This document shows, one piece after another, positions 1 through 64,000 of a DNA stretch of 64,000 bases. The stretch lies in assembly GCF_023612095.1 (NCBI RefSeq), contig NZ_CP086235.1, forward strand, positions 2,553,501 to 2,617,500, written 5' to 3'. The DNA is from Cytobacillus firmus. GTDB lineage: Bacteria > Bacillota > Bacilli > Bacillales > Cytobacillaceae. The notes below the pieces were generated by a model, which ran no database searches, was not told where the DNA came from, and saw only the letters and a program-made list of their open reading frames with translations. Position 1 is the first letter of the stretch. Each line of letters begins with the position of its first letter. The position numbers and the translations under genes are program-made.

Positions 1-738
1 ATGGAGAAACTGCAGTCAACCTTATCTGAAAAACTCGATCGGGAAGTAGCTGTCGAAGTTTATCCGGATTACAACGGGGTAGTGGAAGCCATGAACTACG
101 ATAAAATTGATATGGCCTATTTCGGCCCGTTAACATATGTTGTGGCCCATGAAAAGAGCGGAGCAAAAGCCATCATTACACAGCTGATTGATGGAGAGCC
201 ATTCTATTATTCCTATATCATCACCCACAAGGACAATCCATGGAACTCACTTGAAGATTTACTGAAAAACAGCAGTGATTCTGACTTTGCTTTCGGTGAT
301 ATCAATTCAACTTCAGGATCCCTTATCCCATCCATAGAATTAAAGGACCGTGAAGTTTACCAATCAGAGGATGAACACAGCTTTAAATCCGTCCGATTCA
401 CGGGTTCACATGATGCCACTGCATTAGCTGTTCAAAATAAACAGGTGGATGCCGGTGCGATCGACAGCGCCATTTATAATCAATTAGTGGAATCAGGAAA
501 AGTAGATGGAGAGCAGATTAAAACGATCTGGAAATCAGAAAAGCTTTTCCAGTACCCTTGGGCTGTTCATGAAAACACCGATGAAGAAACAATTAAAGCA
601 TTGAAGGAAGCTTTTCTGGCGATTAAAGATCCCGAAATTCTGGATGCATTCGGTGCAAGCGGATTTACTGAGGCAAGTAACGAAGATTACGAAAGCATCC
701 GTCAGGCTGCCCTAAAAGAGGGACTTATTAAAGAATAG
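1..738 (+). CDS. phnD: Phosphonate ABC transporter substrate-binding protein (3' part; 5' end outside window)
   Basis: The reading frame is open from the first base, so the N-terminus, including any lipoprotein signal, lies outside the window. The visible 245 residues match the PhnD/periplasmic-binding class II family: 'DMAYFGPLTYV' near residue 40, a 'GDINSTSGSLIP' ligand-loop segment near residue 100, and 'VDAGAIDSAIYN' near residue 150. Proteins of this family capture phosphonate or phosphite-like anions and deliver them to the PhnE/PhnC transporter. It ends 11 bp before phnE and is read with phnE and phnC as one operon. No phosphonate lyase genes are visible, so the substrate could be a phosphonate, phosphite or phosphate ester. 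Confidence 0.88.
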   Translation: MEKLQSTLSEKLDREVAVEVYPDYNGVVEAMNYDKIDMAYFGPLTYVVAHEKSGAKAIITQLIDGEPFYYSYIITHKDNPWNSLEDLLKNSSDSDFAFGDINSTSGSLIPSIELKDREVYQSEDEHSFKSVRFTGSHDATALAVQNKQVDAGAIDSAIYNQLVESGKVDGEQIKTIWKSEKLFQYPWAVHENTDEETIKALKEAFLAIKDPEILDAFGASGFTEASNEDYESIRQAALKEGLIKE

Positions 739-749
739 GGCTGATAAGA

Positions 750-1505
750 TTGTGGTTTAAAAAACGCAGCATATTAACATATACCGTATTGGCTTTATTT
801 ATTTTTCTAAGCATGAAGCTGACAGAATTCGACTTAGCGAAATTCAGAGACTTCCGCAACATGATTGATTTCCTGTCCCATTGGTTCCCGATGAATTTTT
901 CTCTCCTTCCAAGGATACTGGAAGGCAGTCTGGAAACCTTGGCCATGGCATTTCTGGGAAGCTTCTTCGGGCTTATTATCGGTCTTCCGTTAAGCTTTAT
1001 GGCCGCGAAAAACACTTCCGGCTCAAAGTTTGTTTACCATATAACCCGAGTCGGCCTCAGCTTTGTCCGATCCATTCCTGAAATTGTTTTTGGTTTGATT
1101 CTTTTGACAGCTCTTGGGCTTGGTCCTTTTCCGGCTGTCCTGGCCATTATGTTTCATAATATTGGGGTTCTGGGAAAACTGATCTCAGAACTCATTGAAG
1201 CATCCGATCCCGGCCCTCAGGAGGCCATGAAAGCAGTTGGGGCAAAGAGCTGGTTTGCTTCCCTGTTCAGCATTCTGCCTCAAATATGGCCAAATGTATT
1301 ATCAAATTACTTCTACCGGTTTGAGGTTGCCATAAGGACTTCCCTTATCTTAGGCTTCATTGGCGGGGGAGGAATTGGCCAAAGACTTTTTAATGATTTT
1401 AAAACCTTCCAATACAATTCAGTTTCGCTCGATGTCCTGGTGATTATGATCATCGTGATTCTAGTGGACCTTTTTGGAAGCTATGTCAGGAACCGAGTGA
1501 TATAA
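750..1505 (+). CDS. phnE: Phosphonate ABC transporter permease
   Basis: A 251-residue integral membrane protein with about six hydrophobic segments and the EAA-type cytoplasmic loop ('EAMKAVGAKSW' near residue 150) that contacts the ATPase, typical of PhnE. The start is a TTG 11 bp after the phnD stop, with only a weak AGGG upstream, so translation may be coupled to phnD. It is followed after 12 bp by phnC. The family member normally forms the membrane channel of the phosphonate importer. The length is normal for the family and no frame problem is seen. Confidence 0.88.
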   Translation: MWFKKRSILTYTVLALFIFLSMKLTEFDLAKFRDFRNMIDFLSHWFPMNFSLLPRILEGSLETLAMAFLGSFFGLIIGLPLSFMAAKNTSGSKFVYHITRVGLSFVRSIPEIVFGLILLTALGLGPFPAVLAIMFHNIGVLGKLISELIEASDPGPQEAMKAVGAKSWFASLFSILPQIWPNVLSNYFYRFEVAIRTSLILGFIGGGGIGQRLFNDFKTFQYNSVSLDVLVIMIIVILVDLFGSYVRNRVI

Positions 1506-1517
1506 AGGAGGCCGGAA

Positions 1518-2291
1518 ATGCTTGAGATTCGAAATATAACTGTCCGTTATCCCGGCATGAAGCATCATGCGCTTAATTCAATAAATCTGACGATACACCC
1601 TGGAGACTTTGTTTGCGTGCTGGGTAAAAGCGGTGCCGGAAAATCCACGCTGATCCGCTGTCTAAATGGCCTGCAGCCCCCTTCATCAGGGGAAATCATC
1701 TGGGATGGCCATTCCTTTTCTGCACTTAGTGATGAACAGCTTCGGAAAATCCGCAGGGAGATGGGCATGATCTTTCAGCATTTTAATTTAGTTCCGCGAT
1801 TGACTGTCCTGCAAAATGTTCTGACAGGCATGTTCGGCTACAGGAGCAGTTTTAAGAACCTGATTGGCTGGTTTACAGAGGAAGAAAAGAGTCAGGCTAA
1901 ACAAGTCATTGCAGAGGTGGGCTTAACCGACTTTGCGGGCCGCAGGGTTGAGCATCTTAGCGGAGGGCAGAAACAGAGAGTCGGCATTGCAAGGGCTCTC
2001 CTTCAAAAGCCGAGGTTGCTGCTGGGAGACGAGCCTGTTGCCAGCCTGGATCCTGGAACTTCAGACCGGATCTTCAGCCTGCTGCAGGAGATGCATAACC
2101 GGCATGGTCTGCAAACCATCATTAATGTCCATGATGTTCAATTGGCTAAACGCTACGCAACCCGGATTATTGCTTTAAAAGATGGGGAGGTTGTTTTTGA
2201 TGGTAAACCGGAACAGTTTACAGATGATATGTATGTATTTACATATGATGCAGAAAGTTATAGCGAAAAATCATATATCCGATCAACTTAA
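1518..2291 (+). CDS. phnC: Phosphonate ABC transporter ATP-binding protein
   Basis: A 257-residue ABC ATPase. Walker A is 'GKSGAGKST' (about residue 37), the signature is 'LSGGQKQRVGIARAL' (about residue 147), and Walker B is 'LLLGDEPVASLDP', where Ala-Ser replaces the more usual Thr-Ser, as is common in PhnC. A strong AAAGGAGG precedes the ATG. It energises uptake by PhnD/PhnE. In B. subtilis-like genomes this family is often physically separate from C-P lyase genes, so transport alone does not prove phosphonate breakdown here. Confidence 0.9.
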   Translation: MLEIRNITVRYPGMKHHALNSINLTIHPGDFVCVLGKSGAGKSTLIRCLNGLQPPSSGEIIWDGHSFSALSDEQLRKIRREMGMIFQHFNLVPRLTVLQNVLTGMFGYRSSFKNLIGWFTEEEKSQAKQVIAEVGLTDFAGRRVEHLSGGQKQRVGIARALLQKPRLLLGDEPVASLDPGTSDRIFSLLQEMHNRHGLQTIINVHDVQLAKRYATRIIALKDGEVVFDGKPEQFTDDMYVFTYDAESYSEKSYIRST

Positions 2292-2329
2292 GAACAGGAG
2301 GCAGAAGAATGGCCAATTGTCCATGAGTA

Positions 2330-2941
2330 GTGGATAGCTCGAACGTCGTGTACGTTTCGAACGACCCAGACATCAAGTTATTTAATGCCGGACATCCATC
2401 GAAGAAAACAGTGACACTGACTTTTGACGATGGGCCGGCAAGAATTCTTCCGGAACTATTGGATATATTGAAGAAAGAAAAGGTTCCAGCTGTTTTCTTC
2501 TGGCAATCAAGGCTTTTATACCCCGGTCGTCCGTGGAAAAGAGTTCTCGAAGAAGGCCATCAGTTAGGAACACATTCTTCAAAGCATTCCAATTATGCTA
2601 AATTGACTCCAAGTGAACAAATCCAGGACCTAAGGAGCAGCAAATTAAAGATTGAATCCATCACAGGCCAGGAAGTGAAGCTATTCAGGCCCCCATTTGG
2701 ACAGTATAATGAACATACCATTGCTGCAGCGAAAGAGCTCGGGCTCTCCACCATATTGTGGAGAATCTCGTCCATGGACTGGGAACTCAAAGAAGAGCCT
2801 GAACAAATTATCACAAACGTTTTAGAGAACCTGGAAGACGGAGCAATCATTCTATTGCATGAATTAAGCCAGACTGTAGAAGCCCTGCCTGAGTTAATTG
2901 CTGAGATTAGGGGGAACGGCTACGAGTTCAGTTTGCTGTAA
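2330..2941 (+). CDS. NodB-type polysaccharide deacetylase, with an in-frame TGA just upstream
   Basis: The 203-residue frame from GTG 2330 has the NodB motifs: 'TFDDGPA' (about residue 32), the metal-binding 'THSSKH' (about residue 85), 'RPPFGQY', and 'ILLHE' near the end. It should de-N-acetylate a polysaccharide or a related small substrate; no signal peptide is visible, so it is probably cytoplasmic. The only good ribosome-binding site (AGGAGG at 2297-2302) points to an ATG at 2309 in the same frame, but codon 6 of that frame is TGA (2324-2326). GTG 2330 has no RBS of its own. The gene may be a nonsense mutant, may reinitiate after a five-residue peptide, or may read the TGA (see findings). 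Confidence 0.75.
   Translation: MDSSNVVYVSNDPDIKLFNAGHPSKKTVTLTFDDGPARILPELLDILKKEKVPAVFFWQSRLLYPGRPWKRVLEEGHQLGTHSSKHSNYAKLTPSEQIQDLRSSKLKIESITGQEVKLFRPPFGQYNEHTIAAAKELGLSTILWRISSMDWELKEEPEQIITNVLENLEDGAIILLHELSQTVEALPELIAEIRGNGYEFSLL
2339..2360 (+). other. Hairpin 12 nt after the in-frame TGA of the deacetylase
   Basis: The arms TCGAACGT (2339-2346) and ACGTTTCGA (2352-2360) pair with one bulged T around the loop CGTGT (2347-2351). The loop begins 20 nt after the TGA at 2324-2326. The geometry resembles the loose bacterial SECIS description (apical loop 16-37 nt from UGA, a G in the first two loop bases), but a hairpin of this size can also arise by chance. Confidence 0.35.
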
Positions 2942-2943
2942 AT

Positions 2944-2971
2944 AGTATCCTCTCTGAGGGTACTTTTTTTT
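2944..2971 (+). terminator. Rho-independent terminator after the phn-deacetylase unit
   Basis: AGTATCCTC and GAGGGTACT form a 9-bp stem (one G-U pair) with a 3-base loop, followed by eight T. It closes the phnD-phnE-phnC-deacetylase unit. Confidence 0.85.
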
Positions 2972-3047
2972 GTGTAAAGAAGTATTATTTTTAAAAGCCG
3001 TTTTATATATATTGTTAGGTAGGATTCCTATAAGGGGGAGCGAAAGC

Positions 3048-3983
3048 TTGTTTACTAATATTGTGACTGCAAACGGGACACTAAATGACCGTTACATTTT
3101 AAGGAGAGAGAATTTATATCAGGGCTCGAACGGCCGGTTTGTCGAGCGCTTTTTTATTGATGAAACCAAGAGCTATATTTTTAAACCTCTTACAAACAAT
3201 ACTCAGCTTGGAAAAGAAGTATGGATTTTCGAAAATGTATTGGCAGAACTGCCGCTAAAGTTTCCAAAAATCCTGTCGTATTCCGTTCAGACCACACTAA
3301 GCAATAATTGGATTATCTTAGAAGATCTTGGCACCATCACACATACTTTTGATTCTAAGATTGCAATCGAACTAACTGTTTTAATGGCCAAATGGCACTC
3401 TTTACCCGCCGAGCGGTTTTCCAATACAAAGCTGAGTGGCCCTAAACCGGCTATTGAGGAAATGGCGAACCATATTCTGCAGAACAAAGAGAAGGTTTTT
3501 ACTATTTTCAGGTTACACAATATTTCAGAACGATTAGGAAGCATCCTTTTCAGCGTATGTAGCTCAAAATCCTTTTCTGCTGTGAAGGTTCTTTGCCATG
3601 GGGATTTGCACCAGGGGAATTTTGGGTATGCGGACGGTAAGACGGTGGTTCTGGACTGGGAACATTGCCACTTAAACATACCTTATTGGGATTTATTTCA
3701 TTTAATCGATATGTCACATCCGGATTTCCCTAAGCCTGATGACCATACTTTACGAAATAAGATTCTGGACTGTTATTGCGAGGAATCTCAAATCTCTGTT
3801 CCTGACAGGGTGAAATTCAAACAGGAATATTATTTATTTTCAGCTGTTTTTTCTGCTTGGATGATGCTGTTAATACAATTAGATTTGGACAATCAGTGTG
3901 CGAAATGGACTTCCGAACAGCTGTCGAAGCAATTAAAAGAAACAATACGCAATCTTGTTGAATGTGCGGAAGAAATCATTTAG
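3048..3983 (+). CDS. APH-family phosphotransferase (aminoglycoside/choline kinase-like)
   Basis: The frame is open from 2970, but the best start is TTG 3048, which has AAGGGGGAG seven bases upstream and gives 311 residues. The kinase-like catalytic motif 'CHGDLHQGNFG' (near residue 210) and the metal-binding 'VLDWEH' (near residue 225) place it in the APH/choline kinase superfamily (PF01636). The substrate cannot be read from the sequence: small-alcohol, aminoglycoside or macrolide kinases all share these motifs. It stands alone between a terminator and the htpG promoter. There is no sign that it is a mobile resistance gene. Confidence 0.75.
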   Translation: MFTNIVTANGTLNDRYILRRENLYQGSNGRFVERFFIDETKSYIFKPLTNNTQLGKEVWIFENVLAELPLKFPKILSYSVQTTLSNNWIILEDLGTITHTFDSKIAIELTVLMAKWHSLPAERFSNTKLSGPKPAIEEMANHILQNKEKVFTIFRLHNISERLGSILFSVCSSKSFSAVKVLCHGDLHQGNFGYADGKTVVLDWEHCHLNIPYWDLFHLIDMSHPDFPKPDDHTLRNKILDCYCEESQISVPDRVKFKQEYYLFSAVFSAWMMLLIQLDLDNQCAKWTSEQLSKQLKETIRNLVECAEEII

Positions 3984-4005
3984 AAAGAAAGTAAGTTCAA
4001 GCTAA

Positions 4006-4034
4006 TTGACAGAAATCAGCTAATATGATATTTA
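4006..4034 (+). promoter_or_regulatory. SigA-type promoter for htpG
   Basis: TTGACA at 4006-4011 is a perfect -35 box. With a 17-bp spacer the -10 region is TATTTA (4029-4034) in an AT-rich stretch. The CIRCE operator begins nine bases downstream, about where transcription would start. Confidence 0.6.
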
Positions 4035-4042
4035 AATATTGT

Positions 4043-4069
4043 TTAGCACTCTAAAGGTTTAAGTGCTAA
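4043..4069 (+). promoter_or_regulatory. CIRCE operator (HrcA binding site) in front of htpG
   Basis: TTAGCACTC, nine spacer bases, then AAGTGCTAA. The consensus CIRCE element is TTAGCACTC-N9-GAGTGCTAA, so the spacer is exact and 17 of 18 arm bases match. It lies between the promoter and the htpG ATG at 4102. HrcA would repress htpG here and release it on heat shock. Confidence 0.88.
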
Positions 4070-4101
4070 TGCAATAAAGAACGGTAAGGGGAGAGACTAA
4101 C

Positions 4102-5979
4102 ATGGAAACGAAACAGTTTCAGGCAGAATCCAAGAGATTATTGGAAATGATGATTAACTCCATTTACTCTCAAAGAGAGGTGTTCCTGAGGGAGCTTATT
4201 TCCAACAGCAGTGATGCCATCGATAAGATCTACTACAAAGCACTTACAGACGATTCTTTAACGTTTGACAAAGACAGTTACTACATAAAAGTCGTTCCTG
4301 ATAAAGAGAACAGGACATTAACAATCAAAGATACCGGCATTGGCATGACTAAGGAAGAACTGGAAAACAACCTGGGTGTCATCGCCAAAAGCGGTTCTCT
4401 CGCTTTTAAGAGAGAAAATGAGATTAAAGATGGCCATGATATTATTGGCCAATTTGGAGTAGGATTTTATGCTGCTTTCATGGTTGCAGATGTTGTAACT
4501 GTGATCAGCAGAGCACTTGGCAGTGAGCAGGCCTACAAATGGGAATCCCATGGTGCTGAGGGGTATACGATTACTCCATATGATAAAGAAGCGGTCGGCA
4601 CTGAAATTATCTTAAAAATTAAAGAAAATACAGAAGATGAAAGCTATGATGAGTACCTTGAAGAGTACCGTTTAAAGTCGATCATAAAAAAATACTCTGA
4701 TTTCATCCGCTATCCTATTAAAATGGATGTTAAGGTAAGTAAGCCTAAAAGTGATGCCGAAAACGAGTATGAGGAAAATATTGAAGAGCAGGCCATTAAC
4801 AGCATGGTCCCAATCTGGCGAAAGAATAAAAGTGAACTGACAGACGAGGATTACGAAAAGTTCTATCAGGAAAAGCATTATGGCTTTGACAAGCCGGTAA
4901 AGCATATCCATATAAGTGTGGATGGTACAATCCGCTATAATGCGATTTTATATATTCCTGAGAATATTCCATTTGACTATTACTCAAAAGAATATGAAAA
5001 AGGCCTGGAGCTTTATTCAAATGGCGTCTTAATCATGAATAAGTGTGGAGATCTTCTGCCTGATTACTTCAGTTTTGTCAAAGGGATGGTGGACTCCGAA
5101 GATTTATCACTTAACATCTCAAGGGAAATGCTCCAGCATGATCGGCAGCTGAAGCTTATTGCGAAAAACATCAGCAAAAAGATTAAAAATGAACTGCAGC
5201 AGCTGATGAAAAATGAGCGGGAAAAATATGAGCAATTTTATAAGTCATTTGGAAGACAATTAAAATATGGTGTATATAGCGACTTCGGAAACCATAAAGA
5301 TACACTCCAGGATTTATTGATGTTCTATTCTTCAACAGAAAAGAAATTGGCATCACTTGATGAATATGTATCCCGAATGAAGGATGACCAGAAATATATT
5401 TATTATGCTGCTGGAGAGTCAAACGAAAGAATCGAAAAGCTTCCACAAACCGAACTGGTGGCGGATAAGGGTTATGAAATTCTATACTTTACAGAAGATA
5501 TTGATGAGTTCGCCATAAAAATGCTGATGTCTTATAAAGAAAAGGAATTTAAGTCAGTCTCAAGCGGTGATCTCGGCATCGGGAATGAGGAAGAAAAAAT
5601 AACAGAATCTGAAGAAAAAGAGCATAAGGAATTGTTCAGCAGCATGAAGGAGATTTTATCAGGAAAAGTGACAGATGTCCGGATTTCCAAAAGACTTAAA
5701 AGCCATCCGGTTTGCCTGACTGCAGATGGCGAAGTCACCATTGAAATGGAAAAGGTCCTCAGCAGCATGCCTGACAATCAAAATGTAAAAGCAAATAAGG
5801 TTTTGGAAATCAATTCAAACCATGAAGTCTTCCAGGCCTTAAAAAATGCATTGGAAAATGATAAGGAAAAGTTAAGTCTCTTTACAAACCTCCTATATAA
5901 CCAGGCTTTGCTGATTGAAGGCCTGCCAATCAGCGACCCTGTCGAGTTTACGAATGATATCTGTAAGGTCATGATCTAA
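4102..5979 (+). CDS. htpG: Molecular chaperone HtpG (Hsp90 family)
   Basis: A 625-residue Hsp90 homologue. The N-terminal GHKL ATPase shows '[10 protein letters not shown]' (about residue 34) and 'DTGIGMT' (about residue 78), followed by '[15 protein letters not shown]'. The middle domain holds 'LNISREMLQ', and the C-terminal dimerisation region is complete. Length agrees with B. subtilis HtpG. The ATG has GGGGAGAG upstream. It is monocistronic, closed by a terminator at 5990. The CIRCE operator in front suggests HrcA control, unlike the CIRCE-independent regulation reported for B. subtilis htpG. Confidence 0.97.
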
Positions 5980-5989
5980 TAACTATCCA

Positions 5990-6018
5990 AACAGCCCGAT
6001 TCAATTGGGCTGTTTTTT
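5990..6018 (+). terminator. Terminator of htpG
   Basis: AACAGCCC and GGGCTGTT pair around GATTCAATT, followed by a run of T. Confidence 0.88.
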
Positions 6019-6155
6019 GTTTTCCAGGAATATTTTATGGACTAATAAACACACTAAGCAATATTGAAGAACTATGCTTGCATGGCAATTAAGAAGAACT
6101 ATCTCCCTGATAAAAGGAGAAAAAATACATTCTATAAATCGGGAAGGAGATTAAC

Positions 6156-6641
6156 ATGTCTGTTTTCGTTTACCAAACATTTGAAGTGAAGCAGGATAAT
6201 TTCGTTGAAGCTTTAAAAAATCTGAGGATGATCCAAAGCTTTCGGAACGAAAATTACCAGCACAAGGTTGAGCTATTATCGCCAATATCAGGAGATGATC
6301 ATACTTATGCTTTTCTTTCTACATATGAGGGTCTTGCTGAAATGGAATTGCAAAACAAAAAAATGTTTGAAGATGAGGAATACAAAAAGCTGATCGAGCA
6401 ATTCTTCCTGGAGGATATCGTACAGGGGAGCATGCACACTCAGCTGTTCCGATCTGTAACTGGTTTAAAAAGCGACAGTTCTGAAAAAAGAAATAAGAAT
6501 TATGGCAAATTTCCATGTGTCATTGAAACGGAAGCCGATCATCATCTGAATCGGCTTATTTTTTTGCCAGTATGCGACGCAAAAAGGGAGGTACATCATG
6601 GATTTTTTTCTTCCAAGCGGCAATTCCTCGAAAGAAAGTGA
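6156..6641 (+). CDS. ABM-like small protein, possibly with a false 3' extension
   Basis: A 161-residue frame with RBS GGGAAGGAG before ATG 6156. Residues 1-105 ('VYQTFEVKQDNF', 'TYEGLAEMELQ') look like a dimeric alpha-beta-barrel (antibiotic biosynthesis monooxygenase-like) protein of Bacillus, function unknown. The remaining 55 residues are atypical: they run through an intrinsic terminator at 6533-6563 and overlap the next gene by 44 bases. A real stop upstream was probably lost by a small indel near 6470-6510. I see no cofactor motif, so no reaction is claimed. Confidence 0.55.
   Translation: MSVFVYQTFEVKQDNFVEALKNLRMIQSFRNENYQHKVELLSPISGDDHTYAFLSTYEGLAEMELQNKKMFEDEEYKKLIEQFFLEDIVQGSMHTQLFRSVTGLKSDSSEKRNKNYGKFPCVIETEADHHLNRLIFLPVCDAKREVHHGFFSSKRQFLERK
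6533..6563 (+). terminator. Intrinsic terminator lying inside the 3' end of the preceding frame
   Basis: AGCCGAT (6533-6539) and ATCGGCT (6550-6556) form a 7-bp stem followed by TATTTTTTT. It would end transcription before the open frame reaches its stop at 6641. Confidence 0.7.
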
Positions 6642-7960
6642 ATCAGGTGATTTAAAATGGTGGCAATTATCACTGATTGGTGTGGGCTGCACCATCGGGA
6701 CCGGATTTTTTCTGGGGTCTGCCATTGGAATCAAGATTACAGGACCAGCCATTGTTTTTTCATTTATATTAGCGGCTATTGGAACCTATATAGTCTATAA
6801 TCTTTTAGCTAAAATGACTGCAGAAGACCCTCAGGAAGGATCTTTCTGCTACTATGCCAATAAAGCGTATGGGAAGTGGGCAGGATTCAGCTGCGGCTGG
6901 AATTACTGGTGCTCAAATATATTAATTATGGGGAGTCAGTTAACCGCACTTTCCATTTTAACAAGATTCTGGCTGCCGCATGTCCCGCTTTGGATTTTTG
7001 CAGCGGGCTATGCTATTCTTTCGATTATTGTAGTCCTAACAGGAAGCAAAGGCTTTGATAAGGCAGAAAACCTCTTTGCAGTTATTAAAACTGCTGCTAT
7101 CATCATGTTTATCATCCTGGCTTTTGCTGCATTGGCAGGGATAATGGATGGAGATGTCAAACATCCGGGATTCCCGGGTCTGCCGGTGACTGGTTTCCAG
7201 AGGGCTTTAAAGGCTTTTGGTCATCTTTAATATATGCGTTCTATGCATACGGAGGAATTGAAGTCATCGGGCTGATGGCTACCAGGTTGAAAAAGAAAGA
7301 AGATGCCCCCAAAGCCGGCATTATCATGCTGATCGTCCTGGTCATCATTTATGTCATTTCACTTGGCTTAGCCGTATACATGGCTTCACATGGGGAATTT
7401 AATGAAAAAGAAAGTCCGTTTGTGACTGCCATGGAACATTATAACCTGGACTTTTTCCCCACGTTTTTAATGCAGCCATCATCATTGCCGGCTTCTCTAC
7501 CATGACAGCTTCACTGTTTGGAGTAACATCATTGCTGGTTACCCTAGCAAATGATGGCGATGCGCCAAATCTTTTTTCAAAAAAGATAAAAAAGTGGAAG
7601 GACCTGCCGCTGCCATCGCTGTCACTTGCCACAGCGGGTTTAATAGCGTCCATTGTAACTGCGCTGCTTTTGCCGGGAAAAATCTATGAATACATTACCA
7701 CTGCTGCAGGGATCATGATTTTATTTAATTGGTCTTTCATCATTATTTCGGCGCTGCGGATTTTGGAGAACAAAATATTTGGCAAGCTCCTTGCCATTGT
7801 TGGACTGATCCTAATCCTTGCTGCAGTCAGCGGAACATTACTGGAAAAATCAATTCGATTCGGTTTCTTCGTAAGCTTACTATTTGTGGCATTAATAGCG
7901 GTTGCAGCTCTGATTATGCAAAAGGCAGTATGGAAAAAGGAAAGCAAAGGAACCTGTTAA
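6598..7960 (+). pseudogene. APC-family amino-acid permease broken by two frameshifts
   Basis: The ATG at 6598 has GGGAGG upstream. The product begins as an APC-superfamily amino-acid/polyamine permease ('GVGCTIGTGFFLGSAIGI' in TM1) but is split into three frames: 6598-7230, about 7206-7505 and about 7465-7960. The joined translation is collinear over about 450 residues ('GFKGFWSSLIYAFYAYGG' crosses the first break). The first shift lies near 7197-7206, the second within T/C homopolymers near 7450-7470. Either the gene is inactive or the assembly has two indels; substrate unknown. Confidence 0.75.
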
Positions 7961-7993
7961 AAACAAACACCAAATTTCTGGTGTTTGTTTTTT
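7961..7993 (+). terminator. Terminator after the permease pseudogene
   Basis: AAACAAACACCA and TGGTGTTTGTTT form a 12-bp stem around AATTTC, ending in T. A poly-purine tract (8007-8029) follows. Confidence 0.85.
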
Positions 7994-8038
7994 GATGGGT
8001 GGAAGAAAGAAGGAGGGAGGGAGGGAAGGCAGAATATA

Positions 8039-8896
8039 TTACTTTAGGTATGGAGTCAGTTTTTGAATAATCCGATTCAGCTTTTCTGTATTTCTTTCAT
8101 AGATTCTCTGTGCACTTTTTGAATCAGTCTGCAATGAAAATATCTCCAGGTCCGCTGCACACTTCTTAATCATGGCCAGAAGCAGAGGACGCTGTTGGGG
8201 TGCAGGAACCTTAATTGAATCATCATATACATCCACTGTTAAGTCACCAAAAGAATCAATTTGTCCTAAAAAAATATTTTCCTGAGTGAGGCCTAATTTC
8301 TCTATCTCAGCTTTCAGCCATTTTTTGTTTTTTCCTGATCCGGCCAATGGATCGTTTAGAATGTTACCATCCATAATAACCGTTTGCGGTTCTTTTTCCT
8401 GAGGCAGGTTCAATTGAAGATCTTTTGGAGTGAGCGGCTGGTTTTCCTTCTTCAGCATGATGCTCAGGTCACCACGAGGCTCCAGAACTGCAAACTCCAC
8501 ATCGGCTGCCTTAAAGACATTTTTTTGGCGGAGCAGGGAGGATAGGTCATCAATAGAGTATCTTTCTTTTTTTAAGTTGTCTTCCAGAATCTTTCCATCT
8601 TTAATAAATATTGTCCCTTTTCCTTCAAAGAAATCGCGGAAGCTTTTGCTCTTTAAGGCTAGAATATCAGCAAATAATGTAACAAGACCAAAGATCATAA
8701 TAGAAAGAATTCCGCTTGCCCAATGGTTGTCTAAGCCCATAATAATTTCACCGGCTATACTCCCAATGGTGATGCCTGATACATATTCAAAAAAAGAAAG
8801 CTCTGAAATTTGTTTTTTCCCAATCATTTTTGTAATAACAAACAAAACACCCGCAAACAGTATAGAACGAGCACCAATCAGCAGCCACTCCGGCAT
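8039..8896 (-). CDS. 2Duf-type membrane protein (DUF421 fused to DUF1657)
   Basis: A 285-residue protein. Residues 1-85 contain three membrane helices, and 'FFEYVSGITIGSIAGE' is the hallmark of the DUF421 (YetF) family, followed by the cytosolic YetF domain with 'DGKILEDNL'. The last 55 residues ('CAADLEIFSLQTDSKSAQ') align by eye with the free-standing DUF1657 proteins encoded just upstream, so this is a DUF421-DUF1657 fusion. Such '2Duf' proteins are known from the spoVA-2mob region, where they increase spore wet-heat resistance. The spoVA genes themselves are absent from this window. Confidence 0.8.
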   Translation of the reverse strand: MPEWLLIGARSILFAGVLFVITKMIGKKQISELSFFEYVSGITIGSIAGEIIMGLDNHWASGILSIMIFGLVTLFADILALKSKSFRDFFEGKGTIFIKDGKILEDNLKKERYSIDDLSSLLRQKNVFKAADVEFAVLEPRGDLSIMLKKENQPLTPKDLQLNLPQEKEPQTVIMDGNILNDPLAGSGKNKKWLKAEIEKLGLTQENIFLGQIDSFGDLTVDVYDDSIKVPAPQQRPLLLAMIKKCAADLEIFSLQTDSKSAQRIYERNTEKLNRIIQKLTPYLK

Positions 8897-8916
8897 AATT
8901 TCATCTCCATATTTAA

Positions 8917-9123
8917 TTAATTTGGTTTATATTGAGGCTCCTCAAACTCAATAACCTTTTTTCTGTTTTCCAAATCATTTTTTATTTCGCTAATCTCCAG
9001 CATAGATTCATGAAAAAGACGTTTAGCTTCTTCGTCCATTGAAGTTAATGCAAGACTGGATAATTGTGCTTCGATAGAACGTATTGCTGCAAGACATTGA
9101 CTGACATCAGAAGCAATGGTCAT
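8917..9123 (-). CDS. DUF1657 protein
   Basis: A 68-residue protein beginning at 'MTIASDVSQCL'; the frame is open further upstream, but the homology and compact size start here. It matches the DUF1657 pattern of its neighbours ('LTSMDEEAKRLFHES'). It lies 20 bases upstream of the 2Duf gene and about 65 bases downstream of another DUF1657 gene, so the three are probably one transcript. In Bacillus spores such proteins are associated with the SpoVA-2mob and 2Duf heat-resistance genes; molecular function is unknown. The RBS is weak. Confidence 0.7.
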   Translation of the reverse strand: MTIASDVSQCLAAIRSIEAQLSSLALTSMDEEAKRLFHESMLEISEIKNDLENRKKVIEFEEPQYKPN

Positions 9124-9187
9124 TGAGAAGATCACACCATTCATAAGAGTTTTAGATAAAACTGCGGCTGAAAGCCAGCAATTTGAT

Positions 9188-9391
9188 TTATTGATTATAT
9201 TGAGGTTCTTCTTTCTGAATCTCCTGAAGCCTTGGTTCAAGGCTATCAATGATGGATTGTGTCTGCTGGGCAGCGCTTTGGTACAGCTGCTTAGCATTTT
9301 GATTATCGGTTGCAAGAGCAAAGGTTTCAAGGCTTGCCTGAGCGCTTTTTAACCCTGCAATGGCTTGTTTTACTTGAGTTCCAACTGTCAT
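9188..9391 (-). CDS. DUF1657 protein
   Basis: A 67-residue protein starting at 'MTVGTQVKQAIAGL', with AGGTAAGAC upstream of the ATG at 9391. It is a canonical DUF1657 domain, predicted to be two helices, and the first gene of the DUF1657-DUF1657-2Duf set. Its sequence 'LETFALATDNQNAKQLYQ' is closely echoed by the C-terminus of the 2Duf protein at 8039-8896. Expression in the forespore is likely from family knowledge, but I could not find a convincing SigG promoter. Confidence 0.8.
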   Translation of the reverse strand: MTVGTQVKQAIAGLKSAQASLETFALATDNQNAKQLYQSAAQQTQSIIDSLEPRLQEIQKEEPQYNQ

Positions 9392-9625
9392 TGTCTTACC
9401 TGCTTTCTGCATTAATAAATCACACGTGTATTTTGGCTTTTTTCAACTTTTATATGTGATAAGTCTGCTGATTTTTGCTGGGTATACAAGAAGTATTTGT
9501 TTAACTGGCGTTAAGAGAACCATCAAAAAAATTGCCAGCATATTTGCATTCCACTAAGTGAAAATTAAGAACCGGATGATTAAAATCTCATCCAAATTCG
9601 TTTTATAATAAGGGAGTGCTTGCAG

Positions 9626-9922
9626 TTGAATAACTGGATTTCAGCGCTTTTCAATAATATGGGGAATATACGCAGGCCAATGATGAATATGTTTGGCGTA
9701 AAAAGAAAGAGCAACTGGGGTTGGCTATGGGGATCGCTCATCAGCATAGTGCTGAGCACAGCAGCGGTAGCTTTTACACGAAGCCGAAACCACAACGCCA
9801 ATATGCATCCCATGCAGCAGATCATGAACAAATCAAATATGAACAATGCTTTTAAGAACCAAAACCTGTCAGCACTCACTGAAATGGCAGATGAGCTTGG
9901 TTTTGAGAAGAAGAAACAATAA
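9626..9922 (+). CDS. Small membrane protein of unknown function
   Basis: About 98 residues from TTG 9626, which lies nine bases after AGGGAG; an upstream in-frame TTG at 9620 is too close to that site. One hydrophobic segment ('WLWGSLISIVLSTAAVAF', about residues 32-50) follows a basic, methionine-rich N-terminus, and the tail is polar ('LTEMADELGFEKKKQ'). I do not recognise the family with certainty (it recalls short DUF3918-like proteins). It is monocistronic with its own terminator. Confidence 0.6.
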   Translation: MNNWISALFNNMGNIRRPMMNMFGVKRKSNWGWLWGSLISIVLSTAAVAFTRSRNHNANMHPMQQIMNKSNMNNAFKNQNLSALTEMADELGFEKKKQ

Positions 9923-9930
9923 ATGGAAAT

Positions 9931-9955
9931 GCCCACATGTTTGTGGGCGTTTTTT
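9931..9955 (+). terminator. Terminator of the small membrane protein gene
   Basis: GCCCAC and GTGGGC pair around ATGTTT, followed by GTTTTTT. Confidence 0.85.
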
Positions 9956-9970
9956 ATTTATTAACAAAAG

Positions 9971-9984
9971 GGAACGTATGTTTG
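9971..9984 (+). promoter_or_regulatory. LexA (DinR) box in the endonuclease promoter
   Basis: GGAACGTATGTTTG matches the Bacillus SOS consensus CGAACRNRYGTTYC at all inner positions and differs only at the outermost two. It sits directly before a perfect -10 box, TATAAT (9986-9991), so repressor binding would block the promoter. Confidence 0.7.
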
Positions 9985-9998
9985 CTATAATGTAATAA

Positions 9999-10799
<801 letters not shown>

Positions 10800-10829
10800 T
10801 TAACCATTGTATAGGAGGCGGGCTTAATA

Positions 10830-11201
10830 ATGTGGGAATTAGTAAACGGCAAGTTAATTCAAAAAACTGATGAATCCAGAGTAAAATTCCGTACAAATAT
10901 AAGTAAGGCTGTACTTAATCAATTAGAAACTCTATCAGCAGAACATGACACTCATATTAACTATCTGCTTGAAAGTGGACTTCAAGAAGTCTTGAATCAT
11001 GATTTTATTACATATGATAAAAAAACTCGGCCAAAGGATCGAGTACAATACAAAACAACCTACGATAAAGTTTTATTGGAACAAGTTAAAGATTTCGCTA
11101 ACAACCATGGACTTTTTATAAATGATGTTATTGAATACAGTGTACGTTTTATCAATCTGGAGAAAATAAAAAACAGCAGCTATAAGAACAGGGTAGAGTA
11201 G
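10830..11201 (+). CDS. Unknown protein built of two RHH-like repeats
   Basis: 123 residues, ATG 10830 with AGGAGG upstream, 30 bases after the endonuclease. Two segments look like copies of one unit: 'VKFRTNISKAVLNQLETL' (about residues 18-35) and 'VQYKTTYDKVLLEQVKDF' (about residues 71-88), each followed by a helix with 'INYLLESGL' or 'INDVIEYSV'. A beta strand followed by two helices is the plan of ribbon-helix-helix DNA-binding proteins, so a single-chain RHH regulator is possible. Similar proteins are sometimes labelled 'rRNA methyltransferase' in databases; nothing in the sequence supports that. Confidence 0.55.
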   Translation: MWELVNGKLIQKTDESRVKFRTNISKAVLNQLETLSAEHDTHINYLLESGLQEVLNHDFITYDKKTRPKDRVQYKTTYDKVLLEQVKDFANNHGLFINDVIEYSVRFINLEKIKNSSYKNRVE

Positions 11202-11279
11202 CAGATGCTGCATTATTCTTAAATTATATTTCAACGCCCCGAACATAATATATATTATAGGAAGTAATGAAATGAAATA

Positions 11280-11324
11280 AAAACGCTGTCTCATTATCAA
11301 AGTATACTTAAGATAGTGAGACAG
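11280..11324 (-). terminator. Long hairpin, probable terminator read on the minus strand
   Basis: CTGTCTCATTATC (11286-11298) pairs with GATAGTGAGACAG (11312-11324), 13 bp with one G-U pair in the plus-strand RNA. On the minus strand the stem is followed by CGTTTTTATTTC, a weak U-tract, so it may end the minus-strand transcript from 11716; it may also stop the plus-strand unit. Confidence 0.5.
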
Positions 11325-11578
11325 TACTGAAATTTTCATCAAATTTATTCTAATTGTTTAATTTACATTTATAGAATTTTAAAATGAATTTTCAGCTGAA
11401 ATTATTTACTGCCAAAATTCATTTTCACTAAACTCCTGGGTTTTATGTTCGATGCTCCAGCTTTATTAGTTTAGTCCTTATTTAACAGACATTCTGATCA
11501 TTAATAAGCCCTCTTATAATTAATACTTATATCAACTAGTTTACATAATACATTTACGCGCAACCTTAATCAGAGCTC
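11325..11578. other. AT-rich intergenic stretch with no recognisable feature
   Basis: About 250 bases of AT-rich DNA between the hairpin and the small minus-strand frame. I see no RBS-led frame, RNA motif or repeat here. Confidence 0.5.
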
Positions 11579-11716
11579 TTATTCACTATCCTGTGTACTA
11601 TTAAAGAACATTTCTTCCTGATCTTTATTCTCTATTTTATTGTCATTTTCTTTTTTACCCATTTTTCCATCAGATTCATAACTTAATTCAAATGTTTTTT
11701 CTGGTTCCTTCTTCAT
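11579..11716 (-). CDS. Hypothetical 45-residue acidic hydrophilic protein
   Basis: ATG at 11716 preceded by CTGGAG eight bases upstream; the product starts 'MKKEPEKTFELSYESDGKMG' and continues with Lys, Glu, Asp and Asn, ending 'TQDSE'. No hydrophobic core is visible, so it is probably disordered, as are many small Bacillus sporulation-associated proteins. There are no close partners; the nearest minus-strand gene begins downstream of the hairpin. Coding status rests only on the RBS and composition. Confidence 0.4.
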   Translation of the reverse strand: MKKEPEKTFELSYESDGKMGKKENDNKIENKDQEEMFFNSTQDSE

Positions 11717-11815
11717 TTTCAATCGCTCCAGTGTTTATATGATTTGGTACAGCGTCTTTTACGTTAATAAAATGCGTTTTTATCACAGCGCAAACGCATG
11801 TTCGAGTTATGTGTA

Positions 11816-12289
11816 TCACACTGGCATCAGTGCGGCAGTTAAATACTTTCTTGGTGTCCCATAATAAATCAGCTTGCTGAATTCCGGATATACAGATTCA
11901 AAGTATATAAAGATTGGCGAATCAAGCAGCCATGGATAGTTGGAGTAAAATGACCGGTCACCATAGACCATGGCTGTCAGCGCCAGATCCAATTCTTTCT
12001 GGAAAATGAGAAACCTTATTTTCGAGTATTGCTGATCAAATTCCCCGCTGCTGATATACACCCTCCCGCTCAGAACATACTGCCCCATTTGAGGTATCCA
12101 TTCAGCAAAAACTTCATCACGGAATTTAGTGTTAATTGCACTAAAATCATAGCATCCGCCTATTGCCAAAAATAACTCTCCAGTTGCATCTGAGTGTGTA
12201 AGTGTATATTTCCTGCTGTCTACGGGTCTGAATTCCGTCGCAGGAGGCAAATATTTTACCGACAGCTTAGATGGATTAAATTTGCTCAC
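11816..12289 (-). CDS. Staygreen-family protein
   Basis: 157 residues from GTG 12289 (product starts V/M-SKFNPSKLSV), with AGGGGG seven bases upstream; the longer frame to 12337 lacks an RBS. 'YLPPATEFRPVDSRKYTLTH' near the start and 'GELFLAIG' are typical of the Staygreen family (PF12638). Plant relatives extract Mg from chlorophyll a; bacterial homologues in Firmicutes lack chlorophyll and their natural role is unknown. It lies downstream of, and on the same strand as, the secreted protein gene at 12365. Confidence 0.75.
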   Translation of the reverse strand: MSKFNPSKLSVKYLPPATEFRPVDSRKYTLTHSDATGELFLAIGGCYDFSAINTKFRDEVFAEWIPQMGQYVLSGRVYISSGEFDQQYSKIRFLIFQKELDLALTAMVYGDRSFYSNYPWLLDSPIFIYFESVYPEFSKLIYYGTPRKYLTAALMPV

Positions 12290-12364
12290 ATGAAGGCCCC
12301 CTATACAAATTTCCTTATGCCCAGTATATGGGAGCATTAAAGAAACGTGACAAATGCCCAGTCA

Positions 12365-13126
12365 CTAACGCTTACGGGAATTCATTTTCATGACTTTGGT
12401 GTCTTTTAAATTCCACTTCCCATCTTCATACAGCCAAAATGACTCTACAAAGGCAATGGTATCTGCATTATAGGCCCCGCTTATTCTTTGAACACCCATT
12501 AATCCCTCTTTCCCTTCAACAGGGATGATCTTCAAAGTGCTATAAGGATTTACCATAAGCTCAGTTGGCTCGCTAAGCTTGCCGTTTACATACAGACCGA
12601 GCCGTTCATATTCTTCACTCCGGTCCCTTAAATCGAACGTATACGATTGTTTTGTATCCTGGATGCTGATATTCGCTTTGTAGCCATTTTCAAATTGACT
12701 ATTGATTACTAAAGGATCTGGAACGGAGAGGTCAACCAGCTTAAAGTCCTTCAAAGTATATAAATAAAAATTCGACAGACCTCCGCTTCCGCCAGTTGGA
12801 ATACTAATATACATATCCTTGATTGAATCACGGTTTAAATCTTCAAACTGTATTTGAGGTTCATATCCCCCCTCAAGCTCCGCTTTATACGTATTGCCGT
12901 CTGACGCCTTTACTTCAAGTGAAATCTCCTTTAAAAATGAAGCGCCTTCCTCATAATATACACCTTTAATATAGACAGTGTCCGCCTTATTATCACCGGT
13001 GACATCCACTTTATCTTTTGACAGCGTTACAGTCTTTTGTTCTTGTTCACCAGCATATACACCGGTTATAGCGGATAAAGACATAAAAAAGAAAGCCGCA
13101 AACGCAAAAAGCAATTCCTTCTTCAT
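12365..13126 (-). CDS. Secreted protein with a VCBS/FG-GAP-like calcium-loop segment
   Basis: 253 residues with a clear Sec signal peptide: basic start 'MKKELLF', hydrophobic core, and cleavage near 'GVYA-GEQEQ' (about residue 25). 'DVTGDNKADTVYIKG' (about residue 42) and 'DLNRDSIKDMYISIP' (about residue 115) resemble Asp-rich calcium loops of VCBS-type repeats. The C-terminal part ('FWLYEDGKWNL') looks beta-rich. I do not recognise a named family. It is transcribed alone from 13126 and could be co-transcribed with the Staygreen gene. Confidence 0.65.
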   Translation of the reverse strand: MKKELLFAFAAFFFMSLSAITGVYAGEQEQKTVTLSKDKVDVTGDNKADTVYIKGVYYEEGASFLKEISLEVKASDGNTYKAELEGGYEPQIQFEDLNRDSIKDMYISIPTGGSGGLSNFYLYTLKDFKLVDLSVPDPLVINSQFENGYKANISIQDTKQSYTFDLRDRSEEYERLGLYVNGKLSEPTELMVNPYSTLKIIPVEGKEGLMGVQRISGAYNADTIAFVESFWLYEDGKWNLKDTKVMKMNSRKR

Positions 13127-13186
13127 TTACGTATCCTCCCTATTTTTTTATTATCTTGCCCAATTTTGGAAATAACATGTAAAATC

Positions 13187-13216
13187 AAAAAAACCTCCTA
13201 TCCTAAGGATAAGAGG
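13187..13216 (-). terminator. Terminator of alsT
   Basis: On the minus strand CCTCTTATCC pairs with GGATAGGAGG (one mismatch), followed by TTTTTTT. Confidence 0.85.
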
Positions 13217-13230
13217 CTGTAATAAATACA

Positions 13231-14661
13231 TTATTTAGCTTCTTTTTTTAAAGCACTTTCTTTTGTTTCCCAGGATTCAATCCCTTTTAGACCTGGGATA
13301 GAATCAGCATAAAACACAGGGTCTTTTCCTTCTTTCCTCTGTGCCTTATAATCATTCAAAGCGGCATAGGCAACTTTTGCAAGCAAAATAATCGCTATAA
13401 AGTTAATGATCGCCATTAAGCCCATAAATAAGTCAGCAAGGCTCCAAACGATGGCTAAATCAACTACTGATCCGAAGATAACCATTCCAATTACAGCCAT
13501 GCGATAAGTAAAGAGCGCAGTGCGGCTCTCTTTAATAAATTCAATATTGGTTTCTCCGTAATAATAATTTCCAATAACCGAAGTAAAGGCAAATAGGAAA
13601 ATAGCAACTGCAATAAAGATAGGTGCCCATGATCCAACATGTGTGCTGAGGGCTGCCTGAGTCAATTCTATACCAGTAAGATCAGAATTCGCATAATCAC
13701 CTGAAAGCAGGATAATAAACGCAGTAGCAGAACAGATTAAAATGGTATCCACAAAAACACCAAGTGTCTGTATTAATCCCTGTTTTACAGGATGGGAAAC
13801 GGCTGCTGTTGCCGCTGCATTTGGTACACTACCCATTCCTGCTTCATTTGAGAATAGACCTCTTTTAATACCCATCATGACAGCTGCCCCCATTGCTCCG
13901 CCTGCAGCCTGATCAATCCCAAAAGCACCCTTAACAATGCTGACAATCAGATTAGGAATTTCAGTAATGTTCATGATGACAATAACGATAGCAACAGCTA
14001 AGTAGATAACCGCCATGATCGGAACAACAACTTGAGAGACATACGCAATCCGTTTAACACCGCCGAAAATGATAGCCGCCGTTAATACCGCCAATACAAT
14101 TCCGATTGTTAAACGGCTGGTGCCAAACGCTTCATTAAACGCTAAAGAGATGGTGTTCGATTGGACGGAGTTAAAAACCAATCCGAAACAGAATGTAATA
14201 ATGATTGCAAAAATGATCCCCATCCAGCGTTTGTTAAGGCCTTTTTCCATATAGTAGGCAGGACCTCCGCGGAAACCATCCTTATCTTTGACTTTGTAAA
14301 TCTGGGCAAGAGTACTTTCAATAAAGCTTGAAGCTCCCCCGATAAATGCGATAAGCCACATCCAGAAGACAGCGCCCGCTCCCCCTGCAGCAATTGCAGT
14401 TGCTACACCGGCAATATTACCTGTACCAACACGGGAGGCTGCACTAATAGTGAAGGCCTGAAAAGATGATATCCCTCTTTTGCCTTCAGCAGATACCATT
14501 GCTTTATCACCCAATATTCTGAACATTTCACCAAAATATCTAAATTGAACAAACCTGCTTTTAAAGCTGAAAAATAAACCAAGAATAATTAATGCGGCAA
14601 TCAAAATGTACGTCCATAAAAGATCATTTAGAAAGCCTACGATTGTTTCCAATAAACTCAT
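13231..14661 (-). CDS. alsT: Sodium/proton:alanine (amino acid) symporter, AGCS family
   Basis: 476 residues with about ten membrane helices. 'AASRVGTGNIAGVATAI' (about residue 73), 'GGPAYYMEKGLN' (about residue 132) and 'FSNEAGMGSVPNAAATA' (about residue 270) are hallmarks of the alanine/glycine:cation symporter family. AAGGGGG precedes the ATG. It follows parC in the same direction, as in B. subtilis, but a terminator and about 340 bases separate them. A plausible own promoter, TTGTCT-N17-TAGATT, lies upstream. Substrate (Ala, Gly or Gln) cannot be decided. Confidence 0.9.
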   Translation of the reverse strand: MSLLETIVGFLNDLLWTYILIAALIILGLFFSFKSRFVQFRYFGEMFRILGDKAMVSAEGKRGISSFQAFTISAASRVGTGNIAGVATAIAAGGAGAVFWMWLIAFIGGASSFIESTLAQIYKVKDKDGFRGGPAYYMEKGLNKRWMGIIFAIIITFCFGLVFNSVQSNTISLAFNEAFGTSRLTIGIVLAVLTAAIIFGGVKRIAYVSQVVVPIMAVIYLAVAIVIVIMNITEIPNLIVSIVKGAFGIDQAAGGAMGAAVMMGIKRGLFSNEAGMGSVPNAAATAAVSHPVKQGLIQTLGVFVDTILICSATAFIILLSGDYANSDLTGIELTQAALSTHVGSWAPIFIAVAIFLFAFTSVIGNYYYGETNIEFIKESRTALFTYRMAVIGMVIFGSVVDLAIVWSLADLFMGLMAIINFIAIILLAKVAYAALNDYKAQRKEGKDPVFYADSIPGLKGIESWETKESALKKEAK

Positions 14662-15006
14662 ACTGTTCCCCCTTGATATTATTTATTATCTTGCAAAAAC
14701 AACACACTCCTTATAATCTATCAAAAGAATTTTTAATAGACAAGTCGAATATTCATTCGCAGGAGTGGAAATTCAATATAAACCTTGATTTCATGCGAAT
14801 TATAATGGATTTTTTAACAAGGTAATTAAATATTTTTAATCGCTTTCATTTAAACTAGTATAAACTTTTTATACAATTAAACTTTCATAAGAATAACATT
14901 ATTCAAACTATTTTGGATTCAGTTTTATATAAATAAATGATCTATACACCGAAATTTATCGTTTCAGCAGACGAATAAACCCCTGTTTTCACAGGGGCTC
15001 TTAATT
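14662..15006. other. AT-rich gap between parC and alsT
   Basis: About 345 bases. It holds the parC terminator at 14975-14998 and, on the minus strand near 14715-14745, a candidate SigA promoter for alsT (TTGTCT-N17-TAGATT). Nothing else was recognised. Confidence 0.5.
14975..14998 (-). terminator. Terminator of parE-parC
   Basis: On the minus strand CCCCTGT and ACAGGGG form a 7-bp stem around GAAA, followed by a short T-rich stretch. Confidence 0.7.
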
Positions 15007-17451
15007 CTATTCAGTTGCATTGACGGCATTTTCTGCCTCAGCCTTCCAAATGCATTTTGCTTTGCCGCTTTCGGAATCATCAATGATGAACGATCCATTT
15101 GAATAGCGGTCATTAAAGCGGATTGCCGAAGCATTAACTGCTTCTATATGGCCTTTTTCTGTTTCAATGTATAAACTATCTTTACTGCGGACAATTACAC
15201 ACCCGACAATACGATGAGGGTTTGATTTCAATTCACGAAGCATCACTACGCCTCTCTTGGCACGTGAGGTCCGTTCAAATTCAGTCAGCTTCATTTTTTT
15301 AATGGAGCCCCGCTGTGTAACAATCACAACAGCCTGCTCTTTCTGGTCCTCTATAAGCTGAGCGCCTGTGACAAAGTCGCCGTCTTTGAGATTGATGCCT
15401 TTTACACCGGCAGCCCTTGCCCCTACAATGCTGACCTCTTCCTCATGGAACCAGAGGCCATATCCCTGGTGGGTCGCAAGGAAAATTTCCTTCGTGCCAT
15501 CAGTTAAATAAACGTCAAGAACTTCATCATTGCCCTTTACATTGACAGCAACCAGGGGTTTAGAATATCGCTGCGCCTTATATGACTTCAGTTCGGTTTT
15601 CTTTACCATGCCGTTCTTCGTCATGAAGAGAAGAAATTCTTCTGTCTCAAAATCCTTTACAGAAATGGCCCGGACAATCGATTCATTCCGGTCAATCGGA
15701 ATGATATTGGCAATATGCTGACCGAGGTCTTTCCAGCGGATATCCGGCAGCTGATGAACCGGGCAATACAGATAGTTGCCTTTATTCGTAAATACAAGGA
15801 GAACATCGGTTGTATTCATATCAAGCTGGGCAATAATTCTGTCTGAATCCTTCATGCCGAAATCCTGTCCGTTAGATGCTGCAAACGATCTCTGGCTGGT
15901 ACGCTTGACATAGCCTTCCTTTGTTACCGTTACAATAACATCTTCACTCGCTACCAGAACTTCAAGATTGATCTTGATTTCCTCGATTTCCGCTTCAATT
16001 CTGGTACGGCGTTCATCCGCAAAGCGCTTTTTAACATCCCGTAACTCTTTTTTAATAACCGAGAGCAATTTTTTCTCGCTTTCGAGAATAGCTTTAAGCT
16101 CGCCGATTAGCTTAGCAAGCTCCTCAGCCTCTGCTCTTAATGCGGTAATATCTGTATTGGTTAAGCGGTATAGCTGCAGGGAAACGATTGCTTCTGCCTG
16201 AGGTTCAGTGAACTCAAACTTTGCAATCAGATTATCTTTCGCATCCCGTTTATCTTTGGAAGCACGGATCGCTGCAATCACTTCATCCAGGATAGAAAGA
16301 GCTTTCATGAGTCCCTCAACGATATGCTGGCGCGCCTCGGCTTTTTGCAGCTCATACTGGGATCTGCGTGTAACGACTTCTTTACGATGGCCTATATAAG
16401 CATCCAGCAGCTCTCGTAACCCCATTAATTTCGGATGGCGATTGTGAATGGCGACCATATTGAAGTTATAGGGAATCTGCAGGTCACTGTTTTTGTACAG
16501 GTAGTGAAGCACTCCTTCAGGGTCTGCATCCTTTTTTAACTCGATTACAATGCGAAGGCCGGTCCGGTCTGTTTCATCACGGACTTCAGCAATACCTTCC
16601 ACTTTCCGGTCAAGGCGGAACTCATCAATCTTCTTAACCAGATTTGCTTTATTCACTTCATATGGAATCTCAGTGATGACAATCTGTTTTTTCCCTCCGC
16701 GCAAATCCTCAAATTCAGCCTTTCCGCGGACAATAATTTTGCCTCTTCCTGTTTCATAAGCCTTTTTTATTCCATCGACTCCCTGGATTATGCCTCCTGT
16801 AGGGAAATCCGGACCTTTGATATGCTCCATCAGATCATCTATCGAACAATCAGGCTTATCCATCCGTAAAATAACACCATCAATAATCTCATTTAGGTGA
16901 TGGGGCGGAATATCAGTTGCATACCCCGCAGAGATGCCTGTTGAGCCATTGACAAGCAAATTCGGATAAACTGCCGGCAAAACGGTTGGCTCACTGGACG
17001 TGTCATCAAAGTTCGGAATGAATTCAACGGTTCTTTTCTCAATATCTCTCAGCAATTCGGAAGAAAGGGGAGATAAACGGGCTTCTGTATAACGCATGGC
17101 TGCCGGGGGATCTCCATCGATGCTCCCATTATTTCCGTGCATTTCCACAAGAAGGTTACGGACCTTCCAATCCTGGCTCATCCGCACCATCGCATCATAA
17201 ACTGAAGTATCGCCATGCGGATGATAATTGCCGATTACATTCCCGACTGTTTTAGCGGACTTTCTAAAGCCCTTTTCATGTGTGTTTCCTTCTACGTGCA
17301 TGGCATAAAGTATCCGTCTTTGAACGGGCTTTAGCCCATCACGTGCATCTGGAAGAGCACGATCCTGAATAATATATTTACTATAACGCCCAAAGCGGTC
17401 GCCTAATACATCTTCAAGAGGAAGGTCACGGAATTTTTCAGCAGAACTCAT
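15007..17451 (-). CDS. parC: DNA topoisomerase IV subunit A
   Basis: 814 residues, full length for the family. '[18 protein letters not shown]' begins the breakage-reunion domain, '[16 protein letters not shown]' covers the quinolone-resistance region, and the catalytic tyrosine is in '[10 protein letters not shown]'. The GyrA-box-like C-terminal repeats are present but lack the strict gyrase box, which favours ParC. The ATG overlaps the parE TGA by four bases (ATGA), showing translational coupling. The complex decatenates daughter chromosomes. Confidence 0.96.
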
Positions 17452-19430
17452 GAGTCAACACCCTCCTCCTCTAGTACTGAAATATTTTCATTTTCAAGTA
17501 TGCTTCCATCTTCTTCAAGGCCGAATGCCACATTCGATTCGATCCATTTGCGGCGGGGTTCAACCTTATCACCCATCAAGGTGGTTACACGGCGTTCAGC
17601 TCTGGCTGCATCATCAATTTTAACGCGGATCAATGTGCGCGACTCCGGATCCATAGTTGTCTCCCACAGCTGGTCGGCGTTCATTTCCCCGAGCCCTTTG
17701 TAGCGCTGCAGCATATAGCCTTTACCCACTTTTTTAATGGTATCCTGAAGGTCATCATCACTCCAAGCATACTCGATCACTTCTTTTTTGCCTGACCCTC
17801 TGCTGACTTTATATAAAGGAGGCAGCGCAATGAATACCTTCCCCGCTTCAAGCAGCGGTTTCATATACCTGTAAAAGAACGTGAGCAAAAGCACCTGGAT
17901 ATGCGCTCCATCAGTGTCGGCATCTGTCATGATGATTACCTTATCATAGTTGACATCATCCAGATTAAAATCCGCGCCAACACCCGCCCCAACAGCATGG
18001 ATAATGGTATTGATTTCTTCATTTTTAAAGATATCCGCAAGCTTTGCTTTTTCTGTATTGATTACTTTACCTCTAAGCGGAAGCACAGCCTGAAAACGCC
18101 TGTCACGGCCCTGTTTGGCAGACCCTCCGGCAGAATCACCCTCAACCAGATACAATTCATTTCTTTGAGGGTTCCGGGATTGGGCCGGAGTCAGTTTTCC
18201 GGAAAGCATTGCTTCTGATTTTTTCCGCTTTTTCCCGCTTCTTGCTTCCTCACGTGCTTTGCGGGCCGCTTCTCTTGCCTGGAAAGCTTTTACCGCCTTT
18301 TTAATTAAAAGAGAGCTTGTCTCAGGGTTTTCTTCAAGGAAATAAGATAAATGCTCGGAAACAACTGAATCAACAGCAGAACGTGCTTCACTGGTCCCCA
18401 GCTTGCCTTTCGTCTGTCCCTCAAACTGCAAAAGCTCCTCTGGAACACGAACAGAGATGATCGCAGTGAATCCTTCACGCAGATCCGCTCCATCCAGGTT
18501 TTTATCCTTTTCCTTCAGAAGATTCACTTTGCGGGCATATTCATTAAAAGCTCTCGTCATCGCAGTTTTGCTCCCTGCCTCATGCGTTCCGCCGTCCTTT
18601 GTGCGGACGTTGTTGACGAATGAAAGAACATTTTCCGAGTAGCCATCATTGAATTGAAAAGCAAAATCCACTTCAATTGAATTGCTTTCGCCTTCAAAGC
18701 TTACGACAGGGTGCAGAACATCCTTTTCTTCATTTAAATATTCTACAAATGCTTCTATGCCGTTTTCGTAGTGAAAAACGTCATGAAAATCATTACGCTC
18801 ATCTATGATTTCTATTTTCATTCCTTTTAGAAGGAAAGCAGATTCACGAAGACGCTCACAAAGCGTTTCGTAATTATATGTGGTTGTCGAGAAAATCGAC
18901 GGATCCGGCTTAAAGTGAATGGTAGTCCCTGATTGATTTGTCTTGCCGATCTTTTCCAATGTGGTCACCGGCTTGCCGCCCAGCTCGAAACGCTGTTCAT
19001 ATACAAAGCCGTCACGTTTAATTTTAACCACAAGCCATTCGGAAAGGGCGTTGACAACAGATGCACCAACACCATGAAGCCCGCCGCTCGTCTTATAGCC
19101 TCCCTGGCCAAACTTTCCCCCGGCATGAAGGACAGTTAATATGACTTCCGGAGTCGGCTTGCCCATTCTATGCATTCCTGTAGGCATACCGCGTCCTTTA
19201 TCTTGTACACTAATAGAATTATCTTTATGTATTCTGACAATGATATGATTCCCGTAACCTGCCAGTGCTTCATCGACAGCATTATCGACAATCTCATATA
19301 CAAGATGGTGCAAACCTCTTGCATCCGTGCTTCCAATGTACATCCCAGGGCGTTTCCTAACTGCTTCAAGCCCTTCGAGTACCTGTATGGCATCATCATT
19401 GTAGTCAAAAGCTTCCTGATTTCTTGCCAC
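17448..19430 (-). CDS. parE: DNA topoisomerase IV subunit B
   Basis: 660 residues from GTG 19430 ('[20 protein letters not shown]'), chosen because AAAGGGG lies seven bases upstream and the N-terminus matches the B. subtilis protein; the frame is open to 19478. GHKL ATPase motifs '[11 protein letters not shown]' and 'GRGMPTG', then the TOPRIM signatures '[15 protein letters not shown]' and 'DADTDGAHI'. It forms the heterotetramer with ParC. A LexA-type box lies 113 bases upstream. Confidence 0.96.
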
Positions 19431-19542
19431 GAACATACCCCTTTCATTTCCTGCAAAAACACTTGCCGCCGAAATCACGGCAATGGAACACCCCTATAAG
19501 AATTCGGCTATACAGCCAATTTTCTTTGTAAAAATCATTGTT

Positions 19543-19556
19543 CGAACAGGTGTTCT
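19543..19556 (-). promoter_or_regulatory. LexA (DinR) box upstream of parE-parC
   Basis: CGAACAGGTGTTCT on the plus strand matches CGAAC-N4-GTTCG at nine of ten arm positions. It is palindromic, so it reads the same for the minus-strand parE promoter. SOS control of parEC has been reported in B. subtilis. Confidence 0.65.
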
Positions 19557-19710
19557 ATATTTATATTTTACCATATAAATTAGGATGGTCTATGCTTTAT
19601 TTTATCTATTTATTTGGTTTTGGCAAATAAGTTCTTGAGATTTAAAAGATTTATCCTGATTATTTCCGTTACACAAACCCTTTATTTACAGGCTTTCTGA
19701 AAAAAATTAA

Positions 19711-19745
19711 AAAACATGAGATCTTATAGAGACCTCATGTTTTAG
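19711..19745 (-). terminator. Terminator of the CoA-binding protein gene
   Basis: AAAACATGAGATC and GACCTCATGTTTT pair around TTATAGA, with one mismatch and flanking A/T runs on both sides. Confidence 0.8.
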
Positions 19746-19746
19746 T

Positions 19747-20160
19747 TTACTTTGTCAGAGCATGTTCAACTTTAATGCAGCGGTCCATTATGACAGTGTA
19801 CCCTTTTTCTTTCAGAAAATCATATGCTTCCTGGTTTGCCACTCCGAGCTGAGCCCAGAAGATGTCAGCATCTATTTCAGCAAATTCCCGCGCGATTTCC
19901 GGAAGAAACTCAGATCGCCTGAATACATTAACAATATCTACATGACCCTCGATGTCTTTAAGACTCGGCACTGCCTTTACACCAAGTACTTCATCAACAG
20001 ACGGATTAACCGGTATGATTTCAAATCCAGCTTTTTGCATCGCTTCTGATACCATATAGGATGTACGATCAGGATTTCCGCTTAATCCTACAACAGCTAT
20101 CCGTTTTGCCTTTTTTAAAAGGATACCGATTTCGTCCCTGCTTGGGTTTTCAATAGCCAT
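19747..20160 (-). CDS. yneT: CoA-binding (Rossmann) protein, YneT-like
   Basis: 137 residues of the CoA_binding_2 family. 'RIAVVGLSGNPDRTSYMV' (about residues 20-37) is the dinucleotide/CoA-binding loop, followed by 'IIPVNPSVDEVLG' and 'GYTVIMDRCIKVEH', the conserved C-terminal motif. It is a free-standing Rossmann domain like that of succinyl-CoA synthetase; function unknown. B. subtilis has yneT next to parE, and the arrangement is the same here except for orientation toward the accessory block. Confidence 0.85.
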   Translation of the reverse strand: MAIENPSRDEIGILLKKAKRIAVVGLSGNPDRTSYMVSEAMQKAGFEIIPVNPSVDEVLGVKAVPSLKDIEGHVDIVNVFRRSEFLPEIAREFAEIDADIFWAQLGVANQEAYDFLKEKGYTVIMDRCIKVEHALTK

Positions 20161-20232
20161 TATGTTCCCTCCAATTTTATCTGGTTAAATATATTTTACC
20201 TAAAAACACAAAAGCACACTAACTTATTGCTC

Positions 20233-21093
20233 TTATTCCCGAATATCAAGCTTATAAAAATTCAATGATCTCTCAACTTTAAACCCTGCTTTTTTATAAA
20301 TAGACAGCGCTTTCTCATTTGTTGTCCCTACACAAAGCTTAATGCTTTTGGCTCCGCTATTTACAAAAAGATCATGGACCGCCATTTCCAGTAAACTCTT
20401 TCCAATCCCCTTCTTGCGCTTACAGGGATCCACACCAATGAATTCAATGCTTCCTTCTTTTTCTTCACGATTGTATTCTGCATATAAATAGCCATTTAAT
20501 CCATCCGCATCATCAGATGTATAGACTTTGTGATCAGCATTGATTTTTTCGATAATCTCTTTTCCTGAATAATATGTATGAGGAAACACAGTATCATGCA
20601 AATGAATAAATTCTCCATGGCGGTGAAAGGGCAATAAACTGACCTTTCTTAAACCATTGCATGAATGTTCTTTCAGTTCCATGTAGGTTTGAGCCGATTG
20701 CAGCCTGAATCCGTTTTTGGAGGCAAATCCGGCTGCAGTATAGTTGTATGTGTCAGCAAATAAATAGTATGTATGCAGATTTCCTTCAAAATAATGGAGT
20801 GCTTTTTCCCATAATAATCTCATAAATTCATTTTTCTGTACAAAAGGTCCCCATAACTCCGCTGTCCCTTTATTAAGATCGGAATCTATACCCAGATAAC
20901 CAGCAAGTGCATTACCCTCCCGGACAATAAACGCAGCTGATTCGGGATCATGATTCATTTCTTCCAGACTTTGAAATATATCGTTTTGGCTTGTCCCCAA
21001 ATACCCTACATGACACTCTGGCAAGGCGTTCATTTCGGCAATAAACTCAGCTGCCTGCATTAGATTTGAATGTTCTAAAATTTCAGCTTTCAA
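20233..21093 (-). CDS. GNAT acetyltransferase with two tandem domains
   Basis: 286 residues. The C-terminal half has the acetyl-CoA loop 'DPCKRKKGIGKSLLEMA' (about residue 225) and 'NEKALSIYKKAGFK', a complete GNAT domain. The N-terminal half also follows the GNAT plan ('AAFIVREGNALAGYLGI', 'AAGFASKNGF') but lacks a clear acetyl-CoA loop, so it is probably a degenerate domain. Substrate unknown. It sits at the junction between the conserved parE block and the BMC operon, which ends at 21164. Confidence 0.8.
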   Translation of the reverse strand: MKAEILEHSNLMQAAEFIAEMNALPECHVGYLGTSQNDIFQSLEEMNHDPESAAFIVREGNALAGYLGIDSDLNKGTAELWGPFVQKNEFMRLLWEKALHYFEGNLHTYYLFADTYNYTAAGFASKNGFRLQSAQTYMELKEHSCNGLRKVSLLPFHRHGEFIHLHDTVFPHTYYSGKEIIEKINADHKVYTSDDADGLNGYLYAEYNREEKEGSIEFIGVDPCKRKKGIGKSLLEMAVHDLFVNSGAKSIKLCVGTTNEKALSIYKKAGFKVERSLNFYKLDIRE

Positions 21094-21124
21094 AACATCA
21101 CATCCTTTAACTATATTTTACCAT

Positions 21125-21153
21125 AAAAAAACGGCTGATTTCGCTGTCAGCCG
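21125..21153 (-). terminator. Terminator of the BMC/purine operon
   Basis: CGGCTGA and TCAGCCG pair around TTTCGCTG; on the minus strand the stem is followed by TTTTTTT. It closes the long operon that ends with the amidohydrolase gene at 21164. Confidence 0.85.
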
Positions 21154-21163
21154 AATTAGAAGA

Positions 21164-22501
21164 TTAATAAACTGCTGTCTCTAATCTTTTGAGGAGCCTC
21201 TTTATGCTGGTGTTCGCTTCTTTTAAAACTATTTCTTTATCAACTGTATTCAGCTTCCGTTTTTCCATCACCATTTTCCCGTTAACAATGGTGGATTCTA
21301 CGTCTGCACGAGTGGCTGAATAGACAATCCTCGAGATGGTATCGATATCAAAAGACGGATAGACATGAAAATCATTCAGATTAAGGATAGCAAGATCTGC
21401 TTTCTTTCCGGGCTCCAGACTTCCGATTTCCTGTTCCATTCCAACTGCTTTAGCACCGCCGATCGTCGCCATTCTGAAGACGGTTCTCGCGTTCATTGCT
21501 GTTGGGCCGTGCACAGGCTTCTGAATGATGGCAGCCAATCTCATTTCATTGAACATATCCAGATTGTTATTGCACGGAGCCCCATCAGCACCAAGGCTGA
21601 CAAATGCCTGCTGATCCAATAAGGAAGGAATCTCTGCCACACCAGATGCCAGCTTCAGATTGGATCCCGGACAATGGCTGACCTTTACGCCCCGCTCTTT
21701 GATGATTCTTTTTTCTTCTTCATTAAGCCAAACACAATGGGCCAGTATCAGCCTATCATTGGCAAGCCCTATGCTGTCCAGATAGACGACATTCCGCATG
21801 CCCAGTTCTCTTTCAACAAGGAGAATTTCATTGGCGTTTTCCGATGCATGAGTATGGACCCTCACGTTATATTGTGCAGAGAGATCCCTGACATTTGTAA
21901 GCAATTCCTCTGTGCAGGAAACGACAAATCGGGGACAGAATGCATATTGTATACGACCGTTATCACGATTGTGCCATCTTTCAAGGAGATCCACGCTTTG
22001 CTGGATGGATTTGGAGGTATTTTCTCTTAACGGAACAGGGACCTCATCCCCTTTATCCATCATGACCTTTCCGGCAAGTGCTCGTATGCCGCTTTCAGCA
22101 ATGGCTTGAAAGGCATATTCGGTATGATTCACGGTTTCCATGTCCACTACAGTTGTAGTTCCGCTCTGGAGCAATTCGCCAATTCCGAGCATGGCAGAAT
22201 AATAGATGGACTCTTCATCATGTGATGCCTCCAGCGGCCAGATCTTTTGCTTCAGCCAATCAAGAAGCTCCAAATCATCAGCCTGCCCGCGGAATAATGT
22301 CTGGCACAAATGGATATGTGTCTGAATAAATCCAGGAATGACTGTCTTTCCGCTGGCATCGATTACTTTATCCGCTTGATGTGTTAAGTTCTGTCCAATT
22401 TGGGCAATGCGGTCATCTACAATATATAAATCTCCGAAAATGATTTCTTCAGCTGCATTCATTGTTATAATTTCAGCGTTTTTTATAAGAATACTGCTCA
22501 A
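21164..22501 (-). CDS. SsnA/AtzA-type amidohydrolase (last gene of the BMC operon)
   Basis: 445 residues of the metal-dependent amidohydrolase superfamily, chlorohydrolase/SsnA/guanine-deaminase branch. Metal ligands: 'HIHLCQ' (about residue 62), 'HTHASENANE' (about residue 218), 'LAHCVWL' and 'GADGAPCNN' (Asp near 305). TTG start with GGAGGAAG upstream, overlapping the M20 gene stop (TTGA). Family members deaminate aminated heterocycles or hydrolyse imidazolones (HutI is related). In the proposed pathway it is a candidate for 4-aminoimidazole deaminase or imidazolonase; substrate is inference. Confidence 0.82.
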   Translation of the reverse strand: MSSILIKNAEIITMNAAEEIIFGDLYIVDDRIAQIGQNLTHQADKVIDASGKTVIPGFIQTHIHLCQTLFRGQADDLELLDWLKQKIWPLEASHDEESIYYSAMLGIGELLQSGTTTVVDMETVNHTEYAFQAIAESGIRALAGKVMMDKGDEVPVPLRENTSKSIQQSVDLLERWHNRDNGRIQYAFCPRFVVSCTEELLTNVRDLSAQYNVRVHTHASENANEILLVERELGMRNVVYLDSIGLANDRLILAHCVWLNEEEKRIIKERGVKVSHCPGSNLKLASGVAEIPSLLDQQAFVSLGADGAPCNNNLDMFNEMRLAAIIQKPVHGPTAMNARTVFRMATIGGAKAVGMEQEIGSLEPGKKADLAILNLNDFHVYPSFDIDTISRIVYSATRADVESTIVNGKMVMEKRKLNTVDKEIVLKEANTSIKRLLKRLETAVY

Positions 22502-23670
22502 TTTCTTCCTCCCCCTTGCATTGGAGTGACTTCTGAAGGCACAAGCTTTCCATATGACATAATAAGCTGTCTGTAAAACTGAATGGAGCGCTGATATGCC
22601 GCCAGACTAACCCACTCATTTGGCTGATGCGCCAGCTTTTCATCACCCGGGCCATAAATCAAGGTAGGAATTTCACTCCTTGGATTAAGTACGGCACCAT
22701 CTGTATAGTAGGACACCCCGTAATGGTCCGCTTCCGATTCGCCCTTTACCATCTGCGCAATTTGAATAATGTCCCGGGCTGGATCAGTTAAAATAGATGG
22801 ACGATCAAGAAGGGTTTCAACACTGTATTTAAAAATTTCACCCTGATCCAATAGAACATCCAGTTTGGATTTTAGCTTGTTTATAAAATGGGAATGGGAT
22901 TGAGGGGGAACTGTTCGAATATCTGCTCTGATGCTGCATTTATCTGGAATGACATTGGTCTGCACTCCGCCTTCAATCATGGTAACAGCCAGGCTGCTTT
23001 CTCCGAGGGGCTTCTTTTCTGTCTTCCATTCAATTTTCATTTCATCCAATACCCGGATTATTTTCAGCATATGATCTACTGCATTGATTCCCTGTTCCGG
23101 CATCGAACCGTGAGAGGTTTTTCCATAGGCCGTAATCTCAAGCCAAAGAGCTCCCTTATGGCCAATCACAATTTTTTCATTTGTCGGTTCGGCAATGACA
23201 AGTGCATCTATTTTTCGGCCATCATTTTCTTTTAAAAATGCCCTGGCACCACAGCTGTCGACTTCTTCCCCGGCAGTTGCCAAAAAGGTAACGCCAGCAG
23301 TCGGAACAGTATTGGTGAGATACAGCTCCTCCAAAGCCAGGAACATTGCTGCAAGCCCGCTTTTCATATCAGAAGCGCCTCTGCCATATATCCGTCCATT
23401 TGCGATTTCCCCTGAAAAAGGGGAGTGTACCCATTCTCCTGTCCCAGGTGAAACCGTGTCCATATGGCCGCATAAGAATAGCTGTTTACCGCTTTTTCCG
23501 GGAAGCGTAACTTCAAAATTGCTTCGGGTCTCATCAAGCATGGTCACCTGAAAAGGCAGACCTTTTTCTTTGCATCTATTAATAAAAGCTTCGGTCACTA
23601 AATGTTCGTTTCCGGGCGGATTGGAGCTGTCAATTTGGAGCAGATGCTGAAGAAACTGAATATCATTCAT
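22498..23670 (-). CDS. M20-family metallohydrolase (ArgE/DapE-type)
   Basis: 390 residues. 'CGHMDTVSPG' (metal His and Asp near residue 70), 'YGRGASDMKSG', 'AGEEVDSCGA' (catalytic Glu-Glu), and 'KTSHGSMPEQG' in the dimerisation lid. ATG with GGAGGCGG upstream, overlapping the DUF1989 stop by four bases. The family cleaves amide or amidine bonds of amino-acid derivatives, and YgeY in enterobacterial purine gene clusters is a relative. In context it could act on a late intermediate such as formiminoglycine; that is inference. Confidence 0.82.
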   Translation of the reverse strand: MNDIQFLQHLLQIDSSNPPGNEHLVTEAFINRCKEKGLPFQVTMLDETRSNFEVTLPGKSGKQLFLCGHMDTVSPGTGEWVHSPFSGEIANGRIYGRGASDMKSGLAAMFLALEELYLTNTVPTAGVTFLATAGEEVDSCGARAFLKENDGRKIDALVIAEPTNEKIVIGHKGALWLEITAYGKTSHGSMPEQGINAVDHMLKIIRVLDEMKIEWKTEKKPLGESSLAVTMIEGGVQTNVIPDKCSIRADIRTVPPQSHSHFINKLKSKLDVLLDQGEIFKYSVETLLDRPSILTDPARDIIQIAQMVKGESEADHYGVSYYTDGAVLNPRSEIPTLIYGPGDEKLAHQPNEWVSLAAYQRSIQFYRQLIMSYGKLVPSEVTPMQGGGRN

Positions 23671-24293
23671 GAATCCGCCTCCATAATTTGCATTTTAATA
23701 GGAGTCACTTTATATCCATTTACAGGAGCCATGTCCTGGGAACACGTTGTACAGGCAATGACAACATCACACAGTGCTTTCAGCCTTATGTAATCACCAG
23801 GCTTGGAAAGGGGTTCTGCAATGACATAATCCCCCGCATCATCAAGGACATTATTCATAAAGATATTAATAGGATCCGGAATAACTGAAGGATGAATATT
23901 ATACTTTTTCAGTGCATCCGCAATATTATCGTGGCAATTAGGGTGGTCCTCCTTGTCGAAATCAACTTTGTAGCGGTAATAATCACATGCCGGAAAGAAG
24001 AAATCATGTTTTCCAACAGTATCTTCCAGCACTTGCATTAATGGACGGCGGCGGTTGCTGTATAGCCAGTCTCCCGTTTTAAGCCGTATGCTGCTTAGTG
24101 AAGCCCGCATATGGACAGGTGAAACATGTTCTCCGGGATCTTCATAGTTAAAGCAGACAAAGTCCCCAACCTGTTTTCCTTCCATATCTATAATAATCAG
24201 CTCTTCTCCTTTGTGAATCAGGGCGCTTCTTCCTTCATACGGCGGAATAATAATTTCGTCCCGGATCTTGCCTTTGTTAAAAACCTCTTTCAT
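23667..24293 (-). CDS. DUF1989 (urea carboxylase-associated) protein
   Basis: 208 residues. 'DMEGKQVGDFVCFN' (about residue 36), a Cys in 'FFPACDYYRY' (about residue 103) and 'HPNCHDNIADAL' (about residue 117), and 'PVNGYKVTPIKMQI' at the end are typical of DUF1989. Some members with this fold are carboxyguanidine deiminases, that is, they act on C=NH amidine groups. An amidine substrate such as formiminoglycine would fit, but nothing proves it. Translation overlaps the next gene. Confidence 0.75.
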   Translation of the reverse strand: MKEVFNKGKIRDEIIIPPYEGRSALIHKGEELIIIDMEGKQVGDFVCFNYEDPGEHVSPVHMRASLSSIRLKTGDWLYSNRRRPLMQVLEDTVGKHDFFFPACDYYRYKVDFDKEDHPNCHDNIADALKKYNIHPSVIPDPINIFMNNVLDDAGDYVIAEPLSKPGDYIRLKALCDVVIACTTCSQDMAPVNGYKVTPIKMQIMEADS

Positions 24294-24314
24294 TTAGAAC
24301 ACCAGCCTTTGTTG

Positions 24315-24998
24315 TTATTCAATGAAAACTGCAACCGCACGAATCGGAGATCCCGTTCCTTTCCGAATTCTGAGAGGGAGTCCGAAATATAGAAATCGCA
24401 TGCCTGCGACCTGGTCGAGATTGCAGAGATTTTCCGTATTGGTTATTCCGTATTCACGGCAAATGAGATGTCCGGAGTACTTTGGATCATCCGGATGGTC
24501 AATAGCCGGGGCATCAATACCTATATTAACTGCACCTTTATCAGCCAGCCATTTTGCAGCCTGATAATCCAGGCCAGTATACGTTGTGAGCCATTTATCA
24601 GTACCATAAGACCGATTGTAGTGGCCGGTATAGAGGAGGACGATATCACCTTTTTCAATAAACTGCTGTGAGTTCCTCAGTGCATCCTCGAGATCACGGT
24701 CTGTAATATATTGATGGGGCTGGATGTGGGATACATCAAGGCAAACTGCCGACCCATAAAAATACTCTAGCGGCATTTCATCGATGTATTGGCCGTTTGG
24801 ATCATATTCATAAGTTGCATCACTATGAGTTGGACCATGTTCATTGATTAATAGATTATTAGTTGCAAACATGAAACCAATTTGCTTTTCACTTTCTTCG
24901 TGGGAGATATTCGGGAAGATCATTGTTTTCTGATGAAGGGGAAAAACAGGCATCCCCTGATATATTTCCTGCGTTAAATCGACAAGCTTTACTCCCAT
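24315..24998 (-). CDS. Cyclase/KynB-type metal-dependent hydrolase
   Basis: 227 residues, AAGGAGG before ATG. 'VDLTQEIYQGMPVFP' at the N-terminus and 'NEHGPTHSDATYEYD' (about residue 53), a variant of the HxGTHxDxPxH metal motif, place it in the cyclase family (PF04199) that includes kynurenine formamidase. Conserved 'IGIDAPAIDHP' lies near residue 160. Such enzymes hydrolyse formamides and cyclic amides, so hydrolysis of 4-imidazolone is a reasonable candidate role. It lacks an obvious encapsulation peptide. Confidence 0.78.
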   Translation of the reverse strand: MGVKLVDLTQEIYQGMPVFPLHQKTMIFPNISHEESEKQIGFMFATNNLLINEHGPTHSDATYEYDPNGQYIDEMPLEYFYGSAVCLDVSHIQPHQYITDRDLEDALRNSQQFIEKGDIVLLYTGHYNRSYGTDKWLTTYTGLDYQAAKWLADKGAVNIGIDAPAIDHPDDPKYSGHLICREYGITNTENLCNLDQVAGMRFLYFGLPLRIRKGTGSPIRAVAVFIE

Positions 24999-25057
24999 GG
25001 TATTCCTCCTTAACCTGCTGTTTATATCAAAAGCGGCAGAGACCGCCGCTTAGATGA

Positions 25058-26869
25058 TCAATTAATAATGGTCGGGATAACCTCAAACTTATCTACATCA
25101 ATAAGCCCCATATCTGTAATTTTCCATTTCGGGCTTGTTACCAATGACCAGAATGATAAATGCATAAAGGGAACTTCCATACCGCAGCCAAGAACTTCTT
25201 TAGCAAGATGCGATAATTCGTCGACCTTCTCACTCATTTCTTTTCCAGTTAATTCATCTGTCATTAAACCGCCAATCCGGAGAGGAAGATCACCTACTAC
25301 TTTGCTATCCTTTATCATGGCTATTCCGCCATCCATGGCAATGACACGGTTAACCGCCATGGCCATATCTACGTAGTTAGTTCCTGTTACAATAATATTA
25401 TGTGTATCATGAGCAACGCTTTCTGCTATAGCTCCGCTTTTCAGATCAAAGCCATGAAGAAACGTCTTGCCGATTTTTCCTGTTCTGCCGTGGCGTTCAA
25501 CTACCAGCAGCGGCAGCACATCCTGCTTTAAGCACGGCTGCACAATGCCGTCTTTGACATTCAGCATATATTCGCTGCCGCCAGTTAAGTTCTGGAAAGG
25601 TATCGCTTCAATTGCCCTTACTTTTGCACGGCTTCCTGGAGCTTCAATGGCGAGTTCCTTCACTGTTACAGGCTTCCGCTTCACTGACTTTTTCACACTT
25701 TCCGGATATATGTAAGGAGCAATATCTATAGTTAATTCGCCTTTTTCAGCTGCTTTTTTCCCTGCCAGGTATACCTGATCAATTGTCATATTGTTCAGAT
25801 CGCTGATCACGACGACATCTGCTCTTTTGCCTGGTGCAATTACCCCCACATCCTTAAAGCCAAAGTGGGTGGCAGGATTAATGGTCGCCATTTGGATGGC
25901 TTCCACTGGATCAATCCCAACTGCAATGGTTCGGCGGACGATATCATTCATATGTCCGTAATTTAACAGATCAGCAGGCACCATATCGTCCGATACAAGG
26001 ATTGCACGGCGGGAATCCAGCCCATCCTCTGTAATGGCCCTGATGCAATCTGCCATATTTCGCTGGGAAGAGCCTTCACGCATGAACACACTTACGCCAT
26101 TGCGAAGCTTTTCGACCGTTTCTTCTTTCGTCGTAGTTTCGTGGCATGACACATGGTTGCCTCCGCTGATTATATGTGCGGCAAGCTCTTTGCCAAACAA
26201 TCCCGGCGCGTTCCCTTCGACCGTTTTCCCAATGCTGTTTGCATATGAAACTGCGGCAACAAGGTCGTCTATTAATTCCGGGGCATGCTCATATACCGGA
26301 CCGATATTGCTGAAACTTTGGATTTCCCCAATGCCCTGTACATATGGGTCTGCCAGGAGCTCTTTCATATCCTTTGATGTCACATCAAAACCGGATGTTT
26401 CAAGACCTGGAGCATCAGGAACAGCACAAGGCACCGTGAATAATACCCGGTTTGGAAGTGTCTTAGCTTCTTCAATCATTGCCTGCATCCCGTGAACACC
26501 CAGGACGTTCCCTATTTCATGCGGATCTCCTATCAGCGTGGTGGTTCCTGTCGGAATGGATAGCTTAGAGAATTCCGTACAAGTCAGCATCGCACTCTCA
26601 AAATGCATATGAGAATCAATGAACCCTGGACAAACGAATTTACCCTGAATGTTTTCCACTGCCGTTTTGGGTCCAATTAAGTCTTTTGCGTCTCCTGCCA
26701 TTAAAATGTATTCGCCTTTCATCGCAACGTCTGCTACATAGATCTCACGGGTGATCACATTAATGAAGTATCCCCCTTTCAGAACTACATCAGCATACTG
26801 GCTGGAATCAAGCAACACATCAATAAGCTTGCGGTACTGCACTGCCTTTTTGATATTTTTTGCATCCAT
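25058..26869 (-). CDS. Adenine deaminase-family amidohydrolase inside the BMC operon
   Basis: 603 residues of the Ade family. 'GFIDSHMHFESAM' (about residue 81) and 'GDPHEIGNV' are family hallmarks, followed by 'VSCHETTTKEE', 'LVSDDMVPADLL' and 'ESVAHDTHNIIVTG'. Start ATG 26869 with GGGGG upstream, directly after the shell pentamer gene. It is longer at the N-terminus than the second homologue at 43308-45050 and clearly diverged from it. It may deaminate adenine or a smaller amino-imidazole; its place next to shell genes favours a cargo enzyme. Confidence 0.8.
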   Translation of the reverse strand: MDAKNIKKAVQYRKLIDVLLDSSQYADVVLKGGYFINVITREIYVADVAMKGEYILMAGDAKDLIGPKTAVENIQGKFVCPGFIDSHMHFESAMLTCTEFSKLSIPTGTTTLIGDPHEIGNVLGVHGMQAMIEEAKTLPNRVLFTVPCAVPDAPGLETSGFDVTSKDMKELLADPYVQGIGEIQSFSNIGPVYEHAPELIDDLVAAVSYANSIGKTVEGNAPGLFGKELAAHIISGGNHVSCHETTTKEETVEKLRNGVSVFMREGSSQRNMADCIRAITEDGLDSRRAILVSDDMVPADLLNYGHMNDIVRRTIAVGIDPVEAIQMATINPATHFGFKDVGVIAPGKRADVVVISDLNNMTIDQVYLAGKKAAEKGELTIDIAPYIYPESVKKSVKRKPVTVKELAIEAPGSRAKVRAIEAIPFQNLTGGSEYMLNVKDGIVQPCLKQDVLPLLVVERHGRTGKIGKTFLHGFDLKSGAIAESVAHDTHNIIVTGTNYVDMAMAVNRVIAMDGGIAMIKDSKVVGDLPLRIGGLMTDELTGKEMSEKVDELSHLAKEVLGCGMEVPFMHLSFWSLVTSPKWKITDMGLIDVDKFEVIPTIIN

Positions 26870-26872
26870 TTA

Positions 26873-27151
26873 TTAACCCCCTGTTTCCATTCCTTCTACA
26901 CTGTCAATAATTCCGATTATGGCAGCATCGATAGGTGCATCTTTATTCTGAACCGCTCTTGATGCCATGCTACCAGTCACATAGATGACTTTCTCGCCAA
27001 TGCCGGCACCAACAGTATCAACGGTTATAATGGGGTTTGGTAACATTGAGCCGTCCAATCCTACAGGCTGGGTAATTAATAATTTTGTACCCACCAGATT
27101 ATCATCTTTTCTAGTGGCAGTTACACGGCCAACCACGATTCCCATTTGCAT
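26873..27151 (-). CDS. BMC-P pentameric vertex shell protein (EutN/CcmL family)
   Basis: 92 residues. 'GIVVGRVTATRKDDNLVGTK' at the start and 'DTVGAGIGEKVIYVTGS' (about residue 44) are diagnostic of the EutN/CcmL/PduN family, which caps the vertices of microcompartment shells. 'DAAIIGIIDSVE' ends the fold. RBS AGGGGTAGG precedes ATG 27151. It is the only pentamer in the operon. With three BMC-H genes it provides the minimum parts for a closed shell. Confidence 0.92.
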   Translation of the reverse strand: MQMGIVVGRVTATRKDDNLVGTKLLITQPVGLDGSMLPNPIITVDTVGAGIGEKVIYVTGSMASRAVQNKDAPIDAAIIGIIDSVEGMETGG

Positions 27152-27157
27152 AAAGAC

Positions 27158-27895
27158 CTACCCCTTAATGTAAATAATTTCGATCTTAAGTTCCTTTGCT
27201 GTATCTTTTGCCAGGGGGGTTATGATAGCCCCTTTTGGAACAGTCAGCTGATCATGATTGTTCAAATAGGCAAACCGGACTGTCTCCTCGGATATAACCG
27301 TTTTCTTAATTTGATGAACAGCAAATTCTGCCCTATCATTTAAATCTATTAATCTGATGCCAAGCAGCTTCAGCTCTGCCATCTGCTGATTGAGCTTTCT
27401 TTTTAATAGGTCCGGACCTTTATCCAATCCTTTCAGTTTCCAATACTGGCTGAAAGGATCACCTCCAGCCTTCAAAGCCGTGACCCGTTTCCCTTTTAAT
27501 AAACCCATTAGGATGATCTGCACCAATGGCCTTTGTTCGTTAAGATTCAATAGATCTGCTATTAAAGAAAAAGATAGAATTGGCAAAAGAATTTCATCAA
27601 AATGATCAAGAAGCTGATCATTGATCATGGAAGCAGAGATCCAATCGTCATTCCCGGTCAGAGAAACTAACTCCTCAAGCGGAAATTGGGTCAGCATTTC
27701 TTCTTCTGCAGCCATTCTAAGTGTAATATCTTCCTCTGTTAGCTTTTTTAAGTAAGAAAATCCCGGATCCATTCCTATCAAATGAGAGGTTAATAGAGCC
27801 AGGACATGAGGTTTTCTGTCTCTGCAGTTTTCATTTCGCATATAAAGCGCCTGCAGAGTGTTTTTCGCCATAACACTCTGCTTTTTGCTCCTCAT
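27158..27895 (-). CDS. BMC-associated flavoprotein-like protein with an EutT-like tail motif
   Basis: 245 residues, not confidently named. The middle ('ILLPILSFSLIADLLNLNE' to 'LKGKRVTALKAGGDP', about residues 100-145) resembles a flavoprotein (PF02441-like) fold, the family that contains UbiX and dipicolinate synthase B. The C-terminus 'LTVPKGAIITPLAKDTAKEL' resembles a short motif seen in several BMC-locus proteins such as EutT. It lies between BMC-H and BMC-P genes with 2- and 6-base spacings. A role as cargo or flavin-handling partner of the UbiD system is possible but unproven. Confidence 0.5.
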   Translation of the reverse strand: MRSKKQSVMAKNTLQALYMRNENCRDRKPHVLALLTSHLIGMDPGFSYLKKLTEEDITLRMAAEEEMLTQFPLEELVSLTGNDDWISASMINDQLLDHFDEILLPILSFSLIADLLNLNEQRPLVQIILMGLLKGKRVTALKAGGDPFSQYWKLKGLDKGPDLLKRKLNQQMAELKLLGIRLIDLNDRAEFAVHQIKKTVISEETVRFAYLNNHDQLTVPKGAIITPLAKDTAKELKIEIIYIKG

Positions 27896-27897
27896 GT

Positions 27898-28182
27898 TTA
27901 TTCACCGATATTTTTTGATAAAAGAGCTCTTTCAACTTCGCTGTGCGGTCTCGGAATGACATGTACCGAGATCAGTTCTCCTACTCTGCTGGCAGCTTCG
28001 GCTCCAGCATCGGTCGCAGCTTTAACCGCTCCCACATCTCCTCTGACCATAACTGTTACAAGACCGAATCCCACCTTTTCATATCCGCAGATCTCCACAT
28101 TTGCTGCTTTAACCATTGCATCCGCTGCCTCTACTGCGCCGACAAGGCCTTTCGTCTCGATTAATCCCAATGCTTCACCCAT
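27898..28182 (-). CDS. BMC-H hexameric shell protein
   Basis: 94 residues, RBS AAGGAGG. A single BMC domain (PF00936) with '[20 protein letters not shown]', '[17 protein letters not shown]' and '[12 protein letters not shown]', very like EutM/PduA. The pore loop reads 'KVGFGLV', with Phe where EutM-type proteins have Ser ('GSGL'), which would narrow or make more hydrophobic the central pore. It is the most canonical of the three hexamers and probably the main facet protein. Confidence 0.93.
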
Positions 28183-28205
28183 TGTGTGTTTCCTCCTTAA
28201 GATTA

Positions 28206-28619
28206 TTAAACTGATGGTTTATCATTATCATTATCGTCAGGTTCATTTTGTTTTTTTGCTTGCTTTTTTTCATGTGTCTTTTCAACGGATTTAACCTCTT
28301 TTTCAGCACCTGCTTCCGAATGCATGTCTTTCAGTTTGAAATTCGGAAGCAGCTTCCCTGCCACTTCACTGTGTGCACGCGGGATGACATGAGCAGAAAT
28401 TACTTTTCCTATTCTCTCTGCTGAACTCACACCGGCATCGACTGCAGACTTTACAGCCGCCACATCACCGTTGAAATGGATTGTGACGCCAAGGTAGCCA
28501 TCCACTCCTATTACTTTTTCAATTCCTACAATTTCTACATCTGCTGCTTTTACGGCTGCATCTGCTGCAGAAACTGCTGTTGAATAACCAACGGTTTCAA
28601 TCAAACCCAATGCTTGCAA
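28206..28619 (-). CDS. BMC-H shell protein with a charged C-terminal extension
   Basis: 137 residues from TTG 28619, which has GGAGGAGG upstream. Residues 1-90 form one BMC domain ('[20 protein letters not shown]', '[11 protein letters not shown]') with an unusual pore region '[14 protein letters not shown]'. The last 45 residues are Lys/Glu/Asp-rich and probably disordered ('[18 protein letters not shown]'). Similar tails on shell proteins (PduK-like) can anchor cargo or control shell assembly. The tail has no Cys, so no iron-sulfur site is expected. Confidence 0.88.
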
Positions 28620-28800
28620 CTGAAGAATCCTCCTCCTATGAAATTATCAGACCGGCTAAATTTTCAGGAATTAATGAGCTGATCTGCAACTGTGCTGCTG
28701 ACCAAGCCTTATTTAATCCTGTCGAACTCCTTACAAAGCAGATCCGTGATCCGGGATACCTCATCAAACTGTCCGTGAAGAAGCAAATAGTTTTTCTCTA

Positions 28801-29667
28801 TCAAAAATTTGATTTGTTCTTCCGTATTTTTTTCATGTGCCGGTCAAGGAGCAAAATGCTGGAATAATAGTCGATTCCTTCAATGACAGCGACACCGCCA
28901 ATTGACGAGTTTAGTCCCAATTGTTTTGTAAGCCATGGACTGGGGGACTTTTCTTTATGCGCTGTAATCGTTTTAAATTTTTTTTGGGAAAGTTTTTTAA
29001 AGAAGCTCTTTAAAGCGTTTAACAGTAATCCATCATCCTCTTCATAAAGCTCCAGCGAAAAGGATTGCCCGCTGTTTTTGTCCCAAGACAGGCAATATCT
29101 TAAAGAAGGAAACTCTCTTAAAAGGTCATTCAGTAAAAAAAGCTGTCCGGGCGTACATTTCTCTGAAGTAACTACCCCGATTGAGGCTGTTTTTAATTCC
29201 CGCTGAAAGGAGCCTTCCAATGTGGGATGAAGATCTGAGAACAGCCAGACTTTAACACCCTCCGGAGTTTGTCCGATAAGTTGGCTTTCTCTAACATTTC
29301 GGCCGGGTTTTGTTTCAGCGGATTCAGCGCTGCCAGAAGCCCTCTGTTTCCCTTGAACCAGGGACAGGGTCTGAAGCTGTGCAATTTTTTCTTTAGCAGA
29401 AGGCGTAGGTGAAGAAAGTGAAACTGTCTGCCTCCTAAAGTTTGGTTGTGGATTAGCAGCCTGGGGCGGGTCTGCATGCTTAACAGCTATTCTTTTATTC
29501 ATTTTTTCTTTCTGATAATTTGGCCGGCTGATGCCCGGTATACCCGACTCCAATCCCGGCTTGCGGCGGGGCGGGGAAAAATTGGCAGCTCCCTTAATAG
29601 GATTCATTTTTTGCTTGCTGTAGGGCTTCATCACTTCTTCTACAACACTTTTAATAAAGTCAGACAC
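28801..29667 (-). CDS. Possible BMC scaffold/cargo protein with N-terminal encapsulation-type helix
   Basis: 288 residues, family not recognised. It begins with an amphipathic helix 'MSDFIKSVVEEVMKPYSK', like encapsulation peptides. A basic, Pro/Ser/Gln-rich linker (about residues 20-130) follows, then a folded domain (about 135-280; 'VKVWLFSDLHPTLEGSFQ', 'LGLNSSIGGVAVIEGIDYY'). The frame stops at 28801, but adding one A to the A7 run at 28827-28833 would extend it by about 35 residues to 28709 ('IEKNYLLLHGQFDEVSRI'). It lies between two BMC-H genes. Confidence 0.5.
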   Translation of the reverse strand: MSDFIKSVVEEVMKPYSKQKMNPIKGAANFSPPRRKPGLESGIPGISRPNYQKEKMNKRIAVKHADPPQAANPQPNFRRQTVSLSSPTPSAKEKIAQLQTLSLVQGKQRASGSAESAETKPGRNVRESQLIGQTPEGVKVWLFSDLHPTLEGSFQRELKTASIGVVTSEKCTPGQLFLLNDLLREFPSLRYCLSWDKNSGQSFSLELYEEDDGLLLNALKSFFKKLSQKKFKTITAHKEKSPSPWLTKQLGLNSSIGGVAVIEGIDYYSSILLLDRHMKKIRKNKSNF

Positions 29668-29699
29668 ACATTATGCACCTCCACTTATGGAACATCTTC

Positions 29700-29963
29700 T
29701 TATAGAATTTTGCGAAGTTCTGAATGAGGGCGGGGTATCACATTAGCCGAAACCAGTTCTCCTCCAGCCACAGTATGAGCAGTCTTCCCAACCTCAACAG
29801 CAGCTGTGACCGCCGCCACATCCCCTTCAATAATGACGGTGATAAGTCCGGATCCGACTCTCTTTAAATCAACTAAGCTGACATTTGCTGCTTTTGCCAT
29901 TGAGTCCAGCGCTGCAATAGCTGCTGTCAAGCCTCTTGTTTCTATTAAGCCAATTGCCTTCAT
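29700..29963 (-). CDS. BMC-H hexameric shell protein
   Basis: 87 residues, a bare BMC domain. 'MKAIGLIETRGLTAAIAALD' at the start, 'RVGSGLITVIIEGDVAAV' carrying a canonical Gly-Ser-Gly pore loop, and '[10 protein letters not shown]' at the end. It is the first shell gene of the operon, 25 bases after the UbiD stop. It differs from the 27898 hexamer mainly in the pore, so the shell should present at least two kinds of pore. Confidence 0.93.
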   Translation of the reverse strand: MKAIGLIETRGLTAAIAALDSMAKAANVSLVDLKRVGSGLITVIIEGDVAAVTAAVEVGKTAHTVAGGELVSANVIPRPHSELRKIL

Positions 29964-29988
29964 TTTTGACCTCCTCTACTGCAAAAGC

Positions 29989-31326
29989 TTAAAGATAGTC
30001 TTCAAGATTCACTTCAATGGGGATTGAAGTTCTTTTAAATAACTCTTCTTTTCCAAGCGGATAGGTTGCATCGATGCCCATCTTATCACTGACTCCTTTT
30101 AAATGATGGGAAGACTCGAGCGGTGATCCCTTCGCACCCTGTACGATGAAAATATCATCCCCCGCCTGCACTCTTGTCGCTATAGCCCACTCAACATCAT
30201 CCGAATCAAAGATATCGACGTCATCATTCACAACAACCACATGCTTTAAATCCTTATCACTTGCAAAAGCTGCAAGTGCCGCCTGTTTTCCGTCACCATC
30301 ATGTTTCTTTTCAATTTGTATGACTGCATGATAGCGGGCGACACCGCCCATCGGAATATGTACAGCTTTGATATTTGGAACAACCTGCCTGACGGTGCTA
30401 AAAAGGGTGGCTTCCCTGACAAGCGCCATTGGCAGCCTTTCTTCATAGCTTGATGGAAAAATAGTCTGTGAGATAGCGTTATTCCGGTAAGTAACGGCTG
30501 AAAATTCTACTATCGGCTGTGGCGTTCTGGTGCCATAATAACCGGCCAGTTCGCCAAACGGCCCTTCCAGTTCTCTTTCAAATGGCAGCATTTTGCCTTC
30601 CAGAACGATTTCCGCTTCAGCCAGTACTTCCAAATCCACTGTTTTGCACTGAACAACATCAAGAGACTGGCCAAGCAATGCACCTGCTACATCCAATTTG
30701 TCGGTATGGTACAAATGCGTACTGATCTGTGAACTTAGGACAACAGCTGGAACAACACCAAACATAACAGCCACTTCCATCGGTTCGCCGATGCTTTCAT
30801 AATGGGCATATTGCTCCATCAGTTCCGGAGAGGTTATAAGAATATTTGTTCGATTACCGCCAAGGTATTGCATCCTGCGAATCGACGTATACCTCTTTTT
30901 GCCGGACAAGTCTTTAACTACCAGAATTCCTGCTACATAATAAGCACCTGAGTCATCTGCATGATAGGTTGGGATAGGAAACAAATCTGCCAGATCGAAT
31001 TCTCCGGTCACAAGATTCTCCTGAACAGGACCAGTTTGCCTTAAAGTTGTTGGAATAGGATTAACAATGGATTCGATGATTTTAGGAATAAGTTCAGATG
31101 AGGTGATTCCCATGCTGTCTGCCGTCAGATCTCTGTCCCCTCCCAAACCGGCAGCCATGGAAGATTGATAGCCTTTGATTCTATCAAATAAAAAAGGCTG
31201 TGTTCCATTTTTCGTATTAATCACTGCTCCCAGTTCATAGAGAGGGTCCACTTCTTTTTTCACCCGATGAAGAAGCCCCCTGCTTTCCCATCTATCAAGC
31301 AAACCCCTCATTGTTACAGGGTTCAT
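29989..31326 (-). CDS. UbiD-family prenyl-FMN-dependent decarboxylase
   Basis: 445 residues from ATG 31326 (GGGGGAAAAGG upstream); the open frame extends further but only inside ubiX. 'RRMQYLGGNRTNI' (about residue 145), 'FERELEGPFGELAGYYG' (about residue 255, with the catalytic acidic residues) and 'FPSSYEERLPMALVREA' are UbiD hallmarks. UbiD enzymes decarboxylate aromatic or unsaturated acids using the cofactor made by UbiX. It overlaps ubiX by 32 bases. In context the likely substrate is 4-amino-5-imidazolecarboxylate rather than a quinone precursor; substrate is inference. Confidence 0.87.
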   Translation of the reverse strand: MNPVTMRGLLDRWESRGLLHRVKKEVDPLYELGAVINTKNGTQPFLFDRIKGYQSSMAAGLGGDRDLTADSMGITSSELIPKIIESIVNPIPTTLRQTGPVQENLVTGEFDLADLFPIPTYHADDSGAYYVAGILVVKDLSGKKRYTSIRRMQYLGGNRTNILITSPELMEQYAHYESIGEPMEVAVMFGVVPAVVLSSQISTHLYHTDKLDVAGALLGQSLDVVQCKTVDLEVLAEAEIVLEGKMLPFERELEGPFGELAGYYGTRTPQPIVEFSAVTYRNNAISQTIFPSSYEERLPMALVREATLFSTVRQVVPNIKAVHIPMGGVARYHAVIQIEKKHDGDGKQAALAAFASDKDLKHVVVVNDDVDIFDSDDVEWAIATRVQAGDDIFIVQGAKGSPLESSHHLKGVSDKMGIDATYPLGKEELFKRTSIPIEVNLEDYL

Positions 31327-31909
31327 GCCTTTTCCCCCATCTCTCCAAGAGCTCATGGTCAATATCCAGCATGTCCAATATCCTCGCCACCATAAAGTTG
31401 GCCAACTCCCAAATTTCGGTCGGCTTATGGTAAAAGCCTGGTGATGCAGGCATAATGCATGCACCGCTCTCAGCAAGAAGAGTCATATTGCGCAGATGAA
31501 TCAAATTAAAAGGAGCTTCTCTCGGAACAATAATAAATTTTCTATTCTCTTTTAAAACCACACTGGCAGCCCTGCTTAGAAGTGTATCGCCGACCCCGTT
31601 CGCAATCGCACCCAATGTATTCATCGAACATGGCACAATCACCATTCCATCTGTTTTAAAGGAACCGCTGGCAACTGCAGCGAAAAGATTCCGGTTGCTG
31701 TGGATAGCGGCATACTCCTTCAGCTCGTCCATCTTGACCCCGCATTCAAATTGCATGACTTTTTCTCCCATCTCCGTAGCAATTAAATGCGTTTCGATCT
31801 CTAATTGATGAAGAGCGCGGATCAGTGTATATGCATACAATGATCCGCTTGCCCCGGTTATGCCCACTAAAATACGTTTTTTCCTTGGAACTGATGAAGA
31901 GTTAGACAA
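31295..31909 (-). CDS. ubiX: UbiX-type flavin prenyltransferase
   Basis: About 204 residues from TTG 31909, which overlaps the end of the isochorismatase gene; no strong RBS, so translational coupling is likely. 'VGITGASGSLYAYTLI' is the FMN-binding start, and 'VPCSMNTLGAIANGVGDTLL' and 'IVPREAPFNLIHLRNM' are the diagnostic UbiX blocks. It makes prenylated FMN for the adjacent UbiD. The pairing of both genes inside a shell-protein operon suggests the cofactor is made for this one decarboxylase. Confidence 0.88.
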   Translation of the reverse strand: MSNSSSVPRKKRILVGITGASGSLYAYTLIRALHQLEIETHLIATEMGEKVMQFECGVKMDELKEYAAIHSNRNLFAAVASGSFKTDGMVIVPCSMNTLGAIANGVGDTLLSRAASVVLKENRKFIIVPREAPFNLIHLRNMTLLAESGACIMPASPGFYHKPTEIWELANFMVARILDMLDIDHELLERWGKRHEPCNNEGFA

Positions 31910-32492
31910 CTGATTCGTCTTGGGAGAATTTCTTTTTAGCCAGTTCTTTGTATTCTTCTGTAGATAATATATCTCCGAAAATGTCAATGTCTCTTAGGCC
32001 TGATACGTGCATATCATCATCCTGTGAAGCAGTGGCATCTGATACGCAAATCACATTATAGCCATGATACAAGGCATCAGAGGCGGTACTGCGTACACAT
32101 ACATTGGTCCAGACTCCAGTAAGGACGACCGTATCAATTTCTTCTTCTCTGAGGAAGAGATCAAAATCGGTATAGCTGAATGCACTATGCCGCCTCTTTT
32201 GGACCACATAATCTCCTTTGCTCTCATCCGGCTGAAGTTCTGGAATGAATTCCGAACCCCAGGTTCCCTTTATGGCATGGACAGGTCTTACACGGAAATC
32301 ACGGTCATTCTTTCTGTGAGCCTCCTGAACATGAACAACCTGTATATTGTGATCATGAGCAAATTCAATAAGTTCTTGAATTTTAGGAACAATTTTTTCT
32401 CCATTTTCACACCTTAATGCTGCTTTTTCGCCGATAAAGTCGTTTAACATATCAATAATGACTACACAGTGTTTTTTTCCCCTAAGTTCCAC
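31902..32492 (-). CDS. Isochorismatase-fold amidase (ureido hydrolase type)
   Basis: 196 residues. The catalytic triad of the cysteine-hydrolase family is complete: Asp14 in 'VIIDMLNDF', Lys99 in 'VQKRRHSAF' and Cys132 in 'GVWTNVCVRST', with the cis-peptide before Val. It is closer to N-carbamoylsarcosine amidase, RutB and biuret hydrolases than to isochorismatase. Such enzymes remove the carbamoyl group from ureido compounds. Between a ring-opening hydantoinase and a decarboxylase, it is the natural candidate to convert 4-ureido- to 4-amino-5-imidazolecarboxylate. Confidence 0.83.
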   Translation of the reverse strand: MELRGKKHCVVIIDMLNDFIGEKAALRCENGEKIVPKIQELIEFAHDHNIQVVHVQEAHRKNDRDFRVRPVHAIKGTWGSEFIPELQPDESKGDYVVQKRRHSAFSYTDFDLFLREEEIDTVVLTGVWTNVCVRSTASDALYHGYNVICVSDATASQDDDMHVSGLRDIDIFGDILSTEEYKELAKKKFSQDESVV

Positions 32493-32520
32493 TCCGTTCT
32501 GCCTCCCTCGATATAAATAG

Positions 32521-33981
32521 TTATTGCTGTGCTACAGGATCTTTAGTTTTCACATTTACCGCTTCATATTTTTCATACTTAAATGTTCTCTCAAGCCTCT
32601 GGATGCTTTGGCGCGGAACATACTCACCATATCCCGCTTCTCCGACAATCCCTTTGTCTTCTTCAAAGACCACGTTTCCGCGGATAATGGTCTGGACTGG
32701 CTTACCTTTTAGTTTCATGCCATGGAGCGGGTTGTATTTAGCCATTGATTCTGTTTTCTGCTCATCAATTACATATTCTTTTTCAAGATCGATAACCGTG
32801 AAATCTGCATCACTGCCAATTTCCATTGAGCCTTTCTTAGGGTAAATGCCATAATGGATGGCGGCATTTCGGCTCGTTACTTCTACAAATCTGGATAGTG
32901 ATAAGCGGCCTTTATTTAAGCCCTCACTGACAAGGATCGGCACCATCGTTTCTACCCCAGGGATGCCAGGGAAGGTGTTCCAGATCGTTGCACCTGGATA
33001 ATCCTTTTCGGTGGCAATTTCATATGGGGCATGGTCAGTTCCGACAAAGTCGATTGTTCCATCAGCCAGTGCCTGCCAGTGGGATTCGTTATCCTCTTTT
33101 CCACGCAGCGGAGGAGCAATCTTTGCATAGGAGCCCCGCTCTGACATGGAATCCTTAGCATTAAGGACAAGATAGTGAGGGCAGGTTTCAGCTGTAACCT
33201 TGACACCACGCTTCTTAGCAGCCTTAACCAGCTCGACGCCTTCCTTTGTGCTCATATGTACTACATGTACACGTGCGTCTGTAGCTTCCGCGAAGCTGAG
33301 AATCAGTTCAATGGCCACTTTCTCAGCGAGGCTTGAACGCGCTTCAGCCCATGCCGGTCCGTCAAGGCGGCCTTCTTTTTCAAGTTTCTTCGAATTGAAT
33401 GTGCAGATATCATAGTTTTCAGCATGAACACCAATCGGAAGACCGGTTTTTGCCACGTTTTTGAATATCTCCAGCATTTCTGCGTCAGATACTTTAGGGA
33501 AGGTAGGCACAGAAGGAGTCATATAAACTTTAAATGCAACAACTCCCTGGTCTATCTGAGGGTAAATATTATCAATCCAGCCTTCACGCGCATCTTCACC
33601 AGTCATGCCGCCCCAGAAGCAGTAATCAATATAAGCCTGATCTCTGATTGGTCCGATTTTTTTATTGAAGCTATCCCCATCGCGAACAGACGGCTTGCTG
33701 CAGCAAGGCATATCGATAATGGTCGTTAAGCCTCCGGCTGCTGCAGAACGGCTGCCGGTAGCAAATGTTTCTCTGTGAGTAAACCCGGGATCCATAAAAT
33801 GAGTATGTGGATCAATACAGCCTGGAACGACTAATTTCCCTTGAATATCAATGACCTTAGATGCATTCAGAAACGAAATGTCATTTGTGTAGCCGACAAT
33901 CTTTCCCTCGTTTACTAGTATATTCGTTAAAACCTGACGATCTCCCTGCGGAATATTTGCATTTTTCAGAATTAAATCCAT
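32521..33981 (-). CDS. Cyclic amidohydrolase (hydantoinase/dihydropyrimidinase/allantoinase family)
   Basis: 486 residues. Binuclear metal site: His59 and His61 in 'DPHTHFMDPG', carboxylated Lys151 in 'VAFKVYM', His186 in 'GVHAENYD', His242 in 'VHVVHMST', and Asp near 315 in 'GTDHAPY'. The family opens cyclic amide rings (hydantoin, dihydropyrimidine, allantoin). Next to purine genes and with an amidase, a decarboxylase and a xanthine-type permease, opening of the pyrimidine ring of xanthine is the most economical proposal; allantoinase would need uricase genes, which are not seen here. Confidence 0.85.
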   Translation of the reverse strand: MDLILKNANIPQGDRQVLTNILVNEGKIVGYTNDISFLNASKVIDIQGKLVVPGCIDPHTHFMDPGFTHRETFATGSRSAAAGGLTTIIDMPCCSKPSVRDGDSFNKKIGPIRDQAYIDYCFWGGMTGEDAREGWIDNIYPQIDQGVVAFKVYMTPSVPTFPKVSDAEMLEIFKNVAKTGLPIGVHAENYDICTFNSKKLEKEGRLDGPAWAEARSSLAEKVAIELILSFAEATDARVHVVHMSTKEGVELVKAAKKRGVKVTAETCPHYLVLNAKDSMSERGSYAKIAPPLRGKEDNESHWQALADGTIDFVGTDHAPYEIATEKDYPGATIWNTFPGIPGVETMVPILVSEGLNKGRLSLSRFVEVTSRNAAIHYGIYPKKGSMEIGSDADFTVIDLEKEYVIDEQKTESMAKYNPLHGMKLKGKPVQTIIRGNVVFEEDKGIVGEAGYGEYVPRQSIQRLERTFKYEKYEAVNVKTKDPVAQQ

Positions 33982-34011
33982 TTCTTCTGCCCCTATCTAT
34001 TAATTTGATTT

Positions 34012-34032
34012 CTGCCTCAATAATTGAGGCAG
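34012..34032 (-). other. Perfect inverted repeat between permease and hydantoinase genes
   Basis: CTGCCTCAA and TTGAGGCAG flank TAA. The 9-bp stem lacks a U-tract on the minus strand, so it is more likely an mRNA stability or processing hairpin, or a leaky terminator, than a full stop. Confidence 0.6.
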
Positions 34033-34051
34033 ATGGTTACAGCAGCTGCTA

Positions 34052-35380
34052 TTAAATCATTTCAGCTGAGTGATCTCCTTTCAGCTGTTCGATTCTTTCA
34101 GTTTCACTTATATTTAAATCTTTATAATTAAATACCAAATTTAATAAAATTGCTGTGATGCTTCCCAATACAATTCCATTTTCAACCAGCAGTCGTGCAC
34201 TTGTAGGCAGACTCTCAAAAATCTGCGGTACAACTGCTGAACCAAGTCCGATTCCTATTGAACAGGCAACAATCAGCAGATTTTCATTTTTGCTGAAATC
34301 CACTGCAGAAAGCATTCTGATTCCTGATGAGATAACCATCCCAAACATTGGAATCATGGCTCCACCAAGAACAGCCATAGGAATAATCGTAGTCAGAGCA
34401 GCCACTTTAGGCAAAAGGCCTAAAGTCATTAATATGACCCCAGCTGCGATAACAACATTTCTCGTTTTTACTTTAGTCAATGCTACCAGTCCCACATTCT
34501 GCGAAAAGGATGTATAAGGAAACGCGTTAAAAATGCCCCCTATAACAACAGCCAGTCCTTCTGCACGCAGCCCCTTTTTTATGTCTTTAGAGTCCAGCTT
34601 TCTCTCACAGACATCTCCGAGAGCGAGAAATACCCCAGTAGATTCAATCATGCTTACAATCGCTACTAAAGTCATCGTAAGGATGGCTGAGGCATTGAAT
34701 GTAGGAAATCCGAAATAAAACGGCTGAACAACATGAAACCAGGAAGCCTGGCTGACTTCGGCAAAGCTGACGAGCCCCATAAAATAAGCTGCTATTGTCC
34801 CGGCCACCAATGACAGCAGGACAGAGATCGCTTTCATGTAGCCTTTAAAAAACCTGTTCATTAAAATAATCAGCACCAGTGTAAATGCAGCCAGGAATAG
34901 ATTCTCCGAACTTCCATAATCAGGTGATCCCAGCCCGCCTGCAGCATTATTCATGGCGACAGGAATTAGTGATACCCCGATAATAGCGACGACTGAACCG
35001 GTAACGATCGGCGGGAAAAACCTCATAATTTTACTCATAAATTGTGATAGGATCATGACGATAATACCTGAAGCAATAATTGCTCCGTAAATGGCAGTAA
35101 TGCCCTGCAAATTCCCGATGGCAATCATCGGGCCGACTGCTGTAAAAGTACATCCCAGAATGACAGGCAGCCTAATGCCAAAATGCTTCCCCCCTATAAC
35201 TTGAAGCAATGTAGCAATCCCGCAGGTAAACAAATCAATCGATATTAAGTAAGCAAGCTGCTGGGCATTAAGCCCAATTGCCGGTCCCACAATCAGCGGT
35301 ACAATAACAGCACCTGCATACATGGCTAGCACATGCTGAAATCCCAAAGTCCCTACCTTCCAAGGATTTAGCTTTTCCAA
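34052..35380 (-). CDS. NCS2-family purine (xanthine/uric acid) permease
   Basis: 442 residues with 12 or more membrane helices. 'QHVLAMYAGAVIVPLIVG' (about residue 15), 'FTAVGPMIAIG' and 'NAFPYTSFSQNVGLVALTKV' (about residue 287), the nucleobase-ascorbate signature region, place it in the xanthine/uracil NCS2 group near PucJ/PucK/PbuX. TTG start with GGGGG upstream. As first gene of the unit it would import the purine that the downstream enzymes degrade. The long leader before it has an intrinsic terminator. Confidence 0.87.
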   Translation of the reverse strand: MEKLNPWKVGTLGFQHVLAMYAGAVIVPLIVGPAIGLNAQQLAYLISIDLFTCGIATLLQVIGGKHFGIRLPVILGCTFTAVGPMIAIGNLQGITAIYGAIIASGIIVMILSQFMSKIMRFFPPIVTGSVVAIIGVSLIPVAMNNAAGGLGSPDYGSSENLFLAAFTLVLIILMNRFFKGYMKAISVLLSLVAGTIAAYFMGLVSFAEVSQASWFHVVQPFYFGFPTFNASAILTMTLVAIVSMIESTGVFLALGDVCERKLDSKDIKKGLRAEGLAVVIGGIFNAFPYTSFSQNVGLVALTKVKTRNVVIAAGVILMTLGLLPKVAALTTIIPMAVLGGAMIPMFGMVISSGIRMLSAVDFSKNENLLIVACSIGIGLGSAVVPQIFESLPTSARLLVENGIVLGSITAILLNLVFNYKDLNISETERIEQLKGDHSAEMI

Positions 35381-35407
35381 AGATTTTCCCCCAGGTTTAA
35401 TTCTTTG

Positions 35408-35446
35408 TTATGCCATAGCCTGCTCCAGCTTTTTTAAAAACGGCAT
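35408..35446 (-). other. Tiny 12-codon frame in the permease leader, marginal
   Basis: An ATG at 35446 encodes MPFLKKLEQAMA and is preceded by GGGAGGTG. The spacing from the Shine-Dalgarno core to the ATG is only two bases, which is too short for normal initiation, so I list it only as a possible leader peptide. Confidence 0.2.
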
Positions 35447-35471
35447 CACCTCCCAAAAGAAATATTTGTAT

Positions 35472-35530
35472 AAAAAAAACCGCAGCAATAGAAAACATCA
35501 AAGTAAACCATAGATGTTCTATTACTGCGG
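35472..35530 (-). terminator. Strong terminator/attenuator in the leader of the BMC operon
   Basis: On the minus strand CCGCAGTAATAGAACATC (35530-35513) pairs with GATGTTTTCTATTGCTGCGG (35499-35480), about 18 bp with one small bulge, followed by TTTTTTTT (35479-35472). It lies after the DUF2294 gene and about 90 bases before the permease start, with no convincing promoter in between. An upstream GCGGT (35570-35566) could pair with ACCGC of the 5' arm (35531-35527) to form an antiterminator. Confidence 0.75.
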
Positions 35531-35632
35531 TCTCATCCAGCTTCCGTTAAACAAAAGACAAAGGAACCGCTCCTATATTCAGGTTTAAGAAAACTGCGTC
35601 ATGCACAGCTCTCCCAACATAATGTAAAACTA

Positions 35633-35983
35633 CTATTCTTCAAAATAAATAATAGTGCATGCTTCTTCAGTAACAGGATCATAATCTTTTAAAATCGTTT
35701 TGACTTTCAAATGAAGAGCATTTTCAATCAATCCTTTTAAATGCGATTTAAATTCAACAATCAATGCTGAATCAACCGAAATAGTCAGGTGTTGGAAGTT
35801 CCGGCTCAGCATCTGCAGTGCCTGAACACGCTTATGCTGGGCAAAGATGATGACTCTATCATCAAAAGTTTCAATACGTTGTTTTTTTACGCCTGTTCCA
35901 TAGATCTCCTGGTTGACACGATTATAAAGAAAAGCGAGATCTTTTTTGATTGTCTGAGATAATTTTGAAGTTAGTACAGTCAT
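35633..35983 (-). CDS. DUF2294 protein
   Basis: 116 residues, ATG 35983 with AGGAGG upstream. 'KLSQTIKKDLAFLYNRVNQE', 'YGTGVKKQRIETFDDRVII' and 'ALHLKVKTILKDYDPVTEEA' are characteristic of the DUF2294 (Na-translocating-decarboxylase-annotated) family, a small dimeric fold of unknown function found in many Bacillus. It is the first gene downstream of the divergent promoter, ahead of the attenuator and the BMC operon, so it may belong to the same transcript or act as a local regulator; both are guesses. Confidence 0.75.
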   Translation of the reverse strand: MTVLTSKLSQTIKKDLAFLYNRVNQEIYGTGVKKQRIETFDDRVIIFAQHKRVQALQMLSRNFQHLTISVDSALIVEFKSHLKGLIENALHLKVKTILKDYDPVTEEACTIIYFEE

Positions 35984-36003
35984 GTAATCCTCCTGTAATC
36001 ACT

Positions 36004-36032
36004 ATATTAAACAAGGCAATTTTATAAGTCAA
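36004..36032 (-). promoter_or_regulatory. SigA promoter for the DUF2294 gene (and perhaps the BMC operon)
   Basis: Reading on the minus strand: TTGACT (36032-36027), exactly 17 bp, then TAATAT (36009-36004). The RBS and ATG follow at 35983. Confidence 0.75.
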
Positions 36033-36162
36033 TATCTTTTTTCAGAAAATTCTTACTTGACAAAATATTGACTTAGCTATTACACTACAAATCAACTCCC
36101 CCTCTATTTCTATAATTGTCCCAATAAAACCTCCCTTCAGCACCATGAAAAATTAAATAGAA

Positions 36163-36231
36163 TTTTTCGTATAACCTCAATAATCGGTTTGAGGGTTTCT
36201 ACTGGGAACCGGAATTCCTATCTACGAAAGG
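36163..36231 (+). ncRNA. Purine riboswitch aptamer, guanine class
   Basis: P1 TTTTTCGT (36163-36170) with ACGAAAGG (36224-36231). J1/2 ATAA. P2 CCTCAA/TTGAGG. L2 with CGG. J2/3 GTTTCTAC (36195-36202), the invariant core. P3 TGGGAA/TTCCTA. L3 CCGGAA. J3/1 TCT. The loop bases GG of L2 and CC of L3 can form the kissing pairs. The specificity position (xpt C74) is C36222, so guanine or hypoxanthine is expected, not adenine. It is read on the plus strand ahead of the xanthine dehydrogenase operon, about 200 bases before its first gene. Confidence 0.85.
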
Positions 36232-36281
36232 TATATTTTCTGTGAACTACATACAGAAACCTTTTGTGCAGGAATTTTTTT
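36213..36281 (+). terminator. Riboswitch expression platform: terminator that shares aptamer bases
   Basis: AATTCCT (36213-36219) pairs with AGGAATT (36270-36276). TACGAAAGGT (36223-36232) pairs with ACCTTTTGTG (36259-36268), with G-U pairs. TTCTGT (36238-36243) pairs with ACAGAA (36253-36258). Seven T follow (36275-36281). The 5' side consists of the aptamer's P3', J3/1 and P1' strands, so terminator and aptamer cannot coexist. Confidence 0.75.
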
Positions 36282-36425
36282 GTGTTTATTAGTCTATTTA
36301 GAAGAAGATGCACAATATCATAATTTAAATACCTCTGCTTACTCGCCAGGCTAATATCCCTACAAACTGCTATCACTATTTTTTCATTGTCATTATAGTT
36401 TCAAAATCTTTAAGGAGGCGAAGAT
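36282..36425 (+). other. Leader between the riboswitch terminator and pucE
   Basis: About 140 bases, AT-rich. I see only the ribosome-binding site AAGGAGG (36411-36417) and no second structured element. Confidence 0.5.
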
Positions 36426-36914
36426 TTGAAAAGTATTCAATTTATTGTGAATGGAAAGAAATGTACGGTCCTTTGCCCGCCTGCGAAACCGCTCCTTGAT
36501 GTTTTGAGGGAAGATCTGGGTCTGACTGCCAGCAAGGAATGCTGCGGAAAGGGAGAATGCGGATCATGCTCTGTTCTAATCAATAATGAGGTTGTATGTT
36601 CCTGTCTTATCCTCGCTGGCCAGGCGGAAAACCAGGTGATCACTACTTGTGAAGGAGTCGGATTATCACCCAATCTGGATGTGATTCAGGAATCATTTAT
36701 TGCCGAAGGAGCAACACAATGCGGGTACTGTACTCCGGGAATCATCGTATCTGCAAAAGCTTTCCTGGATGGAATTGACCATGTTCCATCCGTTGGGGAA
36801 ATTAAAACCGCATTGGGAGGCAATCTATGCCGCTGTACAGGCTATACCAAAATTATCAAGGCCGTTCAGACAGCTGCTTCCAAAAAAAGATCTGAGCCGG
36901 AAACAATCGGATAA
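36426..36914 (+). CDS. pucE: Xanthine dehydrogenase, 2Fe-2S subunit
   Basis: 162 residues, TTG start with AAGGAGG eight bases upstream. Two [2Fe-2S] sites are visible: the ferredoxin type 'CCGKGECGSCSV' with 'CSC' (about residues 38-60) and the alpha-helical type 'CGYCTPG' plus 'CRCTGY' (about residues 98-138). This is the electron-transfer subunit of the molybdenum hydroxylase that oxidises hypoxanthine to xanthine. It is the first gene after the riboswitch. The same fold serves other hydroxylases (CO, nicotinate); the purine context decides. Confidence 0.88.
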   Translation: MKSIQFIVNGKKCTVLCPPAKPLLDVLREDLGLTASKECCGKGECGSCSVLINNEVVCSCLILAGQAENQVITTCEGVGLSPNLDVIQESFIAEGATQCGYCTPGIIVSAKAFLDGIDHVPSVGEIKTALGGNLCRCTGYTKIIKAVQTAASKKRSEPETIG

Positions 36915-36917
36915 TCC

Positions 36918-37514
36918 ATGACACATACAGCTATTTTGCTTGCTGCGGGCAAGTCCTGCAGAATGGGTACTCTAAAAGGACTGCTGCCATGGAATGAAAC
37001 GACATTATTCGAGCATCAGCTAAACACCCTCAGTAAATCGGTGTTCACTGATCTTGTCGTCGTATTGGGATGTGAAGCTGAAAAATTCCTTCCACTCGGA
37101 AAGAATCATTCTGCAAAAATGATAATAAATGAACATTTTCAAGATGGTAAATGCTCGTCCATCATTGCAGGGGTGAAAGCTGCAGACATGTTATCAGAAA
37201 CGATTCTGATAACATCCGTGGACCAGCCGCTACATTCTGTCATCGTTGATAATCTCGCCGTGAACCTTACAAAAAGCGGCTGTATGATTGCAGTCCCCAG
37301 CCACCAAGGCAAAAGAGGCCACCCTATCCTCTTTTCCGCCAGATTGAGACACGAGCTTTTATCGATTAAGGAAGAGAAAATGGGCTTGAGACATATTATC
37401 CAGCAGCATGAAAAATTTCTTCTAGAGGTGCCAGTGGAAAATGAGCAAATTCATCTTAACCTGAACCATCAGGAAGATTATAAAAATGCTCTTAAAAAAT
37501 ATACCAGGAGGTAA
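36918..37514 (+). CDS. pucB: MobA/MocA-like molybdenum cofactor cytidylyl/nucleotidyltransferase
   Basis: 198 residues, starting three bases after pucE. 'ILLAAGKSCRMGTLKGLLPW' (about residues 5-24) is the nucleotide-binding loop of MobA-like NTP transferases, and 'TSVDQPLHS' the metal motif. In purine clusters such a protein (PucB in B. subtilis) converts the molybdopterin cofactor to its dinucleotide form for xanthine dehydrogenase. Its position between two enzyme subunits confirms the role. Confidence 0.82.
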   Translation: MTHTAILLAAGKSCRMGTLKGLLPWNETTLFEHQLNTLSKSVFTDLVVVLGCEAEKFLPLGKNHSAKMIINEHFQDGKCSSIIAGVKAADMLSETILITSVDQPLHSVIVDNLAVNLTKSGCMIAVPSHQGKRGHPILFSARLRHELLSIKEEKMGLRHIIQQHEKFLLEVPVENEQIHLNLNHQEDYKNALKKYTRR

Positions 37515-37518
37515 GTCG

Positions 37519-38394
37519 ATGCTTGTTTCAGAGATTGACATGATTACCCCTTCCTCTCTATCCGAATGTCTGATGCTGCTATCAAAGGAGGGCAGAATCC
37601 ATAGATTGATAGCCGGCGGTACAGATGCTGCAGTCCGGATGAAGGAAGGCAAATGGCGGCCGGAGGTTTGGATCAATATAAAAAACTTAAATGAACTGCG
37701 GTATATCGAGGAAAGTGATGATTGTATCCATATTGGCCCATTGACTACACATACAGATATTATTCATTCTCCGCTTCTGCAAAGAAAAGCGGATGTTCTC
37801 GTGGATGCAGCGCGTGAAGTCGGGGCCACTCAAATGCAGAATATGGGAACAATCGGCGGCAATATTGGCACTGCCTCTCCTGCAGGCGATACCCTTCCGG
37901 CTTTATATGTTCTTGGAGCAAGACTTGAGCTCACCTCGCTGTCGAATAAACGAATCATTCCAATCGAAGAGTTTATCCTTGGTCCCGGCAGGACAGTTTT
38001 AAAAGAAAATGAAATGATCACAAAAATTCTAATAAAACCGCAAAAACCAAATGAAATAGGCATTTTCCAGAAGCTTGGCCCCCGCAAGGCACAATCTATT
38101 TCCATTGTGAATGTTGCTATTTCACTCACAATGGACGAGGACCTGAAATGCAGGGAAGGAAAAATCGCCTTCGGATCTGTGGCACCAACTATTATCCGGG
38201 CACGCAAGTGTGAATCTATGCTTCCCCTCGGACAGCTTGATGATGAATTAATCCGGAATATCGCCAAAATTGCCTGGAAAGAGGTCATGCCCATCACAGA
38301 TGGAAGAGCAACTGCTACATATAGAAGGGATATGGCGAGTGCTTTATTGGAAAGAGGATTATACCGTTTAATCAGGAGGTGGAATAACCATTGA
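37519..38394 (+). CDS. pucC: Xanthine dehydrogenase, FAD-binding subunit
   Basis: 291 residues from ATG 37519, which has AGGAGG upstream; the frame is open from 37486 but only inside the previous gene. 'RLIAGGTDAAVRMKEG' (about residue 30), 'ATQMQNMGTIGGNIG' (about residue 105) and 'SPAGDTLPALYVLGA' are the two FAD-binding loops of the CoxM/PucC family. Electrons pass from molybdenum through the iron-sulfur subunit to this FAD. It overlaps the next gene by four bases. Confidence 0.87.
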   Translation: MLVSEIDMITPSSLSECLMLLSKEGRIHRLIAGGTDAAVRMKEGKWRPEVWINIKNLNELRYIEESDDCIHIGPLTTHTDIIHSPLLQRKADVLVDAAREVGATQMQNMGTIGGNIGTASPAGDTLPALYVLGARLELTSLSNKRIIPIEEFILGPGRTVLKENEMITKILIKPQKPNEIGIFQKLGPRKAQSISIVNVAISLTMDEDLKCREGKIAFGSVAPTIIRARKCESMLPLGQLDDELIRNIAKIAWKEVMPITDGRATATYRRDMASALLERGLYRLIRRWNNH

Positions 38395-40679
38395 ACACCA
38401 AATGGGTTGGAAAAAGGGTGAAAAGAATTGATGGCCCGGAAAAAGTAACCGGAGAATTAAAATATATGACGGATTACCATTTTGACAATATGGTTTGGGG
38501 CAAAGTGCTGCGGTCTGAATATCCGCACGCAAAAATTAATTCCATTGATATTGAAGCAGCAAAAAATCTGCCTGGAGTTATATGTGTACTAACCCATAAA
38601 GATATTCCCGGCTTTAATGGATTTGGGATTGTTGTTCCCGACCAGCCTGTTCTGTGTTCTGATGTTGTCCGGTGCACAGGTGACGCTGTAGCCCTGGTAG
38701 CTGCAGAAACACTGGAAATCGCCGAGCAGGCACTGAGTTTAATTAAAGTGGACTATGAGCCCCTCGAAGTTGTTGCAGATGCTGAATATGCCCTGACAGA
38801 TTCTGCTCCAAAGCTTCATCCTGATGGCAATCTGCACAGTCATGTCAAAATTAATAATGGAAACATGGAGAAAGCCTTCGAGGAAGCTGACATCATTTTA
38901 GAGAATACCTTCTACTCTCCCCGGCAAATGCATGCTTTTATCGAAACAGAAGGCGGCTGGGGTGTTATGGATGACGAAGGGTTCCTCACGATTCGCTGTC
39001 CTGGACAATATGCATACCGCGATCGAATGCAGATTGCGAGGTCCCTGGCTTATAACCCTGAAAGAATAAGAGTCATTTCGAGCCCAATTGGCGGTGCCTT
39101 CGGCGGGAAGGATGAAATCACGGTTCAAATATATCTTGCTCTCCTTGCGCTCCATACGAAGGGCCGGCCTGTAAAAATCCATTTAAGCCGGGAAGAGTCT
39201 GTCATCGCGGGCATAAAAAGGCATCCTTTTAAAGTCCAGATGAAGACCGCTGCCAAAAAAGACGGGACACTCCTTGCCAATCAGGTGAAAGCCATAGGAG
39301 ATACTGGTGCTTATGCATCACTTGGAGGAGCAGTCATTGCCCTTGCGATCGAACATTCATGCGGCCCTTATAAAATTCCGAATGTGGATCTCGAAGGATT
39401 CTGTGTGTATACCAATAATGGCATTGCCGGTGCCTTCAGAGGCTTTGGTGTCAATCAGGTATGCATGGGAATTGAAACACATATGGACATGATTGCAGAA
39501 AAGCTTGGAATAGACCCTATTGAATTGCGCAAAAAAAATGTCTATCACCAAGGTGAAGTTTCCAGTGTCGGCCATATTGTCAAATCCAGTGTCGGAACCT
39601 ATAAAACCCTGGAAACAGCAGAGAATTGCGACCTGTGGAAGAACCGGGAAAAATACAAATCCGAAGTAAGTGAGCCATGGAAAAAACGGGGAGTTTCCGT
39701 GGCAACATCCTTTCATGGCATCGGAATGGGCATTGGTCTTCCCGACTATGGAGCCGCCTCTATTGAACTTCTTCCGGATGGAACATTCCTTGTTGGTGTG
39801 GGATGCGAGGAGATTGGCGGAGGCAACAGCACCGCCTATGCCCAGATAGCCGCTGAAATGCTGAACTGTGATATCAGCAATATCAGCATCGTTCAAGGTG
39901 ATACACATAGAACACTTGATAGCGGTACTGTAACTGCATCCCGCTCCACCTATACCGGAGGAAGAGCTGTCGCGGCAGCAGCACCCAGGATGACTGAGCT
40001 TCTTATTCAAACTGCAGCTGAAATGCTGAATTTAGATTCATCTCAAATTGACTTAAGACCGAACCATATTTCAGCCCATGGAGAGAACATCCCTTATAAG
40101 TCTATCTATAAATACCTTTATGACCATCATCAGGCAACTAGAGTAGAAGGACACTTCTACCTGCCGAAAGAAAAAGAAGAAATCAAAGGTTCAGGCGGTG
40201 CTCCCCACCATTTATACGGATATTTGACACATGTGGTGATGGTGGAAGTTGATACTTTAACAGGTGAAACGGAAGTTTTGCGGGTTGTGTCCATCCCGGA
40301 TGCGGGCAAGGTCATTAATCCGCAAGGGCTGGAGGGCCAGACTGAAGGCGGAGCCGTAATGGGCATCGGGTATACCCTGTATGAAGATATACTGATCGAG
40401 AATGGGTATCATAAAACGCGGAATTTCACTGATTATATCATCCCTACTATTCGCGAGACTCCTTTGATTGAGACCTTTCCGGTAGAAGAGCCCGAACAAT
40501 CAGGACCCTTTGGGGCGAAGGGAATTGGAGAAGTGGTGATGATTCCGATTATTGCTGCTATTATGTCAGCCATATATGATGCAACAGGAGCCAGAATCCG
40601 CCATCTGCCCGCTACTCCCGAAAGAGTGTTTAATGCCTTAAAAGATCTCAAAAAACAAAAAGTCCAATCCACAAGGTGA
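38391..40679 (+). CDS. pucD: Xanthine dehydrogenase, molybdenum-binding subunit
   Basis: 762 residues, TTG start overlapping the stop of the FAD gene, with AGGAGG upstream. 'PIGGAFGGKDE' (about residue 233), 'GIAGAFRGFGVNQ' (about residue 345) and the catalytic Glu in 'GPFGAKGIGEVVM' (about residue 715) are the molybdenum hydroxylase hallmarks. It is full length for PucD/XdhB-type enzymes. In the cell it would oxidise hypoxanthine to xanthine and perhaps to urate; whether urate forms depends on enzyme specificity. Confidence 0.9.
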   Translation: MNTKWVGKRVKRIDGPEKVTGELKYMTDYHFDNMVWGKVLRSEYPHAKINSIDIEAAKNLPGVICVLTHKDIPGFNGFGIVVPDQPVLCSDVVRCTGDAVALVAAETLEIAEQALSLIKVDYEPLEVVADAEYALTDSAPKLHPDGNLHSHVKINNGNMEKAFEEADIILENTFYSPRQMHAFIETEGGWGVMDDEGFLTIRCPGQYAYRDRMQIARSLAYNPERIRVISSPIGGAFGGKDEITVQIYLALLALHTKGRPVKIHLSREESVIAGIKRHPFKVQMKTAAKKDGTLLANQVKAIGDTGAYASLGGAVIALAIEHSCGPYKIPNVDLEGFCVYTNNGIAGAFRGFGVNQVCMGIETHMDMIAEKLGIDPIELRKKNVYHQGEVSSVGHIVKSSVGTYKTLETAENCDLWKNREKYKSEVSEPWKKRGVSVATSFHGIGMGIGLPDYGAASIELLPDGTFLVGVGCEEIGGGNSTAYAQIAAEMLNCDISNISIVQGDTHRTLDSGTVTASRSTYTGGRAVAAAAPRMTELLIQTAAEMLNLDSSQIDLRPNHISAHGENIPYKSIYKYLYDHHQATRVEGHFYLPKEKEEIKGSGGAPHHLYGYLTHVVMVEVDTLTGETEVLRVVSIPDAGKVINPQGLEGQTEGGAVMGIGYTLYEDILIENGYHKTRNFTDYIIPTIRETPLIETFPVEEPEQSGPFGAKGIGEVVMIPIIAAIMSAIYDATGARIRHLPATPERVFNALKDLKKQKVQSTR

Positions 40680-41520
40680 TCCTATTGATGAGCAGCCATT
40701 TATTTTCCAGATTAGAACAGTCAATCAAAAACCGGAAAGACACATTTCTGCTGACCATAACAAATTATCCTGATGAAAGACTCATTGGAGCCAAAGCTTT
40801 ATTATGGCCAGGCGGAGATTTCTGCACTGAAGCCTCCCTTCTGCCGCTTGATGTGAGGGATTTATTAGCGGTACATTGCAATAAATTGGTCACCAAAAAA
40901 CGGTCCGGCACTGTGAGATTTATGTGGAAAGAACGTTTAGTTGAATGTTTTGCAGAGTACTTCCCTTCTCCTCTCCATTTGATAGTCGCCGGTGCCGGCC
41001 ATGTGTGTGAACCCGTGGCAGAAATGGGACGTATGCTCGGATTTTTCGTGACAGTAATAGACGATCGGAAAGAGTATGCAAACAGAGAACGCTTTCCAAA
41101 TGCGGATGAAGTGGTTTGCCAATCCTATCTGGAATATTTCAGGCATGTCGACATTTCAGAAAAATCGTATATTCTCCTTCTTACAAGGGGACATAAGTAT
41201 GATGTTCTCAGTTTGAATGAACTTTTAAAAAGGGAATGTCAGGCAGGATATATTGGAATGATCGGCAGCAGAAGACGTATTTCGGGTGTATTCGAAGAAC
41301 TTCAGGAGGGTTTCGGGATGAAAGCTTTGAAAATCTATACACCCCTGTGGGTCTTGATATTGGTGCTGAAACTCCTGCAGAAATTGCTGTCAGCATCATG
41401 GCAGAAATTCTGAAAGTGAAAAATCAAAAATCAGGAGATTCCTTAAGTTCGCAAATTAAAAGATTTGCAAAAATGGGTTTCCATGAGGGGGCTGGCAAAT
41501 GGACCAAATGCAGCTTATAA
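40676..41520 (+). pseudogene. XdhC-type maturation factor, frameshifted near the C-terminus
   Basis: The frame from 40676 gives 245 residues ending at 41413. A Rossmann domain with 'HLIVAGAGHVCEPVAEMG' (about residue 100), 'VIDDRKEYANRERFP' and 'GMIGSRRR' (about residue 198) identifies the XdhC family that inserts sulfurated molybdenum cofactor. From about 41318 ('CGGGATG') the conserved 'DESFENLYTPVGLDIGAETP' lies in another frame and runs to 41520, so one base is missing. The frame shift destroys the end unless it is an assembly error. Confidence 0.75.
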
Positions 41521-41813
41521 AGCGGGCCCTCGATATCAGGAAAGGAGGTGAGAAAGCAGCACTCGCCACAATTATCCGCACGAAGGGCTCTACCCCGAGA
41601 AAAACTGGAAGCCGGATGATTGTGTTCCCCTGCGGAAGAATAGAAGGAACAATTGGCGGAGGCTGTGGTGAAGCAGAAGTAATTGAAAAGGCTTTCCAGG
41701 TCATACAAACAAATACCCCAAGTCAAAAGCGCGTAGATTTAACAAAAGGGCTGTTTTATGAAGATGGCGGAATATGCGGTGGAATTATGGATGTTTTTAT
41801 TGAACCCATCTAA
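41499..41813 (+). CDS. XdhC N-terminal (CoxI) domain protein
   Basis: 104 residues, ATG 41499 with GAGGGGG upstream, overlapping the intact reading of the previous gene. 'ATIIRTKGSTPRKTGSRMIV' (about residue 23) and 'EGTIGGGCGEAEVIEKAF' (about residue 48) are the XdhC N-terminal domain (PF02625). In B. subtilis PucA both domains are on one chain; here they are separate genes in reversed order. Confidence 0.78.
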   Translation: MDQMQLIKRALDIRKGGEKAALATIIRTKGSTPRKTGSRMIVFPCGRIEGTIGGGCGEAEVIEKAFQVIQTNTPSQKRVDLTKGLFYEDGGICGGIMDVFIEPI

Positions 41814-41901
41814 CCAGGAAAATAGATCTCCCGCCTGTTCCATGTTCTAGTCAGTTCGTGTCTCTGGATGAACATTAACCATGAATAAGGAGTGACCTTT
41901 C

Positions 41902-43269
41902 ATGTCGATGATTGAAAAGGATCTTGGGTCGGGCCTCCCGCCTGCCTCTAATGCGAACCTCTTAGAACGGCTCTTTAAGCTTTCCGCACGGAACACAAAT
42001 GTAAAGACAGAAATACTGGCTGGCATTACGTCTTTTATGACAATGAGCTATATCATCTTTGTCAACCCGATTATCTTAGCTGACGCAGGAATACCAAAAG
42101 AAGCCGCATTGGCTGCAACGATTTACGCAAGTGTCTTCTGTACCCTTCTAATGGCACTGTGGGCAAATTTCCCTGTAGCAGTAGCCCCGGGCATGGGGCT
42201 GAATGCATTTTTTGCGTATACAGTTGTTCTTGGTCAGGGTCTTTCCTGGCAAACAGCACTTGGTGCTGTATTTATATCGGGGATTGTGTTTTTAATTTTG
42301 ACAGTTACCGGAGTCCGGCAGAAGATCGTAGATGGTGTCCCGGATGTCTTAAAGTCAGCTATAGGTGTAGGGATTGGTTTATTTATTGCTTTCATCGGGT
42401 TAAAAAATGCAGAGCTTGTAGTCGCAAATGACGCTACGTTTGTCGGATTGGGAAGTATCACCGCCAAGGGTCCGCTTCTTGCCCTATTCGGATTAATTAT
42501 TGCCGCCCTCCTGATGGCAAAGAAAGTAAAAGGCGCCCTGCTTATTAGTATATTAGGTACAAGTGCAGCAGCCATGATTGTTGGTTTTATTGCCTACCCA
42601 AAAGCAGTAGGTGACATCGTGTCCCTCAATCTCCCTAGCATGTCTGAGACGTTTTTAGCTATGGATATTATGGGAGCAGTAAAATATGGCATCATCTCAG
42701 TCATTTTCTCCTTTACGATAGTAGAATTATTTGACAATTTAGCTACCCTCATCGGATTATCAAGAAAAGCCGGCCTCACAGATGAAAATGGAAAAATTGA
42801 AAACCTGGATCGTGCTCTTCAGGCAGATGCAGTTGGAACGATGGCAAGTGCAGCCTTCGGAAGCACTGCCTTAAACGCTTACGTCGAAAACGCCACAGGG
42901 ATCTCGGAAGGCGGACGCACCGGCTTAACTTCTTTAACTGTAGCTGTACTGTTTTTCCTGTCGCTCATTTTTGCTCCGCTCATCTATTTCATACCGTCTG
43001 TCGCAACTGCACCTATTCTCATTCTAGTTGGAGCCTTAATGCTTAGTGAAATTAAACATATAAGCTTTGATGATTTTACTGATGTGATTCCTGTCTTTTT
43101 AACGATTGTTCTCATGCCTTTAACGTTCAGCATCGCCCAGGGACTGGCATTCGGCTTTATCTCTTACACACTGCTCAAGCTTCTTACTGGCAAGCATCAG
43201 CAAATCCACTGGATCATGTATTTTGTAAGCGTTGCCTTTATTATTAATTTCATTATGGGCGGTCATTAA
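41902..43269 (+). CDS. AzgA/PbuG-family purine permease
   Basis: 455 residues, about 12 helices. 'KTEILAGITSFMTMSYIIFV' (about residue 35), 'VAPGMGLNAFFAYTVV' (about residue 93) and 'AFGSTALNAYVENATGI' (about residue 315) are the adenine/guanine/hypoxanthine permease motifs. It follows the xanthine dehydrogenase genes in the same direction and precedes an adenine deaminase. It should import hypoxanthine, guanine or adenine. Confidence 0.87.
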   Translation: MSMIEKDLGSGLPPASNANLLERLFKLSARNTNVKTEILAGITSFMTMSYIIFVNPIILADAGIPKEAALAATIYASVFCTLLMALWANFPVAVAPGMGLNAFFAYTVVLGQGLSWQTALGAVFISGIVFLILTVTGVRQKIVDGVPDVLKSAIGVGIGLFIAFIGLKNAELVVANDATFVGLGSITAKGPLLALFGLIIAALLMAKKVKGALLISILGTSAAAMIVGFIAYPKAVGDIVSLNLPSMSETFLAMDIMGAVKYGIISVIFSFTIVELFDNLATLIGLSRKAGLTDENGKIENLDRALQADAVGTMASAAFGSTALNAYVENATGISEGGRTGLTSLTVAVLFFLSLIFAPLIYFIPSVATAPILILVGALMLSEIKHISFDDFTDVIPVFLTIVLMPLTFSIAQGLAFGFISYTLLKLLTGKHQQIHWIMYFVSVAFIINFIMGGH

Positions 43270-43307
43270 TCTGATGACTGATATTTTCTACAAAGTGGGG
43301 AGTCCAT

Positions 43308-45050
43308 ATGAAGCTTACCATTGAAATGTTACGAAAAAGAATTGATGTGGCGGCTAAAAGAACTCTTGCCGATCTGGTTATTAAAAACGGAAAGGTAATA
43401 AACGTATTTACACGTGAAATCATCGAGGAAGACATAGCAGTTGCAGATGGATTCATAGCTGGCTTAGGAAGCTATGAAGGCAAAGAAATTATTGATGCTG
43501 GGGGCAGCTTTATCGCTCCCGGCTTTGTTGATGGGCATGTTCATATAGAGTCGGCGATGGTTACTCCTGCTGAGTTCAGTAATGTTGTCCTCCCACATGG
43601 AGTAACGACAGTGATTGCAGACCCTCATGAAATAGCCAATGTCAGCGGTACTGACGGCATTGACTTCATGCTTGAATCTTCAGAAGATATCCCGCTCGAT
43701 GTATTTTTTATGCTTCCATCCTGCGTGCCTGCAACTCCATTTGAAAATGCCGGCGCTTCCCTCAGTTATACGGATCTCGAAAAATATTACAGTCACCCAA
43801 GAGTGCTGGGGCTCGGTGAAGTTATGGATTATCCCGCTGTTATGAACAATGATGAGGGAATGCTGAAAAAACTGGAAGCAGCCTATAGTAAAGGAAAATG
43901 CATTGATGGGCATGCAGCAGGACTTAATGCGGATGAAATCAATATTTACATGGCAGCCGGCATAAGAACAGACCATGAATGCATCAATCCAGAAGAAGCA
44001 CTGGACCGGATGCGCAAAGGGATGTATGTAATGCTGCGGGAGGGGTCTGCGGCGAGAGATTTATTGTCCCTTCTCAAATCTGTCAGCGAACAAAACGCAC
44101 GGCGCTGTTTATTTGTTACGGATGATAAGCATCTGGATGATTTGATCAATGAAGGCAGCATTGATCATAATGTCAGAATGGCCATTAGCGAAGGGATTGA
44201 CCCTCTCCTTGCCATACAGATCGCTACTCTGAATGCAGCAGAATGTTTCGGCCTGAAAAATAAAGGGGCTATTGCTCCCGGTTATGAAGCCGACCTGGTT
44301 TTTCTTAGTGATCTAAGAAGTGTCAAGGTGGAGAAAGTAATAAAGAGCGGAATACTTGCTGCAGAAAACGGGTTCATGAAGAATTCTGTTCCCAACAGCA
44401 TTGCACCTGCAGCACCCATCTTGAACAGTGTCAAAATCAGCAGCATGAGCTATGATAATTTAAGCATTCCGATTGGGAATGGTGACTGCAATATCATTGG
44501 CATTATACCGAACAGCATTGTGACCAGGCATCTGGTGGAAAAGGCAGATGTAATGGATGGATATTTCCAGCCAAATCCTCATAGAGATCTCTTAAAGCTG
44601 GCGGTTGTTGAGCGGCACAATTGCACAGGCAGCCTGGGACTTGGCATTGTGAAGGGATTAGGGATCACAAGAGGCGCGATTGCTTCAACAGTTGCCCACG
44701 ATTCTCATAACATTGTCGCAGCAGGCACATCAGATGAGGATTTGCTGGCTGCCATTAAGCAGACCGCAGCCATGAAAGGCGGCCTTGCTGTAGTCCAGGA
44801 TGGGAAGATTCTTGCCGAACTGCCTCTGCCTATTGCAGGACTCATGACTGATCGGGATTCTTCATTTATCCATTCACGTTTATCCCAATTGAATCATGCA
44901 CTTATGACAATCGGATGCAGCATGGAATTCAACCCGTTTTTGACGCTCTCATTTTTAGCGCTTCCGGTTATCCCTGAACTCAAATTAACTGATAAGGGTT
45001 TATTTTCTGTAAGATCTTTTAGCCACATTAAAGCTGAGGCAGAAAAATAA
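43308..45050 (+). CDS. adeC: Adenine deaminase
   Basis: 580 residues, ATG 43308, near the length of B. subtilis AdeC. 'VDGHVHIESAMVTPAEF' and 'ADPHEIANVSG' (about residues 75-110), 'DGHAAGLNADE', 'TDHECINPEEAL' and 'STVAHDSHNIVAAGT' show all metal ligands. It deaminates adenine to hypoxanthine, which the upstream xanthine dehydrogenase can oxidise. It ends the plus-strand unit at a terminator. Confidence 0.9.
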   Translation: MKLTIEMLRKRIDVAAKRTLADLVIKNGKVINVFTREIIEEDIAVADGFIAGLGSYEGKEIIDAGGSFIAPGFVDGHVHIESAMVTPAEFSNVVLPHGVTTVIADPHEIANVSGTDGIDFMLESSEDIPLDVFFMLPSCVPATPFENAGASLSYTDLEKYYSHPRVLGLGEVMDYPAVMNNDEGMLKKLEAAYSKGKCIDGHAAGLNADEINIYMAAGIRTDHECINPEEALDRMRKGMYVMLREGSAARDLLSLLKSVSEQNARRCLFVTDDKHLDDLINEGSIDHNVRMAISEGIDPLLAIQIATLNAAECFGLKNKGAIAPGYEADLVFLSDLRSVKVEKVIKSGILAAENGFMKNSVPNSIAPAAPILNSVKISSMSYDNLSIPIGNGDCNIIGIIPNSIVTRHLVEKADVMDGYFQPNPHRDLLKLAVVERHNCTGSLGLGIVKGLGITRGAIASTVAHDSHNIVAAGTSDEDLLAAIKQTAAMKGGLAVVQDGKILAELPLPIAGLMTDRDSSFIHSRLSQLNHALMTIGCSMEFNPFLTLSFLALPVIPELKLTDKGLFSVRSFSHIKAEAEK

Positions 45051-45078
45051 GGCCGGGATGTTCTCCGGCCTTTCTTTC
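45049..45078. terminator. Bidirectional terminator between adeC and the GH18 gene
   Basis: AAGGCCGG and CCGGCCTT pair around GATGTTCT, with T-rich flanks on both sides. Confidence 0.85.
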
Positions 45079-46798
45079 ATTTTTTAGCTGCTTCCTTATT
45101 AGTTAAAGTTAAGGCAGACCAGGCTGTTTCATCTGCAAAGTACCTGCTCCAGCTTGCAACACCGGCTAAATTATACTTCTTAGCTAATTCTGCCCGTTTG
45201 GATAGTGAAATTTCATCTTCAAGCCACACTCTGTATGTGATTTTATCTTTTTCTGAAAAATGCTCCGCATAATTTTGCCCGCTTGCCGGATCGTATACCG
45301 GAGTAATTTTATTTTGACTGAGCCATTCTTTCACTTTGCCCATCGAAAGGGCTTTGGAAGAAACATCCCCATTTGATTTTTGTTCCCATAATCTTGTATA
45401 TAAAGGCACACCCAATATTAATTTCTCATTGGGCACAACCTCGAGCAAAAGTTTCAGGTTTTCCTCGACCCACGGGAGGCTCGCTACACTTCCCGCAACC
45501 TGTGAGCTGCCCCAATGCTCATCATAAGCCATGACTACCATATAATCTGCTATCCCGGCAAGCTTATCCCTTTCAAAAAAAACCGACCAATTGCCGCTTG
45601 ATGAAATGAAGGTGATATCCATCGACACTACTAAACCTGCTTCATGAAAGTAAGGAGTGGCTTCCCTTACAAACTGTGTTATATAAGGCCCGTCTACAGG
45701 ATTAACATTTTCAATGTCCAGATTGATCCCGTTTAATCCATATAATTGACTGAAATGCAGAAGCTGGCGAATCATATTCTGCCTTGTTTCAAAAGAACCA
45801 AAAGCTTCATGTGTTAATTCAGGGTCAAATGCATTTGAAAACAAGCCCCAAATTTGGTATCCCTGTTTTCTGGACCATTTTGCATAATCCTTTGAACCAA
45901 GATTTTTAATAGTCCCTTTTCCGTCCGCCAGCTCAAACCATGTTGGTGAAATGACATTCACACCAGCCATCATCGGGATGTTCGAAGTATTCGGGTTTTT
46001 AGTATATACAGCTTCCCAGGTCAGCTGAATAGGTCCTTCCATTTTGGGAACTGTATATTCTGTTTCTTCAAGGGAAATAGCAATTTTCTTGCTCTCCCCC
46101 TTTTTTATGTATTGCTTCTTCATATAACCGGCTCTGCCGTCTTCTTTTCTGATAAGATAGTAGTCTCCCTTTTTCTGCTCAATAAAAATTTTCTCCTTAG
46201 GAGATACGGTGGCTGTATATGGTGAATCCAGGCTTGCTTTTGTCCGCAGCCGGAGAAATTCTTCATGAATATCTTTTTCCGTCACTTTACCGGAAGCCAT
46301 AGTCTCCCCATTCTTTTTAATCCAAACTGCACCTGTATCAGAGAGTATTGAATAAGTAATGGGATAGAAAGCCACCAGGGGCTCAATCGCTAAATACCTT
46401 TCTCCACCTATCTGTTTAACAGCAGAAAAGCCCAATTTAACAGCCTCCTCATTCACATAATAACTCGAAGATTCAGTCGGAAGCTGTACTACTTTATTCT
46501 TAGTGGCAATGATGATAGATTGTGAATGTTCATCAACAATAATAGCGTCATCAACAAATTTCTGCAGAAAAGTTAATGGCAGATAGATCGTTTCCCCTTC
46601 TAAATAAGCATTTCCTGCCTGTTTGCCCATAAACAAAATCGGATGATCTCCTTTAAAGTAAGCAGCCTTCTCCTTTGAAGCAAAAGGGTATAAAAATAGG
46701 ATTATGCTTGAGATTATCAGTGTAAAAGCAAACAAAAGCCCCGCAAAAATAAATTTTTTAGCGGGAGCCTTTTTCTGACTTGTTTCTATTTCATACAT
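45077..46798 (-). CDS. Membrane-anchored GH18-family protein with copper-amine-oxidase-like N-terminal region
   Basis: 573 residues from ATG 46798 (GGGGAGG upstream). One N-terminal transmembrane helix ('FIFAGLLFAFTLIISSIILF') anchors it. Residues 50-150 resemble a stalk domain ('AYLEGETIYLPLTFLQKFVD'), followed by an SH3-like segment and a GH18 barrel with 'GLNGINLDIENV', the variant of the DxxDxDxE motif, and 'DYMVVMAYDEHW'. Family members hydrolyse peptidoglycan-like polymers in spores or cell walls; activity is unproven. Confidence 0.78.
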   Translation of the reverse strand: MYEIETSQKKAPAKKFIFAGLLFAFTLIISSIILFLYPFASKEKAAYFKGDHPILFMGKQAGNAYLEGETIYLPLTFLQKFVDDAIIVDEHSQSIIIATKNKVVQLPTESSSYYVNEEAVKLGFSAVKQIGGERYLAIEPLVAFYPITYSILSDTGAVWIKKNGETMASGKVTEKDIHEEFLRLRTKASLDSPYTATVSPKEKIFIEQKKGDYYLIRKEDGRAGYMKKQYIKKGESKKIAISLEETEYTVPKMEGPIQLTWEAVYTKNPNTSNIPMMAGVNVISPTWFELADGKGTIKNLGSKDYAKWSRKQGYQIWGLFSNAFDPELTHEAFGSFETRQNMIRQLLHFSQLYGLNGINLDIENVNPVDGPYITQFVREATPYFHEAGLVVSMDITFISSSGNWSVFFERDKLAGIADYMVVMAYDEHWGSSQVAGSVASLPWVEENLKLLLEVVPNEKLILGVPLYTRLWEQKSNGDVSSKALSMGKVKEWLSQNKITPVYDPASGQNYAEHFSEKDKITYRVWLEDEISLSKRAELAKKYNLAGVASWSRYFADETAWSALTLTNKEAAKK

Positions 46799-46926
46799 TC
46801 CTTTTCCTCCCCTTACTTCCATCGTAACGAAATAATCAGATAATGGGAAGAAAATTTAGAATATCTTCAATTATTCACCCCTTCCTATATTAACGAAATT
46901 AATAGAGGAAAGGTTTCAACTTTTTA

Positions 46927-48372
46927 TCAGTATGTTGTAAAGTGAGTAAGCTTCTGCAGTCTGTAAGTAATATATTTAACCCCCGGCATTTTCTCGTTGG
47001 ATGAATAGTTCTTTGTATAAATGGCACCGTCATTATTCCAAAGCTTATTAAAATACCTGTCAACATCCCTCATAACCTGGGATTGGGCTGGAGCACTGAT
47101 TTTTAAGTTTGTCTCCAGGTTTAAATCATCCAGATTTCTTCTTGTAAAATTAGCTGAACCAGCTATGATCAAACTTTTTTCTTTGCCGGTTACATACATG
47201 ATTTTCGAATGGTATTGTTCAAATCCAGTATTGTACCATCTGATTTTTATGTTTTCATGGCCCAGTTTATCCAATTCAGCAGCAACAGGTATATTAGGGA
47301 GCCCAATTTTTTCAGATCCGAAAGCGTTCTGGTTGGGATCCAGGATCATTTGTACTATAACTCCCCGGTCGGCTGCTTCTTTAAGTGCGTCAACCACTTT
47401 CCGGTCAGCAAGATAAAACATGCCAAGCCAGATGGTTTCCCCTTTCTTGACTTTATTGATTTCTTGAAGAATGTGTTTATAAATTTTGCCTTCAGTCAGC
47501 ACCTGGACCTTAAGCGGACCGGTTTTATTACTCTTTTCAGGTTTGAAATCTGCCAATTTGCCGGATGCTGAATAATCGACCACAGCCTGCTCCGTTTTGA
47601 CGAGATCAGCTAAGATGGGCCCTTTTACTTCAAATGCTATATTGGAATGAAATCCGCTGGCATTGTGCGGGTTTCCTGAAGTAACAATTCCTGTTTTTTC
47701 CGTCACAAAAACCTTCCGGTGATTTGCTTTTATGTTCATTAGATCGAGATAGGACCTGAATGTCACCTTTGGAGCATTTTCTGCGAGCGGGTTCGGCAGC
47801 CAGCCTTCTCCACTCTGGCCAAACCATTGAATAAATACACGCCAGAATGCCGAATAAATGGGATTTGAATCTCTTAAAGGAACTAGTGAAGTATAAACCA
47901 CGTTTATGCCATTCTCTTTAAGTTCCCGGAATTCCGGAACTTCATGCGATCCATAGGTGCTGTTAATCCGATCCGTGATCACGGTAATTTCCATATTCGG
48001 GCGGCTGAGCTTTTTTTCGATTAGCTTATCAGCAATTTTACCGCTAATATCCGGATATTTTTTATCCCCATCATTAAAGCCATTGAATAAAAACATATCC
48101 ATCACTATAAAATCCTCTGACTCGTCAATTGCTTCTGTAATACGCTGAAAGATCTGCTGTTCACTTTCTCTTTTTCCATTTTCTTTTTCATAGGTTAAAT
48201 CGTAAAGGAACTGAGCATCCTCTGCAGAATATACTTCCCCTTCAAACGAAAGACCCTTTGGCAGTGATTTATTGGATTGATAGATGATGGTTGCTGCCAA
48301 TACCAGCACAAGGCTCAATATGGGTATCCATACCTTTTTTATTTTTACTTTTCCCAGAACCTTTTTCACCAA
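46927..48372 (-). CDS. Phospholipase D family protein
   Basis: 481 residues. An N-terminal hydrophobic helix ('VWIPILSLVLVLAATIIY', residues 14-31) anchors the protein. Two HKD-type motifs are visible: 'NHRKVFVTEKTGIVTSGN' (about residue 215) and 'YHSKIMYVTGKEKSLIIAGS' (about residue 395), each with His and Lys. It resembles Bacillus membrane-bound PLD-like proteins and may act on phospholipids or cardiolipin; the substrate is not readable from sequence. Confidence 0.8.
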   Translation of the reverse strand: MVKKVLGKVKIKKVWIPILSLVLVLAATIIYQSNKSLPKGLSFEGEVYSAEDAQFLYDLTYEKENGKRESEQQIFQRITEAIDESEDFIVMDMFLFNGFNDGDKKYPDISGKIADKLIEKKLSRPNMEITVITDRINSTYGSHEVPEFRELKENGINVVYTSLVPLRDSNPIYSAFWRVFIQWFGQSGEGWLPNPLAENAPKVTFRSYLDLMNIKANHRKVFVTEKTGIVTSGNPHNASGFHSNIAFEVKGPILADLVKTEQAVVDYSASGKLADFKPEKSNKTGPLKVQVLTEGKIYKHILQEINKVKKGETIWLGMFYLADRKVVDALKEAADRGVIVQMILDPNQNAFGSEKIGLPNIPVAAELDKLGHENIKIRWYNTGFEQYHSKIMYVTGKEKSLIIAGSANFTRRNLDDLNLETNLKISAPAQSQVMRDVDRYFNKLWNNDGAIYTKNYSSNEKMPGVKYITYRLQKLTHFTTY

Positions 48373-48455
48373 GACTCCCCCTGCTCCTTAGACTGCGATA
48401 ACTATATATAGACCATTTTTGACTATTGTAAACTCATCTATGCGCCTTCAGGCAA

Positions 48456-48482
48456 AATAAAAGACGAAGGCAGGTGCCTTCG
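48456..48482 (-). terminator. Terminator of the DUF3243 gene
   Basis: On the minus strand CGAAGGC and GCCTTCG pair around ACCT, followed by TCTTTTATTTTG. Confidence 0.7.
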
Positions 48483-48498
48483 CCATTTATATCTTTTA

Positions 48499-48819
48499 TT
48501 AGCCAACAAGCTTGACAAGCATATGAGACAGCTTATGCTTTTCTTCTTCTGTTCCTACCTTCCACAATTCCTGAAGAAGTTTTTCTTCCCGGTTTCTCGG
48601 ATCTTCTTTGGAAGCCAGATAATCTCCTACCTTTTGAGCAGTATTAGCAAGCTGCTCCTCATCCATGCCCATTTTCTGTCCCATGGAAACCTTTCCGCTT
48701 AAATAATCTTTAAATCCATCAAAGCTTGAAAGAATTTCATCTTTCTTCTCGCTCCCCATGTTATCAAGCTTTCCCTCTACATTAGCTGCTTGTCCATTTA
48801 CGTTATTATTTTGTTCCAT
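48499..48819 (-). CDS. DUF3243 (YmfJ-like) protein
   Basis: 106 residues, acidic, helical. 'FDGFKDYLSGKVSMGQKMGM' (about residue 34) and 'NREEKLLQELWKVGTEEEKH' (about residue 75) match the DUF3243 family, Bacillus proteins of unknown function with a small helical bundle. AAAGGAGAG precedes the ATG. It lies at the end of the accessory block next to plsY. Confidence 0.78.
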   Translation of the reverse strand: MEQNNNVNGQAANVEGKLDNMGSEKKDEILSSFDGFKDYLSGKVSMGQKMGMDEEQLANTAQKVGDYLASKEDPRNREEKLLQELWKVGTEEEKHKLSHMLVKLVG

Positions 48820-49014
48820 GCTGAATCTCTCCTTTAATTGGATTTGATTGCTGTGACAGTCTACTATTACCCGGTGTCAAACATATCAAACAAAAGCCAG
48901 AGAGTTTGAAGCACCACCCTGAAATAAATTGGACTTCTTTTTAATTGCACATGGTATGCTGCTTTGCTCACATGGTACAATATACTAACATAGAAAGTAT
49001 GAAGGAGAGTTTTT

Positions 49015-49599
49015 ATGATTTATGGAATTATCATTATTTTAGCTTATTTACTTGGCTCCATTCCTTCAGGTTTAATTGTAGGAAAACTTTTTTATGGAGT
49101 GGATATTCGTGAGCATGGCAGCGGAAATCTGGGCGGTACCAATACATTCCGGACCCTTGGAGTGAAGGCCGGCATGATCGTGACCATAGCTGATATCTTA
49201 AAAGGCACCCTTGCTGCATCCCTTCCCTTGTTCTTTGGATCGGATATGCATCACCTTATTGCCGGAGTTTTTGCCGTTATTGGACATATGTATCCTTTGT
49301 TTGCCGGTTTTCGCGGAGGAAAAGCAGTGGCAACTTCAGGCGGAGTGCTATTAGCCTATGTACCGTTCATGTTTCTTATCATATTGGGTGTTTTCTTCTT
49401 AAGCCTTTACATAACTAAGTATGTGTCTTTATCCTCTATTCTGGCAGCAGCAGCATCCATCATTTACGCTCTTATTTTAGGTGACATCCCGCTAATTATC
49501 GTTGTTTCCATCCTGGGATTCTTTGTTATATACAGGCACAGGGCCAACATTAAAAGAATCAGGGACAAAACCGAGCCCAAAATAAAATGGCTTGGCTAA
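49015..49599 (+). CDS. plsY: Glycerol-3-phosphate acyltransferase PlsY
   Basis: 194 residues, about five membrane helices. '[13 protein letters not shown]' (about residue 11), '[15 protein letters not shown]' (about residue 37) and '[13 protein letters not shown]' (about residue 102) are the three conserved PlsY loops that bind acyl-phosphate. It transfers the acyl group to glycerol-3-phosphate, the first step of phospholipid synthesis. It is the right-hand boundary of the inserted block: in B. subtilis plsY (yneS) is adjacent to yneT and parE, as I recall. Confidence 0.93.
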
Positions 49600-49620
49600 A
49601 AACCAGCCGGCACCGCAAAG

Positions 49621-49647
49621 CAGCAGATCTTATTTCTGCTGTTTTTT
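49621..49647 (+). terminator. Terminator of plsY
   Basis: CAGCAGA and TCTGCTG pair around TCTTATT, followed by TTTTTT. Confidence 0.85.
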
Positions 49648-49746
49648 ACTTTGCAAATAAATTTTTATACATAAAAGAACATATATTGATATCTTTCGCC
49701 ATACATTAGTTTAGGCTTAACTTTTGCCGAAAACGCTAATGTTAGG

Positions 49747-50466
49747 ATGAACAATGAGATGGAGAAGGAAAAAATGAAATATATAAAAAAATCAGAAAGA
49801 GAAATCCGTGAAAACGACCGACAGCTGGCAGCAGCATTAGCCCATGAAATCAGAAATCCGCTGACAACAGTGAAAGGATTTATGGAGCTCTTAAAGCCTT
49901 ATTTAATTGAGATCGGCAAAGAACAGTACGCTCAAATTGCCATTGATGAGATTAATAGGGCAAATGATCTGATTTATGAATTTCTAAATGCATCGAAGCC
50001 TGGATTAAACAAGAAAACGGAAATAGACATAAACAAATTGATTCAGGAAATGAAGATTTCATTCGACAATCAGGCAAACATAAACCTTTCCGTTAACCTA
50101 TGTCCTGGAGAGCCCATCATCTATGGTGATTCTAATAAGATAAAGCAATTACTGATCAATGTAATTAAAAATGCACTAGAGGCATGTGAAGAAGCTCCTG
50201 CAGGAGAAGGAAAGGTTTGCCTGAATGCCAAATCAAACAGCCGTAAAGCCCAAATCATTATTGAGGATAATGGACCGGGCATGACAGAAGAAACGATTAA
50301 CAGATTATTTTTGCCATTTTATACAACTAAAGAAAAAGGGACTGGCATTGGTCTATCCATATGCAGGAAAATAATTGAGGAACATAATGGCAGTATTAAA
50401 GTCCATTCCACTCTTTCACAAGGCAGTGTTTTTACAATTGAACTTCCTATGGCTTCGAACCAATAA
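49747..50466 (+). CDS. Sensor-less sporulation-type histidine kinase
   Basis: 239 residues. It starts almost directly with the phosphoacceptor region 'ALAHEIRNPLTTVKGFMELL' (His at about residue 37), then N-box 'NVIKNALEACEEA', 'EDNGPGMTEETI', 'LFLPFYTTKEKGTGIGLS' as G1/F/G2 boxes. No membrane or PAS domain precedes it, so it must be controlled by another protein. The sequence is closest in flavour to KinA-E-type sporulation kinases. No response regulator is encoded nearby. Confidence 0.82.
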   Translation: MNNEMEKEKMKYIKKSEREIRENDRQLAAALAHEIRNPLTTVKGFMELLKPYLIEIGKEQYAQIAIDEINRANDLIYEFLNASKPGLNKKTEIDINKLIQEMKISFDNQANINLSVNLCPGEPIIYGDSNKIKQLLINVIKNALEACEEAPAGEGKVCLNAKSNSRKAQIIIEDNGPGMTEETINRLFLPFYTTKEKGTGIGLSICRKIIEEHNGSIKVHSTLSQGSVFTIELPMASNQ

Positions 50467-50582
50467 AGGCATTTTAATTAATGGGGAATTTGCAGAAAAA
50501 TGATGAAAAATGCAAAAATTCGTATTAAAATTAGACTATTAATATATATATTCTGATGCTCTATATTAAGGGGATAATTTTG

Positions 50583-51743
50583 ATGAAAAACACCAAAGCC
50601 TTCCTGCTATCTGCACTTTTCTGTACCACATTAGTAATTTGCTCGGGTCTCTTAATCTATAAAATGCACACTGAATATAAGGCTGAGGCAGCCGAAGCCA
50701 AACCTGTTCAACTGCATGCAGAAAACAGGGAAGCTGCCGAGGGCAATAAAATTCTTATTGAAAGGGTGACCTTGGGAGCTATTGGCGACATCCTTATCCA
50801 TGATTGGGTATATAATGATGCAAAAACAAAAACTGGCTACGATTTCAAACCGATGTTTGAACATGCAAAATCGCTATTAAGTACTCCCGATCTCTTACTT
50901 GCCAATCAGGAGACTATTCTGGGCGGCCTCAATATAGGAATTTCCAGTTACCCTATGTTCAACAGCCCTCAGGAAGTGGGGGATGCTTTGATAGATGCAG
51001 GCGTTGATATCGTTTCAACTGCCAATAACCATTCACTCGATAAGGGAGTAAAGGGCTTGGAAGCCTCTCTCGATTATATGGATCAAATTGGATTGCCACA
51101 TGTGGGAACGAGCAGAACACCTAGGGAGCAGCAAACCTTGAAAATACTCAGCAAAAATGGAATTAAAGTTGCCTATCTTTCTTATACCTATGGCACAAAC
51201 GGAATTCCCGTTCCGGCAGGTAAAGAATACCTCGTTAATCTCATTGATGAAACCGCCTTAAAAAAAGAAATTAAACGGGCTAAAGACGAAGCTGACGTCG
51301 TTGTGATGAGTATGCATTGGGGAAATGAATATCAACTTCAGCCAACAGAGGATCAGAAAAAATTAGCTCAGACACTTGCAAATGAAGGTGTTGACATTGT
51401 CTTCGGCCACCATCCACATGTACTGCAGCCTATGGAGTGGATTGACAGAAAAGACGGCGGCCGGTCATTGGTCGTATACTCGCTTGGCAATTTTTTATCC
51501 GGGCAGATGCGCGATTATAAAGATATAGGCGGGCTTGCCACTGTGGAGGTTACAAAATACATTGACCAAAATGGGGTCGATATCACACTTACCAATCCGG
51601 AATTTGTACCGACTTATGTCAGCAATAAACAGCTGAGTCATTACCGGATCGTACCGCTCGAGGATGCGGGCAGCTTTGGTTTACCCCATGCAGAGTCCAA
51701 ATTTGCCGAAATTATGAAACATATGATGGGAAATGTTCAGTAA
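50583..51743 (+). CDS. CapA-family (PGA_cap) exported metallophosphoesterase-like protein
   Basis: 386 residues from ATG 50583 (AAGGGGA upstream); the longer start is not supported. A single N-terminal hydrophobic segment ('AFLLSALFCTTLVICSGLLI') is a membrane anchor. 'TLGAIGDILIHDWVYNDA' (about residue 60), 'LLANQETILGG', 'TANNHSLDKG' and 'MHWGNEYQ' with 'FGHHPHVLQPME' are the CapA/PgsA motifs. Family members take part in poly-gamma-glutamate capsule export, but no pgsB/C genes are near. Confidence 0.82.
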   Translation: MKNTKAFLLSALFCTTLVICSGLLIYKMHTEYKAEAAEAKPVQLHAENREAAEGNKILIERVTLGAIGDILIHDWVYNDAKTKTGYDFKPMFEHAKSLLSTPDLLLANQETILGGLNIGISSYPMFNSPQEVGDALIDAGVDIVSTANNHSLDKGVKGLEASLDYMDQIGLPHVGTSRTPREQQTLKILSKNGIKVAYLSYTYGTNGIPVPAGKEYLVNLIDETALKKEIKRAKDEADVVVMSMHWGNEYQLQPTEDQKKLAQTLANEGVDIVFGHHPHVLQPMEWIDRKDGGRSLVVYSLGNFLSGQMRDYKDIGGLATVEVTKYIDQNGVDITLTNPEFVPTYVSNKQLSHYRIVPLEDAGSFGLPHAESKFAEIMKHMMGNVQ

Positions 51744-51764
51744 AGCGCTTATAGCGCTTTTTTT
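51743..51764 (+). terminator. Terminator of the capA-like gene
   Basis: AAGCGCT and AGCGCTT pair around TAT, followed by TTTTTT. Confidence 0.85.
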
Positions 51765-51808
51765 GTGTAAAAAATGGTAAAATATCTTGTATGCAGGGAG
51801 GTTCTATT

Positions 51809-52621
51809 ATGAAAACCGTAAATGTTAATAAGTCTCTTCCTTTTTTGCAGCTAAGCGTATTCACCGCTGGCGTATTGCTTTTTCAATCGAAGCTTTTCGC
51901 TTTCGCTTTCATTCTTTCGTTTGGCCTTATCATTTTTTTATTGCTTCTCTCAAAGCAGGAGCGTGTTTTTTCCTGGACCATTGCCGGATATTTAACAGGC
52001 AGCCTTTTGTTTCTTTATGGTGATAAGCTGCTTGATGCACTGCCCCTTCCATACTATATCTTATTGATATTGAATCGGTTTCTTCTGGTGATCCCGATAC
52101 TGATTCTGGTCTATATTTCAATAAAGTTTAATAAAACGGCCTTCCCCTTTCTGCAAAAACCGGATTGGAATTCCCTCATATTTTTCCCATTCATATGGAG
52201 CGGTTTCCATTCAATAAAAATAAAGTATTTTCTTATGATTGCTATCCTAATTAATTTTGCTGCATTTGCTTATTCTATTTTTTCAGCAAATATCTCGTTT
52301 TCAAGGGACTTTTTAATATTCCTGATTGGCTTCTCGATTGTAAACGGGATAATGGAAGAGCTTTTATGGAGAGGAATCATCTTATCCAGAATGGCTGAAC
52401 TGTCAGGAGAAAAGACAGCAGTTCTTTTTTCGGGGCTGGCATTTGGATTTTCTCATATCATGCTTGGCTACTCATTTGTTTTGTGTCTGCTGTTTGCTGT
52501 CGGAGGGATATTTTACGCTGCCGTCACAGTGAAATCCCAAAGCATCTTTCCTGCTTTCATATGGCATATGGCCATGAACGTATTTATGATTTTAAGCGGT
52601 TTAATATCTTTTCCAGGATAG
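51809..52621 (+). CDS. CPBP-family intramembrane metalloprotease
   Basis: 270 residues from ATG 51809 (GGGAGG upstream). About eight hydrophobic helices. The CPBP/Abi signature is complete: 'GIMEELLWRGIIL' (EExxxR, about residue 183), 'FGFSHIML' (FxxxH) and 'AFIWHMAMNVF' (HxxxN). It would cleave membrane-embedded substrates; the target is unknown. Confidence 0.83.
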   Translation: MKTVNVNKSLPFLQLSVFTAGVLLFQSKLFAFAFILSFGLIIFLLLLSKQERVFSWTIAGYLTGSLLFLYGDKLLDALPLPYYILLILNRFLLVIPILILVYISIKFNKTAFPFLQKPDWNSLIFFPFIWSGFHSIKIKYFLMIAILINFAAFAYSIFSANISFSRDFLIFLIGFSIVNGIMEELLWRGIILSRMAELSGEKTAVLFSGLAFGFSHIMLGYSFVLCLLFAVGGIFYAAVTVKSQSIFPAFIWHMAMNVFMILSGLISFPG

Positions 52622-52728
52622 TTGAGTGCTGACATGGCCATCAAAAAAGAAATGCAGCAGACATTTTATTCGCGCATAAGGAAAAACTAGCCTATAATAT
52701 GACTATCACCCAAGAGGAGGAATTTCAA

Positions 52729-53022
52729 ATGAACATACATATCGAAGATCAGGCTGCCCAATGGTATCAGGAAGAAATGCTCTTAAATAAGGGTGACTTC
52801 GTCCGCTTTTTTGCAAGATATGGAGGCTGCAGCACTGTTCAGCAGGGATTTTCATTAGGCGTCTCGAATGAACAGCCACATGACGCAGGAGTGCAGACTG
52901 AAAAAAACGGAATTACTTACTTTATCGAAGAAAAGGACTTATGGTACTTTGATAATCACGATTTGTTCGTGACATTTAATAAAAAAGCACAGGAACCTGA
53001 ATTCAAATATACCAATGAGTAA
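52729..53022 (+). CDS. yneR: HesB-like small protein YneR
   Basis: 97 residues from ATG 52729 (GAGGAGG upstream); the longer frame has no RBS. 'GDFVRFFARYGGCSTVQQGFS' (about residue 28, Cys present) and 'GITYFIEEKDLWYFDNH' follow the HesB/IscA-like plan, without the two C-terminal Cys of true IscA. Location next to yneQ/yneP is conserved with B. subtilis. Function unknown. Confidence 0.8.
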   Translation: MNIHIEDQAAQWYQEEMLLNKGDFVRFFARYGGCSTVQQGFSLGVSNEQPHDAGVQTEKNGITYFIEEKDLWYFDNHDLFVTFNKKAQEPEFKYTNE

Positions 53023-53023
53023 A

Positions 53024-53054
53024 AGAAGCAGACACTGCCTGCTTCTTCTTTCAT
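53024..53054. terminator. Bidirectional terminator between yneR and yneQ
   Basis: AAGAAGCAG and CTGCTTCTT pair around ACACTGC, with A-rich and T-rich flanks. Confidence 0.75.
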
Positions 53055-53350
53055 TTCAGCTGTTCCAGCTGCTCCAACAGCTTCTCTTTTTCAAGGATTT
53101 CCTTCTGCCTGGCCCCAATCAAATCAAAGTGTGAGTAGCCATCAGTCCGATAATCAATCCACTCCGGCTTAAGGCCATGCGATTCTCCCCAATCAATCAA
53201 TTTCTTCAAATCTGAACAGCCGACCTTTGTGACCGTTTTACACCCAGGGAATCGCTCATCTAACCAATAATGAGTTAAAAAAGCAATTTCACCACGGTCT
53301 ATTTTCCTCTTCCATTCTTGAAGATCTTTCCTTCGAAGGCCGAATGCCAT
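53051..53350 (-). CDS. yneQ: YneQ-like small protein
   Basis: 99 residues from 'MAFGLRRKDLQEWKRKIDRG'; the longer frame to 53482 lies inside yneP. 'FLTHYWLDERFPGCKTVTKV' and 'LKPEWIDYRTDGYSHFDLIG' are conserved in Bacillus YneQ. It is 19 bases downstream of yneP and probably co-transcribed. Function unknown. Confidence 0.8.
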   Translation of the reverse strand: MAFGLRRKDLQEWKRKIDRGEIAFLTHYWLDERFPGCKTVTKVGCSDLKKLIDWGESHGLKPEWIDYRTDGYSHFDLIGARQKEILEKEKLLEQLEQLK

Positions 53351-53369
53351 TTTTAATCTCCATCCTTTA

Positions 53370-53807
53370 TTATCTGACAGCACCTTCAGGCTGTTTTTTT
53401 GCCTTTTCATATGCTTCATGCCAATCAGGATATTTCTTTTTAATTGAGATTGGGCGGAAATTATCCTTTTTGACGCAAACATGCTTGGACAAGCCTGTTA
53501 CGGCAAGCTCTCCTACATCATTGAATATTTCATATCCATAGCTGACGCGGAAACCGTCATACTCTTCAATCCAGGTCTTAATTGTTGCAGTTTGCCCGTA
53601 GCGCAATGGTTTTTTATAAGAAGCAAGGATATCCAGAACAGGAGAGATGATTCCATCCTTCTCCATTTCGGCATAACTGAATCCAAGATCTTTTATGATC
53701 TGTGTCCGGCCAAGCTCCATCCATACCAGGTAATTGGCATGGTATACTACTCCCATTTGATCTGTTTCTGCATACCTAACCTCTATTTCTCTTGTTGAGA
53801 TGAGCAT
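53370..53807 (-). CDS. yneP: Acyl-CoA thioesterase (hotdog fold) YneP
   Basis: 145 residues of the 4-hydroxybenzoyl-CoA thioesterase/YbgC family. 'EVRYAETDQMGVVYHANYLVW' contains the catalytic Asp (about residue 16) with the nearby His/Asn. 'RVSYGYEIFNDVGELAVTG' completes the fold. It hydrolyses short acyl-CoA thioesters; in Bacillus the physiological substrate is unknown. Only two bases separate it from the stop of the AAA gene upstream. Confidence 0.87.
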   Translation of the reverse strand: MLISTREIEVRYAETDQMGVVYHANYLVWMELGRTQIIKDLGFSYAEMEKDGIISPVLDILASYKKPLRYGQTATIKTWIEEYDGFRVSYGYEIFNDVGELAVTGLSKHVCVKKDNFRPISIKKKYPDWHEAYEKAKKQPEGAVR

Positions 53808-53809
53808 CC

Positions 53810-56119
53810 CTATTCCCCTTTACTTATTTTATTTAAAGCGATTTCGAAATCCGGCTTCTCCAAAATGCTGACCTGCTCAATACCTTCAGCAAGTGCTGAA
53901 ACAATTCTCATGGCCTGTGCCTGAATGGCCTCATCCGCAAGATTGGCGGCAAAACGTCCATTCCCGTGTACTTCAATCCTTGATAAAGTGTGGTTAAGAT
54001 AATCCTTTGCTTCCTCCGTTAGAGTGTACTCATATTTTCCAGCATACGAATTTATAATTTCCAGGAGCTCAGCGGTTGAATAATCCTTGAAATGAAAGAA
54101 CTTTTTGAATCGGGACTTTAACCCAGGGTTACTTGCCAATAGCTTCTCCATTTCATTCGGGTAGCCAGCCAAAACAACGATAAGATTTTCATTATGCTTT
54201 GTCATTTCATCCACTAACGTATCAATGACTTCTTTGCCAAAATCTCCTGAAGTCTGGGAAAGAAGTGAATATGCCTCATCGATGAATAGGACGCCGCCTA
54301 ATGCCTCTCTTATCTTTTTCTTTGTCTTGATAGCAGTTTGGCCAACATAGCCGGCTACAAAATCAGCACGGCTCGCAACCATTAAATGTCCGCGTTTCAG
54401 GAATCCGCATTCCTTCAGCAATTCTGCATAGATCTTTGCTACTGTCGTTTTTCCTGTACCCGGATTACCGGTGAATACTGAATGGAGCTGGATTGGGACA
54501 ACCGGAAGATCTTTTTCACGGCGCATCTGCTGCATTTTAACAAAGGACACTAAGTTTTGAACTTCTGTTTTAACTGTTTCAAGTCCAACCAGCCGGTCTA
54601 GCTGCTCCTGTGGATTCATCAGTTTTTCTTCTTCTTCACTTTCAAAATCCTCTTTTTCCAAAAGTGTATACGACATGATGTTTTCATTATTTTTTGCTTG
54701 TGAGCCTTTTTTAAAAATCGCATCCAAAACAATGTTTCTGACAGTCCTCGCATTACCGAAAGTATCATCAACCCGTTCTTTTTCAATACGTTTGCCCAGT
54801 TCCTGCTTTGCTCCTTCAGTAAGGACATAGTCATTATCAGCAGACAGCTTTTCAGCAATCTGCAAAAGCTCCATATTCGTATAATCAGGCAGTGCAATAA
54901 AGTTCGACTCCGGGAAACGGCTGCGGAGACCAGGATTGCTGTCGAGAAATTGTCTCATCTCTTCTGGATAACCGGCCATGATAACCGCAAACTTTCCTCC
55001 GTACTCAGTTCCAGTCATGAGCGATACAAGGGTATCAATGGCAGTTTGTCCATAATCGCTGCCAGTCTGCCCCTCACGCTTTAAGCTGTATGCCTCATCA
55101 ATGAACAGTACACCGCCGATCGCCTTTTCAACAGCAGCCCTGACATTTTCTTCTGTTTGCCCGACAAATCCGCCAACCAGCTGTGACCGGTCAGCTTCGA
55201 TCACTTCTTCCCGAGGCAAAACACCAAGGCTATGATAAATCTTTGCCAACAGCCGTGCGATAGTTGTTTTTCCCGTACCTGGATTTCCGGTTAGTATCAT
55301 GTTAAGGCTGAGTTCATCCTTTGTCTGAAAACCCAGTGACTTGCGTTCGTTTTGATATTTTAAAAACCGATAAAAGTCATGAACTCTGCTTTTGACCGAG
55401 TTAAGCCCAACCATGTCATTAAGTTCATCCAGTGGATCGGTTTGTACTTCAGATTCCTCTTCCTCTGATTCAAATATCTCTTTCCAGTCATTTTTAAGTC
55501 TGTTGATGGCACTTAAGTGATTTTTCATATCTGTATAGTATGTTGAAGTATGGAAGACACCTGAAATGGATTGTTCATATTCCTCAGAAGCCTTTAAAAG
55601 AAAAGCTGTCTCTTCAATAGCTTTATCAAGTATTTCAGTTAACTTCCGGTATTCCTCATCCTCATAGGCATGCTGCTTTTTTTGCAGGTCTTCTAACTCG
55701 TCATCCGCTTTGTTCATAAAGCTTCGGCAAATTTCTATAAATTGCTCAGCTGTTTTCTTTTTAGCAGCTCTGTTATCGGTTTCCCGTATCGGCGGGAAAG
55801 TCAATGCTTCAAGGAGATTGCTTTTATTTTTCCATTCGGATTTTCCTAATTGGGCCGCTGCCAATGTATTGCCAGTGTCCAGCTCAACTGCTTTCTGCAG
55901 CCATGCACTGGCAAGAGTATCATCAGTATTCTTATTTAACCGGGAGATAGCAGCCAGGGCTAATAATTCCGAAAGCAGACCTGGATTTGTCTTTTCATTC
56001 ATATTCTTAATTACATTCAGCAACTCTGCTTCATTTTGTATGTATCCGTATTGATCAAGCTCATTTTTCCATTGGCCAACCTTAATTTCTGATTTAACCT
56101 GTCTATTCTGCTGTGTCAT
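53810..56119 (-). CDS. SpoVK/CbxX-type protein with two AAA+ domains
   Basis: 769 residues. N-terminal 200 residues are helical, TPR-like ('NELDQYGYIQNEAELLNVI', 'ASAWLQKAVELDTGNTLAAA'). Two CbxX/SpoVK AAA+ modules follow, each with Walker A 'GNPGTGKTT' (about residues 285 and 560), Walker B 'GGVLFIDEAYSL', and arginine-finger regions 'NPGLRSRFP' and 'NPGLKSRFK'. B. subtilis SpoVK has a single module; the doubled form suggests a related mother-cell or cytosolic disaggregase. It sits between tlp and yneP. Confidence 0.85.
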   Translation of the reverse strand: MTQQNRQVKSEIKVGQWKNELDQYGYIQNEAELLNVIKNMNEKTNPGLLSELLALAAISRLNKNTDDTLASAWLQKAVELDTGNTLAAAQLGKSEWKNKSNLLEALTFPPIRETDNRAAKKKTAEQFIEICRSFMNKADDELEDLQKKQHAYEDEEYRKLTEILDKAIEETAFLLKASEEYEQSISGVFHTSTYYTDMKNHLSAINRLKNDWKEIFESEEEESEVQTDPLDELNDMVGLNSVKSRVHDFYRFLKYQNERKSLGFQTKDELSLNMILTGNPGTGKTTIARLLAKIYHSLGVLPREEVIEADRSQLVGGFVGQTEENVRAAVEKAIGGVLFIDEAYSLKREGQTGSDYGQTAIDTLVSLMTGTEYGGKFAVIMAGYPEEMRQFLDSNPGLRSRFPESNFIALPDYTNMELLQIAEKLSADNDYVLTEGAKQELGKRIEKERVDDTFGNARTVRNIVLDAIFKKGSQAKNNENIMSYTLLEKEDFESEEEEKLMNPQEQLDRLVGLETVKTEVQNLVSFVKMQQMRREKDLPVVPIQLHSVFTGNPGTGKTTVAKIYAELLKECGFLKRGHLMVASRADFVAGYVGQTAIKTKKKIREALGGVLFIDEAYSLLSQTSGDFGKEVIDTLVDEMTKHNENLIVVLAGYPNEMEKLLASNPGLKSRFKKFFHFKDYSTAELLEIINSYAGKYEYTLTEEAKDYLNHTLSRIEVHGNGRFAANLADEAIQAQAMRIVSALAEGIEQVSILEKPDFEIALNKISKGE

Positions 56120-56211
56120 CGATTATCACTTCTTCTTCTTAGTTTCCTCAACTTATCTTACCATATTTCAATAATTATCTATAAGGATGCGCTCCATATC
56201 TCCATAGGAAA

Positions 56212-56239
56212 AGACCTAATCATATTCGATTAGGTCTTG
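56212..56239 (-). terminator. Terminator of tlp
   Basis: On the minus strand AAGACCTAATC and GATTAGGTCTT pair around GAATAT, followed by TTCC. Confidence 0.75.
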
Positions 56240-56245
56240 AAGCTG

Positions 56246-56497
56246 TCAATAATTATTTTTCTCGCTGCTATTGCCGTTTTGCTGTGCCTGGTATTCATCC
56301 TTGATTTCTGAACGGAAAGAGTCAAGACTTTCCCGGCGGCGCTCATTTTTAGCTTCAATTCTGGCAAGATCTTCTGCATTGGCATACTTCATTGATTCTT
56401 CAGCCTCGTCCATGTTCTCAATTGTATGAACGATCATGGATTGAAGCTTTTCAACGTTATCGCTGCGATCATCAGGGTTTGGTCTATTATATGCCAT
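56246..56497 (-). CDS. tlp: Thioredoxin-like spore protein Tlp
   Basis: 83 residues, strongly hydrophilic. '[19 protein letters not shown]' at the start and '[20 protein letters not shown]' are characteristic of Tlp, a small acid-soluble protein made in the forespore. RBS GGGAGG precedes the ATG. In B. subtilis tlp follows sspN in one forespore transcript; here a terminator lies between them. Confidence 0.9.
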
Positions 56498-56605
56498 GGT
56501 ATGTTCCTCCCTTTGTTAGGTGATGGTACAGATTTAGTTTGTGAAAGAACAAGAAAAATATTGGCGGAAAAGTGTGGGTTGCTTGCCTGATATATTCGGA
56601 AGCAA

Positions 56606-56642
56606 AAGAACCTGCCGTTAAAATAATGGCAGGTTCTATTTT
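56606..56642 (-). terminator. Terminator of sspN
   Basis: On the minus strand AGAACCTGCC and GGCAGGTTCT pair around ATTATTTTAAC, followed by TTTG. Confidence 0.8.
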
Positions 56643-56645
56643 CAA

Positions 56646-56789
56646 TTATTCGCCTTTAGTTTGTATTACTTGAGCATGCTGTCCGGATTTGTCCTGCATC
56701 TTCTTGCCTTTGTTGCCGCCAAATCCGCGTGATTGTGTACCGATATGGTTCGGATTGAAATGATTAGGGTGTCTTTTTGGATTACTCAT
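56646..56789 (-). CDS. sspN: Small acid-soluble spore protein N
   Basis: 47 residues from ATG 56789 (AGGAGGG seven bases upstream). '[20 protein letters not shown]' in the first half and 'QTKGE' at the end match the SspN pattern. The first ATG in the region (overlapping) reads only three codons, so the second was chosen. It lies upstream of tlp in the same direction as in B. subtilis and should be made in the forespore. Confidence 0.85.
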
Positions 56790-56851
56790 TCATATCCCTC
56801 CTCATTTTAAGTTTGTGCATTTGAAGAGGGTTTCATGATTGGCAAGTAATT

Positions 56852-56983
56852 CTATTCAGCCTTATTCAGACGTTTGAGCTCGAGGCGCTCTTCGATTTTT
56901 TCCATAGCATCATGATCTTTAAGCAGCTGGTTTTTATTTTCTAGTACTAATTCAGCAAAGGAGCGTTTTCTAGGCTTTCTCAT
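56852..56983 (-). CDS. fbpB: FbpB-family small basic protein
   Basis: 43 residues: 'MRKPRKRSFAELVLENKNQL' then 'LKDHDAMEKIEERLELKRLN'. The basic head and coiled helix fit the FbpB family, which assists the iron-sparing sRNA FsrA in B. subtilis. AGGAAGG lies upstream of ATG 56983, and a Fur-like box (57013-57027) follows further upstream, so iron control is likely. The gene is too short for most gene callers. Confidence 0.72.
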   Translation of the reverse strand: MRKPRKRSFAELVLENKNQLLKDHDAMEKIEERLELKRLNKAE

Positions 56984-57012
56984 AAATCTTTCACCTTCCT
57001 TTAATAACATTG

Positions 57013-57027
57013 TAACAATCATTATCT
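57013..57027 (-). promoter_or_regulatory. Fur-box-like operator of the fbpB-like gene
   Basis: Minus strand AGATAATGATTGTTA matches the 7-1-7 Bacillus Fur consensus TGATAATNATTATCA at 11 of 14 positions. It lies 30 bases before the ATG. Confidence 0.6.
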
Positions 57028-57183
57028 CCAGAAAACCGTTAAATTATTACAACTTTTCGAAAATTTAATCCGCATATACCCAGACTACGTGAAAAAAGCT
57101 CATAAGGTTCGTTATTATTGGTAAAATATTCAGAAAATATTAATTCTAATTAAATTTTTCCCTTTTTATGACTGCATAAACCT

Positions 57184-57213
57184 ATAAAAAAAACATCTGC
57201 TTTTGCAAATGTT
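57184..57213 (-). terminator. Terminator of yneN
   Basis: On the minus strand ACATTTGC and GCAGATGT pair around AAAA, with one mismatch allowed by G-U, followed by TTTTTTTT. Confidence 0.85.
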
Positions 57214-57216
57214 TTT

Positions 57217-57738
57217 CTACATTTCATCTATATACTGATTCATAAGCTCCACAGACATCGCACTTAAATATTTATTCCGAATAATTCCTTCTTCATCAAT
57301 AAAAAAAGTGGTTGGAATTGTTATTATTTGATAAGCGTTAGAAGCTTTTTCGTCCACATCAAGTAAAATCGGAAAGTTTACTCGCATTTCTTTAGCAAAC
57401 CCTGCTACATCAGACTGAGGATCGATGTTCACCGCCAATATAGCAACTTCATTTCCCTTCTGAGTATAAAATTTTTGAATATCAGGCATTTCAGCTTTAC
57501 ATGGAGGACACCAGGTTGCCCAAAAATTCAGCATGACTTTTTTTCCTTTGTAATCTGAGAGCTTGACTGTTTCCCCCTGCAGATTTTTCAATTCGAAATC
57601 GGGGGCTTTCAAGCCTATTCCTAATCCTGTCTGATTAACGGGCTGACTTTCGACTTCACCTTTTTCAAAAGCCTGCACTGCAAAAACCGCGGTAATTATG
57701 ACTAATAACACAGATGCTGCAAACATTTTTTTGAACAT
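57217..57738 (-). CDS. yneN: Membrane-anchored thiol-disulfide oxidoreductase (TlpA/ResA-like)
   Basis: 173 residues. An N-terminal signal anchor ('MFKKMFAASVLLVIITAVFAV') precedes a thioredoxin domain with 'PDFELKNLQGETVKLSDYKG' and the active site 'NFWATWCPPCKAEM' (about residue 72). 'ITIPTTFFIDEEGIIR' carries the cis-Pro. It would reduce extracytoplasmic disulfides, as ResA does in cytochrome c maturation. Position next to citB agrees with B. subtilis yneN. Confidence 0.87.
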   Translation of the reverse strand: MFKKMFAASVLLVIITAVFAVQAFEKGEVESQPVNQTGLGIGLKAPDFELKNLQGETVKLSDYKGKKVMLNFWATWCPPCKAEMPDIQKFYTQKGNEVAILAVNIDPQSDVAGFAKEMRVNFPILLDVDEKASNAYQIITIPTTFFIDEEGIIRNKYLSAMSVELMNQYIDEM

Positions 57739-57793
57739 GCTGTTTTCCCTCCCGGCTTTTTAAGCCTTTTTGCTTCCTTGATTGTATTTTAAC

Positions 57794-58210
57794 CTAGAAA
57801 AGCAAAATTAATAAGGTTCTGAACAGCCAATAAGACAGCATAAATGTGACAGATCCGTAAACAATTCCTTGAATCCATTTATTCAGCGGATAGTTGTATT
57901 TCTTAATAGCCAATACTAAATAGAATATAGCAAAAGAAGCTCCTAAAATTATTCCTTTCCTTCCTCCTGAGAAATATAGAATTCCCATCGGGCTGCTTAA
58001 AATATTTTCTGTTTGGAAAAGGATTGAACTAAACTTATAAGTAAAAAAGCCAATAAGAACTGCATTCAAGATGACATTCATAAAAACTTTTTTATATTCC
58101 CCACTGTCTCTTAAGACTTGTACAAAAGTGAAATAAGAAACAATTCCTGAAAGCAGGACTATTACCCATTCGTACTTCACTAATACTGGTCCAATCAAAA
58201 AAGCACCCAA
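57794..58210 (-). CDS. Small polytopic membrane protein, family not recognised
   Basis: 138 residues, about four hydrophobic segments, for example 'YEWVIVLLSGIVSYFTF' and 'GIILGASFAIFYLVLAI'. The TTG at 58210 has GGAGG upstream. I see no catalytic motif. Its location directly upstream of yneN in the same direction (55 bases) makes a shared role in extracytoplasmic redox chemistry or cytochrome biogenesis conceivable, but no CcdA signature is present. Confidence 0.55.
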   Translation of the reverse strand: MGAFLIGPVLVKYEWVIVLLSGIVSYFTFVQVLRDSGEYKKVFMNVILNAVLIGFFTYKFSSILFQTENILSSPMGILYFSGGRKGIILGASFAIFYLVLAIKKYNYPLNKWIQGIVYGSVTFMLSYWLFRTLLILLF

Positions 58211-58268
58211 TATCAGCCCTCCATATTAAAGATACTATCAAGAAACCTAAACCCGTATGTTTTGTAAA

Positions 58269-58302
58269 TAAAAAAACCGCTATGTGAGCAAACACATAGC
58301 GG
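58269..58302 (-). terminator. Terminator of citB
   Basis: On the minus strand CCGCTATGTG and CACATAGCGG form a perfect 10-bp stem around TTTGCT, followed by TTTTTTT. Confidence 0.92.
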
Positions 58303-58312
58303 CGGGTTAAAA

Positions 58313-61021
58313 TTAGTTAGCCAATTTGTCACGAAGAACCATTTGAAGGATTCCGCCATGACGGTAGTAATCGATTTCAACTTCAGAGTCGAAACGGACA
58401 AGAACTTCAAATGTAGTCTGGTTGCCGTTCTCATCTGTAGCTGTAACCTTAACAAAGTCACGTGGTCTAACATTTTCGTCGATTTGAACATCGATCGTTT
58501 CTTTTCCTGACAAGCCAAGAGTTTCTGCACTTTCGCCTTCTTTGAACTGAAGTGGAAGAACTCCCATTAGTACAAGGTTAGAACGGTGGATACGCTCATA
58601 GCTTTCAGCAATAACTGTTTTAATTCCAAGCAGGTTCGTACCTTTTGCAGCCCAGTCACGGGAAGATCCCATTCCATAGTCTTTGCCGGCAAGAACAACA
58701 AGGCCAGTTCCATCTTCTTTATACTTCATGCAAGCATCATAGATAGATGTAACTTCACCAGTTGGCCAGTAAGTTGTAAATCCGCCTTCTGTGCCTGGCG
58801 CAATTTGATTGCGGATACGGATGTTTGCAAATGTACCGCGCATCATTACCTCATGGTTACCGCGTCGGGATCCATAAGAGTTAAAGTCACGTGGTTCAAC
58901 ACCGTTCTCGCGAAGATATTTTCCTGCTGGCGTATCTTTGCCGATCGCACCTGCCGGAGAAATATGGTCAGTTGTTACAGAATCACCGAACTTGCCGACA
59001 ACACGCAATCCTGATAAAGGTTTAACTTCATCAGCATTAGGAGTTAAGCCTTCGAAGAATGGAGGATTCTGAATATATGTTGAATTATCATCAAATGTAT
59101 ATAAAGGCTCATTGCTTGTTTGAATTTGATTCCAGCGAGCATTATCGTCAAATACATGCTCATATTCTTTACGGAACAATTCAGGTGTAACTGTCTGTTT
59201 AACCACTTCATTAACTTCAGCAGTAGATGGCCAAATATCGTTAAAGAAGACATCATTGCCATTCTTGTCTTTTCCGATTGGCTCGTTTTGAAGATCAATA
59301 TCTACCGTACCAGCTAGTGCATAAGCGACAACTAATGGCGGAGAAGCCAGGTAGTTAGCTTTTACAAGCGGATGGATACGTCCTTCAAAGTTACGGTTAC
59401 CGGAAAGAACAGATGTTACAAGAAGATCGCTTTCAGCTACAGCCTTTTCGATTTCTTCTCTTAATGGACCGGAGTTACCGATACATGTTGTACAGCCATA
59501 GCCAACAAGGTTGAATCCAAGCTGTTCCATGTATGGAAGAAGTCCTGAATCACGCAGGTATCCAGTAACAACCTTAGATCCCGGTGCTAAAGAAGTTTTT
59601 ACGAACTTAGGAACTTCCATTCCAAGTTCAACTGCTTTTTTCGCCACTAAACCTGCACCAACTAAAACGTAAGGGTTTGAAGTATTTGTACAGCTAGTGA
59701 TGGCCGCAATGGCAACAGCACCCGTTTTCATCTTGGTTGAATCGCCATTTGCAAATTCAACAGTGACTTTTTTGTCGATTTCTTTCTTATCCAAGCCAAA
59801 GCCCTGATTGCCCTGTGGTGCAGTGATCGCGTCATTGAACTCCTTTTTCATTGCTGAAAGCGGAATTAAATCCTGCGGACGCTTAGGACCTGAAAGGTTC
59901 GCTTCAATTTCGGAAAGATTGATTTCAACTACATTTGTGTATACCGGCTCTAAAGATGGATCGAAGAACATTCCATTTTCTTTGCAGTATTTTTCAACAA
60001 TCTTGATTTGCTCTTCAGGACGTCCAGTCAGGCGCATGTAATCAAGGGCTTCCGCATCAACAGGGAAGAAACCGCAAGTTGCACCGTATTCTGGAGCCAT
60101 GTTAGCAATTGTAGCGCGGTCAGCCAATGGAAGCTGTGTAACACCAGGGCCGAAGAATTCTACAAACTTGCCAACTACTCCCTGGCTGCGCAGTACTTGA
60201 GTTACCTTTAATGCAAGGTCAGTAGCAGTTGTTCCGTTAGGAAGCTCGCCAGTAAGCTTAACCCCTACAACTTCAGGAACAGGGAAATATGAAGGCTGGC
60301 CCAGCATACCTGCTTCAGCTTCAATTCCTCCTACACCCCATCCAAGAACGCCGATACCGTTGATCATGGTTGTATGGGAGTCAGTACCTACAAGAGTATC
60401 AGGGAAAGTTTCGTAGTCGCCCTCTGTTGTCTCAAGCGCATGAACAACATTCGCAAGGAACTCAAGGTTTACCTGGTGAACAATACCTGTTGCAGGCGGA
60501 ACTGCACGATAGTTGTCAAATGCTTTTTGTGCCCAGCTCAAGAACTGGTAACGCTCAGCATTTCGCTCGAATTCAAGCTCCATGTTGGCTTCAAGAGAAT
60601 CAGGTGTTCCATACTTATCTACCTGTACAGAGTGGTCAATAACCAGATCAACAGGCTTCTCAGGATTAATTTTATCAGGATCCCCACCCATGTCAGCCAT
60701 TGCCTTACGCAATGAAGCAAGGTCAACTACTGCCGGAACTCCAGTGAAGTCCTGCAGAATTACACGTGATGGTTTGAAAGGAACATCTACTTCTTTCACT
60801 TCAGAAGTTCCCCATTTTGCCAGGTTTTCAACATGCTCTTTTGTAATTACACGGCCGTCATATTGACGAAGTACTGATTCCAATAATACCTTAATTGAAT
60901 AAGGCAATTTAGAAACATTACCTACTCCAGCTTCTTCCAGAGCACCTAAATGATAGTAATGATAGCGCTTCCCGTCCAGATCAAAGGATTTGCGGGAATT
61001 GAACACATCGTTCTTTGCCAA
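58313..61021 (-). CDS. citB: Aconitate hydratase (aconitase A)
   Basis: 902 residues from TTG 61021 ('[20 protein letters not shown]' reading), chosen because GAGGGGG lies eight bases upstream; the frame is open to 61042. The three [4Fe-4S] ligands appear in '[11 protein letters not shown]' and '[12 protein letters not shown]' (about residues 440-510). '[19 protein letters not shown]' and the swivel-domain '[16 protein letters not shown]' are complete. It isomerises citrate to isocitrate and also binds mRNA in Bacillus. A CcpC-like dyad lies upstream. Confidence 0.97.
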
Positions 61022-61042
61022 ATGTATTACCCCCTCTTTCAA

Positions 61043-61373
61043 TAAACATCATATACCAAGTGTTAGGTAATTGTCGAAAAGTTTGAATTTTCATCCATCC
61101 TTACTTTTCTCACAATTCCTATATTAATACAACCTGCTATATAAGTAAATAACAAGAAAGTTATTGTTTTTGATAAGTTTTTCTTATCATAATTTCTCAT
61201 TTACTCGATTAAGTCTTTTAAATGCCGTAATTGATAGTGTTTTTCAATTAGACAAAAATTCCATACCTCGCCTGGTTATTATTCTGCAAAAACGAAAAAG
61301 GAAATCCGCCGGTCCAAAAAACAACATAAATTGACATTATCCAAGGGAAAATAGTAACAGGGAGGTGATGACT
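61043..61373. other. Regulatory region between citB and sspO
   Basis: About 330 bases with the CcpC-like dyad (61171-61189), a second AATAAC-N6-GTTATT dyad (61149-61166), and a candidate minus-strand citB promoter TTTACT-N17-TAATAT close to 61120-61150. On the plus side I cannot assign a clear SigG promoter for sspO. Confidence 0.55.
61171..61189 (-). promoter_or_regulatory. CcpC-like dyad upstream of citB
   Basis: TGATAAG-TTTTT-CTTATCA is a perfect 7-bp dyad that contains ATAA-N7-TTAT, the CcpC operator of B. subtilis citB, at about 150 bases before the start codon. CcpC represses citB when citrate is low and glucose/glutamate are present. Confidence 0.72.
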
Positions 61374-61523
61374 ATGGCTAAAAGAAAGTCTAATCATATT
61401 ATTCAAGGTATGAACGCTGCACAGGGCCAGGGCATAGGCGCAGGGTATAATGAGGAATATGCGAATGAACCATTAACAGAAGCTCAAAGGCAAAACAATA
61501 AAAAGCGGAAGAAGAATCAATAA
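61374..61523 (+). CDS. sspO: Small acid-soluble spore protein O
   Basis: 49 residues from ATG 61374 (GGGAGGTG upstream): '[20 protein letters not shown]' then '[16 protein letters not shown]'. The pattern matches B. subtilis SspO (CotK) closely. It is transcribed divergently from citB and expected to be made in the forespore under SigG. Confidence 0.9.
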
Positions 61524-61556
61524 ATAATACCCGGCTGAACTGCAGCCGGGTAAATT

Positions 61557-61814
61557 CTAATACTGATTTACATCATCAACCATGGATCTTAAATCCTGCT
61601 GGAATCTTTCCAGCTGCGCTCGCTGATGGTCAGATGCAACCTCCAGGGCATTTTCAATTTGAGAGTATGCTTCATTTACTTCCTGCTTCAGATGTTTTAG
61701 CTGATGCCCATAACTGGCAGAATCTCTTACAATTTCAGCGTAAAGCTCCTGGGCATCTTCCATTCCCTGCTGTGCTGCCTGAAATGCCTGCTGTTTATCT
61801 TTATGGTATGGCAT
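61557..61814 (-). CDS. DUF2524 (YtzC-like) helical protein
   Basis: 85 residues from ATG 61814 (AGGAGTG upstream): 'MPYHKDKQQAFQAAQQGMED'; the long frame to 61907 has no RBS. The heptad-like composition, 'LKHLKQEVNEAYSQIENALE', predicts a helical hairpin. It resembles the DUF2524/YtzC group of Bacillus proteins of unknown function. Located between sspO and sspP on the opposite strand. Confidence 0.6.
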   Translation of the reverse strand: MPYHKDKQQAFQAAQQGMEDAQELYAEIVRDSASYGHQLKHLKQEVNEAYSQIENALEVASDHQRAQLERFQQDLRSMVDDVNQY

Positions 61815-62073
61815 GTTTATTTCACTCCTAATAAAATTTGTACCATTAAATTGCGCAAAAGTATCATAAAATATTCCGAGGAATCTTTCAGGAGCAAATC
61901 TTGACATTCAGCCACATTTTGCAAGGCAATTTTTCAATGGAAAAGAGACAAACTAACACATGAGGTGAAGGTGAATCACCTTGTATCTTTTTACCCGTCA
62001 GCCATTAAGACGGAAGCGGCATATCAGCTGCCTGAAGCGGAAGAAACATCCTATTAACCGAGGAGGACTTCAA

Positions 62074-62220
62074 TTGAACAAAAACAATGGCAAAGACATG
62101 CGAAAGAATGCACCTAAAGGACATAATAATGATGGACAGCCTGAACCATTGAGCGGCTCTAAGAAAGTAAAAAACCGTAACCACACCAGACAAAAACATA
62201 ATTCACACCACGATATGTGA
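62074..62220 (+). CDS. sspP: Small acid-soluble spore protein P
   Basis: 48 residues from TTG 62074 (AGGAGG seven bases upstream). '[20 protein letters not shown]' and '[15 protein letters not shown]' are nearly diagnostic of SspP (CotL). It belongs to the late forespore SASP set with sspO. In B. subtilis sspP and sspO are adjacent; here the DUF2524-like gene lies between them on the other strand. Confidence 0.92.
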
Positions 62221-62230
62221 ATACAAAGAA

Positions 62231-62266
62231 GCAGCTGCCTCATCATCAGGCACCTGCTTTTTCTTT
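62231..62266 (+). terminator. Terminator of sspP
   Basis: GCAGCTGCC and GGCACCTGC pair (one mismatch) around TCATCATCA, followed by TTTTTCTTT. It touches the selA stop on the other strand. Confidence 0.75.
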
Positions 62267-63662
62267 AAACAGCATTTAAAGCATTTATTATAGTATCCTC
62301 TTCTTCAGCAGTTACTGTCCTAAGATCAATCAGAATTTCTTCCTTTTGAATCCTGACTATTATGGAAGAATTAATCCTTAACTGGCGGCCGATATGATCT
62401 GCTGAATATTGAAGGTGCTTTAAAACAGCAATCCAGGATGGAAGCTCTACATCAGGCATCGTGCCTCCTCCAACCTGCCCTGTACTCTGTCTCATCGAGC
62501 ATACATAATCGTTCCCGGCGGCTTGTAATCTGTTAAGAAATTGGGACGTTCTTACTTTGAGTTCATCACTGGTCATCAAAACATCATGGACCACCGGAAT
62601 ATTTTTCAGACCCTCTTCGCCTTTTAAGTAATCAATAAGAGTGCCTTCGAGAGCAGCAATTGTCATTTTATCCACCCGGAGAACCCGGGCAAGCTGATGC
62701 TTTTGCAGCTTTTCGATTAAATTCTTTCTTCCGGCAATAATTCCTGCCTGAGGACCGCCCAAAAGCTTATCTCCGCTGAAAGAAACGATATCTGCCCCCA
62801 TTTTTAAAACATCGCTGACTGCTGGTTCATTTCCGATTCCTTTGCTTTTAAAATCAAATAGTGCACCGCTGCCCAGATCTTCATAAAATATGAGGTTTTT
62901 TTCTTTTGATAGGCGGGCAAGTTCCCCGGTGCCGACTTCTTTCGTAAAACCAATAATTTTAAAATTGCTCGTGTGCACCTTCATAATCATAGCTGTATCT
63001 TCATTTATCACTTTTTTATAATCTTCCAGGTGGGTTTTATTTGTTGTTCCCACTTCAACGAGCTTTGCCCCGCTCTCTTCCATTATACTTGATACCCTGA
63101 AGGAGCCTCCGATTTCAACAAGCTGTCCACGGGAAACGATTACTTCTTTTTCATCCGCAAGAGCTCTTAAAATGAAATAAACGGCAGCAGCGTTATTATT
63201 GACTGCCATGGCTGCTTCTGCACCTGTCAGTTCTTTGATCAGATTTTCCAGGTGACTATGCCTGGATCCCCGTTCGCCTTTAACCAGGTTATACTCCAAA
63301 TTGGAATAGTTCATGGCAGCTTCAAGCATATGATCTGCTGCTGACTTGCTTAACCGTGCCCGGCCAAGATTAGTGTGAAGAACAGTGCCAGTAGCATTGA
63401 TAACCCTTTTAAGTGTATAGCCATACCGAACAGTGATTACCTCTTCTGCTTTTTGAAATATAAGGTCCGTAAACTTTTCCGTACCGGGCTCCTCACCGGT
63501 CCAATTCCCGGCAAGAATAGTATTCCTAATATCAGAAATTACCTCTTTCAGCATGTTGGTTGTATGTATAAAGTCAAGTTCATACTGTTTCATTAAATGA
63601 GTAAAACGCCGGTCTTTTTGCAGTTCATGCACCGGCAAAATTTTTCTGACTGTACTCTTCAT
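62265..63662 (-). CDS. selA: L-seryl-tRNA(Sec) selenium transferase
   Basis: 465 residues, full length for SelA. 'RVINATGTVLHTNLGRARLS' (about residue 85), 'AAMAVNNNAAAVYFILRAL', 'SRGQLVEIGGSFRV' and the PLP-lysine segment 'ADIVSFSGDKLLGGPQAGII' (about residue 290) are diagnostic. It converts seryl- to selenocysteinyl-tRNA. No selB, selD or selC is seen in the window: sspP lies downstream and a CotM-like gene is divergent. So the gene is isolated, and whether the cell makes selenoproteins cannot be told from here. Confidence 0.92.
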   Translation of the reverse strand: MKSTVRKILPVHELQKDRRFTHLMKQYELDFIHTTNMLKEVISDIRNTILAGNWTGEEPGTEKFTDLIFQKAEEVITVRYGYTLKRVINATGTVLHTNLGRARLSKSAADHMLEAAMNYSNLEYNLVKGERGSRHSHLENLIKELTGAEAAMAVNNNAAAVYFILRALADEKEVIVSRGQLVEIGGSFRVSSIMEESGAKLVEVGTTNKTHLEDYKKVINEDTAMIMKVHTSNFKIIGFTKEVGTGELARLSKEKNLIFYEDLGSGALFDFKSKGIGNEPAVSDVLKMGADIVSFSGDKLLGGPQAGIIAGRKNLIEKLQKHQLARVLRVDKMTIAALEGTLIDYLKGEEGLKNIPVVHDVLMTSDELKVRTSQFLNRLQAAGNDYVCSMRQSTGQVGGGTMPDVELPSWIAVLKHLQYSADHIGRQLRINSSIIVRIQKEEILIDLRTVTAEEEDTIINALNAV

Positions 63663-63754
63663 AATATCCCTCCAGCATTTGCCCCGTTATTATATCATTT
63701 TTCACTAATTTGCATGAAATGAATACTATAGAAGGAAACAAGGGGGTTTTGAAG

Positions 63755-64000
63755 TTGAACAAAAAGGAAGATTTCCATCCGTTTAATTTGAGTGAATTGG
63801 AAAAATGGATGGAGGATTATTACCTGGACCCGCTTTCTTCTTATTTGGATCAGATAACATTCCGCATCGACTTATACGATACAGAAGCACAGATTATTGT
63901 TGAGGCGCTTTTAACGGGATGTGCCTCAAAAGATGTAACCGTTTCCCTAAAAGAAGACAGCGTAATCATCAAAGCTGCTAAAATAGATGACACAAAAGCA
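63755..64000 (+). CDS. cotM: Hsp20/alpha-crystallin family protein, CotM-like (3' end outside window)
   Basis: 82 codons are visible from TTG 63755 (AGGGGG eight bases upstream), and the frame runs off the window. 'SELEKWMEDYYLDPLSSYLD' is followed by the beginning of an alpha-crystallin domain ('FRIDLYDTEAQIIVEALL', 'VSLKEDSVIIKA'). In B. subtilis the spore coat Hsp20 gene cotM lies next to sspP, and the position here supports the same identity. The completeness of the domain cannot be judged. Confidence 0.7.
   Translation, partial: MNKKEDFHPFNLSELEKWMEDYYLDPLSSYLDQITFRIDLYDTEAQIIVEALLTGCASKDVTVSLKEDSVIIKAAKIDDTKA

Follow-up and report, generated by a model that had tools for sequence, protein, structure and literature searches.

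The minus strand of the window (the whole 64,000-nucleotide stretch of DNA analyzed here, from the soil bacterium Cytobacillus firmus) carries 16 tightly packed genes at positions 21164-35380, most with clear Pfam or NCBIfam matches. These code for a xanthine permease (PbuX), a hydantoinase-like protein, an isochorismatase-fold amidase, UbiX, UbiD, three BMC-H and one BMC-P shell proteins, an adenine deaminase (Ade)-like protein, a cyclase-family hydrolase (PF04199), a DUF1989 protein, an M20 protein and a DadD-like amidohydrolase. The two remaining genes, which lie between the shell genes and code for proteins of 288 and 245 aa, have no Pfam match. All genes named in the first-pass annotation are thus present, with the count at 16 rather than "about 15". 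Its range takes in the operon genes and misses two further elements attached to the operon, namely an mpsC-like gene (35633-35983) and, between this gene and pbuX, a conserved leader (35468-35582). Among the 16 operon proteins scanned we found no aldehyde dehydrogenase (PF00171) and none of the metabolosome core (aldehyde dehydrogenase, phosphotransacylase and alcohol dehydrogenase).

We then collected 79 loci with the UbiD profile, drawn from the best 80 of 274 stretches; 71 of the 79 carry BMC-H as well as the Ade-like gene. The recurrence of the gene set is far beyond chance, and in Siminovitchia fordii DSM 16014 (L033) the gene order is the same as in the window from the hydantoinase onward. 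UbiX, UbiD and the Ade-like deaminase are constant companions of the shell, and both the front end (hydantoinase or creatininase) and the back end (FTCD or DUF1989) vary. Other locus variants likewise have purine genes around them, such as a nucleoside hydrolase (L043), PucR (L073) or adenosine deaminase (L071). A hydantoinase orthologue is missing from five genomes with creatininase-type loci and from an Acidaminococcales MAG, and the substrate could therefore differ in these.

At the front end, pbuX (34052-35380; this and the following operon features are on the minus strand) codes for an NCS2 permease matching the xanthine permease model TIGR03173 above cut-off (1e-169). The hydantoinase-like amidohydrolase (32521-33981) is a candidate xanthine ring opener (xanthinase) of the XauA type by family models and conserved residues: H59, H61, K151, H186, H242 and D316 are invariant across 55 rows. 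It clears the cut-off of the allantoinase model TIGR03178 by a narrow margin (358.1 versus 357.85 bits), passes the broad TIGR00857 and is below cut-off for the remaining models among the best 25 of 59. The isochorismatase-fold amidase (31902-32492; best PDB match 3hb7), a candidate 4-ureido-5-imidazolecarboxylate hydrolase, has invariant D14 and K99, with C132 in 63 of 64 rows. The ORF-finder starts of the next two genes are too early, and both were placed by inference: ubiX (31295-31897), a flavin prenyltransferase above cut-off for TIGR00421 and NF004685, and ubiD (29989-31326), a prenyl-FMN decarboxylase by family match with a length of 445 aa according to its homologues. The nearest PDB entry to UbiD is 6h6v, which we take to be HmfF, a heteroaromatic-acid decarboxylase.

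The four shell genes of the first-pass annotation were borne out by PF00936 and PF03319: BMC-H gene 1 (29700-29963; 3e-26), BMC-H gene 2 with a charged C-terminal tail (28206-28619; 7e-24), BMC-H gene 3 (27898-28182; 4e-30) and a BMC-P (EutN/CcmL) vertex protein (26873-27151; PF03319, 8e-29). Of all proteins of the locus, the product of BMC-H gene 3 is the best conserved, with identities mostly of 80-100%. PF00936 gives three single matches in the window genome, all within this operon, and no BMC-T. The 288-aa protein (28801-29667) begins with an amphipathic stretch resembling an encapsulation peptide, a pattern seen in 17 of the 21 members sampled, and is likely a lumen scaffold. The 245-aa protein (27158-27895) shows weak similarity to PduM (9e-4; TIGR02536, 9e-13; both below cut-off), and its predicted structure (pLDDT 90.1) has a UbiX/HFCD flavoprotein fold, with 45 PDB matches at E ≤ 0.001 and UbiX on top.

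The Ade-like protein (AdeL; 25058-26869) falls just below the cut-off of the adenine deaminase model TIGR01178 (466.2 versus 472.5 bits) and forms a clade of its own with a branch support of 100/100: identity is at least 56% in 13 of 398 genomes, and the remaining matches listed are at or below 42%. Asn220 and Cys242 of AdeL occur in all 71 rows from shell loci and in six shell-less rows. The corresponding positions, presumably active-site residues of canonical Ade, are His and Asp in 3nqb and in the window's own canonical Ade; at this pair, AdeL departs from Ade. Of the two deaminases considered earlier, Ade-like or SsnA-like, the Ade-like protein, with its separate clade and altered active-site residues, is most likely the 4-aminoimidazole deaminase. 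Relative to shell-less versions, AdeL has no N-terminal targeting extension.

These genes offer a candidate protein for every one of the five Rabinowitz-pathway steps that lead from xanthine to formiminoglycine, as had been claimed, and the catalytic residues are conserved in the ring opener, ureido-amidase, deaminase and cyclase. The xanthine reading of the operon is accordingly well supported as a prediction from sequence, with the pathway taken from the literature and its substrates assigned by us. Xanthine would be imported by PbuX, or made from hypoxanthine by xanthine dehydrogenase (XDH) outside the shell, and the hydantoinase would open its six-membered ring to give 4-ureido-5-imidazolecarboxylate. 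The isochorismatase-fold amidase would remove the carbamoyl group, UbiD with prenyl-FMN made by UbiX would decarboxylate the product to 4-aminoimidazole, AdeL would deaminate this to 4-imidazolone, and the cyclase would convert the latter to formiminoglycine. For comparison, the abstract of Tong et al. 2023 reportedly describes four hydrolases from different families and a prenyl-FMN decarboxylase.

The shell genes sit between ubiD and adeL in the locus maps, making it plausible that the shell retains 4-aminoimidazole; most likely it would enclose UbiD and AdeL, the reactive amine being passed on inside. This part of the first-pass annotation is not established. Thermosyntropha genomes have the hydantoinase, amidase and UbiD without a BMC domain, and Clostridia relatives have AdeL and the cyclase, in most cases together with FTCD, and no shell genes close by. 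Because such shell-less relatives exist, the chemistry itself does not need a shell.

At the back end, the cyclase (24315-24998; Pfam match PF04199), with H54, H58, D60 and E64 invariant over 68 rows, is likely the imidazolone ring opener. DUF1989 and M20 had been grouped with it for this step, and more likely handle formiminoglycine. The DUF1989 protein (23667-24293; PF09347, 4e-52) is a candidate formiminoglycine deiminase and the M20 metallo-amidohydrolase (22498-23670) a candidate N-formylglycine deformylase by family models and conserved residues (H69, D71, D101, E135, E136 and E161 in all 46 rows; H348 in 45, the remaining row having a gap). In this Bacillaceae version, which is without the THF-dependent formiminotransferase, DUF1989 would deiminate formiminoglycine to N-formylglycine and M20 would release formate and glycine from it. 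The last operon gene codes for a DadD-like amidohydrolase (21164-22501; above cut-off for the 5'-deoxyadenosine deaminase model NF005557, 8e-221), a candidate purine or nucleoside deaminase feeding the pathway.

FTCD_N has no match in the window genome. More broadly, FTCD is absent from all 41 sampled genomes with DUF1989 in the BMC locus and present in all eight whose locus stretch lacks DUF1989. Because the two are complementary across genomes, we propose a folate-free deiminase/deformylase ending, which the pattern suggests. FTCD is rare in Bacilli anyway, and lineage thus accounts for part of the pattern; against this, Sulfobacillus and WH4 nest within the Bacilli-type clade and yet have FTCD, with DUF1989 missing from the locus. 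The Acidaminococcales MAG, a small MAG on a long branch, shows the reverse. It is quite possible that the pathway is the same and its back end different, with DUF1989 and M20 acting on another intermediate (e.g., a carbamoyl or ureido by-product) and an unrelated enzyme elsewhere hydrolyzing formiminoglycine. In the Fictibacillus and many Paenibacillus loci, DUF1989 is retained and no M20 was found, and the accessible part of PMC11271267 places carboxyguanidine deiminases among the DUF1989 relatives; both points favor this alternative, and the FTCD counts and the Sulfobacillus and WH4 exceptions speak for the folate-free ending.

Next to the BMC unit, on the plus strand and in divergent orientation, lies an XDH operon that has a purine riboswitch (36147-45050 overall). 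The riboswitch (36147-36244; RF00167, 69.5 bits versus a gathering score of 37) is of the ON type by anatomy, the folded terminator using the 3' strands of P1 and P3. Its pocket residues U51 and C74 are present and position 73 carries a U in place of A, in what we take to be the purine riboswitch numbering. Behind it lie genes for the small, MocA-like, FAD and large subunits and XdhC (36426-41413; family and blast matches), with the FAD subunit (37486-38394) named by its own sequence and blast matches, followed by a second NCS2 purine permease (41902-43269; PF00860) and the canonical adenine deaminase (43308-45050; TIGR01178, 679 bits, above cut-off). Together with the xanthine permease, and with no uricase found in the window genome, these neighbors uphold the purine link drawn earlier. 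They also bear on whether the substrate is another purine-derived or N-heterocyclic compound, with the hydantoinase acting on allantoin, a dihydropyrimidine or hydantoin. The hydantoinase score against the allantoinase model leans that way, as do the creatininase-type variants; the near match of AdeL to the adenine deaminase model also weighs against the xanthine reading. We nevertheless regard such a substrate as improbable: the xanthine permease and XDH operon are adjacent, neither allantoin nor pyrimidine hydrolysis is known to involve UbiX/UbiD or AdeL, no uricase that could supply allantoin was found in the genome, and the accessible part of PMC12507026 identifies the pathway cluster in Bacilli.

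The leader (35468-35582, minus strand; 75.5 bits in the window with covariance model R1) combines an antiterminator stem, GCGGUU/GACCGC, around a small hairpin with a UUNAA loop, and a terminator hairpin (about 35534-35472) in which the antiterminator's 3' strand is used again. The inner hairpin covaries, and the best Rfam match, at 22.5 bits versus a gathering score of 60, assigns it to no family. Upstream lies the first gene of the unit, the mpsC-like gene (35633-35983, minus strand; PF10057, DUF2294; 4e-7), whose predicted structure (pLDDT 90.7) has no clear PDB match. It is present in 55 of the 71 BMC loci and lies 10-12 kb away in two more. A terminator behind a gene is ordinary, and these hairpins might serve mpsC only, the BMC operon behind having its own promoter. 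The gap from terminator to first gene, at least 79 nt in most loci, leaves room for this; in 15 loci, however, it is 29-63 nt to the tblastn start, with little space for a promoter. The element is likewise found before xdh, ncs2b, permease and hydantoinase operons that lie apart from mpsC, and all 30 matches of model R2 at E ≤ 2e-4 have purine genes downstream. With the covariation added, we consider a terminator for mpsC alone unlikely.

The choice between antiterminator and terminator would instead control transcription in response to a purine. Under one rule applied to all loci, the element occurs in 47 of the 55 BMC loci with mpsC versus two of the 16 without it, and in these two (L052 and L074) ubiD is the gene behind it, with mpsC 10-12 kb upstream. 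R2 matches occur in 17 of the 24 genomes that have an MpsC orthologue and in none of the nine that have no such orthologue, and attenuators of a similar kind are often found downstream of DUF2294 genes across Bacillota. MpsC is a candidate for a partner that acts on the leader RNA in trans, and probably reads it. Tentatively, we propose DUF2294 as a new family of RNA-binding antiterminators in Bacillota, many of them encoded immediately before an attenuator, the antiterminator stem of which they would stabilize; the window member would sense a purine and switch on a purine regulon of the BMC operon, xdh, purine permeases and adenine deaminase. It is also possible, if somewhat doubtful given this co-occurrence with mpsC and DUF2294, that the leader is a riboswitch binding a purine directly, with MpsC uninvolved. 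In its favor, the unpaired C20, U33, U34 and G50 are conserved in 26 of 26 sequences, and the XDH operon, which has a purine riboswitch in the window genome, has the leader element in L034 and L035.

Taken as a whole, we consider it highly probable that the locus codes for a BMC for hydrolytic, oxygen-independent xanthine breakdown, with a proposed DUF1989/M20 ending and attenuator control. If so, the shielding of a labile aromatic amine by a BMC, in place of an aldehyde, would represent a third kind of compartment chemistry, with a version available in a cultivable genus. The DUF1989/M20 swap predicts a so far unassigned, folate-free end to purine breakdown of the anaerobic type. The leader, which precedes purine operons in several Bacillaceae genera, would give the unassigned family DUF2294 a function, and the recurrence of this family before attenuators across Bacillota may point to further regulons.

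In histidine catabolism, HutF and HutG provide a hydrolytic formiminoglutamate route. There too, a deiminase and then a deformylase replace the formiminotransferase, with other protein families involved; here formiminoglycine is the proposed substrate. The carboxyguanidine deiminase CgdAB, as presented in the accessible part of PMC11271267, shares the DUF1989 Pfam family and deimination and differs in substrate and genomic setting. The idea of a xanthine BMC locus is already in print and not new. The locus type was described as BUF (BUF1), BMC-T included (Axen 2014, PMC4207490), and as Xau with a proposed xanthine pathway (Ravcheev 2019, PMC6620236). The latter includes Bacillus fordii DSM 16014 (L033 here) and Bacillus sp. 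2_A_57_CT2 and reports the formiminotransferase (XauG) missing from the cluster in both. The accessible part of PMC12507026 further records a "xanthinase pathway" cluster, citing Tong et al. 2023, in Clostridia and Bacilli, sharing the oxygen-independent hydrolytic breakdown of xanthine. Like BUF1/Xau, the window combines a shell with a ring-opening hydrolase, amidohydrolase, decarboxylase and deaminase, without an aldehyde dehydrogenase, and it contains the amidohydrolases, isochorismatase-type enzyme and carboxy-lyase by which the type is recognized. It differs in lacking BMC-T and FTCD and in having DUF1989, M20, the UbiX-fold protein, mpsC and the leader RNA; the terms "DUF1989", "riboswitch" and "attenuat" do not occur in the main text of PMC6620236. 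The leader resembles the purine riboswitch RF00167 and its variants (the latter in the accessible part of PMC9295807) in that a choice between antiterminator and terminator would control purine gene transcription, and differs in having no three-way junction, in matching no Rfam family and in tracking a protein gene. What is new, as read from the sequences, is the separate AdeL clade with the constant UbiX/UbiD/AdeL core, the apparent swap of FTCD for DUF1989 and the putative leader element.

The operon consists of 16 minus-strand genes, from pbuX (35380) through a DadD-like gene (21164), in a genome of 4.38 Mb on a single contig. Each of its named families was verified by Pfam and NCBIfam, and the microcompartment operon claimed in the first-pass annotation is thus real. 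A metabolosome with aldehyde chemistry was ruled out, as the operon is without such enzymes. On the plus strand, the divergent block starts with a purine riboswitch followed by the XDH operon; it also encodes a second NCS2 permease as well as a canonical adenine deaminase. Uricase was found in two of the 51 genomes searched and not in the window genome, which argues against the xanthine route there being a detour towards uric acid oxidation. The earlier assignment of the operon to hydrolytic xanthine breakdown via 4-aminoimidazole (the xanthinase or Rabinowitz pathway) is probably right; its supposed little-studied status does not hold, since the operon belongs to a published type.

A UbiD profile search gave 79 named loci, from the best 80 of 274 stretches, 71 of which have both BMC-H and a gene for AdeL, the Ade-like amidohydrolase that is the candidate 4-aminoimidazole deaminase. 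The relatives range across Bacillaceae, Paenibacillaceae, Thermoactinomycetaceae, Sulfobacillus, Carboxydothermus, other Clostridia, an Acidaminococcales MAG and a Calditrichales genome. Locus L033 is from Siminovitchia (Bacillus) fordii DSM 16014, which Ravcheev 2019 (PMC6620236) includes as one of two Bacillus representatives, and its gene order matches that of the window from the hydantoinase on. Two Cytobacillus-like loci, with pbuX 99% and 94% identical to that of the window, are on contigs assigned to Paenibacillus sp. FSL R5-0490 (L007) and Pseudomonas sp. ISL-84 (L024), respectively, and these species labels look wrong.

The front ends of these loci vary. The hydantoinase (the candidate xanthine ring opener) and the isochorismatase-fold amidase are inside the operon in most Bacillaceae loci. 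In twelve Paenibacillus genomes, including P. ihuae (G033), a hydantoinase orthologue (62–64%) lies outside the BMC operon; paralogues at 31–35% are all that was found in the genomes of L042, L049, L050, L051 and L056, and the Acidaminococcales MAG has only fragments. In the L049 operon (4902–9396 of that locus), a creatininase-family gene, ECF-type transporter genes and another isochorismatase-fold gene replace the hydantoinase front end. This creatininase cluster (c34) is found in L042, L049, L050, L051, L053 and L056, four of which also have ECF genes, and the variant may act on a different substrate. Paenibacillus ihuae has two BMC loci (L053 and L080), one per front-end type. An ANTAR-domain protein, an antitermination-type regulator, was observed beside or inside some loci (L028:6133–6663 by Pfam; L062 and L071 by membership of the same cluster).

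UbiX, UbiD, the shell genes and AdeL are kept together in nearly all loci, with ubiD and adeL flanking the shell genes, a bracket expected if the enclosed intermediate is 4-aminoimidazole. Thermosyntropha (L075, L077; G220 with the same UbiD) has the hydantoinase, the amidase and ubiD; no BMC domain was found in its genome, and its UbiD forms a long branch nested among the shell-type UbiDs. Further, five sampled genomes have AdeL and the cyclase without shell genes nearby, four of them with FTCD, the THF-dependent formiminotransferase, in the vicinity. Given these shell-less relatives, the shell is an option rather than a need. In Moorella (L078/G268), a UbiD at 46–47%, two AdeL copies, a cyclase and FTCD were observed, with BMC genes elsewhere in the genome and no hydantoinase orthologue. 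Among the shell genes of the window, a 245-aa protein (27158–27895, minus strand) has a predicted UbiX/HFCD flavoprotein-like fold and weak TIGR02536 and PduM matches, and its gene adjoins those of the prenyl-FMN-dependent decarboxylase pathway; our guess is that it handles prenyl-FMN or a lumenal flavin inside the shell. In a 288-aa family, 17 of the 21 sampled members begin with an amphipathic helix of the type known from encapsulation peptides.

Among the matches listed, AdeL has one of at least 56% identity in 13 of 398 Bacillota genomes, with the others at 42% or below, and AdeL and Ade split in the tree with 100/100 support. Asn220 and Cys242 are present in all 71 AdeL rows from shell loci and in all 31 of the tree set, six of which are shell-less; the equivalent positions are His and Asp or Glu in the three Ade rows of the tree set and His and Asp in structure 3nqb. 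The hydantoinase metal site is invariant (55 rows), as are D14 and K99 of the amidase (64 rows, with its Cys in 63) and Glu64 of the cyclase family (68 rows), a position presumably occupied by His in other family members.

FTCD_N was searched for in 51 genomes, 49 with a BMC locus and two without. In 41 of the 49 (40 named and the window genome), the locus codes for DUF1989, the candidate formiminoglycine deiminase, and the genome has no FTCD; the other eight have FTCD and no DUF1989, its absence being scored within the locus stretch only, with L062, L065 and L072 cut by contig ends. Of the two genomes without a BMC locus, Moorella has FTCD, and neither FTCD nor DUF1989 is present in Thermosyntropha. 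Lineage accounts for part of this pattern because FTCD is rare in Bacilli. Sulfobacillus and WH4, nested inside the Bacilli-type clade, have FTCD and a locus without DUF1989; the Acidaminococcales MAG, which may be incomplete and has long branches itself, has DUF1989 and no FTCD. PMC11271267 places carboxyguanidine deiminases among DUF1989 relatives. In the proposed folate-free ending, formiminoglycine would be converted to N-formylglycine and then to glycine and formate, with M20 as the candidate N-formylglycine deformylase.

The leader RNA element (35468–35582, minus strand) lies between pbuX and mpsC, a DUF2294 (PF10057) gene (35633–35983, minus strand), and features a strong terminator-like hairpin. 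In the aligned leaders, a GCGGUU/AACCGC stem surrounds a hairpin with a UUNAA or UUNA loop; as AACCGC is used again by the terminator, the antiterminator stem and the terminator are mutually exclusive. In alignment A5 (25 distinct rows), which was fitted to the model and is hence biased towards it, 96.0% of cells are paired versus 35–51% in slid controls, and 6 of 14 pairs have both-sided changes, five of them in the inner hairpin. In the unfitted alignment A3, paired cells and the covariation score are above shuffles (0/500 reach them), and the counts of pairs with both-sided changes (3) and of pair types (12) are not (109/500 and 241/500). The antiterminator stem is nearly invariant, with a both-sided change in one row; thus, covariation backs the inner hairpin and not this stem. 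No Rfam family matches the element. The covariance model R2 was run over 38 genomes, 22 of which had at least one match. Every one of the 30 matches at E ≤ 2e-4 lies before purine genes, namely pbuX or hydantoinase/BMC operons, a purine-permease-like gene (c38), xdhS and ncs2b, with ade2 following in four of the six R2-preceded ncs2b cases. Of eight weaker matches, three are antisense copies and that in L175 looks false. The alternative that the hairpins are only the mpsC terminator was rejected, since the element also precedes purine operons away from mpsC. A twelve-codon ORF (MPFLKKLEQAMA; 35446–35408, minus strand) with a good ribosome site was observed between the leader terminator and pbuX.

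When one rule is applied uniformly to the 71 BMC loci, 47 of the 55 that have mpsC also have the element, versus 2 of the 16 that lack mpsC. In these two (L052, L074), ubiX and mpsC are displaced from the BMC operon, with mpsC 10–12 kb upstream, and the element stands directly before ubiD; with them set aside, it is found in none of 14 mpsC-less loci, the genome-wide mpsC search having left out L042, L065 and L070. Eight of the 55 mpsC loci, including L050, are without the element by this rule: four of them (L028, L034, L035, L040) match another covariance model, R1, on the sense strand, and L049, L051 and L053 have a short hairpin by eye. A set of 33 genomes was searched for both: an R2 match is present in 17 of the 24 that have an MpsC orthologue and in none of the nine that do not (four Fictibacillus, a fifth with a 36% paralogue only, B. 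timonensis, Sulfobacillus, Carboxydothermus and Calditrichales).

Attenuator-like leaders were also seen by eye behind the DUF2294 paralogues of four genomes, the window genome among them; behind one window-genome DUF2294 gene (L234), there is a weak hairpin only (−15.2) and no antiterminator was seen. Among 69 PF10057 genes sampled from the best-scoring matches, in 44 cases a terminator of −15 kcal/mol or lower comes next and a gene on the same strand after it, versus 54 of 383 control ORFs; restricted to same-strand gaps of 80–450 nt, the figures are 41 of 51 versus 96 of 389, with controls drawn from fetched BMC-related loci and sequences related, so that p-values overstate independence. 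In 5 of the 44, the next ORF start falls inside the hairpin. Antiterminator pairing of at least 6 bp occurs in 18 of 40 leaders versus 10% after shuffling, and of at least 5 bp in 29 of 40 versus 31%, which is suggestive only. Rfam returned a single family at E ≤ 0.1 for 20 DUF2294 loci: in L233, the DUF2294 gene has a c-di-AMP riboswitch upstream. The co-occurrence of mpsC with the element, together with the attenuators behind DUF2294 genes, makes DUF2294 a candidate antiterminator family with putative RNA binding. Long structured leaders behind the DUF2294 genes of L183 and L185 are reminiscent of molybdenum-cofactor-type RNA; L185, the one scanned, has no Rfam match. By eye, DUF2294 leaders also precede archaeal-type PEP carboxylase-like genes (L211, L212, L216, L227) and SbtA-like transporter genes (L193, L201, L213).

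The purine riboswitch before the catabolic xdh operon (36147–36244, plus strand) is ON-type by anatomy and has U at position 73 in place of the conserved A. By eye, relatives have U in nine loci, A in L016 and L019, C in L027 and G in L036. A xanthine-II variant was rejected, as U51 is kept. That the window genome's xdh operon has this riboswitch instead of the leader element hints that both read purine supply.

The name BUF for this type comes from Axen 2014 (PMC4207490), where the lack of every metabolosome core enzyme is emphasized. Ravcheev 2019 (PMC6620236) put forward a gene-by-gene version of the xanthine pathway, a 2021 survey equated BUF1 with Ravcheev's xanthine type and listed Bacillus sp. 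2_A_57_CT2 (PMC8156839), and PMC12507026, with reference to Tong et al. 2023, described a xanthinase pathway cluster recently identified in Clostridia and Bacilli, the xanthinase of which is slow. Thus, the headline of the finding is already known, and the operon is a member of this published type. What goes further than the literature surveyed, in searches that did not cover DUF2294 or attenuators, is above all the leader element, together with the DUF2294 protein as its candidate partner, followed by the shell-less relatives, the residue signature of AdeL and the prediction of a folate-free ending.
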